A stretch of 64,000 nucleotides of DNA from positions 1,860,001 through 1,924,000 of the forward strand of contig NZ_JACCAE010000001.1 in the NCBI RefSeq assembly GCF_013409205.1, in the 5' to 3' direction. Each line of letters starts with the position of its first letter. Positions within the stretch are counted from its first letter, which is position 1. Origin of the DNA: Janibacter cremeus. Lineage in GTDB: Bacteria; Actinomycetota; Actinomycetes; Actinomycetales; Dermatophilaceae. The position numbers and the translations under genes were made by a program. Below are positions 1 through 64,000 of the stretch, piece by piece. The notes under the pieces were generated by a model that was given only the letters and a program-made list of their open reading frames with translations, did no database searches and was not told where the DNA came from.

Positions 1-917
1 TGGCCCGTCGCATGCACATCGGGGACTTCGACGTCACGGTTCTCACCGACCAGATCGTGTGGCAGCTGCGGCTGCCCCGGGTGCTCGGGGCGGCTGCGGT
101 CGGAGCCGCACTGGCGATCTCGGGTGCGGTGCTCCAGTCACTCACCCGCAACGACCTCGCCGATCCCTACCTGCTCGGGATCTCCGGCGGAGGTGGGGTC
201 GGCGCGGTCGCGGTCATCGTGCTCGGGTTCCCCGTTGCCGGCATCCTCGGCACGGCGGCGCTGGCGATCGGCGCCTTCGTGGGAGCCCTCGGGGCGCTGG
301 CACTCGTGCTGGCCCTCTCGGCCACCCGCGAAGGGGACCTGCCACCGGCTCGCACCGTGCTGGCAGGTGTCGCCGTGGGCCTGGCGTGCTCGTCGGCCGT
401 CTCCTTCATGGTGACCGTGCTCGGCGACCGGAACACCGCCAACCAGGTCCTGCACTGGACCCTCGGGTCGGTGGCCGGCGTGCGCTGGTCCTCCGCCGTC
501 TTCCTCGTGGTCGTCGCAGTCCTCGCCACGGTGGTGCTCATCGGTTTCGCCAGGACCTTGGACGCCTTCGCCTTCGGGGAGAACACCGCCCGCACTCTCG
601 GGATCCACGTGGAGCGGGTCCGGTGGACGCTGCTGGGACTGACGGCGCTGGTGACCGCCTGCGCGGTCGCGTACGCGGGTCTCATCGGGTTCGTCGGGCT
701 GGTCGTGCCGCATGTGGTCCGTTTGCTGATCGGGCCGGCCCACGGCGTGCTCCTGCCGCTGTCAGCGATCCTCGGCGCCACCGCGCTCGTGGGGGCGGAC
801 ACGCTCTCACGCACCCTCGTGGAGAGCCAGGAGGTCCCGCTGGGCGTGGTGACCGGACTCGTCGGTGCACCGGTGTTCGCACTGCTGCTGCACCGGGAGA
901 GGAGAAGGCTCGGATGA
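1..917 (+). CDS. FecCD-family ABC transporter permease, 5'-partial
   Basis: This is an inner-membrane permease of the BtuC/FecCD family, which imports iron-siderophore, heme or cobalamin. The reading frame is open to the left edge, and the first ATG at 12 falls after the family's first membrane helix, so the true start is upstream and roughly 40 residues are missing. Visible family features are the RLPRVL segment before helix 2, the GAVLQSLTRNDLADPYLLGIS stretch and the GLIGFVGLVVPHVVRL loop that contacts the ATPase. It overlaps the next gene by four bases (ATGA). The substrate is unknown; the downstream chelatase-like gene favours a corrinoid, cobalt or heme-type ligand, which is an inference. 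Confidence 0.9.
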   Translation, partial: ARRMHIGDFDVTVLTDQIVWQLRLPRVLGAAAVGAALAISGAVLQSLTRNDLADPYLLGISGGGGVGAVAVIVLGFPVAGILGTAALAIGAFVGALGALALVLALSATREGDLPPARTVLAGVAVGLACSSAVSFMVTVLGDRNTANQVLHWTLGSVAGVRWSSAVFLVVVAVLATVVLIGFARTLDAFAFGENTARTLGIHVERVRWTLLGLTALVTACAVAYAGLIGFVGLVVPHVVRLLIGPAHGVLLPLSAILGATALVGADTLSRTLVESQEVPLGVVTGLVGAPVFALLLHRERRRLG

Positions 918-1720
918 GCTGCATCACCAGCGCCGGCGTCGCCTGGGCGGCTCACGGCGTCTCGTGGACGGTCGACGACACGACCGTGCTGGACGGGGTG
1001 ACGCTGTCGGGCGAGCCCGGCCGCGTGACGGCCCTCCTGGGGCCCAACGGGTCCGGCAAGACGACCTTCCTCTCCCTCCTCTCCGGGGTGCGCAAACCGT
1101 CGACGGGGCGCATCGAGGTGGGTGACCCGCCGCGCCCCCTTCGCCGGATGAGGCCCCGGACCCGGGCACGCACCCTGGCCCTGGTCGAGCAGCACGCGGA
1201 CACCGGTCTGCAGCTGACCGTGCGCCAGGTCGTCGAGCTCGGGCGCATCCCCCACCGCAGGCGGGACGCCACGCACGAGGACCACTCCGTCGTGAGTGAG
1301 GCCATGCAGCTCGCCGAGGTCTCCCATCTGGTCGACCGCTCGTGGGCGACGTTGTCGGGGGGTGAGCGCCAGCGGGTGCAGCTGGCGCGGGCGCTGGCGC
1401 AGCAGCCGTCGCTGCTTCTGCTGGACGAGCCGACCAACCATCTCGACCTGCACCACCAGATCGACTTCCTCACCCGGATCCGCTCCCTCGGGGTGACCAC
1501 GATCGCGGCCCTGCACGATCTCGAGCTGGCCGCTGCCTTCTGCGACGACGCCGCCGTCCTGGAGGGTGGCCGCCTCGTCAGATCAGGCACGGTTGATGAG
1601 GTGCTCACCCCCGAGCTCGTCGCCGACGTGTACCGCGTCGACGCAGACGTCGAGCGGCATCCGCGGGTCGCAAGGCCCCACGTGCGGTGGGCGGGCCTCA
1701 TCGAGGAGGGCGCCCGATGA
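914..1720 (+). CDS. ABC transporter ATP-binding protein (FecE/BtuD/HmuV type)
   Basis: This 268-residue protein is the ATPase partner of the upstream FecCD permease. Walker A is GPNGSGKTT at residues 43-51, the signature is LSGGERQRV, and Walker B runs into LLLLDEPTNHLDL. The ATG at 914 was chosen because it overlaps the permease stop as ATGA; the frame is open further upstream but that part only shadows the permease. It in turn overlaps the next gene as ATGA at 1717, so the three genes look translationally coupled. It would energise import of a metal-chelate or cofactor across the membrane. The substrate cannot be told from the ATPase. Confidence 0.9.
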   Translation: MSCITSAGVAWAAHGVSWTVDDTTVLDGVTLSGEPGRVTALLGPNGSGKTTFLSLLSGVRKPSTGRIEVGDPPRPLRRMRPRTRARTLALVEQHADTGLQLTVRQVVELGRIPHRRRDATHEDHSVVSEAMQLAEVSHLVDRSWATLSGGERQRVQLARALAQQPSLLLLDEPTNHLDLHHQIDFLTRIRSLGVTTIAALHDLELAAAFCDDAAVLEGGRLVRSGTVDEVLTPELVADVYRVDADVERHPRVARPHVRWAGLIEEGAR

Positions 1721-2478
1721 GCGCCGCCGCACGAGACGAAGGGGGGACGTCCTCCCCCTTCGTCCTCGTCGGTATGTCGCCGCGAGAGGCTGCTGACCGC
1801 TGTGATCTCGACCGGTTGGCCGCGGCCACGGGGGCGAGCGTCGCATTCCTGCAGATGGCTGATCCATCGCTGGCCGCCGCGCTGACCCGGCTGGCTGACA
1901 ACGGTGCCGAGGACGTCCGTCTGGTCGCCGCGCGGCTGGGGTCCACGGGCCCTGCCAACTCCTGGCTGAGGCGCATCGCCGGCCACTGGGTGCGTGGACG
2001 CCGTGCCGCGTCCCTGCCCCTGCCAACCGTCCACGTGGCAACCACGATGCTGCGCCGGGACCCCACCGTCGAGGGCGTCATGACTGCGCTGCGAGAGACT
2101 CGGCGGATCACCGGTGACGAGGCCGGGCTGACGTCCGCGGCCTGGGACGAGGTCCCGGGCCATCGGCATCACGTCCTGGTCTGCCGGGGCCCGCGGTGTA
2201 CTGCGGCGGGATCCGAGGGAACTCTCGGGGCGATCACTGCTGGGCTGCGCGCGGACGGCCACGCAGATGACCGGGCGCTCGTCACGGTCACCGGATGCCT
2301 CTTCCCGTGCAATCACGCACCGGTGGTGGTGGTTCAGCCCGATGACGTCTGGTACTCGGCGGTGGACCCCGATGGTGCCGGGAGCATCATCGAGCAGCAC
2401 CTCCTGCGCGGTACGCCGGTCGCCGAACATCGCCTGGTACGGCCGCCAGAACTCGGTCGTGTGCCGGGGGCGGATTGA
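1717..2478 (+). CDS. CbiX-like chelatase domain fused to [2Fe-2S] thioredoxin-like ferredoxin
   Basis: A 253-residue, two-part protein. The N-terminal about 140 residues resemble a single CbiX/SirB-type sirohydrochlorin chelatase half-domain, with FVLVGMSP early and VHVATTML later. The C-terminal about 100 residues look like a thioredoxin-fold [2Fe-2S] ferredoxin with four candidate ligand cysteines, C156 and C161 in CRGPRC and C194 and C198 in GCLFPC. The start is the ATG overlapping the ATPase stop. Sitting last in a FecCD operon suggests a role in handling an imported tetrapyrrole, cobalt or iron. The chelatase part is divergent, so activity is uncertain. Two copies of the window-wide GAAGGGGG motif lie in its first 45 bases. 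Confidence 0.65.
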   Translation: MSAAARDEGGTSSPFVLVGMSPREAADRCDLDRLAAATGASVAFLQMADPSLAAALTRLADNGAEDVRLVAARLGSTGPANSWLRRIAGHWVRGRRAASLPLPTVHVATTMLRRDPTVEGVMTALRETRRITGDEAGLTSAAWDEVPGHRHHVLVCRGPRCTAAGSEGTLGAITAGLRADGHADDRALVTVTGCLFPCNHAPVVVVQPDDVWYSAVDPDGAGSIIEQHLLRGTPVAEHRLVRPPELGRVPGAD

Positions 2479-2480
2479 CA

Positions 2481-2494
2481 TAGCCTTGTCGGTC
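2481..2494 (+). promoter_or_regulatory. Leaderless-type -10 element for the DrrA-like gene
   Basis: TAGCCT at 2481-2486 matches the actinobacterial TANNNT -10 pattern and ends 8 nt before the GTG at 2495. No ribosome binding site precedes that GTG, which is consistent with a leaderless transcript. Confidence 0.4.
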
Positions 2495-3469
2495 GTGAGT
2501 GGTGCAGCGATCGAGGCCGAGGGCCTGACCAAGAACTACGGGCAGGTCCGGGCCCTGAAGGGCATCGACCTCGCCGTCCCCGCCGGAAGCGTGCTCGGCG
2601 TGCTCGGGCCCAACGGTGCCGGCAAGACGACGGCGGTGCGCATCCTCTCCACCCTCATCAAGCCGGACTCGGGCCGAGCGAACGTCGCCGGCATCGACGT
2701 CGTCGCCAACCCGCTCGCCGTCCGCTCGCAGATCGGGGTCGCCGGGCAGTACGCCGCGGTCGACGAGTACCTCTCCGGCCGGGAGAACCTCGAGATGATC
2801 GGTCGGCTCTACCACCTCGGTGGCCGGGCGGCGCGGGGCCGGGCCGACGAGCTGCTCGCCGACTTCCGACTCGAGGACGCCGCGGACCGGCCGGCGAAGA
2901 CCTACTCCGGTGGCATGCGCCGCCGCCTCGACCTCGCCGGTGCGCTCGTCACAAGACCACCGGTGGTCTTCCTGGACGAGCCGACGACCGGCTTGGACCC
3001 GCGCTCGCGCGGCGACATGTGGGAGGTCATCCGCGAGCTCGTCGGTAGTGGTGCGACCGTGCTGCTGACGACGCAGTACCTGGAGGAGGCCGACTTCCTC
3101 GCCGACGACATCGTCGTCATCGACCAGGGCGAGATCATTGCGCAGGGGAGCGCCGACCAGCTCAAGGCGAAGGTCGGTGGTGAGCGACTGACGGTCACCG
3201 TGGCCGACGCTGACCGCATCGGCGACGCCATCACCGTCCTGACGCCGGTGGGGATCGCAGACGCTGACGTCGACGAGCACACACGAACGATCACCATCCC
3301 CATCGACACCGGGACGAACGCGCTCGTCGACGCCGTGGGGCGGCTGGGTCGCGAGGGGATCACCGTTCAGGACATCGGTATCCGCCGTCCCACCCTCGAC
3401 GACGCCTTCCTCTCCCTGACCGGTCACCGCGCCGAGGACGAGGGCGCCACCCAGGAGGAGAGCGCATGA
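2495..3469 (+). CDS. Daunorubicin-resistance-type (DrrA) ABC exporter ATPase
   Basis: A 324-residue ATPase of the DrrA/CcmA type that powers export of drugs or lipids through an ABC-2 permease. Walker A is GPNGAGKTT at residues 38-46, the signature is YSGGMRRRLDLA, Walker B is VVFLDEPTTGLD, and the H-loop region reads LLTTQYLEEADFLAD, typical of DrrA. The C-terminal about 90 residues form the usual regulatory extension. The frame is open into the preceding gene, so the start was placed at the GTG before SGAAIEAEGLTKNYG. It overlaps the permease gene as ATGA at 3466. The cargo is not predictable. Confidence 0.88.
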   Translation: MSGAAIEAEGLTKNYGQVRALKGIDLAVPAGSVLGVLGPNGAGKTTAVRILSTLIKPDSGRANVAGIDVVANPLAVRSQIGVAGQYAAVDEYLSGRENLEMIGRLYHLGGRAARGRADELLADFRLEDAADRPAKTYSGGMRRRLDLAGALVTRPPVVFLDEPTTGLDPRSRGDMWEVIRELVGSGATVLLTTQYLEEADFLADDIVVIDQGEIIAQGSADQLKAKVGGERLTVTVADADRIGDAITVLTPVGIADADVDEHTRTITIPIDTGTNALVDAVGRLGREGITVQDIGIRRPTLDDAFLSLTGHRAEDEGATQEESA

Positions 3470-4293
3470 ACCACCTCGCCAGCGACTCCTGGACGATCGT
3501 CCGGCGCAACCTGATCAAGATCAAGCGGGTCCCCGACCTGCTCGTCTTCACCACGCTGCAGCCGATCATGTTCGTGCTGCTCTTCGGCTTCGTCTTCGGC
3601 TCGCTCGCGATGGGCAATGCAGACGGCTATCGCGAGTTCATGATGGCCGGCATCTTTGCCCAGACCGTCGTCTTCGGCGGCACGTACACCGGCTTCGGGA
3701 TGGCCGAGGACATGCAGAAGGGGGTCATCGACCGCTTTCGTACGCTGCCGATGCACCCCGGTGCGGTCCTCATCGGTCGCACCCTGTCGGATGTGGTCAA
3801 CAACGTCATCTCCCTCATCGTCATGGCCGTGACCGGACTGGCCATCGGGTGGCGAGTGCACGAGGGCATCGTCCCGGTGACGCTCGCATTCCTGCTCCTG
3901 CTGCTCTTCGCCTACGCGATCAGCTGGATCATGGCGTGGGTCGGGTTGAAGGTGCGCAGCCCGGAGATCGTCGGCAACGCCTCCTTCCTCGTCATCTTCC
4001 CGCTGACGTTCATCGCCAACACCTTCGTCCCCGCAGAGAACCTGCCTGCGGTGCTGCGGACCTTCGCCGGCTGGAATCCCGTCTCGACACTGGCGCACGC
4101 CGCCCGCGAGAACTTCGGCAACCTCGACTCCCTCGCCGGTCAGGGGATGACCGGGCAGGCGGCCCGTGAGGCCGCCGAGTACACCTGGGCTCTGCAGCAC
4201 GCGGAGATCTACACGCTCGCCTGGGTGCTCCTCATCCTCGCGATCTTCGTGCCACTGTCGATCAGGACCTACCAGCGCACCGTCCTGCGCTGA
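3466..4293 (+). CDS. ABC-2 type exporter permease (DrrB family)
   Basis: A 275-residue integral membrane protein with about six hydrophobic segments, the length and layout of DrrB-type permeases. The conserved ABC-2 region DRFRTLPMHPGAVLIGRTLSD follows the second helix. It overlaps the ATPase gene by four bases and forms the exporter with it in the inner membrane. A copy of GAAGGGGG lies in the coding sequence at 3717-3724. Confidence 0.88.
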   Translation: MNHLASDSWTIVRRNLIKIKRVPDLLVFTTLQPIMFVLLFGFVFGSLAMGNADGYREFMMAGIFAQTVVFGGTYTGFGMAEDMQKGVIDRFRTLPMHPGAVLIGRTLSDVVNNVISLIVMAVTGLAIGWRVHEGIVPVTLAFLLLLLFAYAISWIMAWVGLKVRSPEIVGNASFLVIFPLTFIANTFVPAENLPAVLRTFAGWNPVSTLAHAARENFGNLDSLAGQGMTGQAAREAAEYTWALQHAEIYTLAWVLLILAIFVPLSIRTYQRTVLR

Positions 4294-4319
4294 CCCGCCT
4301 CTCCAGGAGGAGCGATCAC

Positions 4320-5087
4320 ATGGAGCACTACTTCGAGCGCGCCGGTGCGCACTCCTACCGCGCGACCCGGCACACCACCGGAGCCTGGCGCACGAGTGAG
4401 CAGCACATCGCACCCGCTCTCGGCCTGCTGGTGCACGCGGTCGAGTGCGACCGTGAGGAGCGTGCCGGGGACAAGGTCATCGGGCGCCTCTCCTTCGACA
4501 TCCTGGGCACGGTCGCGGTCGAGGAGGTCGAGACCTCCGTGCGCGTCATCCGGCCGGGGCGCACGATCGAGCTCGTCGAGGCGACGCTCGCGCACGCCGG
4601 CCGTCCCGCGGTCACGCTCCGTGCCTGGTTGATGCAGGCGGGCGAGACCGGTGAGTTGGCCGGTGACCACCACGCGCCCATGCCCTCGGTGGAGCAGACG
4701 CCGGTGTGGGACATGAGCACGGTGTGGCCGGGTGGGTTCATCGCCTCGGCCGAGGTGCGCCGCGCTCAGGACGCGCCGGGTCGGGCCCGGGCCTGGGTGC
4801 GCTCGGACGTGGCGCTCGTCGACGACGATGACGTGAGCCCGCTCGCCCATGCGGCACGACTCCTCGACATCGCCAACGGGATCGCCGTCCGGGTCAGCCC
4901 GCAGGAGGTCGCCTTCCCCAACCTCGACCTGACGGCGCACCTGTTCCGTCAGCCGCGGGGGGAGTGGCTCGGCTTCGACACGAGCGTCTCCTTCGGGCCC
5001 GGCGGGACCGGGGTGACGAGTACCGTCCTGCACGACGAGTCGGGTGCCGTCGGGACGATGGACCAGATCCTCACGGTGCGGCCCTGA
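4320..5087 (+). CDS. Thioesterase-family (double hotdog) protein
   Basis: A 255-residue cytoplasmic protein resembling the acyl-CoA thioesterase-like family with two hotdog domains (TesB-like/4HBT_3). Recognisable segments are an early GRLSFDILG strand, VRVIRPGRTIELVEA, and a second half with ARLLDIANGI and GEWLGFDTSVSFG. A strong AGGAGG ribosome binding site lies a few bases upstream of the ATG. It follows the exporter genes after 26 bp and may be cotranscribed. Substrate chain length cannot be inferred. Confidence 0.7.
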   Translation: MEHYFERAGAHSYRATRHTTGAWRTSEQHIAPALGLLVHAVECDREERAGDKVIGRLSFDILGTVAVEEVETSVRVIRPGRTIELVEATLAHAGRPAVTLRAWLMQAGETGELAGDHHAPMPSVEQTPVWDMSTVWPGGFIASAEVRRAQDAPGRARAWVRSDVALVDDDDVSPLAHAARLLDIANGIAVRVSPQEVAFPNLDLTAHLFRQPRGEWLGFDTSVSFGPGGTGVTSTVLHDESGAVGTMDQILTVRP

Positions 5088-5094
5088 TCCGAGG

Positions 5095-5106
5095 CAGGAT
5101 GGGGGC
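5095..5106 (+). promoter_or_regulatory. Leaderless-type -10 (CAGGAT) for the ASCH gene
   Basis: CAGGAT at 5095-5100 ends exactly six bases before the ATG at 5107, the spacing seen at many starts in this window. Confidence 0.4.
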
Positions 5107-5607
5107 ATGGATGACATCGAGGCCTTTTGGGAGCGTGCGCAGCAGCATGCTCAGCTGGCGACCCTGAGCTCGTACATGGGCGAGAGCGTCTTGGCGACAC
5201 TGCGACCCCCGGCCTGGGCCTTCGGAGCCACGCCCGAGCAGGCCGATGAGCTGCTCGGCCTGGTGCTCGATGGATCGAAGACCGCGACGGCGTCGGCCCT
5301 GTGGGACTACGAGGCCGAGGGGGAGGACCTGCCCGTGGCGGGCACCCTGGGCATCGTCGTCGACAGCTCCGGGACGCCGCGCGCCCTCGTCGTCACCACG
5401 GACGTGCGCACCGTCCCCTTCGACGAGGTCGACGAGGACCATGCCCACGCCGAGGGGGAGGGGGACCGGACTCTGGCGTACTGGCGGCGCGTTCACGAGG
5501 AGTTCTTCACCGAGCACGCGGGCCACGACAAGGGTTTCGCGTCGGACATGCCGGTCGTGCTCGAGCGCTTCCGTGTCCTGCACGCCGAGTCCTCCGACGC
5601 CGACTGA
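5107..5607 (+). CDS. ASCH domain protein
   Basis: A 166-residue protein of the ASCH superfamily, a beta-barrel fold related to PUA and thought to bind RNA or nucleotide derivatives. The GSKTATASALWDYE segment is the conserved ASCH core with its GxKxxT motif, followed by PVAGTLGIVVDSSGTPRALV. The ATG at 5107 is supported by the CAGGAT element and leaves only a short gap after the thioesterase-like gene. Function is unknown. Confidence 0.75.
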   Translation: MDDIEAFWERAQQHAQLATLSSYMGESVLATLRPPAWAFGATPEQADELLGLVLDGSKTATASALWDYEAEGEDLPVAGTLGIVVDSSGTPRALVVTTDVRTVPFDEVDEDHAHAEGEGDRTLAYWRRVHEEFFTEHAGHDKGFASDMPVVLERFRVLHAESSDAD

Positions 5608-5648
5608 TACCCCACGCCCCCACTGCCCCGACGTGTCCACGGGCACGT

Positions 5649-5705
5649 CGAGTCATGGCGAGGGGTCGGAATCCGCAGTGTTCTGCGACCCCTCGCCATG
5701 ACTCG
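5649..5705. terminator. Long hairpin between convergent ASCH gene and recD
   Basis: A perfect inverted repeat with 20-bp arms (5649-5668 and 5686-5705) and a 17-nt loop, with no U tract. It lies exactly between converging genes, so a bidirectional terminator is the likely role. The arm contains CATGGCGAGGGG, which recurs in the hairpin at 26947-26997. Confidence 0.7.
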
Positions 5706-5719
5706 GCGACAGGGGTTGG

Positions 5720-7663
5720 TCAGACGCGGTGGCGCAGGCCGGTGGCGCGCTGGGTGCGACGGGTGATCGCGGCGCGGATCGCCTCCTGCGAGCCGACGAG
5801 GAGGACTGACTTCTGCGCGCGGGTGATCGCGGTGTAGAGCAACTCGCGAGTCAGGAGTCGTGAGTCCGCGTCGGGCAGGAGCACGGTCACCGAGGTCGCC
5901 TGGCTGCCCTGGCTCTTGTGGATCGTCATCGCGTGAGCGGTGTCGACGTCCGCGAGGGACGTCGCGGCGTGCACCTGCGGCGCCCCGGGTTCGCCGAAGA
6001 CCCCGACAACGCGGCCGTCCCGGCGCAGTGACATCACCCCGGCGTCGCCGTTGAAGAGCCCGAGGCCGCGGTCGTTCGCGGTCACGAGCAGCGGCCGCCC
6101 GACCTGCTGCCGGCCGTGGTAGTCGGTCGCCTCGCCGAGCCAGCGCTCGACCCGGTCGTTCCACGGGCCGACGCCCCAGGGGCCGTCGCGGTGGGCGCAG
6201 AGCAGCCGGTGCTCCCCGAGCTCGTGCAGGGCCGCCGCGTACTCCCCGTCGAGGGCGAGCCGACGCAACCGCAGGGCGTGCTCCAGCAGCCGTGGTCGCA
6301 GCGCCTCGTCGGCCTCGAGGACGTGGTCGACGTGGATGTGCTGCACCGGACCACCCGGTGTGGCCGAGGCGAGGGTCGACAGAGCCCTGTCGGCATCGCC
6401 GACCCGTACGGCTTCGGCCAGGGCTCCGATCTCCGCGCCGAACCGGTGCGACGTCTCCAGTCGCGCGACCGGGCTGCTGCCCCTCTTCGGGGCTTCCTTC
6501 GAGGGTGCTTCGTCGTACCACCCACTCGTAGCGTGGGACCCAAGGGCATCGCCCTCGCCGTCCCTCGGGGAACCGCCCTCGCCGTAGCCGGCGACGAGGT
6601 CGGCGAGCACCGCACCGGCCTCGACGGAGGCCAGCTGGTCGGGGTCGCCGACGAGCAGGAGACGGGTGTTGGGGCGTAGTGCCTCGAGGAGTCGGGCGGT
6701 GAGTGTCAGCGAGAGCATCGACGCCTCGTCGACGACGACGATGTCGTGCGGTAGGGGGTTGCCGCGCCCGCGGCGGAAGCGGTTGCCGCTGTCCGGGCGC
6801 CACCCGAGCAGGCGGTGGACGGTCACGGCCTCGATATCCGTGCCCAGACGCTCCCGGTCCTGGGGGGAGAGCCTTGCGAGGGACTCGATGACCGACTCCC
6901 GCAGGCGGGCGGCGGCCTTGCCGGTCGGTGCGGCCAGCGCGATACGTGGGCGGCGGCCGGTGGCCTCCGCCTGCTCGAGCAGCAGCGTCAGGAGGCCGGC
7001 GACGGTCGAGGTCTTGCCGGTTCCGGGGCCGCCCGCGAGCACGGTGGTCAGGCGGGTGACGGCGGTGCGCACGGCATCGCTCTGCTCGGTCCAGCTCGCA
7101 CCGGGGAAGACCCGCTGCAGCCCGGCCGCGAGCTTCGCCTCGTCGACGGCCGGCGCGGGGGTGGCGGCGCGTCGGGCGAGGTCCTCGGCGACCTGCACCT
7201 CCTCGCGGTGGTAGCGGTCGAGGTAGACCAGGCCGTGCTCGACCCGCAGCACCCCGGCGGCCGTGAGTGCGCTGTCGGCCACGCGTTGCAGCCACTCATC
7301 GGCAGGCGGCAGGTCAGTCCAGGCATCTTTGGTGGCCACGTCACCGGTGGAGTTGCCTGCGGGCGAAGCTCCGCTCGCGAGAACATCAACCGAAAGGTCG
7401 TCCTCCTCGCCGGTCGCGGTCTCGGTGAGCAGCTCGTGAGCGTGCTCGGGCTCCAGGCACGTCGATCCTTCGCGGGCGGCGCGCACGACGAGTGCGAGCG
7501 TCACGCGCACGAGCGGGTCGTGCTCGTCGACGAGCTGCGCCAACCGGGTGGCGACGTGCACGTCGGCGGCCTCGATGATGCCAGCGGCGTTCAGGTCCGC
7601 GAGGTCGCCGGTCGCGCCGAGGGCCAGGCGACGGTCGTACCGGTCCTGCTCGACCGTGGTCAT
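5720..7663 (-). CDS. recD: RecBCD helicase-nuclease, RecD (alpha) subunit
   Basis: A 647-residue SF1 helicase subunit that moves 5' to 3' within RecBCD during double-strand-break processing. Walker A is GGPGTGKTST at residues 211-220, followed by APTGKA (245-250), DEASM (312-316), GDPDQL (339-344) and SHRFG near 405. The start ATG overlaps the recB stop by four bases. Between the GDPDQL and SHRFG motifs, residues about 360-397 are a low-complexity insert rich in G, S, E and K that looks foreign to the helicase core. It is the last gene of a recC-recB-recD operon and ends at a long hairpin. Confidence 0.95.
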   Translation of the reverse strand: MTTVEQDRYDRRLALGATGDLADLNAAGIIEAADVHVATRLAQLVDEHDPLVRVTLALVVRAAREGSTCLEPEHAHELLTETATGEEDDLSVDVLASGASPAGNSTGDVATKDAWTDLPPADEWLQRVADSALTAAGVLRVEHGLVYLDRYHREEVQVAEDLARRAATPAPAVDEAKLAAGLQRVFPGASWTEQSDAVRTAVTRLTTVLAGGPGTGKTSTVAGLLTLLLEQAEATGRRPRIALAAPTGKAAARLRESVIESLARLSPQDRERLGTDIEAVTVHRLLGWRPDSGNRFRRGRGNPLPHDIVVVDEASMLSLTLTARLLEALRPNTRLLLVGDPDQLASVEAGAVLADLVAGYGEGGSPRDGEGDALGSHATSGWYDEAPSKEAPKRGSSPVARLETSHRFGAEIGALAEAVRVGDADRALSTLASATPGGPVQHIHVDHVLEADEALRPRLLEHALRLRRLALDGEYAAALHELGEHRLLCAHRDGPWGVGPWNDRVERWLGEATDYHGRQQVGRPLLVTANDRGLGLFNGDAGVMSLRRDGRVVGVFGEPGAPQVHAATSLADVDTAHAMTIHKSQGSQATSVTVLLPDADSRLLTRELLYTAITRAQKSVLLVGSQEAIRAAITRRTQRATGLRHRV

Positions 7664-10600
7664 CGTGCCTCCTGGGTCCCGTGCTCGCGAGGTGCGTCGG
7701 TCGTCGCGGGGCGGCGCCCGTCGAGCAGGTCGGAGAGGGCCTCGACCAGGGCAATCGGCGGCTGCCAGGAGAAGACGCCCGTGGGGTGGCCGTCGACGAT
7801 GGGCGTCTGGGTCCCGGCCATGCCGCGCAGGTACAGGTAGAGCACCCCGCCGAAGTGCTCCTGCGGGTCGTACCCGGGCTGGCGCCAGCGCAGGAAACGG
7901 TGCAGGACCACGCCGTAGAGGATCGCCTGGAGCGGGTAGGACGAGTGGTTCATCGCCTCGCGCAGGGCGTCCGGCTCGTAGTGTCCGGTCGTCAGCGGAG
8001 TGTCCGCGGGGCCGAGCCAGTTGCTCTTGTAGTCGACGACGAGGTGGCGTCCGCCCACGCGCAGGACGATGTCGACGGAGCCGGTGAGGTACCCGCGCAG
8101 GGCCTGGCCCCCGAGCAGCGGGTCCTCCAGCACGTCCGCGAAGGGCAGCACCGGGTCTCCCTCGGGCAGGTGCTCGCGCATGAGCGTCGCGAGATCACCG
8201 AGCAGTGCCTGGTCGACGGCGTCGCCCGCGTCGTCGCCACCTCCGAGCGGTAGCTCGAAGTCCATCTCGCACAACCGGTCGCTGCTGCCGATGTCGCGCA
8301 GGGAGGTCCCCGGCGCGAGCGGACCGAGCGGGGTGTCGATGACCTCGACGAGCGCCTCGGCGAGGGTGTCACGGTCGAGGTCGGGCACGGGCCAGTGGAC
8401 GACCTGCTCCTCGACGTGCGCCCGCAGCTGCGTGAGCAGGTCGGGCGCGGACACGTCCGCCTCTTCCAGCACCGCGTGCACGAGGGAGCCGAAGCCGGCC
8501 CCGACGGGCAACTCGGCCATGGGCGAGGGGAGGTGCCCCCCTTCGTCATCGTCGGGGGCGTCCCCACGGACGGCAGCGAGCGGGACATCGCCCTGCAATT
8601 CACCCGGGCGGAGCATCGGAGCCGTTCCGTCGCGCCCCCGGGCGCCGCCCTCGTCGTCCTGGCGCTCGGTGACCTCCGGCTCGCTGACGACGAGCTCCTC
8701 CGCGGGGCGGGGCGCCTCGTCCAGCGGGCGGGTGAGCGCCGTGTACGAGGTGCGACGCCACTGGGTGTCGACGCTGCGGGTGAAGGAGCGCACGGACAGG
8801 TCCGTCACCGGCGCGGCCGCCTCGATGGTCATGGGAGCCGCCTCGTCGACGAGCTCGACACGCAGCGCCCCCCGGCGCTCCCACTCCTCGAGCCGGTCCA
8901 TCAGGGTCTCGTCGCCGGGGACGGGGTGGCTGGCGGGAACCTCGCCCTGGCCCTCGCGACGTCCGAGGAGCACGCGGTGCAGGGGGGAGGGGGCGGTGTT
9001 CTTCGCCGACGGGAACCACCACGTCACGACCTGGCTCTGCGCGCGCGTCATCGCGACGTACAGCAGCCGCAGCGACTCGCCGCTCTCCTCGTCGGCCGCC
9101 CGCGTGAGCCGGTCGGCGCGCCCCTCGTCGGAGCGGATCCCGATGTCGAGGCAGCGGGTGCGGTCCTCGCGGTGGAAGTGCAGCACGTCCGGTGTCGGCA
9201 GCCACCGGTCGGCGACGAAGGGCAGCATGACGATCGGGTACTGCAGCCCCTTGCTCGAGTGGATGGTCGCCAGGTGCACGGCGTCCGCGTCGCTGTCGAG
9301 TCGCCGGGCGCGCTCCTCCTTGCGGGTGGCGCCGATCCGCTCGCGCAGCCACGCGGTGAGCGAGGCAAGACCGTCACCCTCGGTGACGACGCGCTGGTGG
9401 AGCGTCTCGCCGACGTGGCGCAGGTCGGTCAGCAGACGCTCACCATCGGTCCGGGAGAGCACCCGCGCATCAAGACCGTCGGCGCTGGCCGCCGCGAGCA
9501 CCGCGGCCACCCCACGCCGTGAGAGCAGCCCCGCCCACGTGCGCATCCGGTGGGCGACCTCCTCGGTGAGGTCGTGGCCACGCTCGTCCAAAGTGGCGGC
9601 GTTCGCCCCGACGAAGGGGGTCAGCGCCGCCGCGCGCACCCGCTCGGGTCGGTGGCTCAGCTCCATCGCCTCGAGCAGGGTCAGCCAGGCCGCGGCGGCG
9701 GGAGAGGCGTAGATGCTGTCGCTGGAGACGATGACCGAGCGCAGCCCGACCGCGGTGAGTGCCCGGCGCACGTGGTCGAGCTGGCTGCGGGTGTGCGCGA
9801 GGACGGCGACGTCCCCGGCACGCAGGGGACGAGCGTCGAAGGTCGTGCCCCGTGCCAGCAGCCGGGTGATCTCGGCGGCGCAGTCGTCCGCCACGAGCGG
9901 GCGCACCGCCGAGATGGCGACGGACTTCTCGCCGGGCGGCAGGATCCGCTCGGTCGTGATCGCCCGTAGCCGGACCGGGGCGAGCATCCCCTCGGGGGCG
10001 GTGCGCTCTCTCGTACCCAGGCGCGATCCCCCCTTCGCCGCGCTCACCGGGTGGACGACGATCTCGGGGTCGCCGAGCTGAGAGCCGCCCAGAAGCACCC
10101 CGAGGCTGCGCACGAGTGGCCCGTCGGAGCGGTGGTTGACTCCGAGGGTGTGCTTGGTCGTCGCCGTGGCGGAGGCGGTGAGGTAGGTGTCGACGTCACC
10201 GCCACGGAAGCCGTAGATCGCCTGCTTCGGGTCGCCGATGAGCACGAGCGTGCTGTGCCCGGTGAAGGCGCGGTCGAGCACCTGCCACTGCACCGGGTCC
10301 GTGTCCTGGAACTCGTCGACGAGCACGACCTTCCAGCGCTGGCGCATCCGCTCGCGGGCGGGCGAGTCCTCGGCCTCGAGGGCGCTCGCCAGGTGGGAGA
10401 GCAGGTCGTCGTAGCCGAGCACCCCGAGGCGGCGCTTGCGACGGTCCATCTCCGTGCGCACGAGGTGGGCGAAACCCAGCATCCGCGCATCGGCGGACCC
10501 GTCGTCGCGCGTGTGCGGGTCGAGGGTGGCGTGGGGGTTCTCCGTGACGGCACGCGCGATCTCGCCGGCACGTGCCCGGGTGAAGGCGGGCGTGCCCCCA

Positions 10601-11100
10601 CCGGCGAAGCCGCGCACGTACAGGTCGTCGACGACCTCGTCGCGCAGGTCGGACAGGTCCTCGACGAGCCGGGAGTGCGGGTCGGAGTCACCGGCCACGC
10701 CGAGCCCGCGCAGCACGAGCTGGCAGAACTGGTGGGTCGTGGCGATCGTCGCCGCGTCGAAGTGGGTCAGCGCGTCCCGCAGTCGACGCTCCTTCAGGGC
10801 CACCTCGTCCGGGCTCCCGTCCCGCAGGAGGGCCACGACCGGGTCGTCGCTGGTGAGGTCGGGGTCGACGAGGTGCTGGTGGACGTGGCGCAGGTGCCCG
10901 CGCACCCGTTCGCGCATCTCGCGGGAGGCCGCGCGGCCGAAGGTGATGACGAGCATCTCCTCCAGCGGTGTGCCGTCGGCGATGTAGCGGGCGACCAGGG
11001 CGCCGATAGTCCACGTCTTGCCGGTGCCGGCGCTCGCCTCGAGCAGGACCGTGCCGGTCGGCAGGTCTGCGGTCACGTCGAAGGGGGTCAGTGTGCTCAT
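7660..11100 (-). CDS. recB: RecBCD helicase-nuclease, RecB (beta) subunit
   Basis: A 1146-residue UvrD-type helicase fused to a C-terminal nuclease. The Walker A region EASAGTGKTW is at residues 21-30, with DEFQDTDPVQW and GDPKQAIYGFRGGD in the helicase core. Near residue 1020 GSVDIVLRVGGRHLVVDYKS holds the nuclease aspartate and lysine expected of RecB. The start was moved from an open upstream frame to the ATG at 11100 because it overlaps the recC stop (ATGA) and begins the conserved N-terminus. Several GAAGGGGG copies lie in loop-coding parts, for example encoding DEGGH and AAKGGS. Confidence 0.95.
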   Translation of the reverse strand: MSTLTPFDVTADLPTGTVLLEASAGTGKTWTIGALVARYIADGTPLEEMLVITFGRAASREMRERVRGHLRHVHQHLVDPDLTSDDPVVALLRDGSPDEVALKERRLRDALTHFDAATIATTHQFCQLVLRGLGVAGDSDPHSRLVEDLSDLRDEVVDDLYVRGFAGGGTPAFTRARAGEIARAVTENPHATLDPHTRDDGSADARMLGFAHLVRTEMDRRKRRLGVLGYDDLLSHLASALEAEDSPARERMRQRWKVVLVDEFQDTDPVQWQVLDRAFTGHSTLVLIGDPKQAIYGFRGGDVDTYLTASATATTKHTLGVNHRSDGPLVRSLGVLLGGSQLGDPEIVVHPVSAAKGGSRLGTRERTAPEGMLAPVRLRAITTERILPPGEKSVAISAVRPLVADDCAAEITRLLARGTTFDARPLRAGDVAVLAHTRSQLDHVRRALTAVGLRSVIVSSDSIYASPAAAAWLTLLEAMELSHRPERVRAAALTPFVGANAATLDERGHDLTEEVAHRMRTWAGLLSRRGVAAVLAAASADGLDARVLSRTDGERLLTDLRHVGETLHQRVVTEGDGLASLTAWLRERIGATRKEERARRLDSDADAVHLATIHSSKGLQYPIVMLPFVADRWLPTPDVLHFHREDRTRCLDIGIRSDEGRADRLTRAADEESGESLRLLYVAMTRAQSQVVTWWFPSAKNTAPSPLHRVLLGRREGQGEVPASHPVPGDETLMDRLEEWERRGALRVELVDEAAPMTIEAAAPVTDLSVRSFTRSVDTQWRRTSYTALTRPLDEAPRPAEELVVSEPEVTERQDDEGGARGRDGTAPMLRPGELQGDVPLAAVRGDAPDDDEGGHLPSPMAELPVGAGFGSLVHAVLEEADVSAPDLLTQLRAHVEEQVVHWPVPDLDRDTLAEALVEVIDTPLGPLAPGTSLRDIGSSDRLCEMDFELPLGGGDDAGDAVDQALLGDLATLMREHLPEGDPVLPFADVLEDPLLGGQALRGYLTGSVDIVLRVGGRHLVVDYKSNWLGPADTPLTTGHYEPDALREAMNHSSYPLQAILYGVVLHRFLRWRQPGYDPQEHFGGVLYLYLRGMAGTQTPIVDGHPTGVFSWQPPIALVEALSDLLDGRRPATTDAPREHGTQEAR

Positions 11101-14100
11101 GCGGTCCCCGTGATGTTGTCGATGGCCGGGCCCCACACCTTCGGGGCGAGGGCGGCCAGGTTCGTGCCCGACCCGGCGACGTCGTCGAGCAGGACGGCGA
11201 AGGGGGCCCGGTTCCCGTGGACGAGCTGCCACCACGAGTCGTCCTGCTCGCCGGGGATGACCCCGCCGTTGCGCATCCGGGTCGGCTCCCACTCACCCCG
11301 GGCCCTGGTGGTCGCGACCCGGGCGAGGGTGTGGTTGCGCTCGATGGCCTGGGCCCAGGCGTGCGCGGTCTTGACCGGCAGGGGCAGCGGCGCGGTGAGG
11401 CCGAGCGCGTAGAGGTCGATCAGCGCGGACAGGTGCGAGCGGGCTGCCTCGCGCGGCAGCGGTCCGCGGGTGGCGCGGGCGACCGACCCCCGAGACCCTT
11501 TGCCCAGGGCTGACGCCTGCCACGGCTCGTCGTCACCACCAGTGGCGGTGAGGGCGAGCAGGCGGATCCACGAGCCGATCTCCTGCTTGGGGCCGAGGCG
11601 GGAGTAGGTGACGTCGACGAGGTGCATCCCGCGGACGCCGTCGATGGTCCCGGTCAGCCGGCGGTTGCCGAGCAGGGCGACCTCGACGTCGACCGACCGG
11701 TTCGGGTCGGCGGGGCCGCTGGCCACCTGGGCCATGAGCTGCTCGACCTGTCGACCGATCTCCTCGAGGGTGATCGCGCCGAGCCCCGCCGGCGGAAGCT
11801 CCCCCCGCAGCAGCTCGGCCCGGTAGATCTCGCGCGCGTCGTCACCGGCGAGCCGGGCGCGCAGGGCGCGGTCGCCGATGGCCCACTTCTGCAGGCCGTC
11901 GAGGTCGATCGGCAGCCGGTCACTGACCTCCTCGGCCTCCCGGGAGACCCCGACGTGCAGTCGGTCGCGCAGGAATCCCCGCGCCGGGTTCTCGAAGAAG
12001 GTGATCAGGTCGGCCAGCGCGACGTCCTCGACGGACTGACCGGGCAACGGCTGCGTGAGGAGTCGCCCCGGCTCGGTGCGCTCACCGAGGCTCGCGCGGG
12101 CGGCAGCCAGCGCGGAGCGGTCGAAGGTGAAGGGCCGTGGTGGAGCGGTCGACCCGTCCGACGTCGCCGCACCAGCCCCGGCCAGCGCTCCGGGAGCGAG
12201 GTTGCGGGCGTCGAAGGGCTGCAGCGGGTGCGCGACCACCTCGACCGGCGCGCTCGTCGTCTCGCGAGCGGCATCGATGAGCTCCCCGAGCGGTACCGCC
12301 GGCGGGCAGTGCTCGCCGCTGCGCTCGTCGGAGCCGGTGTAGGTGATGACGAGGCGCTCGCGGGCGGCGAGGACGGCGTCGAGGAGGAGCTGCCGGTCCT
12401 CGCTGCGGGCGTCGCGCTCGCCGGTCAGCGGCACGCGGGCGAGGACGTCGTCGCCGTCGACGGTCTGCTGGCGCGGGAAGGCGTCGTCGTCCATGCCGAG
12501 CAGGCACACGACGCGGTGGGGCACCGAGCGCATCGGGGTCATCGTGCAGACGGTCAGCCCGCCGGTGCGGAAGCTCGCCCGGCTCGGGCGTCCGGCCAGC
12601 TGGTCGGCGAGCAGGACGCGCACGTCGGCCAGTCGCAGCGGCACGCTGTCGTCGGCGTGGCGGGCAGCGCGGGTGAGGGTGCGCTGCAGGTCCCCGACCT
12701 GCCAGCGCTCGCGAACCGGGACATCGGTGAGGGACAGCACGGCCTCGGTCAGCCCGCTCATCCACTCGCCGGCCGTGCGGGCAGCCTCGAGGGTGTCGAG
12801 GCCGGAGCCGATTCGCTCGAGCATCTCGGTGACGCGGCCCACCAGGTCGACGGAACCGCTGCCGACGTCGTCGAGCGGCATGACCTCGCCGACCTGGAGG
12901 GGCCCGTCGGCGGACACGGCGACCCCGAGCAGCAGTCGATCGAGACCGAACCGCCACGTCCCCTGGTGCTCCACCTCCATGCGAAAGGGGGCGCGGTGCT
13001 CCTGGTCGTAGCCCCACCGGATACCGGAGTCGCCGACCCAGCCGGTCAGCGTCTCGAGGTCATCGTCGCCGAGGGCGAAGCGGCGGCGCACCGGCTCGCT
13101 CGCGGCCAGATCGAGCACCTCGCTCGCGGTGAGGCGACCACCGGCGAGGGCGACGAGTCGGTCGGCCACGTCGAGCAGAGGGTTGGTCGCCCGCAGCGAG
13201 CGGTCGGCCAGGCGCACCCGCAGCCGGTGCGCGGGGTGGGTGTCGACACCCTCGGCGTCGGTGCCGTGGTCGCCGAGGCCGAAGGCCGCACCGATGAGGG
13301 GCGCGTAGGTCTCCACGTCCGGGCACATGACGAGCACGTCGCGCGGCTGAAGGCTCGGGTCGTCCTCGAGGAGACCGACGAGCACCTCACGCAGCACCTC
13401 GACCTGACGGGCGGGGCCGTGGCAGGCGTGGACCTGGATCGACCGGTCGGCATCGGGGACGGTGCGGGCGGCCTGCTCAGCGGCATCGGGGACATGGTCC
13501 TCGCGCAGGTCCGACTGCAACCAGCCCAGGACGGTCTGCGGGAAGGCCGGGGCCGCCGCCGGGGCGGTGGCATCCTCGGCCCGGTCACCGAGGACCCGCA
13601 CGAGCTCGCGGGAGTCGCGGCCGAGCGAGGCGAGCATCGGGTGGTGGACCAGATCGCTCGTGCGGTCCTGCGATCGTGGCACGACCCCGGTCGCTCCGGC
13701 GTCGGCGAGTCGGTCCCACAGCACGGGCGAGGGCTGCGGCAGCCACAGGTGCACGTCACGGGAGAGCCCGAGCGCCTCGAGCAGCTCGACCTCGGTGACC
13801 GCGAGGCGCGTGTGCCCGAAGAGGGAGAGCCGTTCCGGAAGGAGCCGCAGATCCAGCCCGTCGCGGTCATCCGCGTCAGCCGTGGCGGTCCCCCCTTCGC
13901 CCAGGGCCTGCAACCGGGCCACCGTCTCGCGGTGGCGCACGTCCGGCGTGGGTGCGTCGATGCGGGCCCGGAGGCGTCGCCACAGCTCGGGCTGCCAGGC
14001 CAGGTCGTCGGCCAGGGGGGCGGTGCCGCCGGTGCTGTCGCGCCCCCGGCTCCAGTCGGTGAGCATCGTCGGACGGCTCTGGCCGTAACGGTGGAAGAGT

Positions 14101-14531
14101 CGCGCCAGACGCAGCGCGACGGAGTAGCGTCGACCCGCCCGCACCTCGAAGAGGTCCTCGTCGGCAGAACCGTGGCCGAGGTGCCGGCTCAGTGCCGCGC
14201 ACCAGGGCTCGCCGATGGCGGCATCGATGACCTCCAGCAGCGGCCACACCAGGTGCTGCGGCAGCCACGGGTCGTCCTCGTCGCGGCCGGTGAGCATCGT
14301 GACCAGGGAACGCGGCCGCAGGAAGCGGATGCCGGCGCACACTCCGTCACCGCCCCGCTCGCCCGTGCCGAGGCGGTGCGAGAGGCGCTGCGCCAACCAC
14401 CGCTCGATGCCCTGCTCGGGCACGACCACGACCTCCTGCGCGAAGGGGTCGGGCAGCGGGCTCGCCAGCAGCTCACCGAGGCCCTCGGCGAGGAGGTCGG
14501 TCCGCTGCGCGCGGTGGAGGTGAAGTGCCAC
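11097..14531 (-). CDS. recC: RecBCD helicase-nuclease, RecC (gamma) subunit
   Basis: A 1144-residue RecC subunit, which in the E. coli enzyme splits the DNA strands and scans for Chi. Family features include the N-terminal LHLHRAQRTDLLAEGLGELL, then VVVPEQGIERWLAQRLSHRLG, and the remnant-helicase segments VLVMCPDVETYAPLI and RVVCLLGMDDDAFPRQ. The GTG at 14531 was chosen because RecC proteins begin with the LHLHRA segment and because TACGGT ends six bases upstream. It heads the recCBD operon, each gene overlapping the next by four bases. Confidence 0.93.
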   Translation of the reverse strand: MALHLHRAQRTDLLAEGLGELLASPLPDPFAQEVVVVPEQGIERWLAQRLSHRLGTGERGGDGVCAGIRFLRPRSLVTMLTGRDEDDPWLPQHLVWPLLEVIDAAIGEPWCAALSRHLGHGSADEDLFEVRAGRRYSVALRLARLFHRYGQSRPTMLTDWSRGRDSTGGTAPLADDLAWQPELWRRLRARIDAPTPDVRHRETVARLQALGEGGTATADADDRDGLDLRLLPERLSLFGHTRLAVTEVELLEALGLSRDVHLWLPQPSPVLWDRLADAGATGVVPRSQDRTSDLVHHPMLASLGRDSRELVRVLGDRAEDATAPAAAPAFPQTVLGWLQSDLREDHVPDAAEQAARTVPDADRSIQVHACHGPARQVEVLREVLVGLLEDDPSLQPRDVLVMCPDVETYAPLIGAAFGLGDHGTDAEGVDTHPAHRLRVRLADRSLRATNPLLDVADRLVALAGGRLTASEVLDLAASEPVRRRFALGDDDLETLTGWVGDSGIRWGYDQEHRAPFRMEVEHQGTWRFGLDRLLLGVAVSADGPLQVGEVMPLDDVGSGSVDLVGRVTEMLERIGSGLDTLEAARTAGEWMSGLTEAVLSLTDVPVRERWQVGDLQRTLTRAARHADDSVPLRLADVRVLLADQLAGRPSRASFRTGGLTVCTMTPMRSVPHRVVCLLGMDDDAFPRQQTVDGDDVLARVPLTGERDARSEDRQLLLDAVLAARERLVITYTGSDERSGEHCPPAVPLGELIDAARETTSAPVEVVAHPLQPFDARNLAPGALAGAGAATSDGSTAPPRPFTFDRSALAAARASLGERTEPGRLLTQPLPGQSVEDVALADLITFFENPARGFLRDRLHVGVSREAEEVSDRLPIDLDGLQKWAIGDRALRARLAGDDAREIYRAELLRGELPPAGLGAITLEEIGRQVEQLMAQVASGPADPNRSVDVEVALLGNRRLTGTIDGVRGMHLVDVTYSRLGPKQEIGSWIRLLALTATGGDDEPWQASALGKGSRGSVARATRGPLPREAARSHLSALIDLYALGLTAPLPLPVKTAHAWAQAIERNHTLARVATTRARGEWEPTRMRNGGVIPGEQDDSWWQLVHGNRAPFAVLLDDVAGSGTNLAALAPKVWGPAIDNITGTA

Positions 14532-14543
14532 GATCAGACCGTA
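14532..14543 (-). promoter_or_regulatory. Leaderless-type -10 (TACGGT) for recC
   Basis: On the minus strand TACGGT (14543-14538) ends six bases before the recC GTG. No ribosome binding site is visible, so the recCBD message may be leaderless. Confidence 0.4.
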
Positions 14544-14616
14544 TCCGTGGCCGGGGACAGCGTGGGCCCGCACGTCCACAGCAGCCTTGCCGTCCGAGGT
14601 CGTCGGCAGCGACTGA

Positions 14617-14628
14617 CAGGATCACCGC
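14617..14628 (+). promoter_or_regulatory. Leaderless-type -10 (CAGGAT) for the acetyltransferase
   Basis: CAGGAT at 14617-14622 ends six bases before the ATG at 14629. The promoter is divergent from recC, about 75 bp away. Confidence 0.4.
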
Positions 14629-15183
14629 ATGAGCGATCGTCGTCACCACCGCACCGAGCGACTGCGCCTGGATGCGCCGACCATCGACGACCTTGACGTG
14701 CTCCACGCGATCTACAGCGACCCCAGGGTCTGGACGCACTTCCCCATCCTGCGCCACACGAACTCGCAGCGGACCCGGTCCATGCTCGAGGGGTGGATCG
14801 ACGAGTGGGACCGAGACGGCTTGGGGCAGTGGATCGTCCGGGCACGCGATGACGATGCCGTGCTCGGCAACGCGGGCTGCTCGCTGCGTCCGCACGGATG
14901 GTGGAACCTCGGGTACCGCTTCGCTGCCGAGGTCCATGGTCGGGGCCTGGCGACCGAGGCCGCTCGGGCGGGGCTGGAAGCGGCCGTCGTCGTCCGTCCG
15001 CAGGCGCCCGTCGTCGCCCATCTGCTCGAGCACAACGTGGCCTCGCGCCGCGTCGCCGAGAAGCTCGGCCTGACCCTCCAGCAGCAGGGCCACGACGTCG
15101 GCAACCCCGACCCCGACGCGGTGCGTCTGGTCTACGCCGACCGGGATCTGACCGAGGAGCAGAGGGCGACGACCCTCACGTGA
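14629..15183 (+). CDS. GNAT-family N-acetyltransferase (RimJ/RimL type)
   Basis: A 184-residue protein of the GNAT fold, most like the RimJ/RimL group that acetylates protein N-termini or small amines with acetyl-CoA. It begins with the ERLRLDAPTIDDLD segment, has LGYRFAAEVHGRGLATEAAR with the acetyl-CoA-binding loop, and ends with VASRRVAEKLGLT, where the conserved asparagine and aromatic positions are found. It is divergent from recC. The substrate is not predictable. Confidence 0.85.
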   Translation: MSDRRHHRTERLRLDAPTIDDLDVLHAIYSDPRVWTHFPILRHTNSQRTRSMLEGWIDEWDRDGLGQWIVRARDDDAVLGNAGCSLRPHGWWNLGYRFAAEVHGRGLATEAARAGLEAAVVVRPQAPVVAHLLEHNVASRRVAEKLGLTLQQQGHDVGNPDPDAVRLVYADRDLTEEQRATTLT

Positions 15184-15199
15184 TTGTGCTACGAGGTGC

Positions 15200-15211
15200 T
15201 ACGCTTGGTTC
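15200..15211 (+). promoter_or_regulatory. Leaderless-type -10 (TACGCT) for the antitoxin gene
   Basis: TACGCT at 15200-15205 ends six bases before the ATG at 15212; there is no ribosome binding site in between. Confidence 0.45.
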
Positions 15212-15460
15212 ATGTCCACGATCAGCCAGCGCGAACTGCGCAACGACAACGCAGAGATCATGCGTGGGGTCGAGCACGGCGAGTCCTACACCGTGACTCG
15301 GCGCGGTGTCCCCGTCGCCCGGTTGACGCCGATCGCTGTTGGCGAGGACCTGCGGTGCCTGCGGCCGGCCACGAGGCGGTCGAAGTTCTCTGGGATCCGC
15401 CGAGTCGCCCTCGAGGAGCCCACGTCCGAGCTGCTGGATGACTTGCGGGGCGATCGATGA
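15212..15460 (+). CDS. Phd/YefM-type antitoxin
   Basis: An 82-residue antitoxin-like protein. The N-terminal half (STISQRELRNDNAEIMRGVE, then GESYTVTRRGVPVARLTP) is the standard Phd/YefM DNA-binding fold, and the charged C-terminal tail would wrap the toxin. Its stop overlaps the toxin start by four bases (ATGA), as expected for coupled synthesis. Such antitoxins usually repress their own promoter together with the toxin; the leaderless promoter immediately upstream leaves room for this. Confidence 0.85.
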   Translation: MSTISQRELRNDNAEIMRGVEHGESYTVTRRGVPVARLTPIAVGEDLRCLRPATRRSKFSGIRRVALEEPTSELLDDLRGDR

Positions 15461-15846
15461 GTCGGTGGTACCTCGACACCTCGGCTGCACTGAAGTTGAT
15501 GGTCGAGGAGTCGGAGTCGACCGCGCTCGCTGATCGACTCGACACCGAGGCCCCGGACCTTGTTGCCTGTTTGCTGCTGGAGACGGAGCTACGTCGCGCG
15601 GCCCAGCGAAGGGAGGTCCTGTCGCAGGAGCGTGTGTCCCAGTTCCTGGAGTGGGTCGGCTTGTTCGAGGTGCCGGCCTCGCTCTTCCGCGAGGCCGGCC
15701 TCGTGACGGGCGCCAACCTGCGGTCGCTCGACGCACTGCACCTTGCAGCAGCGGTGCGGATCGGCGTCGACGCCGTGGTCACCTATGACCAGCGCATGGC
15801 AGAGGCCTCCCGTGCCCTGGGCTTCGCCGTTGTGGCTCCTGGCTGA
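15457..15846 (+). CDS. VapC-like PIN-domain toxin
   Basis: A 129-residue PIN-domain ribonuclease. The conserved acidic residues are visible as D7 in YLDTSA, E42 in LLLETEL, D91 in SLDALHLAAA and D104 or D110 near the end. PIN toxins cleave tRNA, rRNA or mRNA when freed of antitoxin. It overlaps the antitoxin gene and appears intact. The target is unknown. Confidence 0.88.
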   Translation: MSRWYLDTSAALKLMVEESESTALADRLDTEAPDLVACLLLETELRRAAQRREVLSQERVSQFLEWVGLFEVPASLFREAGLVTGANLRSLDALHLAAAVRIGVDAVVTYDQRMAEASRALGFAVVAPG

Positions 15847-15969
15847 TCGGTGTCGGTCAGGGAGACCGGGAAGATGACCGTAGGGACCCGAGTCCTGTCC
15901 CTCTCCTCCATGCCGATCGACCGCTGACCGCCGAGCAGACACAGGCCCTCGGGTGACGATTGCGACGGC

Positions 15970-16938
<969 letters not shown>

Positions 16939-16950
16939 GTGGCCATCCTG
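16939..16950 (-). promoter_or_regulatory. Leaderless-type -10 (CAGGAT) for the dehydratase
   Basis: On the minus strand CAGGAT (16950-16945) ends six bases before the ATG at 16938; this decided the start. Confidence 0.45.
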
Positions 16951-17009
16951 CACCGTGGTCCCTTCGAGATGCTTGCTGAGCAAGCTCCTCAGGGACCGTG
17001 GGGTGGGGG

Positions 17010-17642
17010 TCAGTCGAGCGGCTGCGCGCCACGCCTGTCGAGCATCTGCGTCATCGTCTCCACCTCGGCGGTCTGGGAGGTGATGATCGAGCGCGCGAGG
17101 GTCTCCACGGCATCGTTCTGCGAGTAGTCCACGGCCACCTGCGCCATCGGCACGCCGGCCTTGTGGTGACGGATCATCAGCTGCAGGAAGAAGACCTCGG
17201 CCTCCTCGCCGGTCAGGGACTTCAACTTCTCCAGCTGCTCGGGTGAGGCCATGCCGGGCATCGTGCCGTCATCGGTCAGCTGGGCGTCCGGGTCGTCCTC
17301 GTGGTCGTGCCCCAGCCCCTGCATCCACTCCATCTGCGCGCCGGGCCCGGTCGGGCTCAGCCCCCACACGTCGAGCCAGCCGGCCATCTGCCCGGACTGG
17401 TTCTCCTGGGTGCGGGCGATGTCGTAGGAGAGCGAGCGCACGAGCTCGTCGTCGGTGCGCTCGCGCACTATCCACGACATCTGCACCGCCTGGTCGTGGT
17501 GGGTCTTCATGTCCCGGGCGAAGCCGGCGGCGACGCTGTCGTCGGCGGGCAGCTCATCCGAGCCGACCGTGCTCAGTGCGAGTCCGCCGACCAGCCCGAG
17601 GGCGAGCGCGACGACGACCGCGATGATGGCCCTGGGGCTCAC
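17010..17642 (-). CDS. DUF305 family protein, membrane-anchored
   Basis: A 210-residue protein with an N-terminal membrane segment (residues about 5-25) and an exported DUF305 domain. The family is a ferritin-like four-helix bundle recognised here by FARDMKTHHDQAVQMSWI and FFLQLMIRHHKAGVPMAQ, each with paired histidines. DUF305 proteins are often found with copper or silver handling genes. The GTG start overlaps the stop of the DUF3105 gene by four bases, so the two are coupled. No metal-transport gene adjoins. Confidence 0.85.
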   Translation of the reverse strand: MSPRAIIAVVVALALGLVGGLALSTVGSDELPADDSVAAGFARDMKTHHDQAVQMSWIVRERTDDELVRSLSYDIARTQENQSGQMAGWLDVWGLSPTGPGAQMEWMQGLGHDHEDDPDAQLTDDGTMPGMASPEQLEKLKSLTGEEAEVFFLQLMIRHHKAGVPMAQVAVDYSQNDAVETLARSIITSQTAEVETMTQMLDRRGAQPLD

Positions 17643-18277
17643 TGGGACACGACTCCGGACGCGTCCACACCACCCGTGCAGGCCGCTCCCGGCTCAGGGG
17701 TCTGGGGCCCCTGGCGATACTCCTTGATGAAGCCCTGCAGTCGCGGGTCGTCCGCGGACTCCAGCGCCAGCTGGTGTCCCCAGGCGCTGGCGACGACCTT
17801 CGAGGGCATCTCGCCCTCGTAGGGGGAGAGGAGCGTGTAGGTGTCGGGGAGCGCCTGCTCGAGCTTCTCGACCTCGCTGTCCGGCAGCTCGGGGTCGTAG
17901 GTCACCCACACGGTGCCGTGCTCGAGGGAGTGGACGGCGTGCTGGTTCGGCACCGGCTCGTCGTAGACCCCGCAGTTGAGCCAGATCGGGTTGTGCTCGC
18001 CGCCAACGGGCGGCGACTCCTGGTAGTCGATCTCGCCCTGGACGTGGTTGCCGCCCTCGTAGTCGTACTCCTTGACCGCCGCGAGGTCGCCGGCGGCCTC
18101 GCGGTCGTCGGCCTCGCTGACGACCGCGTAGCCGACCATGGCGACGATCGCGACGATGATCACGGCGGTCACCCCGACGAGGAGGTAGGTCCGGCGGCGC
18201 TCCTTGGCCTGCTGGTCCCGGCGTGCCTGTGCCAGCCGGGCATCGCGGGCGGACGTCGGCTTCGACTTCTTGCTCAT
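17639..18277 (-). CDS. DUF3105 family membrane protein
   Basis: A 212-residue protein with a basic N-terminus, one membrane helix near residues 30-52 and an extracytoplasmic DUF3105 domain. The domain is recognised by PPVGGEHNPIWLNCGVYDEP and HSLEHGTVWVTYDPEL. The ATG before SKKSKPTSARDARL was chosen because a GAGGG ribosome binding site precedes it; the frame is open further upstream. It pairs with DUF305, a common actinobacterial arrangement. The biochemical role is unknown. Confidence 0.85.
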   Translation of the reverse strand: MSKKSKPTSARDARLAQARRDQQAKERRRTYLLVGVTAVIIVAIVAMVGYAVVSEADDREAAGDLAAVKEYDYEGGNHVQGEIDYQESPPVGGEHNPIWLNCGVYDEPVPNQHAVHSLEHGTVWVTYDPELPDSEVEKLEQALPDTYTLLSPYEGEMPSKVVASAWGHQLALESADDPRLQGFIKEYRQGPQTPEPGAACTGGVDASGVVSQ

Positions 18278-18359
18278 GGGTCCCTCGGGTCGGGGGGCGG
18301 TGGTAGTCGCGAGGAGTATTCCACTGCCAACTGAAGGTCCCCTGTGCAGCACTCCTCGT

Positions 18360-18371
18360 TACGCTGTCGTC
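18360..18371 (+). promoter_or_regulatory. Leaderless-type -10 (TACGCT) for the lipase gene
   Basis: TACGCT at 18360-18365 ends six bases before the ATG at 18372 and decides that start over the longer open frame. Confidence 0.45.
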
Positions 18372-19301
18372 ATGCGCGCCGACACCACGACCGTCGTCTC
18401 CCCCCACGATGGTTCCCCTCTCTTCGTCAGGACCTGGCTCCCCGAGGGCGAGGCGAAGGGGTCCGTGCAGCTGGCCCACGGCATGGCCGAGCACTCCGGC
18501 CGCTACGAGCGGTTCGCGCAGGCGCTCACCGACGCCGGGTACGCGGTCTGGACCCACGACCACCGTGGTCACGGCGAGACGGCGAGCCGACCCGAGGACC
18601 GCGGTGTCTTCGCCGACGACCACGGCTGGGACGCCGCCGTCGAGGACATCCACGCCGTCGGCGAGGCCGCGCGGGCACAGCACCCGGGGTTGCCGTTCTT
18701 CTTCTTCGGGCACTCGATGGGCTCCTTCCTCGGCCGCGACCACATCACCCGCTACGGGCAGCACCTCGACGGCGCGGTCTTCAGCGGCACCGGCGGCGAC
18801 CAGGGCTTGCTCGGCAAGGTGGGGCAGACCGTCGCCGCTCTCGAGTCCCGGGTGCGCGGTCGACGAGCCACCTCGCCGTTGATGAACACGCTGACCTTCG
18901 GGCAGTTCAACCTCGGTTTCCGTCCGACGACGACGCAGTTCGACTGGCTCTCCCGGGACGCCGACGAGGTGGCGAAGTACATCGCCGACCCGCGCTGCGG
19001 CGAGGTCTTCACGGCTGGTTTCTTCGCGGACATGCTCGGCGGCGTCAACAGCCTGCCGAAGAAGGCGTACCTCGTGCCCGTCGACCTGCCGGTGTACTTC
19101 GTCTCCGGCGACCGCGATCCGGTGGGCGGCAAGGGTGGCCAGGGCGTGCGCGAGGTCGCCGACGCCTTCCTCGCGGCGGGAGTGCGTGACGTGACGGTGT
19201 CGCTCTACCCCGGGGCACGACACGAGATCCTCAACGAGACCAACCGTGACGAGGTCACCGCCGACGTCATCCGATGGTTCGACGACCACCTGCCCGCGTG
19301 A
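18372..19301 (+). CDS. Alpha/beta hydrolase, monoacylglycerol lipase/lysophospholipase type
   Basis: A 309-residue serine hydrolase of the PldB/monoacylglycerol lipase group. The nucleophile is S115 in GHSMG, the acid is probably D249 in SGDRDPVG, and the histidine is H284 in GARHEILNE. The HGMAEHSGRY oxyanion region is typical. There is no signal peptide, so it is probably cytoplasmic. It overlaps the downstream membrane gene by four bases (GTGA). Confidence 0.88.
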   Translation: MRADTTTVVSPHDGSPLFVRTWLPEGEAKGSVQLAHGMAEHSGRYERFAQALTDAGYAVWTHDHRGHGETASRPEDRGVFADDHGWDAAVEDIHAVGEAARAQHPGLPFFFFGHSMGSFLGRDHITRYGQHLDGAVFSGTGGDQGLLGKVGQTVAALESRVRGRRATSPLMNTLTFGQFNLGFRPTTTQFDWLSRDADEVAKYIADPRCGEVFTAGFFADMLGGVNSLPKKAYLVPVDLPVYFVSGDRDPVGGKGGQGVREVADAFLAAGVRDVTVSLYPGARHEILNETNRDEVTADVIRWFDDHLPA

Positions 19302-19990
19302 GTGACCTCGAGGCTCCTTCGTCGCACCTCGATCAGCGGGATCACGGACGAGCGAGCGTGACCCGGTACCGCCTCGGTGGTGTCCTCCTGCTGCTCGCCG
19401 GTCTGTACTTCGTCGGGGAGGCGTGGGCGGCCACCGGCTGGGAGGGGCGCCCCTACCGATGGACGATCGACGCGATCAGCGAGCTCGGCGTCCCCGAGAC
19501 GCGGTACGCGGGGGGCGACGCCTTCGCCTCGACCAGGCACGCGGTGATGAACGTGACCTTCGTCGCCACGGGAGTGAGGGTCCTCCTCGCCGGGCTGGTC
19601 CTCGCCCCCTTCGTCCCCCGGCGCGCACGCCGCACGGTGCTCGCTCTCGCCGTCGCCTACGGCCTGGGCACGGTCGTCGTCGGGCTCTTCCCGACCGGGA
19701 TGCCGTCGACGCGGGCGGACGTGCACGGCGTCGGGGCCGTCCTGACCATCCTGGGCGGGAGCCTGCTCCTGCTGGCGCTCGCCGTGTCGCTGTCGGGCAC
19801 CTACCGGCGGCTGGCACTGGTCACGGCGGCCCTGGGTCTGCTCTCCCTGGCCGGCAGCGCCTGCGGGATGCTGGGGATCGGTGGCTTCGGCCTCGTGGAG
19901 CGGATCGCCGTCTACTCGGTCCTGGTGTGGCAGGTCCTCGCCGGCATCGCCGTCCTGCTGGGCCGACCACGCGCGGACCCGCCCGGCTGA
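19298..19990 (+). CDS. DUF998 family membrane protein
   Basis: A 230-residue protein with about six hydrophobic helices, fitting the DUF998 family. ISELGVPETRYAGGDAF follows the first helix, as in the family. The GTG overlapping the hydrolase stop was used as start. Its stop codon abuts the convergent LysR stop with no base between, so any terminator must lie inside the opposite gene. Confidence 0.75.
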   Translation: MSDLEAPSSHLDQRDHGRASVTRYRLGGVLLLLAGLYFVGEAWAATGWEGRPYRWTIDAISELGVPETRYAGGDAFASTRHAVMNVTFVATGVRVLLAGLVLAPFVPRRARRTVLALAVAYGLGTVVVGLFPTGMPSTRADVHGVGAVLTILGGSLLLLALAVSLSGTYRRLALVTAALGLLSLAGSACGMLGIGGFGLVERIAVYSVLVWQVLAGIAVLLGRPRADPPG

Positions 19991-20929
19991 TCAGTCGCTC
20001 GTGGACAGCGGCAGCGAGGTGCTCGCCCCGAGCCCCTGCTCGGCTGCCGTGGTGCGTACCGCGTCGATGAAGAGGTCGATCGAGCGGCGCGGCGCCGAGG
20101 ACGCCCGGTGGGCGACCGAGATCGTGCGCATCACCGGCTTGTCCAGGGCGACGATGTCCACTCCCTCCGGCCGGATGGCCAGCGCGAGGTCCGAGACGAG
20201 GGTGACCCCGAGACCGGCGGCCGCCAGGGCCAGTGCCGTCGGCTGCTCCTCGACGGTGTGCGCGATCCGGGGCTCGAAGCCCTGCTTGTGGCAGGCGATG
20301 CGCACAGCCCGGCCGAAGTGCGAGCGCGGGCCGGACAGGATCCAGGGATGCTCCGCCAGCTGGAGCAGGGAGACCGTGTCGCCGAGCACCGTGCCCGCTG
20401 CCACGGCCGCGTGCAGCCGCTCCACGGCAACGACGGTCCGGGTCAGGCTCGGGTCCCAGTCCATCTCGTGGTCCGAGTAGTCGATGACGAAGGCGGCATC
20501 GAACTTCCCCTCGAGCACCGCGGCGGCACTCTGCTCGGGGACCAGCTCGGTGGTGTGCACCTCGATCCCCGGGTGGTTGGCCGCCAGCGTCGTCAGGGCC
20601 CGGGGCAGCAGGCCGGCGGCCACCGAGGCCCACACACCCACGGTCAGGCGGGCGGTCACCCCCTCCTGCGCCGACTCCAGAGCCGCGGTCGCCCGCTCGA
20701 CCGCGCCGAGGATCTCCTCGGCGTGCTCGAGGAGCACCAGCCCCAGGTCGGTCAGCTGGACCCGTCTGCCGAAGCGCTCGACGAGCGTGACGCCCACCTC
20801 CCGCTCGAGCTGGGCGAGCTGCTGCGAGACCCCCGACGGGCTGTAGTGGAGAGCTGCCGCCGCAGCGGTGACCGTGCCGCGACGATGAAGTTCGCGCAGC
20901 ATCTGCAACCGACGCAAGGACAGCTCCAT
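19991..20929 (-). CDS. LysR-family transcriptional regulator
   Basis: A 312-residue LysR regulator. The N-terminal helix-turn-helix reads LRRLQMLRELHRRGTVTAAA through SPSGVSQQLAQLEREVG, followed by the substrate-binding domain. The ATG at 20929 is supported by TACATT ending six bases upstream. It is divergent from the amino-acid dehydrogenase gene at 21062, and an inverted repeat with the T-N11-A pattern lies in between, so control of that gene and of itself is likely. The ligand is unknown; ArgP/IlvY-type regulators have a similar fold, but I cannot assign a subgroup. Confidence 0.88.
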   Translation of the reverse strand: MELSLRRLQMLRELHRRGTVTAAAAALHYSPSGVSQQLAQLEREVGVTLVERFGRRVQLTDLGLVLLEHAEEILGAVERATAALESAQEGVTARLTVGVWASVAAGLLPRALTTLAANHPGIEVHTTELVPEQSAAAVLEGKFDAAFVIDYSDHEMDWDPSLTRTVVAVERLHAAVAAGTVLGDTVSLLQLAEHPWILSGPRSHFGRAVRIACHKQGFEPRIAHTVEEQPTALALAAAGLGVTLVSDLALAIRPEGVDIVALDKPVMRTISVAHRASSAPRRSIDLFIDAVRTTAAEQGLGASTSLPLSTSD

Positions 20930-20941
20930 TGACCCAATGTA
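20930..20941 (-). promoter_or_regulatory. Leaderless-type -10 (TACATT) for the LysR gene
   Basis: On the minus strand TACATT (20941-20936) ends six bases before the LysR ATG. The inverted repeat just upstream would overlap the -35 region, which suits autorepression. Confidence 0.45.
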
Positions 20942-20945
20942 GAGC

Positions 20946-20971
20946 CACTTCCCCATGTTTAAGGGGAAGTG
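20946..20971. promoter_or_regulatory. Inverted repeat, probable LysR operator
   Basis: CACTTCCCC (20946-20954) and GGGGAAGTG (20963-20971) form 9-bp arms around an 8-nt spacer. T20950 and A20962 give the T-N11-A spacing typical of LysR sites. It lies between the divergent LysR and dehydrogenase genes. Confidence 0.6.
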
Positions 20972-21061
20972 CACATGATCGTGCAGGTTCACGCGCTGGA
21001 CGCCCCGCTGTGACCGGGCCCACGCTGGGAGGACAGGAACCTGCAGAAAGAGGTGGTTGAC

Positions 21062-22345
21062 GTGACGATCATGCACAGTCCGGGATGGGACTCGACGAAC
21101 CAGGCCGAGCCGCAGGTCCTGCGCGTTCCTGATCATGCCGTCGACGCGAGCGTCGACGCCGTCCCCGGGCGCGACCTCCTCGACGGGGCCCCGGCCCACG
21201 AGGTGACGTGGGTCGACCCGGTCACGGGCGCCCACGGATTCCTCGTCGTGCACACCCTCGTCGGTGGTCTGGCCACGGGCGGGACCCGGATGCGTCCCGG
21301 GTGCACGATCACCGAGGTCGGTGACCTCGCCCGTGGGATGGCAACCAAGACGTCCGTCTTCGGCCTGCCCGTCGGCGGAGCGAAGGGGGGCATCGACTTC
21401 GATCCCCGCGACCCCGAGGCGGTGGGTGTGCTGGAGCGCTTCTGCGCGGCCATGCTGCCGTGGCTGGACAGCCACTGGGTCACCGCGGAGGACCTCGGCG
21501 TGGCACAGTCCCGTATCGACGAGGTCTTCGCCAACCTCGGCCTCGGGCAGTCGTACCACGCGGCGATCGAGCGCTCGGCCTACCCGAGCCGGGCGATGCA
21601 GCGCGTGCGCGCCGGCCTCGATGCCCTCACCGACGACGGCCTGCAGCTGGGCGAGATCATCGGTGGCTACGGCGTCGCCGAGGCCTGCCTCGGAGCCGCC
21701 GACTCCCTCGGCTGGGCGCAGGAGGAGACGACGGTCTCGATCCAGGGCGTCGGCACGATGGGTGGTGGCGCGGCCTGGTACCTGCACGAGGCAGGTGTGA
21801 AGGTCGTGGCTATCGCGGACGCCGCCGGCACCCTGTCCGACCCGGCTGGCCTGGACATCCCGCTGCTGCTCGACCTGCGTGACGAGTACGGCGAGATCGA
21901 CCGCGGCCGGGTGCCCGCGAGTGTCGAGCAGCTGCCGCGCGAGGCGATCCTCTCGGCCCGGGCCGACATCTTCGTCCCCGCCGCCATCTCCTACGCGATC
22001 CGCGAGGAGAACGCCTCCGAGATCACGGCCCAGGTCGTCGTCGAGGCGGCCAACTCGGCCACGACGCCGGAGGCCGAGGAGATGCTCACCGTCCGTGGAA
22101 TCCCGGTGATCCCGGACTTCGTCGCCAACGCCGGCGCCGCAGCATGGGCCTGGTGGCTCCTGCAGGGCCAGGTCGGCGACGACCCGCAGGACTCCTTCAC
22201 CCGCCTGAAGTCGGAGATGCGCAGCAAGGTCGCCGTCCTGCTCGGTGAGTGGAAGGGCATGGGCATCGCCCCCCGGGAGACAGGTCGGGTCCTCGCTGCG
22301 ACCAACCACGAGCAGCTCGTCGGAGCGGAGATCACCGTTCCCTGA
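21062..22345 (+). CDS. Glu/Leu/Phe/Val dehydrogenase family protein
   Basis: A 427-residue NAD(P)-dependent amino-acid dehydrogenase, most likely a glutamate dehydrogenase, interconverting an amino acid with its 2-oxo acid and ammonia. K96 in MATKTSVFGLPVGGAKGG and catalytic K108 in the GAKGG motif are present, TAEDLGV follows, and the Rossmann motif reads GVGTMGGG. The GTG at 21062 was chosen because AGAAAGAGG lies 8 bp upstream; an in-frame GTG at 21053 has no site. It is divergent from a LysR gene that probably controls it. The 3' terminator hairpin lies inside the convergent GntR gene. Confidence 0.85.
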   Translation: MTIMHSPGWDSTNQAEPQVLRVPDHAVDASVDAVPGRDLLDGAPAHEVTWVDPVTGAHGFLVVHTLVGGLATGGTRMRPGCTITEVGDLARGMATKTSVFGLPVGGAKGGIDFDPRDPEAVGVLERFCAAMLPWLDSHWVTAEDLGVAQSRIDEVFANLGLGQSYHAAIERSAYPSRAMQRVRAGLDALTDDGLQLGEIIGGYGVAEACLGAADSLGWAQEETTVSIQGVGTMGGGAAWYLHEAGVKVVAIADAAGTLSDPAGLDIPLLLDLRDEYGEIDRGRVPASVEQLPREAILSARADIFVPAAISYAIREENASEITAQVVVEAANSATTPEAEEMLTVRGIPVIPDFVANAGAAAWAWWLLQGQVGDDPQDSFTRLKSEMRSKVAVLLGEWKGMGIAPRETGRVLAATNHEQLVGAEITVP

Positions 22346-22355
22346 GACCGGGCTC

Positions 22356-23039
22356 TCAGTCCCCGTTGACCGGCTCGTCACGCTTGCTGACGAGCCGGTC
22401 AACGGCGTCGTCGAGGTGTGCTAGCAGCGCGGACTTCACCTTGGCGGGGGACTCGTCGAGGAAGGCCTGGGCGAGGGCCTCGTGCTCGTGGACCTGGGTC
22501 TCCAGGTCGGGGTACGTGGTGCGCAGCTCGCCCAGGCACATGCGGGTCTCGACGAGCAGTGTGCGCATCGCGCGGATGAGCCGAGGGCTGTGCGAGCACT
22601 CGACGAGCGCCTCGTGGAAGGCCTGGTCGGCGTCCGAGACGGCCGGTCCGTCCCCTCTGGCCGCGGCCCGACGCATCTGCCCGATGCTGCGTTGCACGCG
22701 GCGGTGCAGCTCCGCCCGCCGGCGCTCGTCGAGCGCGATCTCCACGGCACCGCGTTCGATGACCGAGCGAGTGCGGTAGACATCGCGCACGTCCTCGAGC
22801 GTCAGCTCTGCGACGAAGACCCCGCGGTTGGCGATGGCGAGCAGCACGCCCTCGGACACCAGACGCTGCATGGCCTCGCGCAGGGGCCCGCGGGAGACGG
22901 AGAAGCGCTCGGCGAGGTCGGCCTCGCCGAGCTGGTCGCCCGGCTCGAGTGAGCCGGACATGATCGCCGCACGGAGCTCGCCGGCGATGTGCTCGACCGT
23001 CGAGCGGCGTCTGACGGGTTTGAGGTCTTCGAGGGTCAT
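22356..23039 (-). CDS. GntR-family regulator, FCD (FadR) type
   Basis: A 227-residue regulator. The N-terminal winged helix shows AGELRAAIMSGSLEPGDQLG and ADLAERFSVSRGPLREAMQR, the GntR signature, and the C-terminal all-helical FCD domain has the metal-binding pattern with ADQAFHEALVECSHS. The ATG overlaps the stop of the upstream racemase gene, so it is the last gene of a three-gene operon. Identical ATTGTTGACAAT sites at 24539-24550 and 28782-28793 match the FCD operator pattern TNGTNNACNA, which suggests it controls both divergent promoter regions of this island. Confidence 0.9.
   Translation of the reverse strand: MTLEDLKPVRRRSTVEHIAGELRAAIMSGSLEPGDQLGEADLAERFSVSRGPLREAMQRLVSEGVLLAIANRGVFVAELTLEDVRDVYRTRSVIERGAVEIALDERRRAELHRRVQRSIGQMRRAAARGDGPAVSDADQAFHEALVECSHSPRLIRAMRTLLVETRMCLGELRTTYPDLETQVHEHEALAQAFLDESPAKVKSALLAHLDDAVDRLVSKRDEPVNGD
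22364..22404. terminator. Hairpin inside the 3' end of the GntR gene
   Basis: A perfect inverted repeat with 17-bp arms (22364-22380 and 22388-22404) and a 7-nt loop. It lies within the last 16 codons of the GntR gene, only about 20 bp past the convergent dehydrogenase stop, so it probably terminates the plus-strand message. Confidence 0.6.
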
Positions 23040-23752
23040 GAGCCTGCCTTCGCCCGGAAGAGGGTGCCGAGCTGCGTGGCCGAGGGGGTGACCCCGGCCA
23101 ACCGCAGTCCCTGCCAGATCGTCACCTGGTTGGCGGTGAGCACCGGCTTGCCGAGCCGGTCCTCCAGCTCGGGCACGACCGCAAGGGTATGCATCGCGGT
23201 GTCCGGCACGAGCAGGGCCTGCGCGTCGGGGTGGTCGTTGGCCACGGCGAGCTCGATGACCTGCTCGGAGGTGAGGGTGCCGACCTCGGCGGCCGTGTCG
23301 ATGCCCGCGCTGGACAGGGCCACGACCCGGGCACCGTTCGCGTCGAGGTAGTCGACGAAGAGCGAGGCGACGTCCTGCGGATAGCTGGCGGCAACCGCGA
23401 CCCGTGTCACCTGCAGGTGCGCCAAGGCCGCGGCGAAGGCCTCGCTCGTGCTCGAGGCGGGCACGCCGGCGGCGTGGGTGAGGGCCGCGATCTGGCTCTC
23501 GACCCCCTTCGCCCCGTAGACGAAGCTGCCCGAGGTGCACGCCCAGAGCACGGCATCCGGCTCGTACTGCGCCAGCTGCGCGGCGCCCTCGGCGAGGCGC
23601 TCCGGGCTGCCGAGGTCGAGCAGCTGGGGGATGGCGTGCAGGTCCGTGCCGTAGATGTGGGCGACCGGGAGACTGACACCGAGCAGCTCTGCGGCCCATG
23701 GGTACTCGTCCTCGGCGGCGTGGTCGGGGTAGATCATCCCGATCGTGGTCAT
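23036..23752 (-). CDS. Asp/Glu racemase-superfamily protein A (maleate isomerase/AMDase-like)
   Basis: A 238-residue member of the Asp/Glu racemase superfamily, closest in layout to maleate isomerase and arylmalonate decarboxylase. The N-terminal catalytic cysteine is C72 in WACTSGSF. The second cysteine normally found near residue 184 is absent: the matching stretch reads LVPDTAMHTL. Known isomerases use two cysteines and arylmalonate decarboxylase only the second, so this one-cysteine form is unusual. A GAGGAG ribosome binding site precedes the ATG. It overlaps both neighbours by four bases. The substrate is unknown. Confidence 0.75.
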   Translation of the reverse strand: MTTIGMIYPDHAAEDEYPWAAELLGVSLPVAHIYGTDLHAIPQLLDLGSPERLAEGAAQLAQYEPDAVLWACTSGSFVYGAKGVESQIAALTHAAGVPASSTSEAFAAALAHLQVTRVAVAASYPQDVASLFVDYLDANGARVVALSSAGIDTAAEVGTLTSEQVIELAVANDHPDAQALLVPDTAMHTLAVVPELEDRLGKPVLTANQVTIWQGLRLAGVTPSATQLGTLFRAKAGS

Positions 23753-24501
23753 GGCTCCTCCTGGAAGACGTCGCGCAACCACTTCCCGGGGCCGACCATC
23801 GGTAGCCCCATCCGGCCGAGGCTGGCCCAGACCGTGAGTTGGTTGGCGGTGAGCACGGGCTTGCCCAGCTCGCGCTCGAGCGGCGTGATGATGTCGTAGG
23901 TCGGCAGGTTGGTGCAGGAGACGAAGATCGCCTCGGATCGCGGGTCGTCGGCTGCGAGGATCTGCTCGACGACGGTGCGGTAGTTGACCCGCCAGATGCC
24001 GCCGCCGAGCCCCAGGTAGTGCGAGTGGATCACCTCGACGTCGAGGTCGCCGAGGAAGGCCACGAGACGGTCGGTCAACTCGGCGTCGTAGGGCGTGACG
24101 ATCGACATCCGGCGCAGACCCAGCTTCCCGACGGCCTCGACGAGGGCGCCGGAGGTGGTGACCGCGGCGGGGGCACCGGCATCGAGGATCGCCTGTCGCA
24201 GCGAGGTCTCGTACTGCGGTCCGTGGATGAAGCTGCCCGACGTGCACAGGTAGGCCACGACCTCGGGGTCGACGCCGAGGACGTCGCGGGTGGCCTTCTG
24301 CAGGTGTTCCTTGCCGGAGACGAGCTCGGCCTGCTCGAGGCTGACCGCGACGGGCTCGAAGGGGGTCCGTGCCAGGTGGAAGCTGACGTCGAGCGGCGCC
24401 CAGCGCCACAGCTCCCGTTCCAGCGCGAGGTCGAAGGGCGCGATGATGCCGATCCCGCGCTGGGCCAGCGGTCCCTCGAACTCGACGTCTGTCAGCTCCA
24501 C
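23749..24501 (-). CDS. Asp/Glu racemase-superfamily protein B (maleate isomerase/AMDase-like)
   Basis: A 250-residue paralogue of the downstream gene, retaining both cysteines: C86 in YLCTSGSF and C196 in VSCTNLPTYD. That pair fits racemase or maleate cis-trans isomerase chemistry through a 1,1-proton transfer or cysteine adduct. The GTG at 24501 was chosen because GAGAGGGG lies upstream; an in-frame TTG at 24549 falls inside the promoter. It is the first gene of the operon B-A-gntR, reading from a promoter TTGACA-18-TAGATT that overlaps the divergent dehydrogenase promoter. Confidence 0.78.
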   Translation of the reverse strand: MELTDVEFEGPLAQRGIGIIAPFDLALERELWRWAPLDVSFHLARTPFEPVAVSLEQAELVSGKEHLQKATRDVLGVDPEVVAYLCTSGSFIHGPQYETSLRQAILDAGAPAAVTTSGALVEAVGKLGLRRMSIVTPYDAELTDRLVAFLGDLDVEVIHSHYLGLGGGIWRVNYRTVVEQILAADDPRSEAIFVSCTNLPTYDIITPLERELGKPVLTANQLTVWASLGRMGLPMVGPGKWLRDVFQEEP

Positions 24502-24538
24502 GCGTGGCCCCTCTCTCGTCGGGCAGCGGGATTGCCGG

Positions 24539-24580
24539 ATTGTTGACAATCTAGGGAGCGCGCTCCTAGGTTGTCAACAT
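24539..24580. promoter_or_regulatory. Overlapping divergent promoters with two GntR operators
   Basis: Plus strand: -35 TTGACA (24543-24548), 18-nt spacer, -10 TAGGTT (24567-24572), ATG six bases later at 24579. Minus strand: -35 TTGACA (24577-24572), 18-nt spacer, -10 TAGATT (24553-24548). Each -10 overlaps the other promoter's -35. Operator-like ATTGTTGACAAT (24539-24550) and TTGTCAACAT (24571-24580) have centres 31 bp apart, about three helical turns. Confidence 0.7.
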
Positions 24581-25559
24581 GTCGACAAAGCCCGTCGTCG
24601 TGGTCCTCCACAACGAGAATCGCCCCTCGCCGGATGCCCTTGCGCCGGTGACCGACCGGGCCGAGGTCCGCTTCACGCAGGCCGACGGGCTCGCCGATGC
24701 GATGGACGGCGCCGACGTCGTCTTCGCCTACGACTTCCTCAGCACGGCACTCGCGGATGCCTGGCACGCGGCCGGGTCGGTGGAGTGGGTGCACATCGCC
24801 GCTGCCGGGGTGGACCCGCTGATGACGCCCGAGGTCCGTGCGAGCGATGTCGTCATCACCAACTCCCGAGGGGTCTTCGACGACGCGATCGCCGAGTACG
24901 TGCTCGCCCAGGTGCTCTCGTTCGCCAAGGACCTGCCGCGCTCCCTGCGACTGCAGGACGAGGCCAGGTGGCAGCACCGCGAGTCCGAGCGGGTCGCGGG
25001 GACGCGCGCGCTCGTCGTCGGGACCGGGCCGATCGGCCGGGCCGTCGCTCGTCTGTTGCGCGCCGCCGGCCTCGAGGTGTCGGGGTCCGGGCGAAGGGAG
25101 CGGACCGGCGACCCGGACTTCGGTGACGTCAGCGCCACCGAGGACCTCCACGAGGCACTCGGACAGGCGGACTGGGTGGTGGCGATCGCGCCGCTGACCG
25201 ACCAGACCGCAGGGATGTTCGACACCGACGCCTTCGCTGCCATGCAGCCACATGCTCGCTTCATCAACGTGGGCCGTGGCGAGCTGGTGGTCACCGACGA
25301 CCTGGTCGCCGCCCTTCGCTCCGAGCAGGTCGCCGGTGCGGCCCTGGACGTGGTCGACCCGGAGCCACTGCCCGCGGACCACGCGCTGTGGACCTTGCCG
25401 GACGTCATGATCACCCCCCACAACTCCGGCGACTTCGTCGGCTGGCGCGACGCACTGGTTGATCTCTTCGCCGAGAACTTCGTGCGCTGGGTCGACGGTC
25501 GTCCGTTGGACAACGTCGTCGACACGTCGCTGGGCTACGTTCCGACCACCGGGAGCTGA
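24579..25559 (+). CDS. D-2-hydroxyacid dehydrogenase family protein
   Basis: A 326-residue NAD-dependent dehydrogenase. The Rossmann motif is GTGPIGR at 148-154, and the catalytic triad is R233 in NVGRGELV, E262 in DPEPLP and H281 in TPHNSG. The family reduces 2-oxo acids to D-2-hydroxy acids or the reverse. It appears leaderless, starting six bases after TAGGTT, and is followed after 3 bp by the amidase gene. Within the GntR island it could act on a 2-oxo acid or hydroxy acid generated by the racemase-family enzymes; this is inference. Confidence 0.87.
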   Translation: MSTKPVVVVLHNENRPSPDALAPVTDRAEVRFTQADGLADAMDGADVVFAYDFLSTALADAWHAAGSVEWVHIAAAGVDPLMTPEVRASDVVITNSRGVFDDAIAEYVLAQVLSFAKDLPRSLRLQDEARWQHRESERVAGTRALVVGTGPIGRAVARLLRAAGLEVSGSGRRERTGDPDFGDVSATEDLHEALGQADWVVAIAPLTDQTAGMFDTDAFAAMQPHARFINVGRGELVVTDDLVAALRSEQVAGAALDVVDPEPLPADHALWTLPDVMITPHNSGDFVGWRDALVDLFAENFVRWVDGRPLDNVVDTSLGYVPTTGS

Positions 25560-25562
25560 GAG

Positions 25563-26933
25563 ATGAACCCAACCGAGATGACCGCCGTCGAGCTCGTCGC
25601 CGCCTACGGCGCGAAGGAGCTCTCGCCCGTCGAGGCGACCAATGCGGTCGTCGACCGCATCGAGGAGGCCGACGGCGAGATCAACGCCTTCTGCCTCGTC
25701 GACCGGGAGAGCGCCCTGGAGCAGGCGCGTGCCTCCGAGGCCCGCTGGCAGGCCGGGACGCCCCAGGGTCTGCTCGACGGTGTGCCGACCTCGATCAAGG
25801 ACATCTTCCTCACCAAGGGATGGCCGACACGGCGTGGATCCAAGGCGATCGACCCCGACCAGCCGTGGGAGGTCGACGCGCCCGTCACCGCCCGGCTGCG
25901 CGCCGACGGGATGGTCTTCGTCGGCAAGAACACCACGCCCGAGCTCGCCTGGAAGGGCGTCACCGACTCACCGTTGACCGGCATCACCCGCAACCCCGTC
26001 GACCCCCGAACGACTGCCGGGGGGTCCTCCGGAGGGGCCTCGGCCGCCATCGCTGCCGGGATGGGTCCGGTGTGCGTGGGCACCGACGCCGGTGGCAGCG
26101 TGCGCATCCCCGCGTCGTTCTGCGGGATCGTCGGCTTCAAGCCGACCCACGGCCGCGTCCCGATGTATCCGGCCAGCCCCTTCGGGCCCCTCGCCCACGC
26201 CGGTCCGATGACGCGCACCGTCGAGGACGCGGCGCTGCTCATGGACATCATCTCGCTGCCCGACCATCGCGACCCGACCCAGCTCGCCCCACCACGGTTG
26301 ACCTTCCGGGGCGAGTACAACCGTGAGGTGACCGGGCTGCCCGTCGCCTACTCCAAGACGCTCGGATACGTGCAGGTCGACGAGGAGGTCGGACGGATCT
26401 GCGACGCCGTCGTCGCGAAGATCGACGCAGCGGGCATGCCCGTCACTGCCGTCGACCCCGGCTTCGACGACCCGCTCGAGCCCTTCAAGCTGCTGTGGGG
26501 CGCCAGCGCCGCGACCCTCCTGCGGACGATGCCCGGTGTGCGCGAGACCATCGACCCCGGCCTGGGGGAGGCGTGGGACGTCGGCGAGGCGGCGAGCGCC
26601 GTCGATGTCTTCGAGGCGCGTGCCGTGGCCGCAGCGCTCGGCATCACGATGGGTGCCTTCCACGAGCAGCACAACGTGCTCATCACGCCGACGATGCCGA
26701 TCCCGGCGTTCGAGGCCGGCCACGACGTGCCGCCGGGGAGCGGGATGACGCACTGGGCGGACTGGACCCCCTTCACCTATCCCTTCAACATGACCCAGCA
26801 GCCGGCGATCAGCATCCCCGTCGGCACCACGTCCGCGGGGCTGCCGGTCGGGCTGCAGATCATCGGTCCGCGCCACTCCGACGACCTCGTCCTGGCCGTC
26901 GCGCGCTTCGTGGAGTGGCTGCTCGCCACCTGA
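25563..26933 (+). CDS. Amidase signature family protein
   Basis: A 456-residue amidase with the full Ser-cisSer-Lys triad: K79 in SIKDIF, S155 in GGSSGG and nucleophile S179 in GTDAGGSVRIPASF. The family hydrolyses amides to acid and ammonia; there is no signal peptide. It starts 3 bp after the dehydrogenase stop with a GAGAG-like site, so the two genes form one operon. It is not GatA-like in context because no gatB or gatC adjoins. The operon ends at a strong hairpin. Confidence 0.88.
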   Translation: MNPTEMTAVELVAAYGAKELSPVEATNAVVDRIEEADGEINAFCLVDRESALEQARASEARWQAGTPQGLLDGVPTSIKDIFLTKGWPTRRGSKAIDPDQPWEVDAPVTARLRADGMVFVGKNTTPELAWKGVTDSPLTGITRNPVDPRTTAGGSSGGASAAIAAGMGPVCVGTDAGGSVRIPASFCGIVGFKPTHGRVPMYPASPFGPLAHAGPMTRTVEDAALLMDIISLPDHRDPTQLAPPRLTFRGEYNREVTGLPVAYSKTLGYVQVDEEVGRICDAVVAKIDAAGMPVTAVDPGFDDPLEPFKLLWGASAATLLRTMPGVRETIDPGLGEAWDVGEAASAVDVFEARAVAAALGITMGAFHEQHNVLITPTMPIPAFEAGHDVPPGSGMTHWADWTPFTYPFNMTQQPAISIPVGTTSAGLPVGLQIIGPRHSDDLVLAVARFVEWLLAT

Positions 26934-26946
26934 TCTCACCCGCCGC

Positions 26947-26997
26947 GACATGGCGAGGGGCCGCTACTTCTCAGAAGTAGCGGCCCCTGACCATGTC
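26947..26997. terminator. Long hairpin between convergent amidase and DUF3830 genes
   Basis: A palindrome with 16-bp arms (26956-26971 and 26973-26988), extended outward by a further 7 bp (GACATGG/CCATGTC) after a 2x2 mismatch. It has no U tract. The segment CATGGCGAGGGG is shared with the hairpin at 5649-5705. Confidence 0.75.
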
Positions 26998-27015
26998 TCG
27001 GATCGGAGGGGTCGG

Positions 27016-27513
27016 TCAGGCCCGGGCGAAGAGCAGTCGCTCCCCGGCGAAGCCGTTGCGCCACAGGTCATTGCACGCTTCGGCCATCTCGGGCAGGCCC
27101 TCCTCGATCGCGCCGAAGACGGACCCGGGCACCCAGCCCAGGTCGCCGTTGATGAGCAGGTTGTTGCGCCCGTAGAAGATCGCCAGGTCGCTCGCCCCCT
27201 GCTCGGCATGCGCCGTCGAGCCCGGGTCGTACCCGTAGGCGGGGTTGCCGATCTCCCATGGCTCGAAGTCGAAGAGGCACACGTCCCCCGGGATCGGGGT
27301 GATCGTCGGGTTCTCCCGCCGCGGGGCCGCGGTGATCCGGGGGACGAGTGTGTAGACCTCGTTGCGCGCGTACTTGGCGTGGAAGGCGTCACTACCCGCC
27401 GGTAGCGCGTCCCACACCGCCTCGCACGTCAGCGGTGCCTCGTCGTCGAGCAGCCGTGCCCGGCAACTCACCCCCCGCGACTCGAGCGTGATCGTGAAGT
27501 ACCGGGCCACCAC
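27016..27513 (-). CDS. DUF3830 family (cyclophilin-like) protein
   Basis: A 165-residue protein resembling the DUF3830 family, a small cyclophilin-like fold of unknown function that often occurs beside amidases and Asp/Glu racemases. Recognisable parts are CRARLLDDEAPLTCEAVWDALP, HAKYARNEVYTLVP, PIPGDVCLFDF and SDLAIFYGRNNLLIN. The GTG start lies 1 bp after the aminotransferase stop with an AGGTGTGAGG-like site overlapping that gene, so it is the second gene of an aminotransferase operon. Conservation of context suggests a role in the same pathway. Confidence 0.75.
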   Translation of the reverse strand: MVARYFTITLESRGVSCRARLLDDEAPLTCEAVWDALPAGSDAFHAKYARNEVYTLVPRITAAPRRENPTITPIPGDVCLFDFEPWEIGNPAYGYDPGSTAHAEQGASDLAIFYGRNNLLINGDLGWVPGSVFGAIEEGLPEMAEACNDLWRNGFAGERLLFARA

Positions 27514-27514
27514 C

Positions 27515-28756
27515 TCACACCTCCGCCAGGACCTCGGACCAGATGCCCAGGGCCTCGTCGACCTGCTCGGAGGTGACCACGAGCGGCGGGATCATCCGCA
27601 CGGTGTTCATGTGCGCGCCGCAGGTGAGCAGGAGCAGGCCCTTGGTCGCCGCGAGCTGCTGCGCCGCCTTGGCCCGCTCGGCGTCGGGCATGCCATCGGA
27701 CGTGGTGAACTCGCTGCCGACGAGCAGGCCGAGGCCGCGCACGTCACCGACGCCGTCGACTGCTGCGGACTTCGCCCCGTCGAGCAACTGGTGACCGCGC
27801 TCGGCCGCATTGGCGACCAGCCCCTCCTCCTCGATGACGCCGAGGGTGGCGACGGCCGCGGCGCAGGCCACGGCGTTGGCGCCGTAGGTGCCACCCTGCG
27901 AGCCGGCCCACGCCTTGCTCATCAGCTCCTCGGTCGCGGCGATGCCGGAGATCGGGAAGCCGGAGGCGATGCCCTTGGCGAGGGTGATGATGTCCGGCTT
28001 CACGTCGAAGTGCTGGTGGCCGAACATCTTGCCCGTGCGCCCGAAGCCCGCCTGGACCTCGTCCATGACCAGCACGATGCCGTGCTTGTCGGCCCGCTCA
28101 CGCAGGCCCTGGAAGAAGGCGGTGTTGCCCGGGACGTAGCCCCCTTCGCCGAGGATCGGCTCGACGATGAAGGCGGCGGTCTCTTCCGGGGAGGTGAGCG
28201 TCGCGAAGATGTAGTCGAGCTCCTGGAGGGCGAAACGGGTCGCCTCCTCCTCGCTCCACCCGTAGCGGTAGGCGGTGGGGAAGGGGGCGACGTGCACCCC
28301 ACCCATGAGCGGCGAGAAGCCCGCCGAGAACCGGGTGCCGGACGTTGTCATCGTCGCCGTCGCGACCGTGCGCCCGTGGAAGCCGCCGTGGAAGACGATG
28401 ACGTTGGGCCGGCCCGTGGCCTGGCGGCTCAGGCGCAGAGATGCCTCGAGCGCCTCGCTGCCGGAGTTGGCGAAGAAGAGCGAGTTGAGGTGCGAGGGCA
28501 GAACCCCGTCGAGCTTCTCCACCAACTCCATGAGCGGCTTGTGCATGACGGTGGTGTACTGCCCGTGGATGAGCTTGCCGGTCTGCTCCTGCGCGGCGGC
28601 GACGACCTTCGGGTGGCAGTGGCCGGTGCTCACGACGCCGATGCCGGCGGTGAAGTCGAGGAAGCGGCGACCGCCGCTGTCGAAGAGCTCGGAGCCGAGT
28701 GCGTGGTCGACGACCACGGGGGTGGCCTGCTTGAGAAGGGGGGACAGCGCTGTCAT
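27515..28756 (-). CDS. gabT: Class III PLP aminotransferase, GABA transaminase type
   Basis: A 413-residue omega-aminotransferase. The PLP lysine is K261 in ITLAKGIASGFP, the PLP-ring aspartate is D232 in MDEVQAGFGRTG, and FANSGSEALEASLRLSR is the phosphate-binding region. GABA aminotransferases convert 4-aminobutyrate to succinate semialdehyde with 2-oxoglutarate. The divergent gene at 28841 encodes a matching semialdehyde dehydrogenase, which supports this reading, although other omega-amino acids are possible. GGAGG precedes the ATG. The GntR operator at 28782 lies in the shared promoter region. Confidence 0.85.
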   Translation of the reverse strand: MTALSPLLKQATPVVVDHALGSELFDSGGRRFLDFTAGIGVVSTGHCHPKVVAAAQEQTGKLIHGQYTTVMHKPLMELVEKLDGVLPSHLNSLFFANSGSEALEASLRLSRQATGRPNVIVFHGGFHGRTVATATMTTSGTRFSAGFSPLMGGVHVAPFPTAYRYGWSEEEATRFALQELDYIFATLTSPEETAAFIVEPILGEGGYVPGNTAFFQGLRERADKHGIVLVMDEVQAGFGRTGKMFGHQHFDVKPDIITLAKGIASGFPISGIAATEELMSKAWAGSQGGTYGANAVACAAAVATLGVIEEEGLVANAAERGHQLLDGAKSAAVDGVGDVRGLGLLVGSEFTTSDGMPDAERAKAAQQLAATKGLLLLTCGAHMNTVRMIPPLVVTSEQVDEALGIWSEVLAEV

Positions 28757-28774
28757 CGATAACCTCCAGGTTGG

Positions 28775-28804
28775 TTGTCTGATTGTTGACAATACTTCTA
28801 GGAT
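28775..28804 (+). promoter_or_regulatory. Promoter of the aldehyde dehydrogenase gene with GntR operator in the spacer
   Basis: -35 TTGTCT (28775-28780), 18-nt spacer, -10 TAGGAT (28799-28804). The spacer holds ATTGTTGACAAT (28782-28793), identical to the site at 24539-24550. This site would block the plus-strand promoter and probably the divergent gabT promoter as well. Confidence 0.65.
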
Positions 28805-28840
28805 GGTGGCAACGGCAAGGACGCGACGAAGGAGCCATCG

Positions 28841-30313
28841 ATGCAGGACACCGAGATCACGCAGGACCGCGAGCGGGAGGCCATCGAGTCGGTGCCCACC
28901 GGCCTCTTCATCGACGGTGAGTGGCAGCCGACGGCCGCGACCCTGCCGGTGATCGACCCGTCCACCGGCACGGTTCTGTGCGAGGTCGCCGACGCGACGC
29001 CGCAGGAGGCGGCCGCCGCCCTCGACGCAGCCGCCGAGGCGCAGTCCGAGTGGGCCGCGACGGCACCCCGGGAGCGCAGCGAGATCCTCTCCCGCGCCTA
29101 CGACCTGCTCTTGCAGGACAGCGAGCGCCTCGCGCTGATCATGACCCTCGAGATGGGCAAGCCCTTGGCCGAGGCCCGCGGCGAGATCAAGTACGCCGCC
29201 GAGTTCTTCCGGTGGTTCGCCGAGGAGGCCGTGCGCATCGACGGCGGGTTCATGACGGCACCCGCCGGCGGGTCGCGCTTCATGGTGTCCAAGGAGCCGG
29301 TCGGTCCGTGCATCCTGATCACGCCGTGGAACTTCCCGATGGCCATGGGCACCCGCAAGATCGGTCCCGCCATCGCCGCCGGGTGCACCTGCGTGATCAA
29401 GCCCGCCTCGCAGACGCCGCTGTCGACGCTCGCGCTGGTCGACATCCTCGAGCGGGCCGGTCTGCCCAAGGGCGTGGTCAACGTCGTGACGACGAGCAAG
29501 ACGGACGACGTGATGACGCCGATGATCCTCGACCCGCGTTCGCGCAAGATCTCCTTCACCGGGTCCACCCCGGTCGGCAAGCACCTGCTCGAGCTCGCCG
29601 CGAAGACCGTCATGCGCACCTCGATGGAGCTCGGCGGCAACGCACCTTTCATCGTCTTCGACGACGCCGACCTCGACGCCGCCGTCGAGGGGGCGATGCT
29701 GGCGAAGATGCGCAACATCGGCCAGGCCTGCACGGCCGCCAACCGGATCCTGGTCCAGCGCCCGGTCGCCGAGGAGTTCTCCCGTCGCCTCACCGAGCGG
29801 ATGGGTGCGCTCGCGATGGGGCGTGGGGTCGAGGACGGCGTCGTCGTCGGGCCGCTGGTCAACCAGGGCGCGGTCGACAAGGTCGAGGAGCTCGTCCAGG
29901 ACGCCGTCTCCCGCGGCGCCACGGCGAAGCTCGGTGGGGAGCCCTCCGACCGGGAGGGCTACTTCTACCCGGCGACCGTCCTCACCGGGGTCCCCGCCGA
30001 CGCCGAGCTCGCGAGCACGGAGATCTTCGGGCCGGTCGCCGCGATCGGGGAGTTCGACACCGAGGAGGAGGCGATCGCGCTGGCGAACGACACCCCCTTC
30101 GGCCTGGTCTCCTACATCTTCACCCAGGGCCTCGACCGGGGCTTCCGGGTCAGCCAGGCGCTCGAGGCGGGCATGGTCGGCCTCAACATGGGCGTCGTGT
30201 CCAACCCCGCCGCGCCGTTCGGTGGCGTGAAGGAGTCGGGCGTCGGCCGCGAGGGTGGCTTCACCGGTATCGACGAGTTCCTGGAGACGAAGTACATCGG
30301 CGTGAAGATGTGA
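28841..30313 (+). CDS. gabD: NAD(P)-dependent succinate-semialdehyde dehydrogenase family protein
   Basis: A 490-residue aldehyde dehydrogenase. The catalytic cysteine is C297 in GQACTAANR, the general base E263 lies in MELGGNAP, and N164 is in TPWNFP. The pattern and length match GabD-type succinate-semialdehyde dehydrogenases, which oxidise the GabT product to succinate. AAGGAG sits upstream of the ATG. It is divergent from gabT with a shared GntR-type operator, so the pair is probably induced together. Confidence 0.85.
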   Translation: MQDTEITQDREREAIESVPTGLFIDGEWQPTAATLPVIDPSTGTVLCEVADATPQEAAAALDAAAEAQSEWAATAPRERSEILSRAYDLLLQDSERLALIMTLEMGKPLAEARGEIKYAAEFFRWFAEEAVRIDGGFMTAPAGGSRFMVSKEPVGPCILITPWNFPMAMGTRKIGPAIAAGCTCVIKPASQTPLSTLALVDILERAGLPKGVVNVVTTSKTDDVMTPMILDPRSRKISFTGSTPVGKHLLELAAKTVMRTSMELGGNAPFIVFDDADLDAAVEGAMLAKMRNIGQACTAANRILVQRPVAEEFSRRLTERMGALAMGRGVEDGVVVGPLVNQGAVDKVEELVQDAVSRGATAKLGGEPSDREGYFYPATVLTGVPADAELASTEIFGPVAAIGEFDTEEEAIALANDTPFGLVSYIFTQGLDRGFRVSQALEAGMVGLNMGVVSNPAAPFGGVKESGVGREGGFTGIDEFLETKYIGVKM

Positions 30314-30330
30314 CTGACGGGTACCCGTCG

Positions 30331-30342
30331 TAACGTGACCGC
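30331..30342 (+). promoter_or_regulatory. Leaderless-type -10 (TAACGT) for the DUF952 gene
   Basis: TAACGT at 30331-30336 ends six bases before the ATG at 30343, just past the gabD stop. Confidence 0.45.
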
Positions 30343-30669
30343 ATGACCCTCCAGCACATCGCCACGGAGTCCGACTGGCACGCGGCGCAGGACGCAGGCA
30401 CCTATCCGGTCTCCACGCGGGGTCAGTTGATCGCGGATGTCGGCTTCATGCACTGCAGCACCCCGGAGCAGACCGCCGGGGTGCTGCAGCGCTTCTACGC
30501 CGACGTCGTCGAGCCGCTGCTCCTGCTCACGCTGGACGAGGCCGCACTGGCCGACCACGGGCTCGAGATTCGCTGGGAGCCGCCGGCCCCGGGAGTGATC
30601 GAAGAGTTCCCGCACATCTACGGCGGGAACTTGCCAGTGGTGTGCGTGGCCGGGGTCGAGCGGCTCTGA
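30343..30669 (+). CDS. DUF952 family protein
   Basis: A 108-residue protein of the DUF952 family. The family pattern is seen in QHIATESDWHAAQDAGTYP, then ADVGFMHCSTPEQTAGVLQRFY and EEFPHIYGGNLP. DUF952 proteins have a fold related to ADP-ribosyltransferases, but no activity is established that I can use here. It stands alone with its own leaderless promoter. Confidence 0.8.
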   Translation: MTLQHIATESDWHAAQDAGTYPVSTRGQLIADVGFMHCSTPEQTAGVLQRFYADVVEPLLLLTLDEAALADHGLEIRWEPPAPGVIEEFPHIYGGNLPVVCVAGVERL

Positions 30670-30677
30670 CCAACGGT

Positions 30678-30758
30678 GTGTCGCGCGGCAGTTCACGCCG
30701 GAGCCGGGCCAGGGCCCGCATGGCCCCGTCTGCGCGTCGCTGAACTGCCGCGCGACAC
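30678..30758. terminator. Long-armed inverted repeat between convergent DUF952 and ybaK genes
   Basis: Perfect 18-bp arms, 30678-30695 and 30741-30758, around a 45-nt loop. No U tract. It lies between two convergent stops, so a bidirectional terminator is likely. Confidence 0.6.
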
Positions 30759-30764
30759 GCGGGG

Positions 30765-31271
30765 TCAGGCCCGGGCGATGCCGGCAACAGTGGCGGAGGT
30801 GAGCGCCACGAGGTCCGAAGGGGGGAGCTCCAGGTCGAGGCCACGTCGCCCCCCGCTGACGAAGATCGTCGCGTGCTCCAGGGCGGAGTCGTCCAGCACG
30901 GTGTTCAGCGCCCGCTTCTGTCCGAGCGGGCTGATCCCGCCGACGACATAGCCCGTCGTCTTCTCCGCCAGGGCGGGGTCGGCCATGGTCGCCTTCTTCG
31001 CGCCGACCGCGGCGGCCAGGGCCTTGAGGTCAAGCTGACCGGTCACGGGGACGATCCCGACGACGAGGCCGTGGTTCGCGGCGAGGTCGGTCCGGGCGAG
31101 GAGCGTCTTGTAGACCTGCTCGGGAGGTGCCCCGATCGCCTCCGCTGCCTCCAGCCCGTAGGACTGCGCCGCCGGATCGTGCTCGTAGGGGTGCTCGGTG
31201 TACCCGACCCCGGCTTCGACCAGGGCGCGGGTCGCGGGGGTGGCGCCGCCCCCCTTCGCTCGTCGTGCCAT
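30765..31271 (-). CDS. ybaK: YbaK/EbsC family Cys-tRNA(Pro)/aminoacyl-tRNA deacylase
   Basis: A 168-residue trans-editing protein that hydrolyses mischarged aminoacyl-tRNA, typically Cys-tRNA(Pro). The conserved lysine is K55 in QVYKTLLAR, and GAKKATMADPALAEKTTGYV and GGISPLGQK are family hallmarks. It lies near alaX, another trans-editing gene. The ATG has CAGGCT ending six bases upstream. The N-terminal AKGGGATP is encoded by a GAAGGGGG copy on its own strand. Confidence 0.88.
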   Translation of the reverse strand: MARRAKGGGATPATRALVEAGVGYTEHPYEHDPAAQSYGLEAAEAIGAPPEQVYKTLLARTDLAANHGLVVGIVPVTGQLDLKALAAAVGAKKATMADPALAEKTTGYVVGGISPLGQKRALNTVLDDSALEHATIFVSGGRRGLDLELPPSDLVALTSATVAGIARA

Positions 31272-31283
31272 GTCCCCAGCCTG
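31272..31283 (-). promoter_or_regulatory. Leaderless-type -10 (CAGGCT) for ybaK
   Basis: On the minus strand CAGGCT (31283-31278) ends six bases before the ybaK ATG. Confidence 0.35.
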
Positions 31284-31309
31284 CCACCGAGGACCTCGCC
31301 ACACGTCGG

Positions 31310-32770
31310 CTAGGTCCCGCAGTAGGTCACGTAGCCGTGCGTGAAGTCGGGGTCGGCGGGCTCGGCGTAGCGCTCCTGCCCCTCCTGCTGCACGAAGGGG
31401 GAGTTGAGCACCTCCAGGAGCTGCTCGAAGGGAGCGAGGTCCCCTGCGTGCGCCGCGGCGAGGGCCTCCTCGACGAGGTGGTTGCGGGGGATGTGGATCG
31501 GGTTGGTCTCGTCCATGATCTCGGCGCTGGACCCGGTCGGCTTGCCTTCGCCCTCGAGGCGGCCCAGCCACCGCTGCCGCCACGTCTCCCATCGCGGCAC
31601 GTCCGTGACCCGGTCCAGGGTCGGTGTCGGCTCCCGGCGCAGCACCCGAGCCAGGTCCCGAAAGAGACCCGTGAAGTCCAGCGCCTCCTCCTTCGCGATC
31701 ACCAGCAGGTCCTCGACGAGCTCGCGGTCCTCGCTCCCCACCCGGACGAGGCCGAGCTTGAGACGGAAGGCGTCCAACCACTCCTGCTCGTAGATCCCGG
31801 TGAACGCCTCGACGCGCTCCTGGGCCTGGGTCATGAGCGCATCCGGTTCGCCGTCGGCCAGCGGCAGCAGGCACTCGGCCAGGCGGGCCAGGCCCCACAT
31901 CGCCATCGATGGTTGCGCGCAGTAGCGGTAGCGCCCCATCGCGTCCACGCTGCTGAAGAAGGTCTGCGGGTCGTAGGCGTCGAGGAAGGCGCACGGGCCG
32001 TAGTCGATCGTCTCGCCGGACAGGGTCATGTTGTCGGTGTTCATCACGCCGTGGATGAAGCCGAGGGACATCCAGCGCGCGACGAGCCGGGCCTGGCGCT
32101 CGACGACCGCCGACAACAGCGCCATCGGGTCGTGCGGCGGCAGGTCGGGGTAGTGCCGCTCGCGGACGTGCTCGACGGCGTCGGCGAGTTGCTCGCGGCT
32201 GCCGCGGGTGGCGATGAGGACGAGGGTGCCGACCCGCAGGTGCGAGGCGGCGACCCGGGTGAGGACGGCGCCGGGGAGTCGGCGCTCGCGCAGTACCTGC
32301 TCGCCGGTCGCGACGGCGGCCAGGGCCCGGGTCGTCGGGACGTCGGCCGCGTACATGAACTCGGCGACGAGGTACTCCCGCAGCACCGGGCCCATGACCG
32401 CGCGCCCGTCACCGGCTCGGGAGAAGGGGGTGCGCCCCGACCCCTTGAGCGCGATGTCCCGGCGTCGGCCGTGGGTGTCGACGACCTCGCCGAGCAGGTG
32501 CGCACGGCCGTCGCCGAGCACCGGGGTGAGCTGCCCGAACTGGTGCCCGGCATAGGCCTGAGCGATCGGCTCCGAGCCCTCGGCGAGGGCGTTGCCTGCC
32601 AGGACCGCCACCCCGTCCGGGGAGCGGAGCGCGGCCGGGTCGAGGCCGAGCTCGACGGCGAGGTCCTCGTTGAGCGCGAGCAGCTCTGGAGCGCTCACCG
32701 GGACCGGGTCGACCCGCACCCCGAGCCAGCCGAGGTCGCGGACGAAGGTGTTGTCGAAGGGCCACCTCAT
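31310..32770 (-). CDS. selO: SelO (YdiU) family protein AMPylase
   Basis: A 486-residue pseudokinase-fold protein that in E. coli transfers AMP to protein hydroxyls and responds to redox stress. Family segments are AQAYAGHQFGQLTPVLGDGRA, LKGSGRTPFSR, REYLVAEFMYAADVPTTRALA, HGVMNTDNMTLSGETIDYGP and the C-terminal YVTYCGT. The C-terminal position that is selenocysteine in some eukaryotic homologues is cysteine here, so no UGA recoding is involved. The name SelO is family-based and does not tie it to the selenium genes 6 kb away. Confidence 0.92.
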   Translation of the reverse strand: MRWPFDNTFVRDLGWLGVRVDPVPVSAPELLALNEDLAVELGLDPAALRSPDGVAVLAGNALAEGSEPIAQAYAGHQFGQLTPVLGDGRAHLLGEVVDTHGRRRDIALKGSGRTPFSRAGDGRAVMGPVLREYLVAEFMYAADVPTTRALAAVATGEQVLRERRLPGAVLTRVAASHLRVGTLVLIATRGSREQLADAVEHVRERHYPDLPPHDPMALLSAVVERQARLVARWMSLGFIHGVMNTDNMTLSGETIDYGPCAFLDAYDPQTFFSSVDAMGRYRYCAQPSMAMWGLARLAECLLPLADGEPDALMTQAQERVEAFTGIYEQEWLDAFRLKLGLVRVGSEDRELVEDLLVIAKEEALDFTGLFRDLARVLRREPTPTLDRVTDVPRWETWRQRWLGRLEGEGKPTGSSAEIMDETNPIHIPRNHLVEEALAAAHAGDLAPFEQLLEVLNSPFVQQEGQERYAEPADPDFTHGYVTYCGT

Positions 32771-32782
32771 CCGTCCACCATC
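32771..32782 (-). promoter_or_regulatory. Possible leaderless-type -10 (GATGGT) for selO
   Basis: On the minus strand GATGGT (32782-32777) ends six bases before the selO ATG. It matches NANNNT only, so support is modest. Confidence 0.3.
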
Positions 32783-32830
32783 GCACGTGCGGTCAACGGC
32801 AACTCCTCCCGCGTCGGGCGAAGCGTGGGC

Positions 32831-33493
32831 TCACGCGTGCTCTGCGGTGTAGCTCAGCTTGAGCTGGCCCTTCTTGGTCCGCACGCGGGTGATCTCGATG
32901 CCGGTGAGGTCGCCCGTGGTGCGCACGTGGGTGCCACCGCACGGGTCGCTCTGGAGGCCCTCGATCGTCACCCTGCGCACCCCGTCGGCGTCGATCTCGG
33001 CCCCATAGGGCAGGTCGGCGCCGACGAGTTCGTGGGCCCGGGCGAGGAGGGTCTCGATCAGGGCAGTCTTGGCCTCCTCGCCGTCCGGGAGGGTGCCACC
33101 GTTCACGTCGTAGAGCAGGAAGGCCTGTCCCGGAGTGTGGCTCAGCCCGACGTTGACGAAGCCGAGGGGCGCCACGCAGGCGTCGAGGAGGTGCCCCGCG
33201 GAGTGGAGTGCGGCATGTCGGCGCCGCACCTCGGGGTCGATCGCGACGTGCACCACGTCGCCGATCGCGGGGAGCGCGCCCTCGGGGTGCAGCCAGACGG
33301 TCTCGGCGTCCTTGCTCACCGATACCGGCCGCATCTCCACGGTGGCGATGTCGTCGGGCTGACCACCCCCCTTCGGATGGACGATGCCGTCGCGCACGGC
33401 GATGCCGGGTGCGGGCTCCTCACGCACCGCGACGACCTGGGTGTCGACGTCGAAGAGGTAGGTGTCCTCCCAGTACCTGCGGTGCTGCTCCAT
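32831..33493 (-). CDS. AlaX-type alanyl-tRNA editing protein
   Basis: A 220-residue free-standing editing domain that deacylates mischarged tRNA(Ala). The zinc ligands are H93 and H97 in RHAALHSAGH and C185 and H189 in DPCGGTHV. The KGGGQPDD segment near residue 41 is the conserved glycine-rich motif and happens to be encoded by a CGAAGGGGG copy. The ATG at 33493 was chosen over a longer open frame because the conserved fold begins immediately after it. Confidence 0.87.
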   Translation of the reverse strand: MEQHRRYWEDTYLFDVDTQVVAVREEPAPGIAVRDGIVHPKGGGQPDDIATVEMRPVSVSKDAETVWLHPEGALPAIGDVVHVAIDPEVRRRHAALHSAGHLLDACVAPLGFVNVGLSHTPGQAFLLYDVNGGTLPDGEEAKTALIETLLARAHELVGADLPYGAEIDADGVRRVTIEGLQSDPCGGTHVRTTGDLTGIEITRVRTKKGQLKLSYTAEHA

Positions 33494-33505
33494 GACGCCA
33501 TTGAA
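33494..33505 (-). promoter_or_regulatory. Possible leaderless-type -10 (TTCAAT) for alaX
   Basis: On the minus strand TTCAAT (33505-33500) ends six bases before the ATG. This is a weak match. Confidence 0.25.
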
Positions 33506-33578
33506 ACAGGAGCGCCACGGCGTCATCCGATGGCGCGACGAGCACCCGCGCGTCACCCGGGTGTGGTAGTGGTCGTTC

Positions 33579-34469
33579 ATGCAGCAGAACCTCCGCGAGT
33601 ACATCGATCGGCTCATGGCCGAGGGGTACACGGTCCGCGACGACCAGGGCGACGACCCGCAGCTGATCGCCCCGGACGGCAAGGCCGTGGAGACGTGGCG
33701 GGAGAACTACCCCTACGAGACGTTGATGACCCGCAACGACTACGACGTGGAGAAGTACCTGCTGCAGATCGAGCTGCTGAAGTTCCAGTACTGGGCGCAG
33801 GACAGCGGGAGGAAGTTCGTCGTCCTCTTCGAGGGGCGGGACGCGGCCGGCAAGGGCGGGACGATCAAGCGCTTCACCGAACACCTCAACCCCCGTGGGG
33901 CGCGGGTCGTGGCCCTGACGAGGCCGAGTGAGCGCGAGGAGGGGCAGTGGTACTTCCAGCGCTACGTCCAGCACCTGCCCACCAGCGGTGAGATCGTTCT
34001 CTTCGACCGGTCCTGGTACAACCGCGCCGGCGTCGAGCGGGTCATGGGCTTCTGCACGGACGAGCAGTACGAGACCTTCATGGACCAAGCACCCCGGGTC
34101 GAGCGGATGCTCTCCGAGGCCGGGGTGCACGTGACCAAGCTGTGGTTCTCGGTGACCCGTCAGGAGCAGCGCACCCGCTTCGCCATCCGCCAGATCGACC
34201 CGGTGCGTCGGTGGAAGCTCTCGCCCATGGACCTGGAGAGCCTCGACAGGTGGGATGCCTACACCGAGGCCAAGGAGGCGATGTTCGAGCGGACCGACAC
34301 CAAGCGCGCCCCGTGGATCGTCATCAAGTCCAACGACAAGAAGCGTGGCCGGATCAACGCGATCCGCTTCTTCCTCAACCAGTTCGACTACGAGGGCAAG
34401 GACACGTCGGTCGTCTACGCGCCGGACAAGAAGGTCGTCGCCCGAGGCAAGAAGATCGTCGGCGACTGA
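33579..34469 (+). CDS. ppk2: Polyphosphate kinase 2
   Basis: A 296-residue PPK2-family enzyme that uses polyphosphate to phosphorylate nucleoside diphosphates or monophosphates. Walker A is EGRDAAGKG at 85-93, the lid-region glutamate lies in PSEREEGQWYFQRYV, and Walker B is LFDRSWYNRA at 141-150. Length is typical of one-domain, class I enzymes. It is divergent from alaX. A weak TAGTGG lies six bases before the ATG. Confidence 0.92.
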   Translation: MQQNLREYIDRLMAEGYTVRDDQGDDPQLIAPDGKAVETWRENYPYETLMTRNDYDVEKYLLQIELLKFQYWAQDSGRKFVVLFEGRDAAGKGGTIKRFTEHLNPRGARVVALTRPSEREEGQWYFQRYVQHLPTSGEIVLFDRSWYNRAGVERVMGFCTDEQYETFMDQAPRVERMLSEAGVHVTKLWFSVTRQEQRTRFAIRQIDPVRRWKLSPMDLESLDRWDAYTEAKEAMFERTDTKRAPWIVIKSNDKKRGRINAIRFFLNQFDYEGKDTSVVYAPDKKVVARGKKIVGD

Positions 34470-34482
34470 CCCCCTACGCCCA

Positions 34483-35163
34483 TCAGGCGGCGGCGTCCAC
34501 GGGAGCGAAGGGGGTGGCCCTGCCCTCCCGGATCCCCGCCCGATGGGCAGCCACCGCCAGCACGACGGCCGCCGCTGCGTAGGCGAGCCCGAAGGCCATC
34601 CGGCCTGACGGTGGCAGGTAGAACTGCGGCAGCACGAGCGCCGCGCCGATGCCCAGTGGCCACGCGGCCCACGACGGTGCCGTCCATCGACCGGAGCGTA
34701 CGGCGCCACTCCATGCGAGGGCCGTGGTGATCCCGCAAACGGCGAGCAGCAGCAGCCCGATGCCGAAGGTCGTCAGCGCTGCCGGGTGCCCACGCACCTC
34801 CTCGACGAGCGCCAACGCCGCCGGGTCGATCAGACCGACGCGGCCGATCGCGTGCAGCCCGAAGGTCTCCGCGCCGAAGTAGGGCAGCACGAGCACCGCC
34901 CCGGCCAGCCCGCTCCACCGGGCGATCGACGTCGTGGTCGTCCCGAGCAGGTCGTCGATGCGCAGCCCCACGCGGGCGAGCTGGACGAGGGCGAGCGCTC
35001 CGGCGAGGTGGGCCACGACCCACCATCCGCTCGCGAACGCCGCGGCGGCCTCGGGTGAGGTCGACGACCCGGCGTCGCCGTAGGGCCGCAGCAGCAGGTA
35101 CGCGACCATGAGCGCGCCGGACGCCGCGGCCGGCATGACCAGGTGGTGGGTGGCTGATCGCAT
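34483..35163 (-). CDS. Membrane protein under TetR control, function unknown
   Basis: A 226-residue protein with about six hydrophobic helices and no family I can name. The ATG at 35163 was chosen because GGAAGG lies 7 bp upstream; an in-frame ATG at 35178 has no site. It is divergent from a TetR gene, and three copies of a palindrome lie between them, two around its promoter TTGTCA-17-TATGGT and one in its leader. It is therefore probably repressed by that regulator and induced by its ligand. It converges with ppk2, with only 13 bp between stops. Confidence 0.7.
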   Translation of the reverse strand: MRSATHHLVMPAAASGALMVAYLLLRPYGDAGSSTSPEAAAAFASGWWVVAHLAGALALVQLARVGLRIDDLLGTTTTSIARWSGLAGAVLVLPYFGAETFGLHAIGRVGLIDPAALALVEEVRGHPAALTTFGIGLLLLAVCGITTALAWSGAVRSGRWTAPSWAAWPLGIGAALVLPQFYLPPSGRMAFGLAYAAAAVVLAVAAHRAGIREGRATPFAPVDAAA

Positions 35164-35182
35164 GGCGATCCCTTCCATGAGT

Positions 35183-35253
35183 GAGAGCGGTGCTCTCGAT
35201 TACGTCAACCATAAGTGAGAGCGCCGCTCTTGACAAGAGCGGCGCTCTCACTT
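35183..35253. promoter_or_regulatory. Three TetR operators, two in a 41-bp perfect palindrome
   Basis: The 15-bp pattern GAGAGCGNNGCTCTC occurs at 35183-35197, 35217-35231 and, inverted, at 35235-35249. The last two form a perfect 41-bp inverted repeat with 19-bp arms (35213-35231 and 35235-35253) around GAC. This arrangement is typical of a divergent TetR-regulated region. Confidence 0.75.
35208..35236 (-). promoter_or_regulatory. Promoter of the TetR-controlled membrane gene
   Basis: On the minus strand -35 TTGTCA (35236-35231), a 17-nt spacer and -10 TATGGT (35213-35208). The spacer coincides with an operator half of the palindrome. Confidence 0.6.
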
Positions 35254-35258
35254 TGTGT

Positions 35259-35270
35259 CATGATCGACCC
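35259..35270 (+). promoter_or_regulatory. Leaderless-type -10 (CATGAT) for the TetR gene
   Basis: CATGAT at 35259-35264 ends six bases before the GTG at 35271. Confidence 0.45.
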
Positions 35271-35930
35271 GTGGTCGGAATCAGGGAGCAATCGAGGGCG
35301 CGCACGACTGCAGCGATCCTTGCCGCCGCGCGGGAGGAGATCGCCGAGCACGGGGGAGGGGGGCTGTCCATGCGAGCCGTCGCCCGCGAGGTCGGCATGG
35401 TCAGCTCGGCGGTCTACCGCTACTTCCCGACGCGCGAGGCGCTGCTCACCGCGATGATCCTCGAGAGCTATGAGGGTCTCGCCGCGGCGCTCGCCGAGGT
35501 GGGCGCCGGTCGCGCCGACCGCCGCTGGGTCGGGCTCGGTCACGCGCTGCGCGCCTGGGCGCTGGAGCGCCCGCACGAGTTCCAGCTCATCTACGGCACG
35601 CCGGTGCCGGGCTACGTCGCCCCTGACGAGACGGTCCCCGCGGCGGCCGCGGTCGCCGCCCCCTTCCTCGAGGTGGGGGCGAAGGGGGTCGGGGCGCACC
35701 CCTTCGCCGATCCTCACCTCGTGCGGCAGATGGCTGACGTGAGCGTCCTTGCCGAGGGGCTGACCGGGGCCGGGGCCGCCACGGTCATCGCGGAGCTGGC
35801 TGCCCTCATCGGACTCGTGACGATGGAGCTCGGGGGCCACCTCGTGGGCAGTGCCGACCCGGCCGGTCACCTCTTCGCCGCGCTCCTCGCGAGACAGGTC
35901 GACACCCTCGGCCTCGTGGGTGTTGGGTGA
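35271..35930 (+). CDS. TetR-family transcriptional regulator
   Basis: A 219-residue repressor. The N-terminal helix-turn-helix is clear (TAAILAAAREEIAEHGGGGL, then MRAVAREVGMVSSAVYRYFP), followed by a C-terminal helical ligand-binding domain of the WHG-like kind. The GTG at 35271 fits the family N-terminus and the CATGAT element; the longer open frame runs through the operators. It probably represses the divergent membrane gene and itself. Its stop is 4 bp before the next gene, so the YczE-like gene is likely in the same operon. Confidence 0.88.
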   Translation: MVGIREQSRARTTAAILAAAREEIAEHGGGGLSMRAVAREVGMVSSAVYRYFPTREALLTAMILESYEGLAAALAEVGAGRADRRWVGLGHALRAWALERPHEFQLIYGTPVPGYVAPDETVPAAAAVAAPFLEVGAKGVGAHPFADPHLVRQMADVSVLAEGLTGAGAATVIAELAALIGLVTMELGGHLVGSADPAGHLFAALLARQVDTLGLVGVG

Positions 35931-35934
35931 GCCC

Positions 35935-36630
35935 ATGACCAACGACGGGACGACCACCACTCGGCGCGGCCGCGAGCTCGCCGACATCGGCCCCCTCGCC
36001 CAGCTGCGCGCGGGGCGGCTCGGCGTCCGGTTGCCGATGCTGCTCGTCGGTCTTTTCCTCTACGGCACGTCGATGGCCATGGTCATCCGGGGCACGCTCG
36101 GGCAGATCCCGTGGGACGTGCTGCACGTCGGCGTCTCGAAGCACGTCCCGTTGACCTTCGGCATGATCGTCATCGGGGTCTCCCTGCTCGTCCTCCTCAG
36201 CTGGATCCCGCTGCGCCAGAAGCCCGGTATCGGCACGATCGGCAATGCCCTGCTCATCGGGCCCTCCGCCGACATCGTCCTGTCCCTCATCGAGCCCCCC
36301 GAGGCCCTCGGCTGGCGGATCGCGCTCCTCGTCGGTGGCGTCGTCCTCAACGGGATCGCCACCGGCATGTACATCGGCTCGCAGTTCGGCCCCGGTCCGC
36401 GCGACGGCCTGATGACCGGTCTGGCGAAGGCCACCGGCGGTTCGCTGCGGGTGGTGCGTACCGGTATCGAGGTCACCGTCGTGGTCGTCGGATGGTTCCT
36501 CGGTGGTGTCGTCGGGGTCGGCACGGTGCTCTACGCCGTCGCGATCGGTCCTCTCGCGCAGCTCTTCCTGCCGCTCTTCACCGTCGATCTGCGCGTGCCG
36601 CGTCCGGATGGCGGACGCACGGAAACATAA
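35935..36630 (+). CDS. YczE/YitT-like integral membrane protein
   Basis: A 231-residue protein with about five to six helices, matching the YczE-type family of unknown function. GQIPWDVLHVGVSKHVPLTFGMI, GSQFGPGPRDGLMTGL and the RTGIEVTVVVVGWFLGG helix are typical. It starts 4 bp after the TetR stop. A plausible promoter and SAM-IV riboswitch for the next gene begin about 40 bp after its end. Confidence 0.78.
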   Translation: MTNDGTTTTRRGRELADIGPLAQLRAGRLGVRLPMLLVGLFLYGTSMAMVIRGTLGQIPWDVLHVGVSKHVPLTFGMIVIGVSLLVLLSWIPLRQKPGIGTIGNALLIGPSADIVLSLIEPPEALGWRIALLVGGVVLNGIATGMYIGSQFGPGPRDGLMTGLAKATGGSLRVVRTGIEVTVVVVGWFLGGVVGVGTVLYAVAIGPLAQLFLPLFTVDLRVPRPDGGRTET

Positions 36631-36668
36631 CTAGACATTATGCGTGCGCATGTGTGAGGTTATGGCTT

Positions 36669-36784
36669 GGTCATGAGTCCCAGCGCGAAGCCCCGGCTGG
36701 CTGGGCGGCAACCCTCCACCCTCGGTGGGGTGCCCCGGGTGAGGACCTGGACGCGTGCCGACCGGCCGCGTCAAGCGCGGGTTC
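36669..36784 (+). ncRNA. SAM-IV riboswitch
   Basis: The sequence from GGTCATGAG at 36669 through GCCCCGG, GCGGCAACCCTCCACC, GGTGGGGTGCCCCGGGTGA and GGACC to CAAGCGCGGGTTC at about 36784 matches, element by element, the SAM-IV riboswitch as I recall it from mycobacteria: P1 (GGTC/GGACC), the SAM core, the P3 hairpin and the 3' pseudoknot region. It would sense S-adenosylmethionine and control the OsmC gene at 36814. A promoter TAGACA-17-TGAGGT (36632-36660) would place the transcript start at its 5' end. There is no obvious U-tract terminator, so translational control is likely. Confidence 0.85.
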
Positions 36785-36813
36785 ACCAGAGCCCTGGACG
36801 AAAGAGTCATGCC

Positions 36814-37293
36814 ATGAGCCAGACGATCGACGACACCACCAGCCCGAACCTCCTGACCACGTCGGTCACGGGCGCCCTCAAGCGCGGCACGGCCACCGAG
36901 GTCACCCTCTCGGCGCGTCAGCACACCTTCACCATCGACGAGCCATCCGGTCTCGGTGGCACCGACCTCGGCGCCAACCCGGTCGAGCACCTCCTCGCGG
37001 CCCTCGCATCCTGCACCGTGATCAGTTACCAGGTGTGGGCGGAGAAGCTCGGCCTGACGCTCGAGGGAGTGGACGTCACCGTCGACGGCGACGTCGACCT
37101 GAACGGTTTCTTCGGCGCGGTCGACGGGGTCCGACCCGGCTTCCAGGGCATCGACCTCGCGGTCACCCTGACCGGCCCGGAGAGCGACGCGAGCTACCGC
37201 AAGCTGGAGGAGGCCGTGGCCACCCACTGCCCTGTCGCGGACAACCTCACCAACGGCGTCCCCGTGCGCACGACGCTCGAGCTCGCCGTCTGA
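36814..37293 (+). CDS. OsmC/Ohr-family redox protein under SAM riboswitch control
   Basis: A 159-residue OsmC-like protein. The GGTDLGANPVEHLLAALASC segment carries the first redox cysteine, and the second lies in VATHCPVADNL. The family reduces organic peroxides or sulfur species. The ATG at 36814 has AAAGAG 8 bp upstream; an out-of-frame ATG at 36809 is ignored. Control by a SAM-IV riboswitch links it to sulfur or methionine metabolism rather than classic peroxide stress. It is monocistronic and ends at a hairpin. Confidence 0.87.
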   Translation: MSQTIDDTTSPNLLTTSVTGALKRGTATEVTLSARQHTFTIDEPSGLGGTDLGANPVEHLLAALASCTVISYQVWAEKLGLTLEGVDVTVDGDVDLNGFFGAVDGVRPGFQGIDLAVTLTGPESDASYRKLEEAVATHCPVADNLTNGVPVRTTLELAV

Positions 37294-37330
37294 TCGACCT
37301 GGCTCCCGTCCCGGCAGGGGGAGTCAGCCA

Positions 37331-37400
37331 CAGTTCGTATGGCCGGCCGCAGCACGTGCTGCGGCCGGCCCTACGAAGTGCAGCCAGCAGCACTTCGTAG
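37331..37400. terminator. Nested hairpins between convergent osmC and selB
   Basis: A perfect 30-bp palindrome (37341-37370, GGCCGGCCGCAGCAC arms) extends outward with two mismatches to 37331-37380. A second hairpin with 11-bp arms, CTACGAAGTGC at 37371-37381 and GCACTTCGTAG at 37390-37400, shares its left arm with the first, so the two are mutually exclusive. Neither has a U tract. Confidence 0.7.
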
Positions 37401-37402
37401 GG

Positions 37403-39205
37403 TCAGCGCACGACTTCGCGCAGGCTGCCGTCGACCCGTCGGGTCCAGCCGCGGGAGTCGAGGTGCTCCATCAACGGCACTGCCACGCGTCGTGTCGTCC
37501 CGAGGGCCTGCCGCGCCCGGCTCAGGGTGAAGGGCTGCTCCAGCCCCGCCAGCACGCGCATCGCCCGCGCCGGAGCGTCGGGCAGCAGGACGACGTCGTC
37601 AGGCAGGCGCAGGACCCGACCCACCCGCTCGGCTGCGGCGAGCTGCGTGCTCCCGAGCCGGAGCTGCGACAACTCATCCCGCTCCGGAGCGACGAAGGGG
37701 GTCTCCCGCAGCTTCTCCTCGACAGCCCGGACGCCGGCCTCCGCAGCCCCAAGACCTCCGGCAGAGGGGTCGTGGACACGCCCTTGGCTGATGACCAGAC
37801 CGGGGTCCTCGGCGAGGGCCCGCACGAGCTCCTGGCCGAGGGCGGCCGGTAGGTGGGTGGGTAGACCCAGCGACCGAGCAGCCTCGGTGAGGGGCATGCC
37901 GGCACTGAGCGGGTCGGCGGCGTGGAGTGCCCGGACGGCAGCGCTCAGGCGTGTCCCCCACTGCGCCAGGGCGTCGGCGTCGATCCACCACTCGCCCTGT
38001 CGCACAGCATCCTCCGGTGCCGGAAGCCCGAGCCGGGCCAGGTCGTCATCGCGGTCGGCCGAGCGCGAGCGCAACCGCACCGCCCCCAGGTCCCCCGTCG
38101 CCAGCTCCTCGCTCCGCCGCTGCGCAGCGCCCCGTCGCGTGAGCGGCAGGGGGTCGACGTCGAGCACCCGCACCGACCACAGTCGGCGGCTGCCGGGATC
38201 ACGCAGGATCGCGCGGTCCCCCACGCGCCAGGGCAGGTCCGCGTCAGTGGTCAGGCGTGCTGCACCTGCGCCGAGCGGACGGACGTGCACGCCCACGTCG
38301 GCGGATCCGACGTGCAGCGTCGCCCCCTCGGGCGGGGAGTCCGCATCGCCGGAGGTGCCCCCTTCGTCCCCGGCGATGCGGACCAGGCCGACGTCGACCA
38401 CACGGGCGAGGACGAAGGCGCCCGGCGTCAGCAGCGCGACCGAGCGGGAGACCCCGTCGGTGCGGCGCAGGTTGACCGCGACGCGGGACACCGGCTCGAC
38501 CGAGTCGCGTGCGCAGTCCTGGCTGTGCAGGCCCCGGACGGTCACCTCGCGGGTGGTGCCGTGGTCGAGGAGGGTCAGCCGGTCACCGCTGCGCAGGGTG
38601 CCCGCGCCGAGGGTGCCGGTGACGACGGTGCCGGCCCCGGAGATCGAGAAGGACCGGTCGCCCCACAACCGCACCGGCGCGTCGGGGGCGGGTGTCGGCA
38701 TCCGGGCGACGAGCGCGTCCAACTCACGGCGCACCGGGTGCAGGCCGTCACCGGTGACGGCAGAGACCTCGCAGACCGGCACGTCGAGGCCCGCGGCGCG
38801 GAGGCGACGAGCCGCCTCCGCTCGCACTGACGCCCGCTGGTCGGCAGCCGCGAGGTCGCACCGCGTGAGGACGAGCAGCCCGTCGGTGATGCCCAGGGCC
38901 TGCACTGCGGCGAGGTGCTCGCTGCTCTGCGCCTGCCACCCCTGGTCCGCCGCGACGACGAAGACCACCGTCGGCGCCGGTCCGAGGCCGGAGAGCATCG
39001 TCCCGACGAATCGTTGGTGCCCCGGTACGTCGACGAAGGCCACCTCAGCCCCACTCGGCAGCGTCGTCCACGCGTAGCCGAGCTCGATGGTCAGGCCCCG
39101 CTCGCGCTCCTGCGCCAGCCGGTCCGGGTCCCGGCCGGTAATTGCCCGCACCAGGGTGGACTTGCCGTGGTCGACGTGCCCGGCCGTGGCCAGTACCCGC
39201 CTCAT
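37403..39205 (-). CDS. selB: Selenocysteine-specific elongation factor SelB
   Basis: A 600-residue translation factor that delivers Sec-tRNA(Sec) to in-frame UGA codons by binding a SECIS hairpin. The G1 motif GHVDHGKST is at residues 9-17, then VDVPGHQRFV and TRCDLAA, followed by the EF-Tu-like beta-barrels (SGAGTVVTGTLGAG) and the C-terminal winged-helix domains that bind SECIS. The start overlaps the selA stop by four bases. It completes a tRNA-Sec, selA, selB unit. Its predicted target, fdhA, lies 10 kb away. Confidence 0.95.
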   Translation of the reverse strand: MRRVLATAGHVDHGKSTLVRAITGRDPDRLAQERERGLTIELGYAWTTLPSGAEVAFVDVPGHQRFVGTMLSGLGPAPTVVFVVAADQGWQAQSSEHLAAVQALGITDGLLVLTRCDLAAADQRASVRAEAARRLRAAGLDVPVCEVSAVTGDGLHPVRRELDALVARMPTPAPDAPVRLWGDRSFSISGAGTVVTGTLGAGTLRSGDRLTLLDHGTTREVTVRGLHSQDCARDSVEPVSRVAVNLRRTDGVSRSVALLTPGAFVLARVVDVGLVRIAGDEGGTSGDADSPPEGATLHVGSADVGVHVRPLGAGAARLTTDADLPWRVGDRAILRDPGSRRLWSVRVLDVDPLPLTRRGAAQRRSEELATGDLGAVRLRSRSADRDDDLARLGLPAPEDAVRQGEWWIDADALAQWGTRLSAAVRALHAADPLSAGMPLTEAARSLGLPTHLPAALGQELVRALAEDPGLVISQGRVHDPSAGGLGAAEAGVRAVEEKLRETPFVAPERDELSQLRLGSTQLAAAERVGRVLRLPDDVVLLPDAPARAMRVLAGLEQPFTLSRARQALGTTRRVAVPLMEHLDSRGWTRRVDGSLREVVR

Positions 39206-40584
39206 GAAGGACGTCCGGGGAGCTCCGCCCCCCGGATCCCCCCCGAGTCTTCCTGGGCAGGGTGTGGAGCATCGGCGTCCCCGAGGGCGATGCGGACAGC
39301 AGTCGCGACGTCGCCGTCGCGGTCGGCCGGGACGCAGCGCAGGTCGATCAGGCCGCGCCCGTCGTCGACCCGGGCGAGGACGACGGGGACGTCGGCCGGC
39401 GGTGTGCGCAGGCGCTCGACCACATCGGCGGGGACCTCGACCGCCCAGCCGAGCAGCGGTACCCCGGGCGCGCCACCGCCACCGACCCGGCCGTCGACGC
39501 CCACGACCTCGCGGCCGAGGGCGGCAGCCAGCTGCTCGGCCCGGGGGCGGAGCTCGTCGGCGCTCGTGTGCAGCGCAGTGGCCACCGGCGTCGCCGGTGC
39601 GCGCACGGTCGCCTCGAGAGCGGCGATGGTCAGCTTGTCGACGCGCAGCGCCCGGGCGAGCGGGTGGCGACGCAGGGCGGTGACGACGTCGGCATCCCCG
39701 AGCAGGATGCCCGCCTGCGGCCCGCCGAGGAGCTTGTCGCCACTCGCCGTGACGATCGACGCCCCTTGGCGCAGAGCGGTGCTCGCGTCGGGCTCGTCGG
39801 GCAGGAGCGGGTCGGGTGCGAGCAGTCCGGAGCCGATGTCGGCGACGAGGGGGACGGGGGATCCGTCCGGGCGCATCGCCCCGCGCAGCTCCTCGTGCCC
39901 CACCGACGTGGTGAAGCCGTCGACCCGGAAGTTGCTCGGGTGTGCCTTGAGGATGCAGCCGGTGTCGGGGCCGATCGCCTCGAGGTAGTCCCGCGGGTGG
40001 GTCCGGTTGGTCGTGCCGACCTCGCGCAGGCGAGCGCCGGTCGAGGAAATGAGGTCGGGCAGACGGAAGCCATCGCCGATCTCGATCATCTCCCCGCGCG
40101 AGACGATGACCTCCTTGCCGCTGGCCAAGGCGGTGGTCGCCAGGACGAGCGCGGCGGCACCGTTGTTGACGACGAGGGCGTCACCCGCGTCGGGGACGGC
40201 CTCGCGCAGCGCCGCCAACGCCCCGGCGCCGCGACGGCTGCGCCCCCCGGTCGCCAGGTCCATCTCGACGTCGACATAACCGGCGGCATCGACGACGGCA
40301 GCGACCGCGCTGGGAGAGAGGGGTGCTCGACCGATATTGGTGTGGATGACGACGCCGGTCGCGTTGAGGACGGGCGTGAGCGAGGAGGTCCGTACCGGCA
40401 GGGTCGCGGCGGCGGCCTCGATGACCTCGCCCGGGTGGATCTCGCCGCGACGCGCTCGCTCCTGCGCTGCGGTGACGGCGGCGCGGACCGTGGTCCGACC
40501 GAGGCGCTTGGTTGCCTCCGTGAACTCGGGTGCGGCCAGGGCGACGTCAGTGCGCGGGATGGCCCGGCGCGGGTCCTCGTTCAC
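39202..40584 (-). CDS. selA: L-seryl-tRNA(Sec) selenium transferase SelA
   Basis: A 460-residue PLP enzyme that converts Ser-tRNA(Sec) to Sec-tRNA(Sec) with selenophosphate. The PLP lysine is K284 in TASGDKLLGGPQAG, and LNATGVVIHTNIGRAPLS plus EIGDGFRLPDLISSTGARLREVGTTNRT are hallmarks. The GTG at 40584 was chosen because GGGAG lies upstream and the N-terminal domain begins there; the longer frame reads through the tRNA. It starts 51 bp after the tRNA-Sec 3' end. Confidence 0.95.
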   Translation of the reverse strand: MNEDPRRAIPRTDVALAAPEFTEATKRLGRTTVRAAVTAAQERARRGEIHPGEVIEAAAATLPVRTSSLTPVLNATGVVIHTNIGRAPLSPSAVAAVVDAAGYVDVEMDLATGGRSRRGAGALAALREAVPDAGDALVVNNGAAALVLATTALASGKEVIVSRGEMIEIGDGFRLPDLISSTGARLREVGTTNRTHPRDYLEAIGPDTGCILKAHPSNFRVDGFTTSVGHEELRGAMRPDGSPVPLVADIGSGLLAPDPLLPDEPDASTALRQGASIVTASGDKLLGGPQAGILLGDADVVTALRRHPLARALRVDKLTIAALEATVRAPATPVATALHTSADELRPRAEQLAAALGREVVGVDGRVGGGGAPGVPLLGWAVEVPADVVERLRTPPADVPVVLARVDDGRGLIDLRCVPADRDGDVATAVRIALGDADAPHPAQEDSGGIRGAELPGRPS

Positions 40585-40635
40585 CGGCCTGCTCCCTTCG
40601 TCCGGGCGAGGGAGCACACGCCCCCTTCGAAGTGG

Positions 40636-40731
40636 TGGCGGAGGCGGACGGGAATCGAACCCGCCAGACCGAGGTACTCGGCCTCGCCGGTGTTGAAGAC
40701 CGGGGGGACCACCAGGAACCCAGACGCCTCC
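40636..40731 (-). tRNA. selC: tRNA-Sec (UCA anticodon)
   Basis: On the minus strand the 96-nt gene runs from GGAGGCG (40731) to the encoded CCA (40636-40638). The anticodon loop reads CTTCAAC with UCA, the D arm is long, the variable arm is extended (GAGGCCGAGTACCTCGGTC), the T loop is TTCGATT, and the acceptor pairs GGAGGCG with CGCCTCC, followed by discriminator G. These are the features of bacterial tRNA-Sec. It lies 51 bp upstream of selA on the same strand. Confidence 0.95.
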
Positions 40732-40799
40732 ATGGATCACTGTAGATGTGCCCGCGGGGGAGTGCTGACGCGGTTCGCCGGGACACCCACCGCGAGTGC

Positions 40800-40837
40800 G
40801 CGATCCCTGGTGCCTCGCACGAGGCACCAGGGATCGC
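40800..40837 (-). terminator. Hairpin downstream of fmdA
   Basis: Perfect 18-bp arms, 40800-40817 and 40820-40837, 40 bp after the fmdA stop. It separates the formamidase operon from tRNA-Sec, which lies downstream on the same strand. Confidence 0.7.
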
Positions 40838-40877
40838 AGGTGGCCATCCAGTCAGCCGAGTGTGCGGCCGGCCGCGG

Positions 40878-42131
40878 TCACGGGTTGTCCGCCTTGGGGG
40901 CCCCGATGCCCGGATCGATCGCGTGCAGACCATTCTTCGACGGGGTGACGTCGAATTCGAACATGGCCGTCGGTAGGTAGACCGTGGCGCACGAGTTGGG
41001 GATGTCCACAACCCCGGACAGACGTCCTTCGATTGGCGCCGACCCCAACAGGAGATATGCCTGCTCCGGGCTGTACCCGAACTTTGTCAGGTAGTCGATC
41101 GCGTGCAGGCAGGCCCTCTGGTAGGCGAGATCGGAGTCGAGGTACTTCTGCTCGCCGTCGAGGGTGACCGAGGTGCCGCTGAATGCGAGCCACTCGCTGT
41201 ACTGCGGACCGGAGATCCCGGGTTGGAAGATGGCATTTTCCGATACCCCGTACTTGTCCATGCCGCCCTTGATGAGGTCAACCTTGAGATCAAGGAACCC
41301 GCCCATCTCGATGCCGCCACAGAAGGTGATTTCTCCATCGCCCTGGCTGAAGTGCAGGTCGCCGAAGGAGAGGTTCGCCCCCTTGACATACACCGGGTAG
41401 AACACCCGGGTGCCCTTGGTGAAGTTCTTGATGTCCTGGTTGCCTCCGTTCTCCCTCGCCGGGGCGGTGCGGGCCCCTTCCTTGCTGACCCGGTCGTAGT
41501 CGTCACCCGTGAGGGTTCCCAGGATGGCGTCCTGTGGCTCGGGCGGTAGCGCCAGTGGCGGAACCCGGTCGGGGTCGGTGGCGATGAGCGCAGCCTCGCG
41601 TGTGTTCCACGTCGACAACAGGTCCTTCGAGGGGGCGACTCCCATGAGGCCCGGGTGGGTGATCCCTGCATAGCGAACCTCGGGGACGTGCCGCGACGTG
41701 GCGTAACCACCTTCGAAGTCCCACACCGCTTTGTACGCGTCCGGGAACTGGTCGACGAGGAAGCTCCCGCCGTTGTTCTTCGCGAAGATCCCGGTGTAGC
41801 CCCACCCTTGGCCGGCCAGGGGTCCCTCCTCGCTGGGGATGGGGCCGACGTCGAGGATGTCGACGATGAGCAGATCGCCCGGTTCGGCTCCCTCGATGGC
41901 GAAGGGGCCGCTGAGGGCGTGCACGATGCTCATCGGGGCCGAGGCGATGTCCACCGCGGAGTCATCGTTCTTGATGTAGCCATCAAACCACTCTCGACAG
42001 TCAGCGCGGAAGACATCACCGGGCTTGACGGTAACGGCGGGCGGGATGTCGCCGTGCCATCGGTTGTGGCCGAGGATGGCCTGCTCGGTGAAGGGTTTGG
42101 TGGAGTCCAGGGGGAAGAGATTCTTGGTCAC
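40878..42131 (-). CDS. fmdA: Formamidase/acetamidase (FmdA family)
   Basis: A 417-residue amidohydrolase of the FmdA/AmdA family that releases formate and ammonia from formamide. Family segments are HNRWHGDIPPAVTVKPGDVFR, HALSGPFAIEGAEPGDLLIVDI, HPGLMGVAP, the FYPVYVKGANLSFGDLHFSQGDGE metal-binding region and the C-terminal LLGSAPIEGRLSGVVDIPN. The GTG at 42131 follows GAGGAAA. It heads with the AmiS/UreI transporter and fmdB a unit whose base composition is lower in GC than its surroundings. Its product formate could feed the formate dehydrogenase 6 kb downstream. Confidence 0.9.
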   Translation of the reverse strand: MTKNLFPLDSTKPFTEQAILGHNRWHGDIPPAVTVKPGDVFRADCREWFDGYIKNDDSAVDIASAPMSIVHALSGPFAIEGAEPGDLLIVDILDVGPIPSEEGPLAGQGWGYTGIFAKNNGGSFLVDQFPDAYKAVWDFEGGYATSRHVPEVRYAGITHPGLMGVAPSKDLLSTWNTREAALIATDPDRVPPLALPPEPQDAILGTLTGDDYDRVSKEGARTAPARENGGNQDIKNFTKGTRVFYPVYVKGANLSFGDLHFSQGDGEITFCGGIEMGGFLDLKVDLIKGGMDKYGVSENAIFQPGISGPQYSEWLAFSGTSVTLDGEQKYLDSDLAYQRACLHAIDYLTKFGYSPEQAYLLLGSAPIEGRLSGVVDIPNSCATVYLPTAMFEFDVTPSKNGLHAIDPGIGAPKADNP

Positions 42132-42225
42132 GATATTTCCTCTCGATGCACGTGTGTGAGCCACATCGGCTCGGGGCGGGCGCCCATCACGGTCTGACGG
42201 GTGAGCCTCCACAGCAGGGATCGGT

Positions 42226-42834
42226 TCAGGGGGCCTCCTCGCGTGTCGCAGGTTGGCGGCTCCACAGGATTCCCAGCGCGACGACGAACACCACGGTCAG
42301 GGCGACAGCGACCACACGGCCGTCCAGGTCCTGCCACACGCCGGTGAGCAGAAGAAACGCGGGGATGGCCCCGGTGATCCACCCTTCAACCGCGGCGACG
42401 CCGCCGGTGAACCAGGTGAGCCTGGTCAACCCCTTGCCCAAGGTGAGGTAGAAGAGGAACCACAGGACGGACCACAGGAGCCAAATCACGAAGAATGCGT
42501 AGTCGTCGAACATGAGGAGATTCCCCACCGCATAACCGACCGCCATGATCGCGACGAATAACGAGAAGTAACCTAATCCGGTGGGGTCGTGGCCCCATGT
42601 ATTTCCCATCGCCACGTACAAGTAGGTGAAGCCAAAAAGGTAGAGGCCACTCGCCAAGAAAATTGCGTCGGCATCTCCGTTGGCCGTGAATATGAGGTAC
42701 GTCGGAGTCAAGACCTGCAGGAATCCGACAAACCAGTTTATGGGCGTTGCTCCGGTGCCCTTGATGATGCCCATCAAGGCCAGACCATTGAGGTACAGAA
42801 CCGCACCGACGTAGAGGAGGCCGACGGAGCTCAT
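42226..42834 (-). CDS. AmiS/UreI family amide/urea channel
   Basis: A 202-residue protein with six predicted helices of the AmiS/UreI family, which conducts short-chain amides or urea. GLLYVGAVLYLNGLALMG, TPTYLIFTANGDADAIFLA and WGHDPTGLGYFSLFVAIMA are characteristic. AAGGGA precedes the ATG by 8 bp. It lies between fmdA and fmdB on the same strand and presumably admits formamide. The stretch 42601-42720 is only about 53 percent G+C by hand count, clearly below neighbouring genes. Confidence 0.87.
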   Translation of the reverse strand: MSSVGLLYVGAVLYLNGLALMGIIKGTGATPINWFVGFLQVLTPTYLIFTANGDADAIFLASGLYLFGFTYLYVAMGNTWGHDPTGLGYFSLFVAIMAVGYAVGNLLMFDDYAFFVIWLLWSVLWFLFYLTLGKGLTRLTWFTGGVAAVEGWITGAIPAFLLLTGVWQDLDGRVVAVALTVVFVVALGILWSRQPATREEAP

Positions 42835-42870
42835 GCCATCAATCCCTTCGTGCAGCCCCGAGTCGAGCTT

Positions 42871-43164
42871 CTAGTTGCGCGGCAACCTCTGGGCTCGGGG
42901 GTCATAGGTGACCCGTTGAGGTCTGCGGGGTATGGAGGGTGGTGAGCTCACAACCCGTGGGGTGTCAGCGGTGGCGCCGGTCGCGTCCAGGAGCTGACGC
43001 GCGCGGGAGTCGCCGAGGTTCAGGCGCGGAGTGCTGAAGACCCTCTTGCTTCTGCCTGAGCACATGGGACACAGCGCGAAGTGGGGAATGTCGCGGATCG
43101 ACGCATGGATGTCGAAATGCCCATGGTCAGCACACGAAAATTCATACGTGGGAACCGCAAACAC
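42871..43164 (-). CDS. fmdB: FmdB family zinc-ribbon regulatory protein
   Basis: A 97-residue protein beginning VPTYEFSC, the FmdB hallmark, with a zinc ribbon formed by cysteine and histidine early (SCADHGHFD) and CPMC at about residues 32-35. FmdB was described as a regulator of formamidase expression; the tail is basic and disordered. The GTG at 43164 has TATCAT seven bases upstream, so the operon message may be leaderless. It is the first gene of the fmdB-channel-fmdA unit. Confidence 0.82.
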   Translation of the reverse strand: MFAVPTYEFSCADHGHFDIHASIRDIPHFALCPMCSGRSKRVFSTPRLNLGDSRARQLLDATGATADTPRVVSSPPSIPRRPQRVTYDPRAQRLPRN

Positions 43165-43177
43165 CCCCTGAATGATA
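43165..43177 (-). promoter_or_regulatory. Leaderless-type -10 (TATCAT) for the fmd operon
   Basis: On the minus strand TATCAT (43177-43172) ends seven bases before the fmdB GTG. Confidence 0.4.
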
Positions 43178-43366
43178 CCGCGCAGTAGCGTCTCTAAAGG
43201 GAGACGACCAATTGCTGCGCTAGTGAAGTGTCAATGAGGCTAGCAGTGCAATGTGACGTGGGCAACAGTAGGTTTCAGGGTTTTTGCCTGGGCCCATCGC
43301 ACGACCGCTGATGGCCCCTTCTGGTGGCACTCTCGCAGGCTGGGCGGCCGTCGTGCACGGAGCGAT

Positions 43367-43378
43367 TACCCTGAATGC
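43367..43378 (+). promoter_or_regulatory. Leaderless-type -10 (TACCCT) for selD
   Basis: TACCCT at 43367-43372 ends six bases before the selD ATG at 43379 and decides that start over the open upstream frame. Confidence 0.45.
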
Positions 43379-44380
43379 ATGAGTCCGGTTCGGCTGACCC
43401 AGTACGCCCGCGGGGGCGGCTGCGCCTGCAAGATCCCCCCCGGAGAGCTCGAGGAGATCGTCGCCGGCCTCCACGGTGCGAGCCCGCCCGGCGCGGACGT
43501 CGTCGTCGGTCTCGATGACGGTGATGACGCGGGCGCCGTGCGCATCCGGGGCGGGCAGGCGGTGCTCTCGACGTCGGACTTCTTCACGCCCGTCGTCGAC
43601 GACCCCTACGACTGGGGCCGTATCGCCGCGGCCAACGCCGTCTCCGACATCTATGCGATGGGTGGCGAGCCGGTGATGGCGATCAACCTCGTCGCCTGGC
43701 CACGCGAGCTGATCTCGACCGACCACCTGCGCGAGGTGCTGCGTGGCGGCCTTGACGTCGCGACCGAGGCCGGGTTCCCCGTGCTGGGCGGCCACAGCAT
43801 CGACGCCCCCGAGCCCATCTACGGCATGGCGGTCACCGGCACCGCGGACCCCGAGACGATGATGCGCAACGACGCCGCCGAGGCCGGGCTGCCGATCAGC
43901 CTGACCAAGCCCCTGGGCGTCGGCGTGCTGAACAACCGGCACAAGGCGACGGGTGAGCGCAGCGAGGAGGCGATTGCCTCGATGGTCGCCCTCAACCGGG
44001 ACGCCGCCCGCGCAGCGCTCGATGCCGGGGTGCGTGCGGCGACGGACGTCACGGGCTTCGGGCTGCTCGGCCACCTGTACAAGATGTGTCGCGCCTCCGG
44101 CGTCGCGGCCCGAGTCGAGGCCTCGGCCGTGCCTTACGTCGACGGCGCCCGCGCAGCGCTGGCTGCCGGTCACGTCCCCGGTGGGTCCCGCCGCAACCTC
44201 GACTGGGTGCGTCCGCACCTGTCCGCCGAGGGCATCAGCGAGGACGACCTGATCCTGCTCGCCGACGCCCAGACCTCCGGTGGGCTGCTTGTCCTCGGTG
44301 AGGTCCCCGGGGCCCCGGTTGTCGGTGAGACACTCCCCGCCGGTTCGCTGCCAGATGGTGCGCTCGTCCAGGTGACGTGA
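43379..44380 (+). CDS. selD: Selenophosphate synthetase SelD
   Basis: A 333-residue ATP-dependent enzyme making selenophosphate, the selenium donor for SelA. The N-terminal loop GGGCACKIPP carries C15, C17 and K18, so the active-site residue is cysteine, not selenocysteine. DVVVGLDDGDDAGAV and FGLLGHLYKM match the family. It is plus strand and stands alone between the fmd operon and a PadR gene. With selA, selB and tRNA-Sec it completes the Sec pathway within 7 kb. Confidence 0.95.
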   Translation: MSPVRLTQYARGGGCACKIPPGELEEIVAGLHGASPPGADVVVGLDDGDDAGAVRIRGGQAVLSTSDFFTPVVDDPYDWGRIAAANAVSDIYAMGGEPVMAINLVAWPRELISTDHLREVLRGGLDVATEAGFPVLGGHSIDAPEPIYGMAVTGTADPETMMRNDAAEAGLPISLTKPLGVGVLNNRHKATGERSEEAIASMVALNRDAARAALDAGVRAATDVTGFGLLGHLYKMCRASGVAARVEASAVPYVDGARAALAAGHVPGGSRRNLDWVRPHLSAEGISEDDLILLADAQTSGGLLVLGEVPGAPVVGETLPAGSLPDGALVQVT

Positions 44381-44384
44381 CCCT

Positions 44385-44425
44385 GGCTAGTTGAGGGGCT
44401 GACTAGTCAGGGCTACTATCTAGCC
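44385..44425. promoter_or_regulatory. PadR operator with three evenly spaced CTAG tetramers, plus -10
   Basis: CTGACTAGTCAG (44399-44410) is a perfect palindrome and sits concentrically inside GGCTAG (44385-44390) and CTAGCC (44420-44425). CTAG, rare at this GC content, recurs at 44387, 44403 and 44420. The -10 TACTAT (44414-44419) ends six bases before the PadR ATG, so binding would block transcription. Confidence 0.65.
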
Positions 44426-44782
44426 ATGGATGAGGAGCGCTGGCCCAGGGAGTGGCTGCGGGGCGTGCTCGGTGTGTGTGTGATGCGCGTACTCCTCGAC
44501 GGCCCCAACTATGGCTATGCGATCACCCAACGGCTCTCCGGGGTCGGCCTGGGTGCGGTCAAGGGTGGCACGCTCTACCCGCTCCTGGGGCGTCTCGAGG
44601 AGGCCGGCTACGTCGAGGTCGAGTGGCGACCGGGCGAGGGCGGCCCCGGCCGCAAGTACTTCGCGCTCACGGCGGCCGGCCGTGAGCACGCCCACGACCA
44701 GGCCGCCCGCTGGGCCGCCTTCACGACGACCACCCGGGAGCTCACCGACGGTGCTCTCGTGCCGGTAGCAGGGAGGAACTGA
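44426..44782 (+). CDS. PadR-family transcriptional regulator
   Basis: A 118-residue PadR winged-helix protein. LLDGPNYGYAITQRLSG, then GGTLYPLLGRLEEAGYVEVEW and GPGRKYFALTAAGRE, are the canonical helix 3 and wing. It has a dyad operator over its own promoter, implying autorepression. It is followed 1 bp later by a membrane-protein gene, the usual partner arrangement for such regulators. Confidence 0.9.
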   Translation: MDEERWPREWLRGVLGVCVMRVLLDGPNYGYAITQRLSGVGLGAVKGGTLYPLLGRLEEAGYVEVEWRPGEGGPGRKYFALTAAGREHAHDQAARWAAFTTTTRELTDGALVPVAGRN

Positions 44783-44783
44783 C

Positions 44784-45530
44784 ATGAATCGGACTCGGAG
44801 TGCCTTCGGTGACCCCGGTCGGATCGCCCCGAGTGTCGAGAAGGAGTGGCGCGACGACTTCATCGTCGAGCTGCGCCTGCTCTCCGCGCCCGGCCACCAG
44901 ATCGGGGACGAGCTGATGACGGTCGAGACCCACGTCGCGGAGTCGGGTGAGCCCGCCGCACAGGCCTTCGGCGAGGCGAAGCCCTACGCGCGGGAGATCG
45001 CCGAGGCCACCGGGGCGACCGGCCGCGGTGGGAGCATCGGTCCGGCGACCATTGCCGGGAACGGACTCGGGCTGCTGGGGATGTTCGCCACGGTGCATGC
45101 GGTCACCCACTGGCTGGAGGGTGGCCCGGCCGGCGTCACCACCGGTGAGCTGGTCGGCCTGGGAGTGATCCTGCTGCTGGTGAGCACGCTGCTGTTCACC
45201 CGCACGCTGCGGGTCATCGTCGAGCACCCCCGGCTCGCCCTGCTGCTCCCCGCGCTCTTCATCGGCGTCTTCGTCGGTATCTTCGCCCTGCTCTCCGACC
45301 CGCTCTTCACCGTGCCCACCGTGCCGCTGGGTGTCGCCGGTGCCCTCCTGCTCCTGGCCGGCATCGCCGTGAACTGGCTCGACCTCCGGGTCGACGCGAG
45401 CGAGATCATCGCACCGGGCGAGGTGCCGAGTGGTCAGCGGCGCGGCCGACTGCTGGCCGCCCTGGCGATGCCGCTGATGACTGTGCTCCTACTCACCCAG
45501 GTCTGGGTGATGCACGCGCTCACGTCGTGA
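44784..45530 (+). CDS. PadR-linked membrane protein with N-terminal soluble helical domain
   Basis: A 248-residue protein with a soluble N-terminal region of about 90 residues (HAAS/DUF1700-like in context: EKEWRDDFIVELRLLSAPGHQIGDEL) and about five membrane helices. GGAGGAACTGAC gives a good ribosome binding site. It is cotranscribed with the padR gene. The function is unknown; such pairs respond to envelope stress in other bacteria, which is only suggestive here. Confidence 0.7.
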   Translation: MNRTRSAFGDPGRIAPSVEKEWRDDFIVELRLLSAPGHQIGDELMTVETHVAESGEPAAQAFGEAKPYAREIAEATGATGRGGSIGPATIAGNGLGLLGMFATVHAVTHWLEGGPAGVTTGELVGLGVILLLVSTLLFTRTLRVIVEHPRLALLLPALFIGVFVGIFALLSDPLFTVPTVPLGVAGALLLLAGIAVNWLDLRVDASEIIAPGEVPSGQRRGRLLAALAMPLMTVLLLTQVWVMHALTS

Positions 45531-45610
45531 TCGGTACGGCTGAGGCAGCCCCTGGCGTTGGCGGACGCGACCTCACCGTGACGATGCTGTCGACGAGGTG
45601 ACGTGAGCCG

Positions 45611-46237
45611 TCACGGGTCGTGGATGACCGAGCCGTCCTTGGCGTCGATCTGTACCTCGACGTCGTCAGACGCGTCGTCGGGCAGGATATCGAACTCGTA
45701 CTGCACGCTGCCGTCGTCCTTGCCCTCGATCTTCCACGACGTGACCGCGCCGTCCTGCTCATCACGGGCGGTGCCCACCGCTTCATCGAGGTCGATGAGG
45801 TCGTTGATGTCGAAGGTCTGCTTCTGTGCCTCCGCCGCGTCGTCGGGGTCCAACTCATCCCGGTCCTCGCCCAGCTGGTCCAGCGTGTCGGCGTCGAACT
45901 GCGCCGAGTACTCCATGTCTTCGGAGACGAGCTCGATCTTGTACGCGAGTCCACCGGTCTCGGCCGACTCGAGCTCGATCTTCGACACGGCCCCGGGCAG
46001 GCTGTCGCGGGTCGCGTCGAGAGCGGCGTGCATGTCCTCCGTGGGTGGGCTGTCGACCACATCACGCGTGTCGGAAGGTGACTGCGACTCGTCGGTCTCC
46101 CCGGTGGTGCGGCTCGATCCCGCGCTCGTGGTGGTCTCGGCGGAGGAGCCATCGGATGAGGCGTCGTCGGACCCGGAGCACGCTGTGAGACCGAGGGCCG
46201 CCGTCGCGACGAGGGCGGGGATCGTTGTGCGGCGCAT
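45611..46237 (-). CDS. PepSY-like lipoprotein
   Basis: A 208-residue lipoprotein with a signal peptide and lipobox LTAC (C20), a low-complexity Ser/Thr/Asp linker, and two PepSY-like repeats (ALDATRDSLPGAVSKIELES, and YEFDILPDDASDDVEVQIDAKDG). PepSY domains are thought to inhibit or bind proteases or metals outside the cell. The ATG at 46237 follows GAAAGGA. A 15-bp direct repeat, GTGACGATGCTGTCG, flanks the gene at 45578-45592 and 46439-46453, the latter at the 3' end of the adjacent membrane-subunit gene. Confidence 0.8.
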   Translation of the reverse strand: MRRTTIPALVATAALGLTACSGSDDASSDGSSAETTTSAGSSRTTGETDESQSPSDTRDVVDSPPTEDMHAALDATRDSLPGAVSKIELESAETGGLAYKIELVSEDMEYSAQFDADTLDQLGEDRDELDPDDAAEAQKQTFDINDLIDLDEAVGTARDEQDGAVTSWKIEGKDDGSVQYEFDILPDDASDDVEVQIDAKDGSVIHDP

Positions 46238-46428
46238 GAGTGGTCCTTTCGTCGAACTGTCGCGCCGACGCTGCGGCGCAAGACGTCCATTCGACGTTAC
46301 TCCTACGTTCTGTAGCAGTGCCAACCGCGCAAAGTGACGGTGCGGATGGGCCGACTCCGGGTCCATTCGGTCTCGCAGTCGCGTCAACGACCCAACCGGA
46401 GTGTCACCAATCTGTCGGCCGAGTACAC

Positions 46429-47568
46429 CTACTGCACAGTGACGATGCTGTCGTCGACGACGCCGTTGCTGCGCCGTGCCTCCAACCGGTCCTTCTGTAC
46501 CCGGACCGTGTACTTGGGGTCCTCTGCCGACTCGATACCCGCCTCGACGATTCCGGCACGCGTCAGGGCGGAAGCGGTGGCCAGCGCGGCGCCCGAGGTG
46601 AGAGCCGCCAGCCGGTTGCGGCCGGACAGCAGTGTCCCCACGCCGCCGGCGATGGCGAGCACCTTGGCCAGTCGCAGCTTGCCGGCGCCCTTCCCCGAGA
46701 CGATCGGCTCATCGATGCGCAGTTGCGCGAGATGCTCCTCGAGCTGGTGCATCGCGACCAGCTCGGTGGCGACCCCGAGCAACGCGAGTCGGCGGGCCGG
46801 GCCAGCGTGGGCAAGCGGGGTGAGCAGCATCTGCATGCCGCCGGAGGCGAGGGCGGCGGAGCCGACGAAGACGAACGGCAGTTGCTTCCGGCTCTCGTGC
46901 CACACGGGGTGGGCGGTGTCGGCGAGCAGCACGGCGGTGTAGGCCGCCAGCGGCGCGCCCATCAGGGCCTGGCCGATCGTGGCCGGCGCTGTCACCGGCG
47001 CCAGTGCCCGGGAGAGAGGGCGAAGGGGGCCGCGCGCCGGCAGCATGCCGAGCACCTCGCTCGCCGTGGTCACCCCGGCGAAGGCGGAGTAGCCCGACAG
47101 GATCCACGTGCCGACCGACATCGGGGAGGTCAGCTTGACCGTGCGCATCATGTTCAAGAAGCGCTCGGGCCGACCGAGGTCAGCGACGAGTGCCGCGCCA
47201 CTGAGACCGACGGTGACCATCGAGGTCAGCCGTGAGTTGCGCCGCAGCACCTCGTTGCCGGTGGCCGCCGCGCCCGCAGCGATGATCCCGGAGGTGCCGG
47301 CGATGCCGCCGACGAAGAGGTATGCCGAGATCCGGTGGTCCCACGGCACCGGCTTGACGACGGGTTGCCCGTAGTAGCTGGAGAACTCGGCATCCGGGAC
47401 GGCCGGCGCCTCGCGCTGGCCCCCGCCCTCGCGATTCATCCAGCCGCGGCGCGCCCCCTTCGCCACGTCCTTGGCCGCACCGCTGACGGCACCGCGCACA
47501 CCCGAGGCGCGGCGACGTCGTCGCCCGGACTCCGGGGGGCGGAAACTGTCGAAGGGAGAGGTGGTCAC
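46429..47568 (-). CDS. NrfD/PsrC-like membrane subunit of formate dehydrogenase
   Basis: A 379-residue NrfD-family quinone-reactive membrane anchor with about eight helices, after a basic cytoplasmic N-terminus. SAYLFVGGIAGTSGIIAAGA, DLGRPERFLNMMRTVKLTSP and HPVWHESRKQLPFVFVGSA are characteristic. It would pass electrons from the FdhB iron-sulfur subunit to the quinone pool. The GTG start overlaps the fdhB stop (GTGA) with GGGAG upstream. It is the third gene of the fdhA-fdhB-nrfD operon, replacing the cytochrome b subunit of the E. coli enzyme. Confidence 0.85.
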   Translation of the reverse strand: MTTSPFDSFRPPESGRRRRRASGVRGAVSGAAKDVAKGARRGWMNREGGGQREAPAVPDAEFSSYYGQPVVKPVPWDHRISAYLFVGGIAGTSGIIAAGAAATGNEVLRRNSRLTSMVTVGLSGAALVADLGRPERFLNMMRTVKLTSPMSVGTWILSGYSAFAGVTTASEVLGMLPARGPLRPLSRALAPVTAPATIGQALMGAPLAAYTAVLLADTAHPVWHESRKQLPFVFVGSAALASGGMQMLLTPLAHAGPARRLALLGVATELVAMHQLEEHLAQLRIDEPIVSGKGAGKLRLAKVLAIAGGVGTLLSGRNRLAALTSGAALATASALTRAGIVEAGIESAEDPKYTVRVQKDRLEARRSNGVVDDSIVTVQ

Positions 47569-48677
47569 GACTTGCTCCCGAGGAAGGCCAGCGCCGCGGC
47601 ACCGAGCAGGCCGAGGCCGGCGGCCCCCGCTGCGCGGAACATCTCGGGCAGCCTCGCGGTGGGGACGATCGGGTCCGGCGGGAGGCCGTAGACCTCCGGC
47701 TCGTCGAGGAGGAGGAAGACCGACCCGGTGCCGCCGACGCCGTCGTCCTCGTTGGCGCCGTACAGCCGGGCCTCGGTGAACCCCTGGTCGTGCAGGGCGA
47801 CGACCCGCTCCTTGGCGGAAGCGACCATGTCGTCGTGCGTCCCGAACTTGATCGACGTGGTCGGACAGGCCTGGGCGCACGCCGGCGTCTGGTCGTGGTT
47901 GAGGCGGTCATGGCAGTGCGTGCACTTCTGGGCGACCCCGATGTTGGGCACGTGGTCGTCCGCGGTGACGCTGACGCTGTCATCCGTGCGCCGCTCGATC
48001 ACACCGAAGGGGCAGGCGCCGACGCAGTAGCCGCAGCCGTTGCAGATCTCGTCCTGGACGACCACGGTGCCGTGCTCGGAGCGGAAGAGCGAGCCGGTGG
48101 GACAGACATCGAGGCAGCCTGCGTGGGTGCAGTGCTTGCACACGTCCGAGGACATCAGCCACCGGAACTCCGGCACTGGACCGACGATCGGCACTCCCTG
48201 GGCGGTGAGTCCGTAGTCGCCCGTGCCGCCGGCCTCGACGGAGGCCTTCTCGTTGAGCATGTCCGACAGCGCGGGGCCGTGTCCTTCGATCGGTGCCGGC
48301 AGGGTGCCGTACCCGGCCGGCTGCGCGCTCGTCGGCTCCGGTGCAGGTGCAGGAGCCCCGACGCTCGGCATCCCGAGGTCGACGAGACGTTTGCCGGACT
48401 CGCGAGCCGCCTCGATCCGGTCCTGGCTCTGCTCGACGAAGGCGACGTGACGCCACGTGCTCGCGCCGAGGTCGCCGGTGTTGTCGTAGGAGTTGCCGCT
48501 GATGGTCAGCCCGTCGAGGGGGATGCCGTTCCACTCCTTGCACGCCACCTCGCAGGCCTTGCAGCCGATGCATATCGAGGTGTCGGTGAAGAAGCCCTTG
48601 CGGCTGGGCGGGTCCTGCCACCCGGCGTCCTGCGCCGGGTTGGTCCGCCCGGCGAGCTGGCGGCTCAGGTAACCCAT
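47565..48677 (-). CDS. fdhB: Formate dehydrogenase iron-sulfur subunit
   Basis: A 370-residue protein with four [4Fe-4S] clusters: CIGCKACEVACKEW, CKHCTHAGCLDVCP, CNGCGYCVGACPFG and CTHCHDRL with CAQACPT. An insert of about 90 residues separates the first cluster motif from the second. A C-terminal helix (GAAGLGLLGAAALAFLG) anchors it to the membrane, as in FDH-N/FDH-O. The ATG overlaps the fdhA stop by one base (TGATG). It carries electrons from FdhA to the NrfD-like subunit. Confidence 0.93.
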   Translation of the reverse strand: MGYLSRQLAGRTNPAQDAGWQDPPSRKGFFTDTSICIGCKACEVACKEWNGIPLDGLTISGNSYDNTGDLGASTWRHVAFVEQSQDRIEAARESGKRLVDLGMPSVGAPAPAPEPTSAQPAGYGTLPAPIEGHGPALSDMLNEKASVEAGGTGDYGLTAQGVPIVGPVPEFRWLMSSDVCKHCTHAGCLDVCPTGSLFRSEHGTVVVQDEICNGCGYCVGACPFGVIERRTDDSVSVTADDHVPNIGVAQKCTHCHDRLNHDQTPACAQACPTTSIKFGTHDDMVASAKERVVALHDQGFTEARLYGANEDDGVGGTGSVFLLLDEPEVYGLPPDPIVPTARLPEMFRAAGAAGLGLLGAAALAFLGSKS

Positions 48678-51600
48678 CAGCCCTCTCCTTCGCTCGTGGT
48701 CGTCTGTCGGGTCGCAGCGCGCTTCTCGCGCATCTGCGGGTCGACCTCGGTGACGTGCTCGTTGCCGGTCTGCGCAATGGTGCCCGCCCGTGACTGGTAC
48801 TCGGCGACGAGCTGCAGCAACTTCTCGCCGCGCGGGCGCCGACCCGGTCGGATGTCGCACGAGCCGACCTTCGACTCCTGGATCTGCACGTTGGGGTCGA
48901 GCACGACCCCGAGCAGGTCGTTGGCGCCGTCACCCTCGACGACGGCGTCACGGCCGACGCCCCAGTGGTACGGCAGCCCGATCTGGTGGATCGTGCGGCC
49001 CTTGATCGTCAGCGGCGTCATCCGCTGCGTCACGAGCACCCGGGCCTCGATCGCGCTGCGGGCGGAGACGATCGTCGCCCACTCGCCGTTGACCAGGCCC
49101 TGCTGCTGCGCCAGCTCCGGCGAGACCTCGCAGAACATCTCCGGCTGCAGCTCGGAGAGGTACGGCAGCCAGCGGCTCATCCCGCCCGCGGTGTGGTGCT
49201 CGGTCAGCCGGTAGGTGGTGAAGACGAAGGGGTAGACGTCCGCGCCGGGCTCCTCGCCGGAGGGGCTCCACAGGTTGTCCTTGCGCGGGTAGACCATGCG
49301 ACTGGGATTGGCCTGCTGCGTGTACAGCGGGTTCGCGACGGGAGACTCCTGCGCCTCGTAGTGCGTGGGCAGGGGGCCATCGACCATGCCCTTGGGGGCG
49401 TAGAGCCATCCCTTGCCATCGGCCTGCATGACGAAGGGGTCGTCGCCGGCCAGGGCGGCCGGTCCACTCTGGTCGGGGCCGGGTCGGAACGAGGGGGCCC
49501 GGTCGACCGGGAAGTCGGGGACGTCCTTGCCGACCCATTTCTGCTCGCCCTCGTCCCACCAGATGTACTTCTTCCGCTCGCTCCACGGGCGGCCCTGCGG
49601 ATCGGCCGAGGCACGGTTGTAGAGGATGCGGCGGTTCATCGGCCACGCCCAGCCCCAGTCGAGAGCGACCTCGTCCTGCTCGGAGCCCGGGACGCGGTTG
49701 GCCGATTTGTTGACCCCGCCGGCGAAGACGCCCGTGTAGATCCAGCAGCCACCGGCGGTGGACCCGTCAGGCCTCATGTCGGCGAACTTGTCGAGCAGCT
49801 GCCCGGCCTTCTCCCCGGTGAGGTGGTAGCCGTTGATCTCCTTCAGCACGGCCGCTGCGTCGGTCTCCCCGTGCTCGTCCTTGGGGTAGTCCCAGGTCAG
49901 GTCGAGCAGTGGTCGGTCGCGCTCGTCGGTCGACCCGGCGAGGCGCTCGCGGATGCGCACCCCGAGCTCGTGGAAGAACTCCAGCTCGCTCTGCGCGTCA
50001 CCCGGGGGCTGTACCGCCTGGTGGTGCCACTGGAGCATCCGCTGGGTCTGGGTGAAGGTGCCCGACTTCTCCACGTGGGTGGCCGCGGGGAAGAAGAAGA
50101 CTTCGGTGTCGATGTCCTGCGTCTTCAGCTCGCCGGTGGCGATCTCTGGGGAGTCCTTCCAGAACGTCGCCGACTCCAGCAGCTGGAAGTCACGCACGAC
50201 GACCCACTTCAGGTGGGTCATCGCCATCCGCTGCATCTTGCCGTGGGCGGAGCCGACGGCGGGGTTCTGACCGACGACGAAATAGCCCTCGACCTCGTCC
50301 TCGAGCATCGCCATGACCGACTGATAGGTCCCGTGGGCCCCGGTCAGGCGGGGGAGGTAGTCGTAGCAGAAGTTGTTCTCCTGCGTCGCGGCGTCGCCCC
50401 ACCATGCCTTGAGCAGGCTCGCGGTGTAGGAGGGCGCCTCGGTCCAGAACCCCTTCTGGTCCGGGGAGGCGATGCTGCTCAGGTACTCCTGAAAGGTGTC
50501 GTGCGTGCCTGCGGTCGGCATGGGCAGGTAGCCGGGCAGGATGTGGAAGAGGGTCGGGATGTCGGTCGACCCCTGGATGCTCGCGTGCCCACGCAGCGCC
50601 ATGATCCCGCCACCGGGTCGGCCCATGTTGCCCATGAGCAGCTGGAGGATCGCCGCGGTGCGGATGAACTGCGCGCCGAGGCTGTGCTGGGTCCATCCGA
50701 GGGCGTAGGCGAAGGATGTCGTGCGCTCCCGACCGGAGTTGCTGACCAAGGCGTCGGCGATCTGGTGGAACTGGTCCACTGGGATGCCGCAGACGTCGGC
50801 CACCATCTCGGGGGTGTAGCGCGAGTAGTGCCGCTTGAGTACCTGGAAGACCGAGCGCGGGTGCTCCAGGGTCTCGTCGCGCACGACGTTGCCGTGCTCC
50901 AGCGCCGGTCCCGCCGCGCCGTGGAGGTCGCCGGTCGCCCGGGCGGCCCCGTGCTCACCGTGCTCGTGTCCACCGGTGGGATCGCCGATCGTGCCGTCGC
51001 CGTTGTCGGCCGACTGGTATGCCCAGGACGACGTGTCGTACTTGCCGGTCTGCGGGTCGTACCCGGAGAAGACTCCGTCGAGGTCCTCCGTGTCGACGAA
51101 GTCCTCGCTGACGAGTGTCGCGGCGTTGGTGTAGGAGACGACGTAGTCGTGGAAGTACAGGTCCTTGCTCAGCACGTGGTTGATCAGCGCACCGAGCAGG
51201 ACGACGTCCGTGCCCGCCCGGATCGCGACGTGGGTGTCCGCGATCGCCGAGGTGCGGGTGAAGCGTGGGTCGACGTGGATGACCCGAGCGCCCCGGGCCT
51301 TGGCCTCGGAGACCCACTGGAAGCCCACCGGGTGGCACTCGGCCATGTTCGAACCCTGGATGATGATGCAGTCCGAGTTGGCCATGTCCTGCAGGTACTG
51401 CGTGGCGCCGCCTCGGCCGAACGAGGATCCCAGACTGGGAACCGTGGAGCTGTGTCAAATACGCGCTTGGTTCTCGATCTGGATCGCCCCCGAAGCCGTG
51501 AACAGCTTCTTCATGAGGTAGTTCTCCTCATTGTCGAGGGTGGCTCCCCCGAGGGAGGCGATCCCCATCGTGCGTCGCAGCAGGCGACCCTTGTCGTCAA

Positions 51601-52027
51601 CCTCCTGCCACTTGTTGGCGCGGGCCTGAAGATAACGGTCGGCGACCATGTCGACGGCCGTGTCCAGGTCAAGGCGTTCCCAGTCCGTGGCCCCCGGCGC
51701 GCGGTAGAGCACGTGCGTCTGCCGGGAGGGGGAGTTGACGAGTTGCTCGCTGGCGGCACCCTTGGGGCACAGCCGGCCCCGGCTCACCGGAGAGTCCGGG
51801 TCACCCTCGATCTGCACGACCTTCTCGTCCTTGACGAAGACGCGTTGCCCGCATCCGACGGCGCAGTAGGGGCACACGCTCTGCACGACGCGGTCGGCGG
51901 TCGAGGTGCGTGGTTCGATCTCACGGGTCCGGCGGGAGGTGACTGCGTTGCCGCGGCCGAGGAAGTCCCCCGACGCCAACTGCCGCAGAACAGGCCAACC
52001 CAGGAACGTCGAATCCTTCGGCGCCAT
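48677..52027 (-). CDS. fdhA: Selenocysteine-containing formate dehydrogenase catalytic subunit
   Basis: The catalytic molybdenum/tungsten subunit, 1116 residues when the UGA at 51455-51457 is read as Sec191. The context IENQARI-U-HSSTVPSLGSSFGRGG matches the Sec site of E. coli FdnG (NQARV-U-HGPTVASLAPTFGRG). An N-terminal [4Fe-4S] motif is CPYCAVGCGQ with GRLCPKG, and the molybdopterin domains follow (TTSFAYALGWTQHSLGAQ, MGRPGGGIMALRGHASIQG). Conceptual translation would wrongly split it into two genes. No twin-arginine signal is visible, so a cytoplasmic active site is likely. A His/Gly-rich insert lies at 50884-51013. It heads an operon with fdhB and the NrfD-like gene; GAAGGGAG precedes the ATG. 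Confidence 0.95.
51425..51457 (-). promoter_or_regulatory. UGA(Sec) codon and bacterial SECIS-like hairpin in fdhA
   Basis: On the minus strand UGA (51457-51455) is followed after 11 nt by a hairpin at 51443-51425: GG, a U-U mismatch, UCCC/GGGA and an AGUCU apical loop (51436-51432). The E. coli fdhF and fdnG elements likewise place the SelB-binding hairpin about 11 nt after UGA with a GGUCU/AGUCU loop. Confidence 0.8.
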
Positions 52028-52065
52028 GGTCGCCGCTCCCTTCGTCCGCCGGTGTGACTGCCCTC

Positions 52066-52094
52066 ACCGTAGCCAACTTTGTTCCTTTTGTCGG
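52066..52094 (-). promoter_or_regulatory. Candidate promoter of the formate dehydrogenase operon
   Basis: On the minus strand -35 CCGACA (52094-52089), 17-nt spacer, -10 TACGGT (52071-52066). This predicts a leader of about 30 nt before the fdhA ribosome binding site. Confidence 0.4.
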
Positions 52095-52160
52095 CTCCCA
52101 CCAACCAGCAGCACTTCGTATCGGGGAGGGCGAAGGGGGTGGCCGCCGGCGCCGAAGCAG

Positions 52161-53693
52161 TTACCAGGGGTGCGGCCCGAAGTCCTTGAGGAAGACGCCG
52201 TGCAGGTCCTCACCACGCTCGCCGCGCACGATCGGGTCGTAGACGCGGGCGGCACCGTCGACGAGGTCGAGGGGTGCGTGCCAGCCCTCAGCCGCGATCG
52301 CCAGCTTCTCGTGGTGGGGGCGCTCATCGGTGATCCAGCCGGTGTCGACGGCCGTCATCAGGATCCGGTCACTGGTGAACATCTCGCCGGCGGAGGTGCG
52401 GGTGAGCATGTTGAGCGAGGCCTTGGCCATGTTGGTGTGCGGGTGGCCCGCGCCCTTGTAGCGGCGGGAGAACTGCCCTTCCATCGCGGAGACGTTGACG
52501 ACGTACGCCCTGGCGGTGTCCTCGTGGGTGAGCTGCTCCCGTCGCCGCTCGACGGCCGCCCGCAGCGCCGGGCGCAGCCGGGAGACCAGCAGGAAGGGGG
52601 CCACCGAGTTGCACATCTGCACCTCGAGGAGCTCCAGGGGGTCGACCTCGTCGACGGTCTGCTTCCACGAGTTGGTCGTGACGACGTCCGGCAGCAGCCC
52701 GCCGGCGTCGATGGCGGTGCCGGCCCGGTGCGCCTCGAGACTGGCGCTGCCCGCGCTCAGCGCCAGCCGCGTCATGTCCGCTGCTCCCGGGGCTTCGAGG
52801 CTCGGCCGCGGACGGCCTCGCACCTCAGCCACCGGAGCAAGGAACTGCGGTCCCTGAGGTGCGACGGAGGAGCCTCGAAGGGACTCCAAGGAGAGCATCG
52901 TCGGCATCGGCACGCCGCTCGGCAGCGGCTGCGACTCGCCCTCGACGAGGTGGGAGTAGGCGCCGGGGGAGCGGCGAACCGTCTGGCAGGCGTTGTTGAT
53001 GAGGATGTCGAGCGGCCCTGCGGCAGCGACCTCGTCGGCCAGCGCGACGACCTGCGTGGGGTCGCGCAGGTCGATGCCGACGATCGTCAGCCGGTCGACC
53101 CATTCGGGCGAGTCGGCGAGTTCGGCGAAGCGCCGTGCCGCATCGCGCGGGAAACGTGTGGTGATCGTCAGGTCCGCGCCGTCGCGCAGCAGGCGCAGGG
53201 CGATGTACATGCCGATCTTGGCCCGCCCGCCGGTGAGCAGCGCGCGCCGTCCGGTCAGGTCGGTGCCCTGGTCGCGTCGCACGTGGTTCTGCGCGGCACA
53301 GTCGGGGCAGAGCGCGTGGTAGAACGCGTCGACCAGGGTGTAGTCGACCTTGCAGACGTAGCAGCCGCGTGGGATCTGCAGCTCGCCCGCGAATCGCTGC
53401 CCGCCGGCCACGGACGAGGTGAGGGGGACCCCCTTCGTCTCGTCGTCGATGCGCAGAGGTGACCCCGTCGCCGTCTGGTCGAGGACCGCCTGATCGTGCG
53501 CGAGTTTCGGGGCGCGCTCGGCGTGCCGGGCCCGGCGTCGGGCCGCCTTGCGCACCCGGTTGTGCATCGTGCCGGTGGCCCGCTTGACCGTCTGGATGTC
53601 CTGGTGGCCGGGAGGCAGCTCGTGGAGCATCCCCAGGACGCGAAGGGTGGTGGTCAGGTCGTCGGGGTCGACGCCGGTGGGGTGGTCGGTCAC
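52161..53693 (-). CDS. Short-chain dehydrogenase with N-terminal zinc ribbon and in-frame palindromic insert
   Basis: A 510-residue protein. The N-terminal about 140 residues include a CxxC pair set, CYVCKVDY and LCPDCAAQN, suggesting a zinc ribbon. A Rossmann SDR domain follows (RRALLTGGRAKIGMYIALRLLRDGADLTI; NNACQT; NVSAMEGQFSRRYKGAGHPHTNMAKAS with the Ser-Tyr-Lys positions). Residues about 270-300 are encoded by a palindromic repeat (52793-52880) and have no place in the fold. The GTG start has TACGCT eight bases upstream. The substrate is unknown; the length is about twice that of a simple SDR. Confidence 0.78.
   Translation of the reverse strand: MTDHPTGVDPDDLTTTLRVLGMLHELPPGHQDIQTVKRATGTMHNRVRKAARRRARHAERAPKLAHDQAVLDQTATGSPLRIDDETKGVPLTSSVAGGQRFAGELQIPRGCYVCKVDYTLVDAFYHALCPDCAAQNHVRRDQGTDLTGRRALLTGGRAKIGMYIALRLLRDGADLTITTRFPRDAARRFAELADSPEWVDRLTIVGIDLRDPTQVVALADEVAAAGPLDILINNACQTVRRSPGAYSHLVEGESQPLPSGVPMPTMLSLESLRGSSVAPQGPQFLAPVAEVRGRPRPSLEAPGAADMTRLALSAGSASLEAHRAGTAIDAGGLLPDVVTTNSWKQTVDEVDPLELLEVQMCNSVAPFLLVSRLRPALRAAVERRREQLTHEDTARAYVVNVSAMEGQFSRRYKGAGHPHTNMAKASLNMLTRTSAGEMFTSDRILMTAVDTGWITDERPHHEKLAIAAEGWHAPLDLVDGAARVYDPIVRGERGEDLHGVFLKDFGPHPW
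52793..52880. repeat. REP-like palindromic element inside the SDR gene
   Basis: An 88-bp imperfect palindrome: outer arms CTTCGAGGCTC (52793-52803) and GAGCCTCGAAG (52870-52880), inner arms CGCACCTCAG (52819-52828) and CTGAGGTGCG (52854-52863). It is read through in frame. It resembles the CTTCGAGGCTC-type intergenic repeats I recall from other actinobacterial genomes. Confidence 0.7.
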
Positions 53694-53707
53694 GAGCAGT
53701 GAGCGTA
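53694..53707 (-). promoter_or_regulatory. Leaderless-type -10 (TACGCT) for the SDR gene
   Basis: On the minus strand TACGCT (53707-53702) ends eight bases before the GTG at 53693. Confidence 0.35.
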
Positions 53708-53766
53708 GATGGCCGGCTGCGGAGGGGTTGTGAGGGGGCGATTCGTCGCTCAGGTCAAACCCTTGT

Positions 53767-53779
53767 CATGATGTGAGAC
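53767..53779 (+). promoter_or_regulatory. Leaderless-type -10 (CATGAT) for the PLP lyase gene
   Basis: CATGAT at 53767-53772 ends seven bases before the ATG at 53780. Confidence 0.4.
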
Positions 53780-54946
53780 ATGACACACCCGGACACCACG
53801 GCGGTCCACGGTGGACGCGAGGACCTCGCGGCTCTCGGCGTGCACGTGCCCCCGATCGACCTCTCCTCCACCTACCCGGTCACCGACCTCGGGTCGGGTG
53901 GAGGCTCCTACGAGACACTGGCCACGGGCGGCCGCCCGGAGGAGGAGAGCGTGAGCTCGCTGGTCTACCAGCGGCTGTGGAACCCCAACGTCGATCGCTT
54001 CGAGCAGGCGCTGGCCGACCTCGAGCATGCTGATGAGGCGGTCGCCTTCGCCTCCGGCATGGCCGCGTTCACCGCCTCGCTCATCGCCTGCGTCTCCGCC
54101 GGCACGCCGCACGTCGTCGCCGTCCGCCCGCTCTACGGGGGCAGCGACCACCTGCTGGCCACCGGGATGCTCGGGACCGAGGTCACCTGGGCCGACGCCG
54201 ACGGCGTCGCCGCCGCCATCTCGGCCCGGCCGCAGGACACCGGCCTGGTCGTCATCGAGACCCCGGCGAACCCCTCGCTCGACCTCGTCGACATCCGCGC
54301 AGTCGTCGAGGCCGCCGGGGACGTGCCGGTGCTCGTCGACAACACCTTCGCCACCCCGGTGCTGCAGCAACCGCTCGACCTCGGCGCCGCCCTGTCCCTG
54401 CACTCCGCGACGAAGTACATCGGCGGGCACGGCGACCTGATGGGCGGGGTGATCGCCACCGGCAGCGCGTGGGCGAGCCGCCTGCGGCAGGTGCGTGCAC
54501 TCACCGGTGGCCTGCTGGACCCGATGGCCGCCTACCAGCTGCACCGCGGGCTGCAGACGCTGCCGGTGCGGGTGCGGGCCCAGCAGGAGAGCGCGCAGGT
54601 GCTCGCGGACTGGCTGGCGCAGCACGAGCTCGTCGAGGAGGTCCGCTACCCGGGCCTGCCCGGGCAGAGCGTGCCGGAGGGCCAGATGCGCGGTCCGGGC
54701 GCCATGATCGCCTTCCGTCCGCGGGGAGGTTTCGACGCGGCGGCCGAGCTGGTCACCCGGTGCGAGCTGATCACCCATGCCGTCTCTCTCGGTGGTGTGG
54801 ACACGCTCATCCAGCACCCTGCCTCGCTGACGCACCGACCGGTCGAGGCGAGCGCCAAGCCCGGTGAGGACCTGCTGCGCCTGTCGGTGGGCCTGGAGGG
54901 CGTGGCGGACATCCGTGCCGACCTCGACCGGGCGCTGCACGGCTGA
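53780..54946 (+). CDS. Cys/Met metabolism PLP enzyme (cystathionine gamma-lyase/synthase type)
   Basis: A 388-residue fold-type I PLP enzyme. The PLP lysine is K212 in SATKYIGGHGD, the ring-binding aspartate is D187 in LVDNTFATP, and the phosphate loop is ASGMAAFTAS. It could be a cystathionine gamma-lyase, gamma-synthase or methionine gamma-lyase; the sequence alone does not separate these. It stands alone with a leaderless-type promoter and ends at a cruciform-like hairpin. Confidence 0.88.
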   Translation: MTHPDTTAVHGGREDLAALGVHVPPIDLSSTYPVTDLGSGGGSYETLATGGRPEEESVSSLVYQRLWNPNVDRFEQALADLEHADEAVAFASGMAAFTASLIACVSAGTPHVVAVRPLYGGSDHLLATGMLGTEVTWADADGVAAAISARPQDTGLVVIETPANPSLDLVDIRAVVEAAGDVPVLVDNTFATPVLQQPLDLGAALSLHSATKYIGGHGDLMGGVIATGSAWASRLRQVRALTGGLLDPMAAYQLHRGLQTLPVRVRAQQESAQVLADWLAQHELVEEVRYPGLPGQSVPEGQMRGPGAMIAFRPRGGFDAAAELVTRCELITHAVSLGGVDTLIQHPASLTHRPVEASAKPGEDLLRLSVGLEGVADIRADLDRALHG

Positions 54947-54970
54947 GCGTCCGGTCTCACGTACGTCCAC

Positions 54971-55024
54971 GCTGGGTCGAGGTATTCGGGCGCCTGCGAA
55001 GGCGCGTGGATACCTCGACCCAGC
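54971..55024. terminator. Hairpin between convergent PLP lyase and deaminase genes
   Basis: Outer 15-bp arms GCTGGGTCGAGGTAT (54971-54985) and its complement (55010-55024), with an inner GCGCCT/AGGCGC stem (54990-55005). No U tract. Confidence 0.7.
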
Positions 55025-55040
55025 CGGCGTCGGGAGACGC

Positions 55041-55511
55041 TCAGGGCCGGCGTGCGTGCAGTGCACGCACCCGGTGGGCGAGCTCCTCGTCCGGGCCGTC
55101 GACGGCGGCACCGGGAACGATCGTCGTGATCGGGATCGCCGCGACGGGGGCGGGCGGCAGGCCCAGCTCGCCCGCCCACTGCGCCAGCTGCGCGGAGCTG
55201 CTCGCGTAGACGATGCGACCCAGGCCGGCCCAGCCGTGGGCGGCCGCGCACATCGGGCAGTGCTCGCCGGAGGTGTAGACGGTCGCGGTGGCCCGGTCCT
55301 CGGGGGTCAGGTGCTGTGCCGCCCAGCGGGCGATCGCGAACTCGGGGTGCTGGGTGTGGTCCCCACCGGAGACACGGTTGCGGTCCTCGAGGAGGACCGT
55401 GCCGTCGGCGGCGACCAGCAGCGATCCGAAGGGTTCGTCCGCCGCGTCGAGCGCCTCCTGCGCCAGCTCCACGGCCCGGGCCAGGTGACGTCGGTCGGTC
55501 GAGTCGATCAT
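55041..55511 (-). CDS. Nucleoside/guanine deaminase-like protein
   Basis: A 156-residue cytidine-deaminase-fold protein. Zinc ligands and base are H55 and E57 in HPEF, and C85 and C88 in EHCPMC. The layout is like TadA or guanine deaminase (GuaD), deaminating a base or nucleoside. The tRNA-specific TadA is usually better conserved, so a free-base deaminase is more likely. CATGAT lies six bases before the ATG. Confidence 0.82.
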   Translation of the reverse strand: MIDSTDRRHLARAVELAQEALDAADEPFGSLLVAADGTVLLEDRNRVSGGDHTQHPEFAIARWAAQHLTPEDRATATVYTSGEHCPMCAAAHGWAGLGRIVYASSSAQLAQWAGELGLPPAPVAAIPITTIVPGAAVDGPDEELAHRVRALHARRP

Positions 55512-55523
55512 GGGGACATCATG
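55512..55523 (-). promoter_or_regulatory. Leaderless-type -10 (CATGAT) for the deaminase gene
   Basis: On the minus strand CATGAT (55523-55518) ends six bases before the ATG at 55511. Confidence 0.45.
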
Positions 55524-55547
55524 GCAATGACGGACTGGCCCCTCTGA

Positions 55548-56072
55548 TCACTGCCCGGCCTGGCGCGGAGCCGTGGCGTCCACCGCGCCGGGTCCCATGT
55601 CGCGCTCGACGTAGGTCTCGATGTCGTTGAGGGCGTCCCCGCTGCGGCGGGCGACGGCCAGGAGGTCCTGCATCTTGGAGACCTCCTCGACCTGCTCCTT
55701 GATGAACCACTGCATGAACTGCTCGGCCGCGAAGTCGTTCTCCTCACGCGCGATGCGGGTCAGCTCGTTGATCTGGGCGGTCACCGTCTTCTCCTGCTCG
55801 ACGGCGAGCTCGATCGGCGCGACGACACCGTCGAAGTCGCACGTTGGTGCGCTGGTGCCCGGGATGCGCACGGGCTGGTCGGTGTCGAGCAGGTACTGGA
55901 CCATCATCATCGCGTGACCGCGCTCCTCGGCGGCCTGGCGGTAGAAGCACCCGGCCAGCTGGGGCAGGGTCAGGCCCTCGTAGTGTGCGGCGACCGCAAG
56001 GTACTGCTGGTGCGCATCGAACTCCTCACCGATCTGCGCGGTGAGCTGGGCGGCGAACTTCGATGTGGACAT
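55548..56072 (-). CDS. Ferritin
   Basis: A 174-residue bacterial non-heme ferritin that stores iron as ferric mineral in a 24-subunit cage. Ferroxidase-site residues are visible in EEFDAHQQYLAVAAHYE, AEERGHAMMMVQYL and EQEKTVTAQINEL. There is no heme-ligand methionine context of bacterioferritin. It starts with TAGCGT six bases upstream and a dyad further up. It lies next to a siderophore uptake operon, fitting iron homeostasis. Confidence 0.92.
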   Translation of the reverse strand: MSTSKFAAQLTAQIGEEFDAHQQYLAVAAHYEGLTLPQLAGCFYRQAAEERGHAMMMVQYLLDTDQPVRIPGTSAPTCDFDGVVAPIELAVEQEKTVTAQINELTRIAREENDFAAEQFMQWFIKEQVEEVSKMQDLLAVARRSGDALNDIETYVERDMGPGAVDATAPRQAGQ

Positions 56073-56112
56073 GTCTCAACGCTAGGCCCCTTATTGGAAT
56101 GCTTCCAGTAAG
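56073..56112 (-). promoter_or_regulatory. Ferritin promoter with dyad
   Basis: On the minus strand TAGCGT (56084-56079) ends six bases before the ferritin ATG. Upstream, CTTATTGGAA and TTCCAGTAAG (56090-56112) form an inverted repeat with one mismatch around TGC, positioned over the -35 region; it may be an operator. It is not a standard DtxR box. Confidence 0.5.
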
Positions 56113-56143
56113 GCAAGGCGACCCTCCCCGCGCGAGCAGGCGG

Positions 56144-56932
56144 TCAGGCGAAGGGGAGGTCCGTCGCCAGCCCCTCGGGTGACCCAGGCTCCGCGTAGTG
56201 CTCGACGCCGAAGGCGGCGGCGAACACCTCCGGGGGCATGGCCAGCATCTGCTGGACGTCGGCCTGGGAGGCGTGGCAAGCGAGCGCCGCCCGTTTGCCG
56301 TCGATGACCTCGGAGACGTCGACGGCATGGTGGATCTCGCTTTGCGGCAGGCCCATCGGGTTGCCGTCGTCCATCGGGTCGTCCGCGTCGAAGTCCGCGT
56401 CGACCCCCATCTCCCGGGCTGCAGTGAGCAGCTCGCGCATCCGGTCCCGATTCATCGTGTTCTCCAGGACCCGAGGACGGCGGGCAGCCAGCTCCGCGGC
56501 GCGGTGGGCGACGTGGTGGACCTTGACGTGGTCGGGGTGGCCGTAGCCGCCGTGCCAGTCGTAGCCGACGAGGATGTCCGCGTCCTCCTCGTCGAGGATC
56601 GCGGCGAGCCGTCGGGCCGCTTCGTCGAGGTCGGCCCCGTGGAAGGAGGTCGCGTGGCCGTTCTGCTCCCACCCGGTCATCCCCGAGTCGCTGTAGCCGA
56701 GCCACTCGACGCGGGCGGCACCCGTGATGGCGGCGGAAGCCATCGCCTCGGTGCGGCGGTGCTCGGCGAGGGAGCCCCCTTCGTCCATGTCCGACGGCAC
56801 GGTGCCGTGCTCGCCGAAGGTGGCGTAGACGAGGACGACGCGGTGCCCGGCCCGGGAGGTGAGGATCATCGATCCGGCGGTGCCGCTCGCCTCGTCGTCG
56901 GGGTGGGCGTGCAGGAAGACGGTGGTGGTCAC
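56144..56932 (-). CDS. PIG-L family deacetylase (MshB/Mca-like)
   Basis: A 262-residue zinc deacetylase. The HAHPDDEASGTAG motif (HPDDE at 10-14) and GHPDHVKVHH supply the metal ligands. In actinobacteria this family includes MshB (mycothiol synthesis) and Mca (cleavage of mycothiol conjugates); the SHPDDE-type start and length fit, but I cannot separate them. The GTG start follows CAGAAT by seven bases. The MDEGGS loop is encoded by a CGAAGGGGG copy. Confidence 0.82.
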   Translation of the reverse strand: MTTTVFLHAHPDDEASGTAGSMILTSRAGHRVVLVYATFGEHGTVPSDMDEGGSLAEHRRTEAMASAAITGAARVEWLGYSDSGMTGWEQNGHATSFHGADLDEAARRLAAILDEEDADILVGYDWHGGYGHPDHVKVHHVAHRAAELAARRPRVLENTMNRDRMRELLTAAREMGVDADFDADDPMDDGNPMGLPQSEIHHAVDVSEVIDGKRAALACHASQADVQQMLAMPPEVFAAAFGVEHYAEPGSPEGLATDLPFA

Positions 56933-56945
56933 CGGCACGATTCTG
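56933..56945 (-). promoter_or_regulatory. Leaderless-type -10 (CAGAAT) for the PIG-L gene
   Basis: On the minus strand CAGAAT (56945-56940) ends seven bases before the GTG at 56932. Confidence 0.35.
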
Positions 56946-56990
56946 CCGTGCGCGAAGGGGGTCTGTCGCACCCCCGTGCACGAGCCATAG

Positions 56991-57009
56991 TTTGGTGAGG
57001 CTAGCCTTA
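56991..57009. promoter_or_regulatory. DtxR/IdeR-like iron box
   Basis: TTTGGTGAGGCTAGCCTTA resembles the DtxR/IdeR consensus TTAGGTTAGGCTAACCTAA, with a GGCTAGCC core. It lies 62 bp upstream of the siderophore-binding lipoprotein gene, so the operon is probably repressed by iron. Confidence 0.65.
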
Positions 57010-57070
57010 GCGAGAACTTCCGGGGGCGCCGATCCGTGCGCTCCCCTTCTTGCGTCGAAAGGACACGGTG

Positions 57071-58045
57071 ATGACGCGCACTCGTTCGATCGCCCTCATC
57101 GGTGGATTTGCTCTCGCCCTCAGCGCCTGTGGCGGCGCCTCGTCCGGTGACACCGGGGCGAGCGAGGGCCCGACCACCGAGGTCGAGGACAACAACGGCA
57201 CCCAGACCGTCCCTGCTGACCCGGCCTCGGTCGTGGCCACGGACAACCGCACCTTCGAGACCCTCGCGGACTGGGACGTCGAGCTGTCGGCCGCTGCCGT
57301 GTCCCTCATGCCGGAGACGAACGACTACACGAGCGACGACTCCATCGTCGACCTGGGCATCCACCGGGAGCCCGACCTCGAAGCCGTCGTCGCCGTCGAG
57401 CCCGACCTGATCATCAACGGCCAGCGCTACGCCGACCACCACGACAAGCTCGCCGAGCTCGTGCCCGACGCGACGATCCTCGAGCTCGACCCGCGCGAGG
57501 GCCAGCCCTTCGACGAGGAGCTGAAGCGGCAGACGAGCGTTCTCGGTGAGGTCTTCGACGAGCAGGACTCGGCACAGCAGATCAACGACGACTTCGACGC
57601 CGCGATCGAGCGCGCCACCGGGGCCTACGACTCGGGCGAGACCGTCATGGGCCTGAACACCTCCGGGGGTGAGTTCGGCTACGTCGCCCCGGGCAACGGA
57701 CGCGTCATCGGGCCGATGTTCGACGTCCTCGGTCTGGAGCCGGCGCTGGAGGTCGAGGACGGCAGCGACGACCACCAGGGCGACGACATCTCCGTCGAGG
57801 CCATCGCCAAGGCCGACCCCGACTGGATCCTGGTCATGGACCGCGACGCCGCCATCAGTTCCGACGACGAGGACTACACCCCGGCGAAGGACCTCATCGA
57901 GAACTCCGAGGCCCTGCAGGACGTCACCGCGGTCAAGGAGGGCAACGTCCTCTACATGCCCGCCGACACCTACCTCAACGAGGGCATCCAGACCTACACC
58001 GACTTCTTCGACACCTTCGCCGACGCACTCGAGGGGAAGAGCTGA
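57071..58045 (+). CDS. Siderophore-binding lipoprotein (FatB/CeuE-like)
   Basis: A 324-residue solute-binding lipoprotein with signal peptide and lipobox LSAC (C20). The mature protein has the two-lobe class III fold (LADWDVELSAAAVSLMPETN; IVDLGIHREPDLEAVVAVEPDLIINGQR; VEAIAKADPDWILVMDRDAA). AAAGGA lies 8 bp before the ATG. It is the first gene of a four-gene ABC operon behind a DtxR-like box. Its best likeness is to catecholate-type (enterobactin/petrobactin) binding proteins, though the ligand is not proven. Confidence 0.9.
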   Translation: MTRTRSIALIGGFALALSACGGASSGDTGASEGPTTEVEDNNGTQTVPADPASVVATDNRTFETLADWDVELSAAAVSLMPETNDYTSDDSIVDLGIHREPDLEAVVAVEPDLIINGQRYADHHDKLAELVPDATILELDPREGQPFDEELKRQTSVLGEVFDEQDSAQQINDDFDAAIERATGAYDSGETVMGLNTSGGEFGYVAPGNGRVIGPMFDVLGLEPALEVEDGSDDHQGDDISVEAIAKADPDWILVMDRDAAISSDDEDYTPAKDLIENSEALQDVTAVKEGNVLYMPADTYLNEGIQTYTDFFDTFADALEGKS

Positions 58046-59028
58046 CGACCGCACTCACGCGCGGAGCCGCCCCGGCCAAGGGGCGGCTCCTCGACGGCAA
58101 GCTGGCCCTGGGCACGCTTGCCGTCGTTGTGCTGCTCGCCCTCTCCCTCGTCACCGGCGTCTATGACGTCTTCGGCGCCGAGGACGGCGCCGAGATGTTC
58201 GCCATCACCCGGGTCCCGCGCACCATCGCCCTCGTGCTCGCCGGCGCGGCCATGTCGATGTCCGGGCTGGTGATGCAGCTGCTCACCCAGAACCGCTTCG
58301 TCGAGCCCACGACGACGGGGACGACCGAGTGGGCGGGCCTGGGCCTGCTCGCCGTGATGATCCTCTTCCCGACCGCCTCCCTGATGGAGCGAATGGTCGG
58401 GGCGGTCATCGCCGCCTTCATCGGCACGATGATCTTCTTCCTCTTCCTGCGCCGGGTGTCGTTGCGCTCCTCGCTGATCGTCCCGATCATCGGCATCATG
58501 CTCGGCGCCGTCGTCGGCTCCATCTCGACCTTCATCGCCCTGCAGACCGACATGCTGCAGAACCTCGGCGTGTGGTTCGCCGGCAGCTTCACCTCGGTGC
58601 TGCGCGGTCAGTACGAGGTGCTGTGGATCGTCGCCCTCGTCGGGGTGGCGGTGTTCGTCGTCGCCGACCGATTCACCGTCGCGGGCCTCGGCGAGGAGAT
58701 CGCGACGAACGTCGGACTCAACTACAACCAGGTGCTGCTCATCGGTACCGGCCTGATCGCGATCGCCACCGGGGTCGTCACGGTCGTCGTGGGCAACCTG
58801 CCCTTCCTCGGGTTGATCGTGCCCAATGTCGTCTCGATGGTCCGTGGCGACGACCTGCGCAGCAACCTGCCCTGGGTCTGCCTGCTCGGTATCGCGATCG
58901 TCACCGTGTGCGACCTCATCGGGCGGACGATCATCGCCCCCTTCGAGGTGCCGGTCTCCCTGATCCTCGGGGTCGTCGGCGCCGTCGTCTTCATCACCCT
59001 CCTGCTCAGGCAGCGCAGCCGTGGCTGA
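58042..59028 (+). CDS. Siderophore ABC transporter permease 1, probable CTG start
   Basis: A FecCD-family permease of 328 residues if started at CTG 58042. That codon overlaps the preceding stop as CTGA and has GAGGGGAA 5-6 bp upstream; the first GTG at 58129 would delete the N-terminal basic region and part of helix 1. Family motifs are TRVPRTIALVLAGAAMSMSGL, EPTTTGTTEWAGLG and VVGNLPFLGLIVPNVVSMV. It pairs with the next permease. Confidence 0.85.
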   Translation: MTTALTRGAAPAKGRLLDGKLALGTLAVVVLLALSLVTGVYDVFGAEDGAEMFAITRVPRTIALVLAGAAMSMSGLVMQLLTQNRFVEPTTTGTTEWAGLGLLAVMILFPTASLMERMVGAVIAAFIGTMIFFLFLRRVSLRSSLIVPIIGIMLGAVVGSISTFIALQTDMLQNLGVWFAGSFTSVLRGQYEVLWIVALVGVAVFVVADRFTVAGLGEEIATNVGLNYNQVLLIGTGLIAIATGVVTVVVGNLPFLGLIVPNVVSMVRGDDLRSNLPWVCLLGIAIVTVCDLIGRTIIAPFEVPVSLILGVVGAVVFITLLLRQRSRG

Positions 59029-60079
59029 GGCACCCGCTCGCGCGCGACTGACCCCGCCGACGCGGCCCCCGATGACGCAGCGGGCCTCGGGACCGTTGCC
59101 GACGGCCCGCTCGCGGCGGCGCTACCGCATCGTCCTGACCACCCTGCTCGTGCTGGCCATCGGTTTCGGCCTCGGCCTGCTTGCCTGGGACAACCCGATG
59201 CCGGTCGGCTCCGACGGCTTCTGGCGGATCGCGCAGCTGCGGGCGACGATGGTCGTGGTCATGCTCGTCGTCGCCTTCTGCCAGGCGCTGGCCACGGTGA
59301 GTTTCCAGACCGCGACGAACAACCGGATCGTCACCCCCTCGATCATGGGCTTCGAGGCCCTCTACGTCGCCGTGCAGACCGCCGCCGTCTACTTCCTCGG
59401 CGTCGCCGGTGCCGGGCTGCTCAAGGGCCTGCCGCAGTTCGTGCTCATGGTCGTGCTCATGGTCGGCCTCTCGTGCGCGCTCTACGGCTGGTTGCTCTCC
59501 GGGCGCTACGGCAACATCCAGATCATGCTGCTCATCGGCATCATCATCGGCGGCGGGTTGGCCTCCGTCGCCTCCTTCATGCGGCGCCTGCTCAGCCCGA
59601 GCGAGTTCGACGTGCTCACCGCCCGGATGTTCGGCTCGATGGCCAATGCCGAAGCCTCCTACCTGCCCGTGGCGATCCCCCTGTGCCTGGCCGCCGGCGG
59701 CGCCCTGTGGTGGCAGGCCAAGCGGCTCAACGTCGTCGCCCTCGGCCGGGAGACCAGCACGAACCTCGGGCTGAACCACCGCCGCGAGATCATGCGGGTG
59801 CTCTTCCTCATCTCCATCCTCATGGCGGTCTCCACGGCGCTCGTCGGGCCGATGACCTTCCTCGGCTTCCTCGTCGCGACGCTCGCTTACCAGTTCGCTG
59901 ACACCTACGACCACCATCACCTCTTCCCGGTCGCGGTGCTCATCGGATTCGTCGTGCTCGCCGGGTCCTACTTCGTCCTGAAGAACGTCTTCTACGCCGA
60001 GGGCGTCGTCTCGATCATCATCGAGATGGTCGGTGGGTCCGTCTTCCTCTTCGTCATCCTGAGAAAGGGGCGCCTGTGA
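59021..60079 (+). CDS. Siderophore ABC transporter permease 2
   Basis: A 352-residue FecCD-family permease. After a 35-residue cytoplasmic lead, the helices follow with RIAQLRATMVVVMLVVAFCQALATVSFQ, TPSIMGFEALYVAVQTA and FLGFLVATLAYQFADTYDHHHLFP. It overlaps permease 1 by eight bases from the GTG at 59021 and the ATPase gene by four. The two permeases together would form the transmembrane channel for a ferric siderophore. Confidence 0.88.
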   Translation: MAEAPARARLTPPTRPPMTQRASGPLPTARSRRRYRIVLTTLLVLAIGFGLGLLAWDNPMPVGSDGFWRIAQLRATMVVVMLVVAFCQALATVSFQTATNNRIVTPSIMGFEALYVAVQTAAVYFLGVAGAGLLKGLPQFVLMVVLMVGLSCALYGWLLSGRYGNIQIMLLIGIIIGGGLASVASFMRRLLSPSEFDVLTARMFGSMANAEASYLPVAIPLCLAAGGALWWQAKRLNVVALGRETSTNLGLNHRREIMRVLFLISILMAVSTALVGPMTFLGFLVATLAYQFADTYDHHHLFPVAVLIGFVVLAGSYFVLKNVFYAEGVVSIIIEMVGGSVFLFVILRKGRL

Positions 60080-60831
60080 TCACGCTGAACGGTGTCGGCA
60101 AGAGCTACTCCAGCGAGGTGCGGATCGGCCCGGTCGACCTGACGATCCCCTCCGGCGGCATCACGGCCTTCGTCGGGCCCAATGGTGCGGGCAAGTCGAC
60201 TCTGCTGACGATGATCGGTCGCCTCCTGGACATCGACGAGGGCGTGATCGAGGTGGCCGGGTACGACGTGGCGAGCACCAAGTCGAAGGACCTGGCGAAG
60301 ATCCTGTCGATCCTGCGCCAGGAGAACCACTTCATCACCCGCCTGACCGTGCGCCAGCTCGTCGGCTTCGGGCGGTTCCCGTACTCGCACGGCCGGCTGA
60401 CCGCGGTGGACGAGGAGGCCATCTCCCGCTCGATCGACTTCCTCGACCTGACCGACCTGGAGCACCGCTATCTCGACGAGCTCTCCGGCGGCCAGCGCCA
60501 GCGCGCCTACGTCGCCATGGTCCTCACCCAGGACACCGAGTACGTGCTGCTCGACGAGCCGCTGAACAACCTTGACATGAAGCACTCCGTGCACATGATG
60601 AAACACCTGAGGCGGGCCGCCCAGGAGCTCGGTCGCACGGTCATCATCGTCATCCACGACATCAACTTCGCCAGCCACTACGCCGACCACATCTGCGCGG
60701 TGAAGAACGGCTCAGTCGTCGAGTTCGGCACGCCCGAGGAGATCATGACCGACGACGTCCTCACCGCCGTCTTCGACACCGACGTCCAGGTGATCGAGGG
60801 CCCCAACGGCCGGCTTGCCGTCTACTACTGA
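60076..60831 (+). CDS. Siderophore ABC transporter ATP-binding protein
   Basis: A 251-residue ATPase. Walker A is GPNGAGKST near residues 34-42, the signature LSGGQRQRAYVAM, and Walker B runs YVLLDEPLNNLD. The GTG start overlaps the permease stop (GTGA). It is the last gene of the iron-uptake operon and is followed by a hairpin. Length and order match FepC/CeuD-type ATPases. Confidence 0.93.
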   Translation: MITLNGVGKSYSSEVRIGPVDLTIPSGGITAFVGPNGAGKSTLLTMIGRLLDIDEGVIEVAGYDVASTKSKDLAKILSILRQENHFITRLTVRQLVGFGRFPYSHGRLTAVDEEAISRSIDFLDLTDLEHRYLDELSGGQRQRAYVAMVLTQDTEYVLLDEPLNNLDMKHSVHMMKHLRRAAQELGRTVIIVIHDINFASHYADHICAVKNGSVVEFGTPEEIMTDDVLTAVFDTDVQVIEGPNGRLAVYY

Positions 60832-60837
60832 GCCCGG

Positions 60838-60895
60838 GACGCAGAAATCGAGTCAGGACGTAGGGGTGACTGCGTCCCCGCTCGATCTCTGCGTC
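60838..60895 (+). terminator. Hairpin after the siderophore operon
   Basis: 15-bp arms with one mismatch, GACGCAGA-ATCGAG (60838-60852) and CTCGAT-TCTGCGTC (60881-60895). It ends the iron operon before the next plus-strand gene. Confidence 0.6.
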
Positions 60896-60953
60896 GTGGT
60901 TGCTGCGGAGAACCTCCTTGCCAGCGGCTGCGGAGCGGGGAAGAGTCGTCCCC

Positions 60954-61796
60954 ATGAGGCCTCACCCCGAACAGCACTGGCTGCCGATGGACACGTACCT
61001 CGAGGCGATCGAGCGGGAGTCACGGCGCTTCCGGGAGGTCCTCGTCGACCAGCCCGCCGGCACCCCGGTACCCAGCTGTCCCGGCTGGGACGTCGACGAC
61101 CTGCTGTGGCACCTCGGGGGAGGGGACGTCCAGCACTTCTGGGCCTGGATCGTCGCCAACCGACCGGAGGGGCCCCAGGACTACCCTCAGCCGGAGCGGC
61201 CGACGGACCGGCACGGGATCCTCGCCGTCCTCGACCGGGCGCAGGGGGACCTCATGCTCCGGCTGCGCAACGCCGACCCGGCCGACGGGTGCTGGTCCTG
61301 GGCGTCGGACACCTCCCTCCACACGGTCGCCTTCACGATGCGTCGGCAGGCGCACGAGGCACTCATCCACCGTGTCGACGCCGAGCTCGCGGCGGGTGAG
61401 CGCACCCCGCTCGACCCGCACCTGGCCGCCGACGGCGTCGCCGAGTGCCTCGAGATGATGTACGGCGGGCTGCCCACGTGGGGGCACTTCGCGCCCGACG
61501 GCAGCCGCATCGCCGTCGACATCGACGACACGGGACATCGCGTGGTCCTGGGCCTGGGGCGATTCGCCGGGACCGACCCCGACACGGGCACGGTTGAGGA
61601 CGAGGACGACGTCCAAGTACTTGCGCACGAGCACACCAGCGAGCCCTCGAAACCCTTCGACCTCAGGGTCAGCGGCACCGCCGAGGACCTCGACCTGTGG
61701 CTGTGGCACCGCGCCGGCGCCTTCGAGCCCGGCATGAGCGGCGACGAGGAGATCGCCGGGCGGCTGCGGGCGATCCTCGCCCAGCCGATCGGCTGA
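60954..61796 (+). CDS. Mycothiol-dependent maleylpyruvate isomerase-family protein
   Basis: A 280-residue DinB-like metalloprotein of the MDMPI/TIGR03083 family. The metal-ligand set is H53 in LLWHLGGG and HEALIH (H134, E135, H139). Such proteins use mycothiol as thiol cofactor in isomerase or transferase reactions and are common in actinobacteria. The C-terminal half is a typical MDMPI_C domain. No aromatic-degradation genes adjoin, so the substrate is open. Confidence 0.8.
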   Translation: MRPHPEQHWLPMDTYLEAIERESRRFREVLVDQPAGTPVPSCPGWDVDDLLWHLGGGDVQHFWAWIVANRPEGPQDYPQPERPTDRHGILAVLDRAQGDLMLRLRNADPADGCWSWASDTSLHTVAFTMRRQAHEALIHRVDAELAAGERTPLDPHLAADGVAECLEMMYGGLPTWGHFAPDGSRIAVDIDDTGHRVVLGLGRFAGTDPDTGTVEDEDDVQVLAHEHTSEPSKPFDLRVSGTAEDLDLWLWHRAGAFEPGMSGDEEIAGRLRAILAQPIG

Positions 61797-61831
61797 GCCC
61801 GGGCTCGTCGTACCCGTCAATAGTGGCGGGG

Positions 61832-63004
61832 TCAGCCCATGACGGGCTGGGCCACGTGCGGCGCTGCCGACCCCGCGGCGGAGGCCAGTTCCTCCCGCCG
61901 CGCGTACGCCCACCCCGGCCCGCGCAGCAGGAACCCGAACCGCCCTGCCCACGTGGTCGCGTCGGCAACGTCAGCGGCGATGTCCCGCCACTCGTGGGTC
62001 GCGATCACCGCGGGGTGGTACGAGTCGATGTTGCTCGTGAGCCCGTAGCGCACCGGCTCGCCCTCCGGCTCGAAGGTCCCGAAGAGCTTGTCCCACAGGA
62101 TGAGGATCGAGCCGTGGTTGATGTCGAGATACTGCCGCTGGCTGCCGTGGTGGGCGCGGTGGTGACTGGGGGTGTTGAGGACCTTCTCCAGCCAGCCGAT
62201 CGAGCGCACCGCCTCGGTGTGGATCCAGAACTGGTAGATCAGGTTGATCGCTCGCGCGTCCTCGATGTAGCGCGGCGGGATCCCGGCCAGGGTCAGCACG
62301 CCGTACGGCAGCGCCATCGTGAAGGCCTCCGCCACCGGCTGCCGCAGCGCCGTCGAGAGGTTGTACCGCTCGCTGCTGTGGTGGACGACGTGCACCGCCC
62401 ACAGCCACCGGGACTCGTGGGAGAGGCGATGGTTCCAGTAGTAGATGAAGTCCCACCCGGCGATCGCGGCCAGGTACGTCAGCGCACCATGGCGCGCTGC
62501 GACCGGTGCCACGCGCGTGAGCCGCGTCGCGCTCGTGCCCAGCGCCCAGATCGAGGCGGCCGCGACGGCCGTCGAGCCGACGGCGACGACGGCAGACCGC
62601 GAGGTCATCAGGGAGAGCGCGTCGACGCGCGAGCGCACGGTCACCGGCGCGGAGGAGGAGGAGGGGAGCGTGCCCGCCTCGGGCAGCTGCCCGCCGCACT
62701 CCCGGCGACGTCGTACGACGTCGCCCACCGTGGTGACCACTCCGGCAGCCGCGCCGAGGGGCAGCAGGGCGGCGCCCCCCTTCGTCCGGCCGGGGGCGAG
62801 CCGCCGCACCACCGGACCGGTGACGAAGGGAGCGACCAGGCTCCCCACGCCCATCGTCAGGGACGCGATCGTGTCGCCCAGCTCGTAGTCACCGGCGCGC
62901 GTCGTCCCGGGCGCGGCGGGGTTGCGGCGCTGCCACCAGTACTCCGCGCCCATGGCGCCGATGAAAGCCGGGATCGCCAGGACGGTGAGGTCGGGTCGCT
63001 GCAT
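61832..63004 (-). CDS. Sterol desaturase/fatty acid hydroxylase-family protein
   Basis: A 390-residue di-iron membrane oxygenase family protein. The histidine clusters are HRLSH, HVVHHS and HRAHH, and the long hydrophobic N-terminus is followed by helices. The ATG at 63004 was chosen because AAGAAT ends six bases upstream; an ATG at 63019 is also in frame. The linker AGTLPSSSSAPV separates two helical parts. A CGAAGGGGG copy encodes TKGGAAL in the N-terminal region. The substrate is unknown; sphingoid or fatty-acid hydroxylation is typical. Confidence 0.85.
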   Translation of the reverse strand: MQRPDLTVLAIPAFIGAMGAEYWWQRRNPAAPGTTRAGDYELGDTIASLTMGVGSLVAPFVTGPVVRRLAPGRTKGGAALLPLGAAAGVVTTVGDVVRRRRECGGQLPEAGTLPSSSSAPVTVRSRVDALSLMTSRSAVVAVGSTAVAAASIWALGTSATRLTRVAPVAARHGALTYLAAIAGWDFIYYWNHRLSHESRWLWAVHVVHHSSERYNLSTALRQPVAEAFTMALPYGVLTLAGIPPRYIEDARAINLIYQFWIHTEAVRSIGWLEKVLNTPSHHRAHHGSQRQYLDINHGSILILWDKLFGTFEPEGEPVRYGLTSNIDSYHPAVIATHEWRDIAADVADATTWAGRFGFLLRGPGWAYARREELASAAGSAAPHVAQPVMG

Positions 63005-63016
63005 GCCTCTATTCTT
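63005..63016 (-). promoter_or_regulatory. Leaderless-type -10 (AAGAAT) for the sterol-desaturase gene
   Basis: On the minus strand AAGAAT (63016-63011) ends six bases before the ATG at 63004. Confidence 0.35.
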
Positions 63017-63043
63017 CACCGGTGATCAAGCCTTGGTCGTCGG

Positions 63044-64000
63044 TCACGCCACGTCCACGGCAACGGTGTGCCAGCCAGTGGCGCCGTCGGGCAGCACACC
63101 CTGCCGCTCGCTCGTCTGCGTCTCTCCCTCGGCGTTGGTCGCACGCACGGTGAGCCGGTGCTCGCCCGGCTCCGCGTCCCAGGTCCATGCCCACTGCCGC
63201 CAGGTGTCGACGTTCGGCACGTCGGCCAAACGAGCGTCCTGCCACGGGCCGTCGTCGACCCGTACCTCGACGCGGTCGATCCCCACGTGCTGGTCCCAGG
63301 CCACGCCCCCCACGCCGACCCGGCCGGCCGGCACCGTCGCCCCGCCCGCCGGCACCTCGATCCTCGACTGGGTCTTGATCGGCCCCAGCTCGCCCCATCC
63401 GTGCTCGGTCCAGTACGCAGAGATCCGGTCGAACCGGGTCACCTCGAGGTCGACGAGCCACTTTGTCGCCGAGACGTAGCCGTAGAGGCCCGGCACGACC
63501 ATGCGCACGGGGAAGCCGTGCTCCACGGGAAGGGGTTCGCCGTTCATGGCGACGGCGAGGAGGGATCCGCGCTGATCCGTCAGTGCCCGCAGCGGCGTCC
63601 CGCACGTCCACCCGTCGACCGAGGTCTGCAGCACGGCGTCCGCCTCCGGTGCCACGCCGGCACGGGCGAGGAGGTCGGCGATCGGCACCCCGCTCCACCA
63701 GGCATTGCCGATCAGGGGACCACCGACCGGGTTGGACACGCAGGCGATCGTCAGCCATGTGTTCTCCAGCCCGAGGTCGACGAGCTCGTCGTAACCGATC
63801 TCGATCTCGCGCTCGACCAGGCCGTGGATGCGCAGTCGCCAGTCCTGGGGTGTGACCTCCGGCGCGCCCAAGGCGGTGTCGATGCGGTAGAAGTCCTCGT
63901 TCGGCGTCTGCCACGGCCCGATGCCCTTGACGTCGACGGCCACCTCTGTCGGAACCTCTGGTTCCTTGATCGGAAGACGCAGTGTCCGTCGGGCCTCCTC
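63044..64000 (-). CDS. Sulfite-oxidase-type molybdopterin oxidoreductase, 5'-partial
   Basis: The visible 318 residues are the molybdopterin domain and dimerisation domain of a sulfite-oxidase/YedY-like enzyme; the frame is open to the window edge, so the start and any membrane part lie beyond 64000. The molybdenum-cysteine region is TWLTIACVSNPVGG, followed by GVPIADLLARAGV, VDGWTCG, and GFPVRMVVPGLYGY, with a C-terminal Ig-like fold (GEHRLTVRATNAEGETQT). Actinobacterial homologues carry N-terminal membrane helices. The natural substrate is unknown. Confidence 0.87.
   Translation of the reverse strand, partial: EEARRTLRLPIKEPEVPTEVAVDVKGIGPWQTPNEDFYRIDTALGAPEVTPQDWRLRIHGLVEREIEIGYDELVDLGLENTWLTIACVSNPVGGPLIGNAWWSGVPIADLLARAGVAPEADAVLQTSVDGWTCGTPLRALTDQRGSLLAVAMNGEPLPVEHGFPVRMVVPGLYGYVSATKWLVDLEVTRFDRISAYWTEHGWGELGPIKTQSRIEVPAGGATVPAGRVGVGGVAWDQHVGIDRVEVRVDDGPWQDARLADVPNVDTWRQWAWTWDAEPGEHRLTVRATNAEGETQTSERQGVLPDGATGWHTVAVDVA

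Follow-up and report, generated by a model that had tools for sequence, protein, structure and literature searches.

A short, non-polar and positionally maintained word in Janibacter is a candidate DNA uptake sequence

Janibacter genomes, and those of one related genus, carry a short asymmetric word in great excess, approximately GRCGAAGGG(G/A)G in its extended form. Based on its abundance, orientation, placement and maintenance, we propose that it probably serves natural transformation as a DNA uptake sequence. The word came to attention in a window of 64,000 nucleotides of the Janibacter cremeus genome (positions 1,860,001-1,924,000), where a sequence-only reading had claimed forty copies of the octamer GAAGGGGG, 20 per strand, 33 of them with a leading C, over 1738..62783. 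The over-representation and the upper end of this span stand. The counts were slightly low and the lower end too high, as a copy on the minus strand at 1135-1142 had been missed: the window contains 41 copies (20 on the plus and 21 on the minus strand) over 1135-62783, of which 34 have the leading C (CGAAGGGGG) and 7 do not. A second form, CGAAGGGAG, occurs seven times (Table 1). A formate dehydrogenase gene on the minus strand overlaps positions 48965-52057 of the window.

Over-representation of the motif is real and genome-wide. In 100 dinucleotide-preserving shuffles of the window the octamer occurred on average 2.38 times and at most 5 times, and no shuffle attained 41. GAAGGGGG/CCCCCTTC is the highest-ranked 8-mer of the window by order-2 Markov z (41 copies versus 3.2 expected), and it also ranks first by order-3 z in a genome sample of 864 kb (401 versus 52.5). 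The 9-mer CGAAGGGGG occurs 351 times in that sample versus 22.6 under a low-order Markov model, so genome-wide counts near the Markov expectation, which the sequence-only reading had named as a refutation, were not found; CGAAGGGAG is enriched in the sample as well. A maximal-order model predicts 36.6 of the 41 octamers in the window, but is uninformative because the motif itself inflates its sub-words. The whole genome (3,307,489 bases) has 1265 copies of CGAAGGGGG (609 forward and 656 reverse), one per 2.6 kb, versus 25 (11 and 14) of the same word read backwards; uptake sequences similarly number about a thousand or more, far above expectation.

Table 1. Motif sites and related features of the window. 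Octamer, GAAGGGGG; second form, CGAAGGGAG; exact, congeners with the exact word at the orthologous position.
Feature	Position	Strand	Exact	Remark
Octamer, leading C	1135..1142	-	0/4	gene 914-1720
Octamer, leading C	1738..1745	+		left arm, inverted pair 1737..1762
Octamer, leading C	1754..1761	-		right arm, inverted pair 1737..1762
Intergenic inverted motif pair	1737..1762	.		spacer 8; predicted hairpin -23.2 kcal/mol; downstream of predicted gene 914-1720
Octamer, no leading C	3717..3724	+
recC-recB-recD, candidate reader if the motif is Chi	5720..14579	-		Pfam; NCBIfam TIGR01450, TIGR00609, TIGR01447 above cut-off
Octamer, leading C	8537..8544	-	0/4	recB
Octamer, leading C	9613..9620	+	5/8	recB; second form in 2 further
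Octamer, leading C	10029..10036	-	1/7	recB
Octamer, leading C	11080..11087	+	8/8	5' end of recB
Octamer, leading C	11199..11206	+	4/8	recC; second form in 3 further
Octamer, leading C	13891..13898	-	1/6	recC
Second form	15607..15615	+
Octamer, leading C	16327..16334	+	6/7	second form in seventh
Octamer, leading C	16427..16434	-	7/7
Octamer, leading C	19605..19612	-	3/7
Octamer, leading C	21382..21389	+	4/6
Octamer, leading C	23503..23510	-	3/6
Octamer, leading C	24358..24365	+	5/6
Second form	25092..25100	+
Octamer, no leading C	26767..26774	-
Octamer, leading C	28140..28147	-	5/5
Octamer, no leading C	28280..28287	+
Octamer, no leading C	28735..28742	+
Octamer, leading C	30093..30100	-	5/5
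Octamer, leading C	30817..30824	+	1/3
Octamer, leading C	31250..31257	-	0/1
Octamer, leading C	31394..31401	+	0/1
Second form	31426..31434	+
Octamer, no leading C	32423..32430	+
Octamer, leading C	33367..33374	-
Octamer, leading C	34507..34514	+
Octamer, no leading C	35659..35666	-		left arm, divergent pair inside predicted gene
Octamer, leading C	35681..35688	+	0/1	right arm, same divergent pair
Octamer, leading C	37694..37701	+
Octamer, leading C	38358..38365	-
Second form	40592..40600	-
Octamer, leading C	40621..40628	-
Octamer, leading C	47022..47029	+
Octamer, leading C	47454..47461	-
Second form	47550..47558	+
Second form	52036..52044	-
Octamer, leading C	52132..52139	+
Octamer, no leading C	52593..52600	+
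Octamer, leading C	53429..53436	-
Octamer, leading C	56775..56782	-
Octamer, leading C	56954..56961	+
Octamer, leading C	58937..58944	-
Octamer, leading C	62776..62783	-
Second form	62824..62832	+

Base preference fades beyond about -3 to +8 of the motif, with weak preferences for C near +13 to +15 and +32 to +33; no AT-rich tracts flank it. This fading, and the position of most copies within genes, rule out a longer REP-type repeat, and the REP-like repeats of relatives also differ in appearance. Slight dialects exist: an A directly follows the G run in 20% of copies in the J. cremeus genome, whereas the shares in two genomes of the second genus, G121 and G122, are 45% and 35%. Perfect copies are not in excess of those with a single mismatch (351 versus 667; 5 versus 263 for the reversed control). 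Copies are not clearly spaced with more regularity than at random: the coefficient of variation of the spacing is 0.934, versus 0.97 ± 0.05, and gaps shorter than 500 bases number 42, versus 57 ± 6. A 20-kb stretch bearing an IS256-type element (L026) has no motif sites.

Within predicted genes, where 270 of the 351 copies lie, the motif is 5.7-fold more frequent than in synonymous shuffles (270 versus 47). A codon, codon-pair or composition artefact could be suspected, given that 173 of these copies fall into two frames in which the motif reads as common codons (NCG AAG GGG G and NCC CCC TTC G). Even so, both frames exceed the synonymous shuffles (5.7- and 2.9-fold) and the remaining four do so 27 to 92-fold over small expectations; with all six frames enriched, codon-pair bias alone, the other refutation foreseen from the sequence, does not account for the word. 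The one-off control words CGAAGGTGG and CGAAGGCGG occur at expectation (0.91 and 1.03), the enrichment is absent from 167 genomes of the same family, and the motif is denser in intergenic than in coding DNA. These controls refute the artefact, to which we give practically no credence: the motif is a maintained signal at the level of DNA. Sense and antisense copies are similarly frequent in genes (146 to 124), which rules out a signal read in RNA.

Intergenic DNA has 0.76 copies per kb versus 0.36 in coding sequence (2.1 times), so that, as in known uptake sequences, a preference for non-coding DNA goes together with many genic copies. Both forms taken together are most dense between convergent genes (1.50 per kb, versus 0.76 between divergent and 0.86 between tandem genes). 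Opposed pairs no more than 60 bases apart are convergent in 12 cases and divergent in 5, and four of the five intergenic convergent pairs form long predicted hairpins (-37.7 to -43.6 kcal/mol). Close opposed pairs in predicted terminator-like hairpins of this kind are a further feature of uptake sequences.

The word is kept in place during divergence. At orthologous positions in congeners, 71 of 123 sites are exact, about twice the background of 33 expected from the same genes. The one-off words are not kept (13 of 42 versus 10.5), and CGAAGGGAG does not show clear maintenance (5 of 16 versus 3.4). The comparison with sister genera that the sequence-only reading had proposed reveals that all 16 Janibacter genomes and all three genomes of the second genus have 797-1939 copies (1317-1939 in the second genus), versus 11-80 in the other 167 family genomes, from 51 genera. 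Thus, the motif is confined to 19 of 186 family genomes and two genera and, like an uptake sequence, is shared by genus members. Outside Janibacter, LeuS of G120 and G121 is closest to that of J. cremeus (82% and 80% identity), but G122, of the same genus, has 74% and the Janibacter outlier G001 has 77%. Based on its distribution, the motif may have been gained once.

Polarity was reckoned from dnaA at 1,718,366, with the terminus assumed to lie opposite. Equal strand use in the window had been taken to argue against a polar signal, soundly as it turns out, although the window lies wholly to one side of dnaA and its strand balance covers that side only. In the 864-kb sample CGAAGGGGG occurs 185 times on the leading and 166 times on the lagging strand (52.7% leading, z 1.0) and CGAAGGGAG is 51.5% leading; plain GGGGG, in contrast, is found 1529 to 1076. 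As with the sense and antisense copies, this absence of a significant orientation bias is typical of uptake sequences, and it rules out the origin-to-terminus polarity expected of KOPS. The sequence-only reading had offered a methylation target, an uptake signal or another chromosome-wide protein site, of which the uptake signal fits best and the methylation target seems weakest. Sites of methyltransferases are usually shorter or bipartite, and usually neither enriched nor positionally kept, unlike this asymmetric, highly enriched and maintained word of 9-11 bp. KOPS, another polar signal or a methylation target would share with the motif its chromosome-wide occurrence, and we regard them as very unlikely. 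An abundant clade-specific nucleoid or chromosome-organising protein would explain chromosome-wide sites in both orientations that are positionally kept and prefer intergenic DNA. Such a protein would also require maintenance within coding sequence in every frame, and nucleoid proteins with a comparable consensus of 9-11 bp are not known to us; we consider it improbable, and note that the search for clade-specific genes covered competence, pilus and RecBCD genes.

The main rival is that the motif is a Chi site, which RecC would read as single-stranded DNA to switch RecBCD from degradation to RecA loading. Known Chi sites are G-rich and asymmetric, as the motif is. The presence of recBCD in the window was borne out (recC, recB and recD, 14579..5720, minus strand), and RecC was found in 15 of 16 Janibacter genomes (the one lacking it is 79% complete) and all three of the second genus, versus just 7 of 20 sampled genomes from other family genera. 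Low-GC DNA has few sites (7 in 87 kb of 1-kb bins with less than 66% GC, versus 255 in 439 kb above 70%), which fits an uptake sequence as well, and between genes the two forms together show a mild leading-strand excess (58 to 42). However, in 200 kb of E. coli analysed with the same scripts Chi was 2.45-fold above synonymous shuffles, a single frame held 37 of its 43 coding copies, and it was oriented with replication (36 leading to 15 lagging, 36 of 51), an orientation that the motif lacks. E. coli Chi was also sparser outside than inside predicted genes (0.12 versus 0.30 per kb), the reverse of the motif, although its intergenic figure is approximate, as gene prediction in E. coli performed poorly and labelled 71% of bases as coding. 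Neither hairpins nor a concentration at the ends of convergent genes is known to play a part for Chi. Seven RecC-bearing genomes of other family genera are without the motif, and in three sampled RecC-bearing relatives (G034, G025 and G036) no other short genic word of similar strength was seen, although a Chi of ordinary strength would escape such a search. RecC is not the dividing trait: it occurs in all three genomes of the second genus and in relatives without the motif, and therefore neither excludes nor proves Chi. Given RecBCD in the motif genomes a recombination reader is conceivable, and we hold a Chi site to be unlikely.

If the motif is an uptake sequence, competent cells would bind free DNA via a filament on their surface, for which a Flp/Tad pilus as in M. 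luteus is the likeliest candidate, and a component on the uptake route (a minor pilin or ComEA) would favour DNA that carries the motif. The DNA would then pass to ComEA and ComEC and be recombined. Alleles with the motif would be imported and spread more often than alleles without, and copies would therefore build up in both orientations and in every frame that the protein tolerates. The build-up would be greatest between genes and in terminator-like hairpins, and recent foreign islands would lack the motif. We infer uptake, its sequence specificity and the identity of its reader from this combination of properties. The genome encodes putative competence machinery, in the form of comEA, comEC and two pilus clusters of tad type. 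ComEC was found in 57 of 58 genomes and T2SSE-family ATPases in 25 of 25; relatives that lack the motif have both just as often, so these searches yielded no clade-specific reader, and no clade-specific pilus type was seen among the T2SSE matches. Two of the J. cremeus T2SSE matches lie in tad-type clusters and a third falls short of the cut-off (of 62 candidates, 51 were scored), thus no Neisseria-type pilus was seen among them. The Flp-like pilins were recognised by visual inspection; the one searched against Pfam gave no match. In M. luteus, also an actinobacterium, transformation is reported to be lost when both tad clusters are knocked out (PMC4322843), and comEA and comEC are stated to be essential for it (PMC8467076). 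Most of the listed properties of the motif match those given for USS and DUS in PMC1626085 and PMC3630211.

A literature search for natural transformation in Janibacter found none, the Janibacter-competence matches listed being concerned with microbiota or plants; among the matches listed for the octamer, titles were unrelated. No actinobacterial uptake sequence was seen among the matches listed in a search that left most subscription journals outside its coverage, nor in the available portions of PMC10526031, PMC6370729, PMC8467076 and PMC4322843; the term 'uptake sequence' is absent from those of the two M. luteus papers (PMC8467076, PMC4322843), and PMC10526031 (2023) states that none has been reported in mycobacteria. 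We lean only slightly towards the further proposal that an uptake sequence has arisen beyond the Pasteurellaceae and Neisseriaceae, in two actinobacterial Gram-positive genera, with a Flp/Tad-type pilus or ComEA as its reader and not a type IV minor pilin. If true, the tagging of a cell's own DNA for genetic exchange would have a third evolutionary origin, based on different machinery. Such a case, in high-GC Gram-positives with Tad-type pili, could test whether drive by itself suffices to produce uptake sequences, and would bear on which machine part reads the DNA and on whether such sequences fence off gene exchange. Whichever the reader, some findable process keeps a word of 9-11 bp at more than 1000 places in two genera. 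Janibacter is known for pollutant degradation, and a means of transforming it could be one outcome.

Uptake sequences have been described in two Gram-negative families. In Neisseriaceae the DUS, whose reader is the minor type IV pilin ComP, resembles the motif in length (about 10-12 bp), in copy number (one to several thousand), in its genic and intergenic copies, opposed pairs in terminator-like hairpins, clade restriction and slight dialects. The Janibacter motif differs in its unrelated sequence, in the lack of a visible Neisseria-type pilus and in being known from sequence alone; it is also less dense than USS and DUS, which occur once per kb. The USS of Pasteurellaceae shares with it a short asymmetric core, thousands of copies, lack of orientation bias, intergenic preference and clade-wide occurrence, and differs in its AT-rich flanking tracts and unrelated sequence. 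Unlike in H. influenzae, perfect copies in Janibacter do not exceed those with one mismatch; regarding such an excess, the opposite is reported for DUS in PMC3630211. Chi sites of RecBCD or AddAB are likewise G-rich, asymmetric and chromosome-wide, here in a RecBCD-bearing genome, whereas the motif is non-polar, enriched in six frames and between genes, far more strongly enriched than Chi of E. coli, and found in hairpins. The Flp/Tad-dependent transformation of M. luteus is a close parallel in machinery, as Janibacter, known in this respect from its genes, is an actinobacterium with two tad clusters, comEA and comEC.

The window contains 41 copies of the octamer GAAGGGGG (20 on the forward strand, 21 on the reverse), where dinucleotide shuffles give 2.4. 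The over-representation claimed by the sequence-only reading thus stands, and its count of 40, 20 per strand, is amended. Across the whole genome (one contig of 3,307,489 bases, in which the window spans 1,860,001-1,924,000), the word with its leading C, CGAAGGGGG, has 609 + 656 copies vs 11 + 14 for the word written backwards. In a sample comprising the window and 40 stretches of 20 kb across the chromosome (864 kb, 26% of the genome), we counted 351 copies of CGAAGGGGG where an order-3 Markov model predicts 22.6, so the claimed excess is also far above a Markov background. In 400 aligned copies there is a preference for G at position -3 (69%), G (56%) or A (27%) at -2 and C at -1 (88%), with little preference past the run of G. 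Among the 27 single-mismatch neighbours of CGAAGGGGG, the form CGAAGGGAG stands out (99 vs 21, 4.7-fold); the remaining 26 range from 0 to 2.6-fold. Based on these preferences and the enriched neighbour, the motif is approximately GRCGAAGGG(G/A)G.

Genes in the sample were called with a simple custom codon-usage script (807 genes, 88% coding), so their borders are approximate; 270 of the 351 CGAAGGGGG copies lie within predicted genes and 81 between them (0.36 vs 0.76 per kb). Coding bias as the cause is ruled out. When synonymous codons were shuffled within each gene, the 270 coding copies compared with 48.5 (50 shuffles) or 47.2 (40 shuffles), and all six frames exceed expectation (sense, 5, 88 and 53 vs 0.1, 15.6 and 1.9; antisense, 11, 85 and 28 vs 0.1, 28.8 and 0.7). 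The one-off control words CGAAGGTGG and CGAAGGCGG stay at about 1 (ratios of 0.91 and 1.03). Codon-pair bias, named beforehand as an explanation that could undo the claim, does not account for these copies.

Counting both forms, convergent gaps are the densest at 1.50 per kb, followed by tandem (0.86) and divergent gaps (0.76). The 864-kb sample contains 12 convergent and 5 divergent pairs of opposed motifs within 60 bases, some of the convergent ones intragenic; we calculate about 3 of each type by chance (from 198 and 203 copies), so the excess is mainly in convergent pairs. Folding of five intergenic convergent pairs gave -23.2 kcal/mol for the one in the window and -37.7 to -43.6 for the other four. 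Sites become denser with GC content: 1-kb bins below 62% GC hold 0.04 per kb, bins above 70% about 0.6; by our arithmetic, composition alone predicts about 1.4-fold between 64 and 72% GC. A 20-kb stretch of 63% GC (L026, positions 907001-927000), which carries an IS256-type element and in part resembles actinobacterial plasmid records, has zero motif copies.

For 40 kb around recBCD from each of eight congeners, predicted genes were aligned codon by codon. At 24 coding sites, the word is exact in 71 of 123 comparisons, which share ancestry and are not independent, and exact or in the second form in 83, vs 33 expected for the same genes and phases. Twelve non-enriched one-off words were kept in 13 of 42 comparisons (10.5 expected) and CGAAGGGAG, at 4 positions, in 5 of 16 (3.4 expected). 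Conservation is uneven, some sites being exact in all congeners compared and some in none. Fourfold-degenerate positions are identical in 162 of 201 cases inside motifs vs 13480 of 20813 outside. In these aligned genes, the sites that the congeners themselves carry add up, over all eight, to 106 vs 123.

Within the family (186 genomes, 53 genera, J. cremeus included), the 16 Janibacter genomes have 797-1860 copies (870 in a 79%-complete one), the three genomes of a second genus, g64, have 1317-1939, and the 167 genomes of the other 51 genera have 11-80. None else comes close in a spread of 396 genomes across the phylum, own genome included, the highest for its size being G541 (126 copies in 2.0 Mb vs 19 for the control). 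The g64 genomes carry the same motif, with A more frequent directly behind the G run, and it favours intergenic DNA more strongly there (intergenic vs genic, 1.12 vs 0.20 per kb in G121 and 2.77 vs 0.43 in G122; 100 kb each). In 200 kb from each of four motif-less relatives (G034, G025 and G036, with RecC, and G030, lacking it), no comparably strong short word was found in genes.

G001 has the lowest count of the Janibacter genomes (797; sample 73% GC), and its 26 sampled coding copies are confined to three frames, a pattern that would fit a younger or decaying motif. Identity of leucyl-tRNA synthetase (LeuS) to J. cremeus is 82% and 80% in two g64 species (G120 and G121), 74% in the third (G122) and 77% in the Janibacter outlier G001; genetic exchange among the lineages that share the motif is one way to account for this. 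Other repeats occur in the fetched stretches. G030 has a dispersed word around CCCAGCGGCATACG (L081-L090); of the 45 occurrences of its 10-mer GCGGCATACG in 200 kb, 27 are intergenic. Mainly intergenic are tandem units with GCAACTGCCCGGGCAATTCAC in G001 (L054, ~12140-12490), the repeat GGTGGCGGGATTGCATGATCACG in G036 (L101-L110) and a TGCAAAACCCTAGGGTTTTGCA-type palindrome in another compared genome, G008 (L061-L070).

J. cremeus encodes adjoining comEA and comEC and two tad-type clusters. ComEA (262 aa) has SLBB and helix-hairpin-helix domains. The Flp-like frame of cluster 1, whose small frames were recognised by eye, has the site G/MTTAEY; that of cluster 2 (70 aa) has no Pfam match. As PMC4322843 reports, transformation of the actinobacterium Micrococcus luteus requires both tad clusters, its Flp site is G/XXXXEY, and Actinobacteria frequently have tad plus comEA/comEC. 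Relatives without the motif carry uptake-type genes as well (57 of 58 genomes have ComEC, 25 of 25 have T2SSE matches, and G016 has comEA), so any uptake specificity would stem from modification of a pilin or of ComEA rather than from new machinery. A symporter-like gene, recognised by eye, separates tadC from the Flp-like frame in J. cremeus (L128, 12183-13634); the corresponding frames of G008 (L154) are directly consecutive. A record labelled Helicobacter pylori (P0046) has a Janibacter-like ComEA (59% identity), possibly from a contaminated or mislabelled assembly. In the selenocysteine set of the window, the SelB-like protein scores below its NCBIfam cut-off and the formate dehydrogenase alpha subunit has a single in-frame TGA, at residue 191.

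Coordinates of uptake-type and selenocysteine genes in J. cremeus
Feature	Content	Position
comEA and comEC	adjoining genes	520,053-523,225
tad-type cluster 1	T2SSE ATPase, two membrane-protein frames, symporter-like gene, Flp-like, TadE-like and TadG-like frames	2,254,929 (T2SSE ATPase)
tad-type cluster 2	T2SSE ATPase, two membrane-protein frames, Flp-like frame, TadE (PF07811), TadE/G-like (PF13400)	2,709,656
Selenocysteine set (window)	SelB-like, SelA, tRNA-Sec, SelD, formate dehydrogenase alpha	37403-40584 (-), 40636-40731 (-), 43379-44380 (+), 48677-52027 (-)

The main rival reading, that the motif is the Chi site of RecBCD, is disfavoured. It is compatible with gene content, since recC, recB and recD of the window, reported earlier from the sequence, pass their NCBIfam cut-offs, and RecC is present in 15 of 16 Janibacter and 3 of 3 g64 genomes (7 of 20 from other genera of the family), but the pattern of the motif speaks against it. 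With dnaA at 1,718,366 as reference and the terminus assumed opposite, the leading:lagging ratio in the 864-kb sample is 185:166 for CGAAGGGGG, which bears out the equal strand use and lack of a polar signal proposed by the sequence-only reading, and 51:48 for CGAAGGGAG; GGGGG as such gives 1529:1076. In contrast, Chi of E. coli K-12, for which 200 kb went through identical scripts, is split 36:15 and is 2.45-fold over synonymous shuffles, and 37 of its 43 coding copies share a frame; its density is 0.30 per kb inside genes and 0.12 outside, rough figures because only 71% of bases were called coding there.

We consider it somewhat probable that the motif works like a DNA uptake sequence. It shows six of the eight descriptive features of such sequences examined, and its spacing, another of the eight, is not clearly more regular than random; we therefore describe it as uptake-like and do not claim membership as proven. 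Intergenic copies alone, both forms, lean mildly to the leading strand (58 vs 42 lagging), which we count against the uptake reading. One of the eight features is absent: perfect copies do not outnumber single mismatches, and PMC3630211 reports the same for the DUS of Neisseriaceae.
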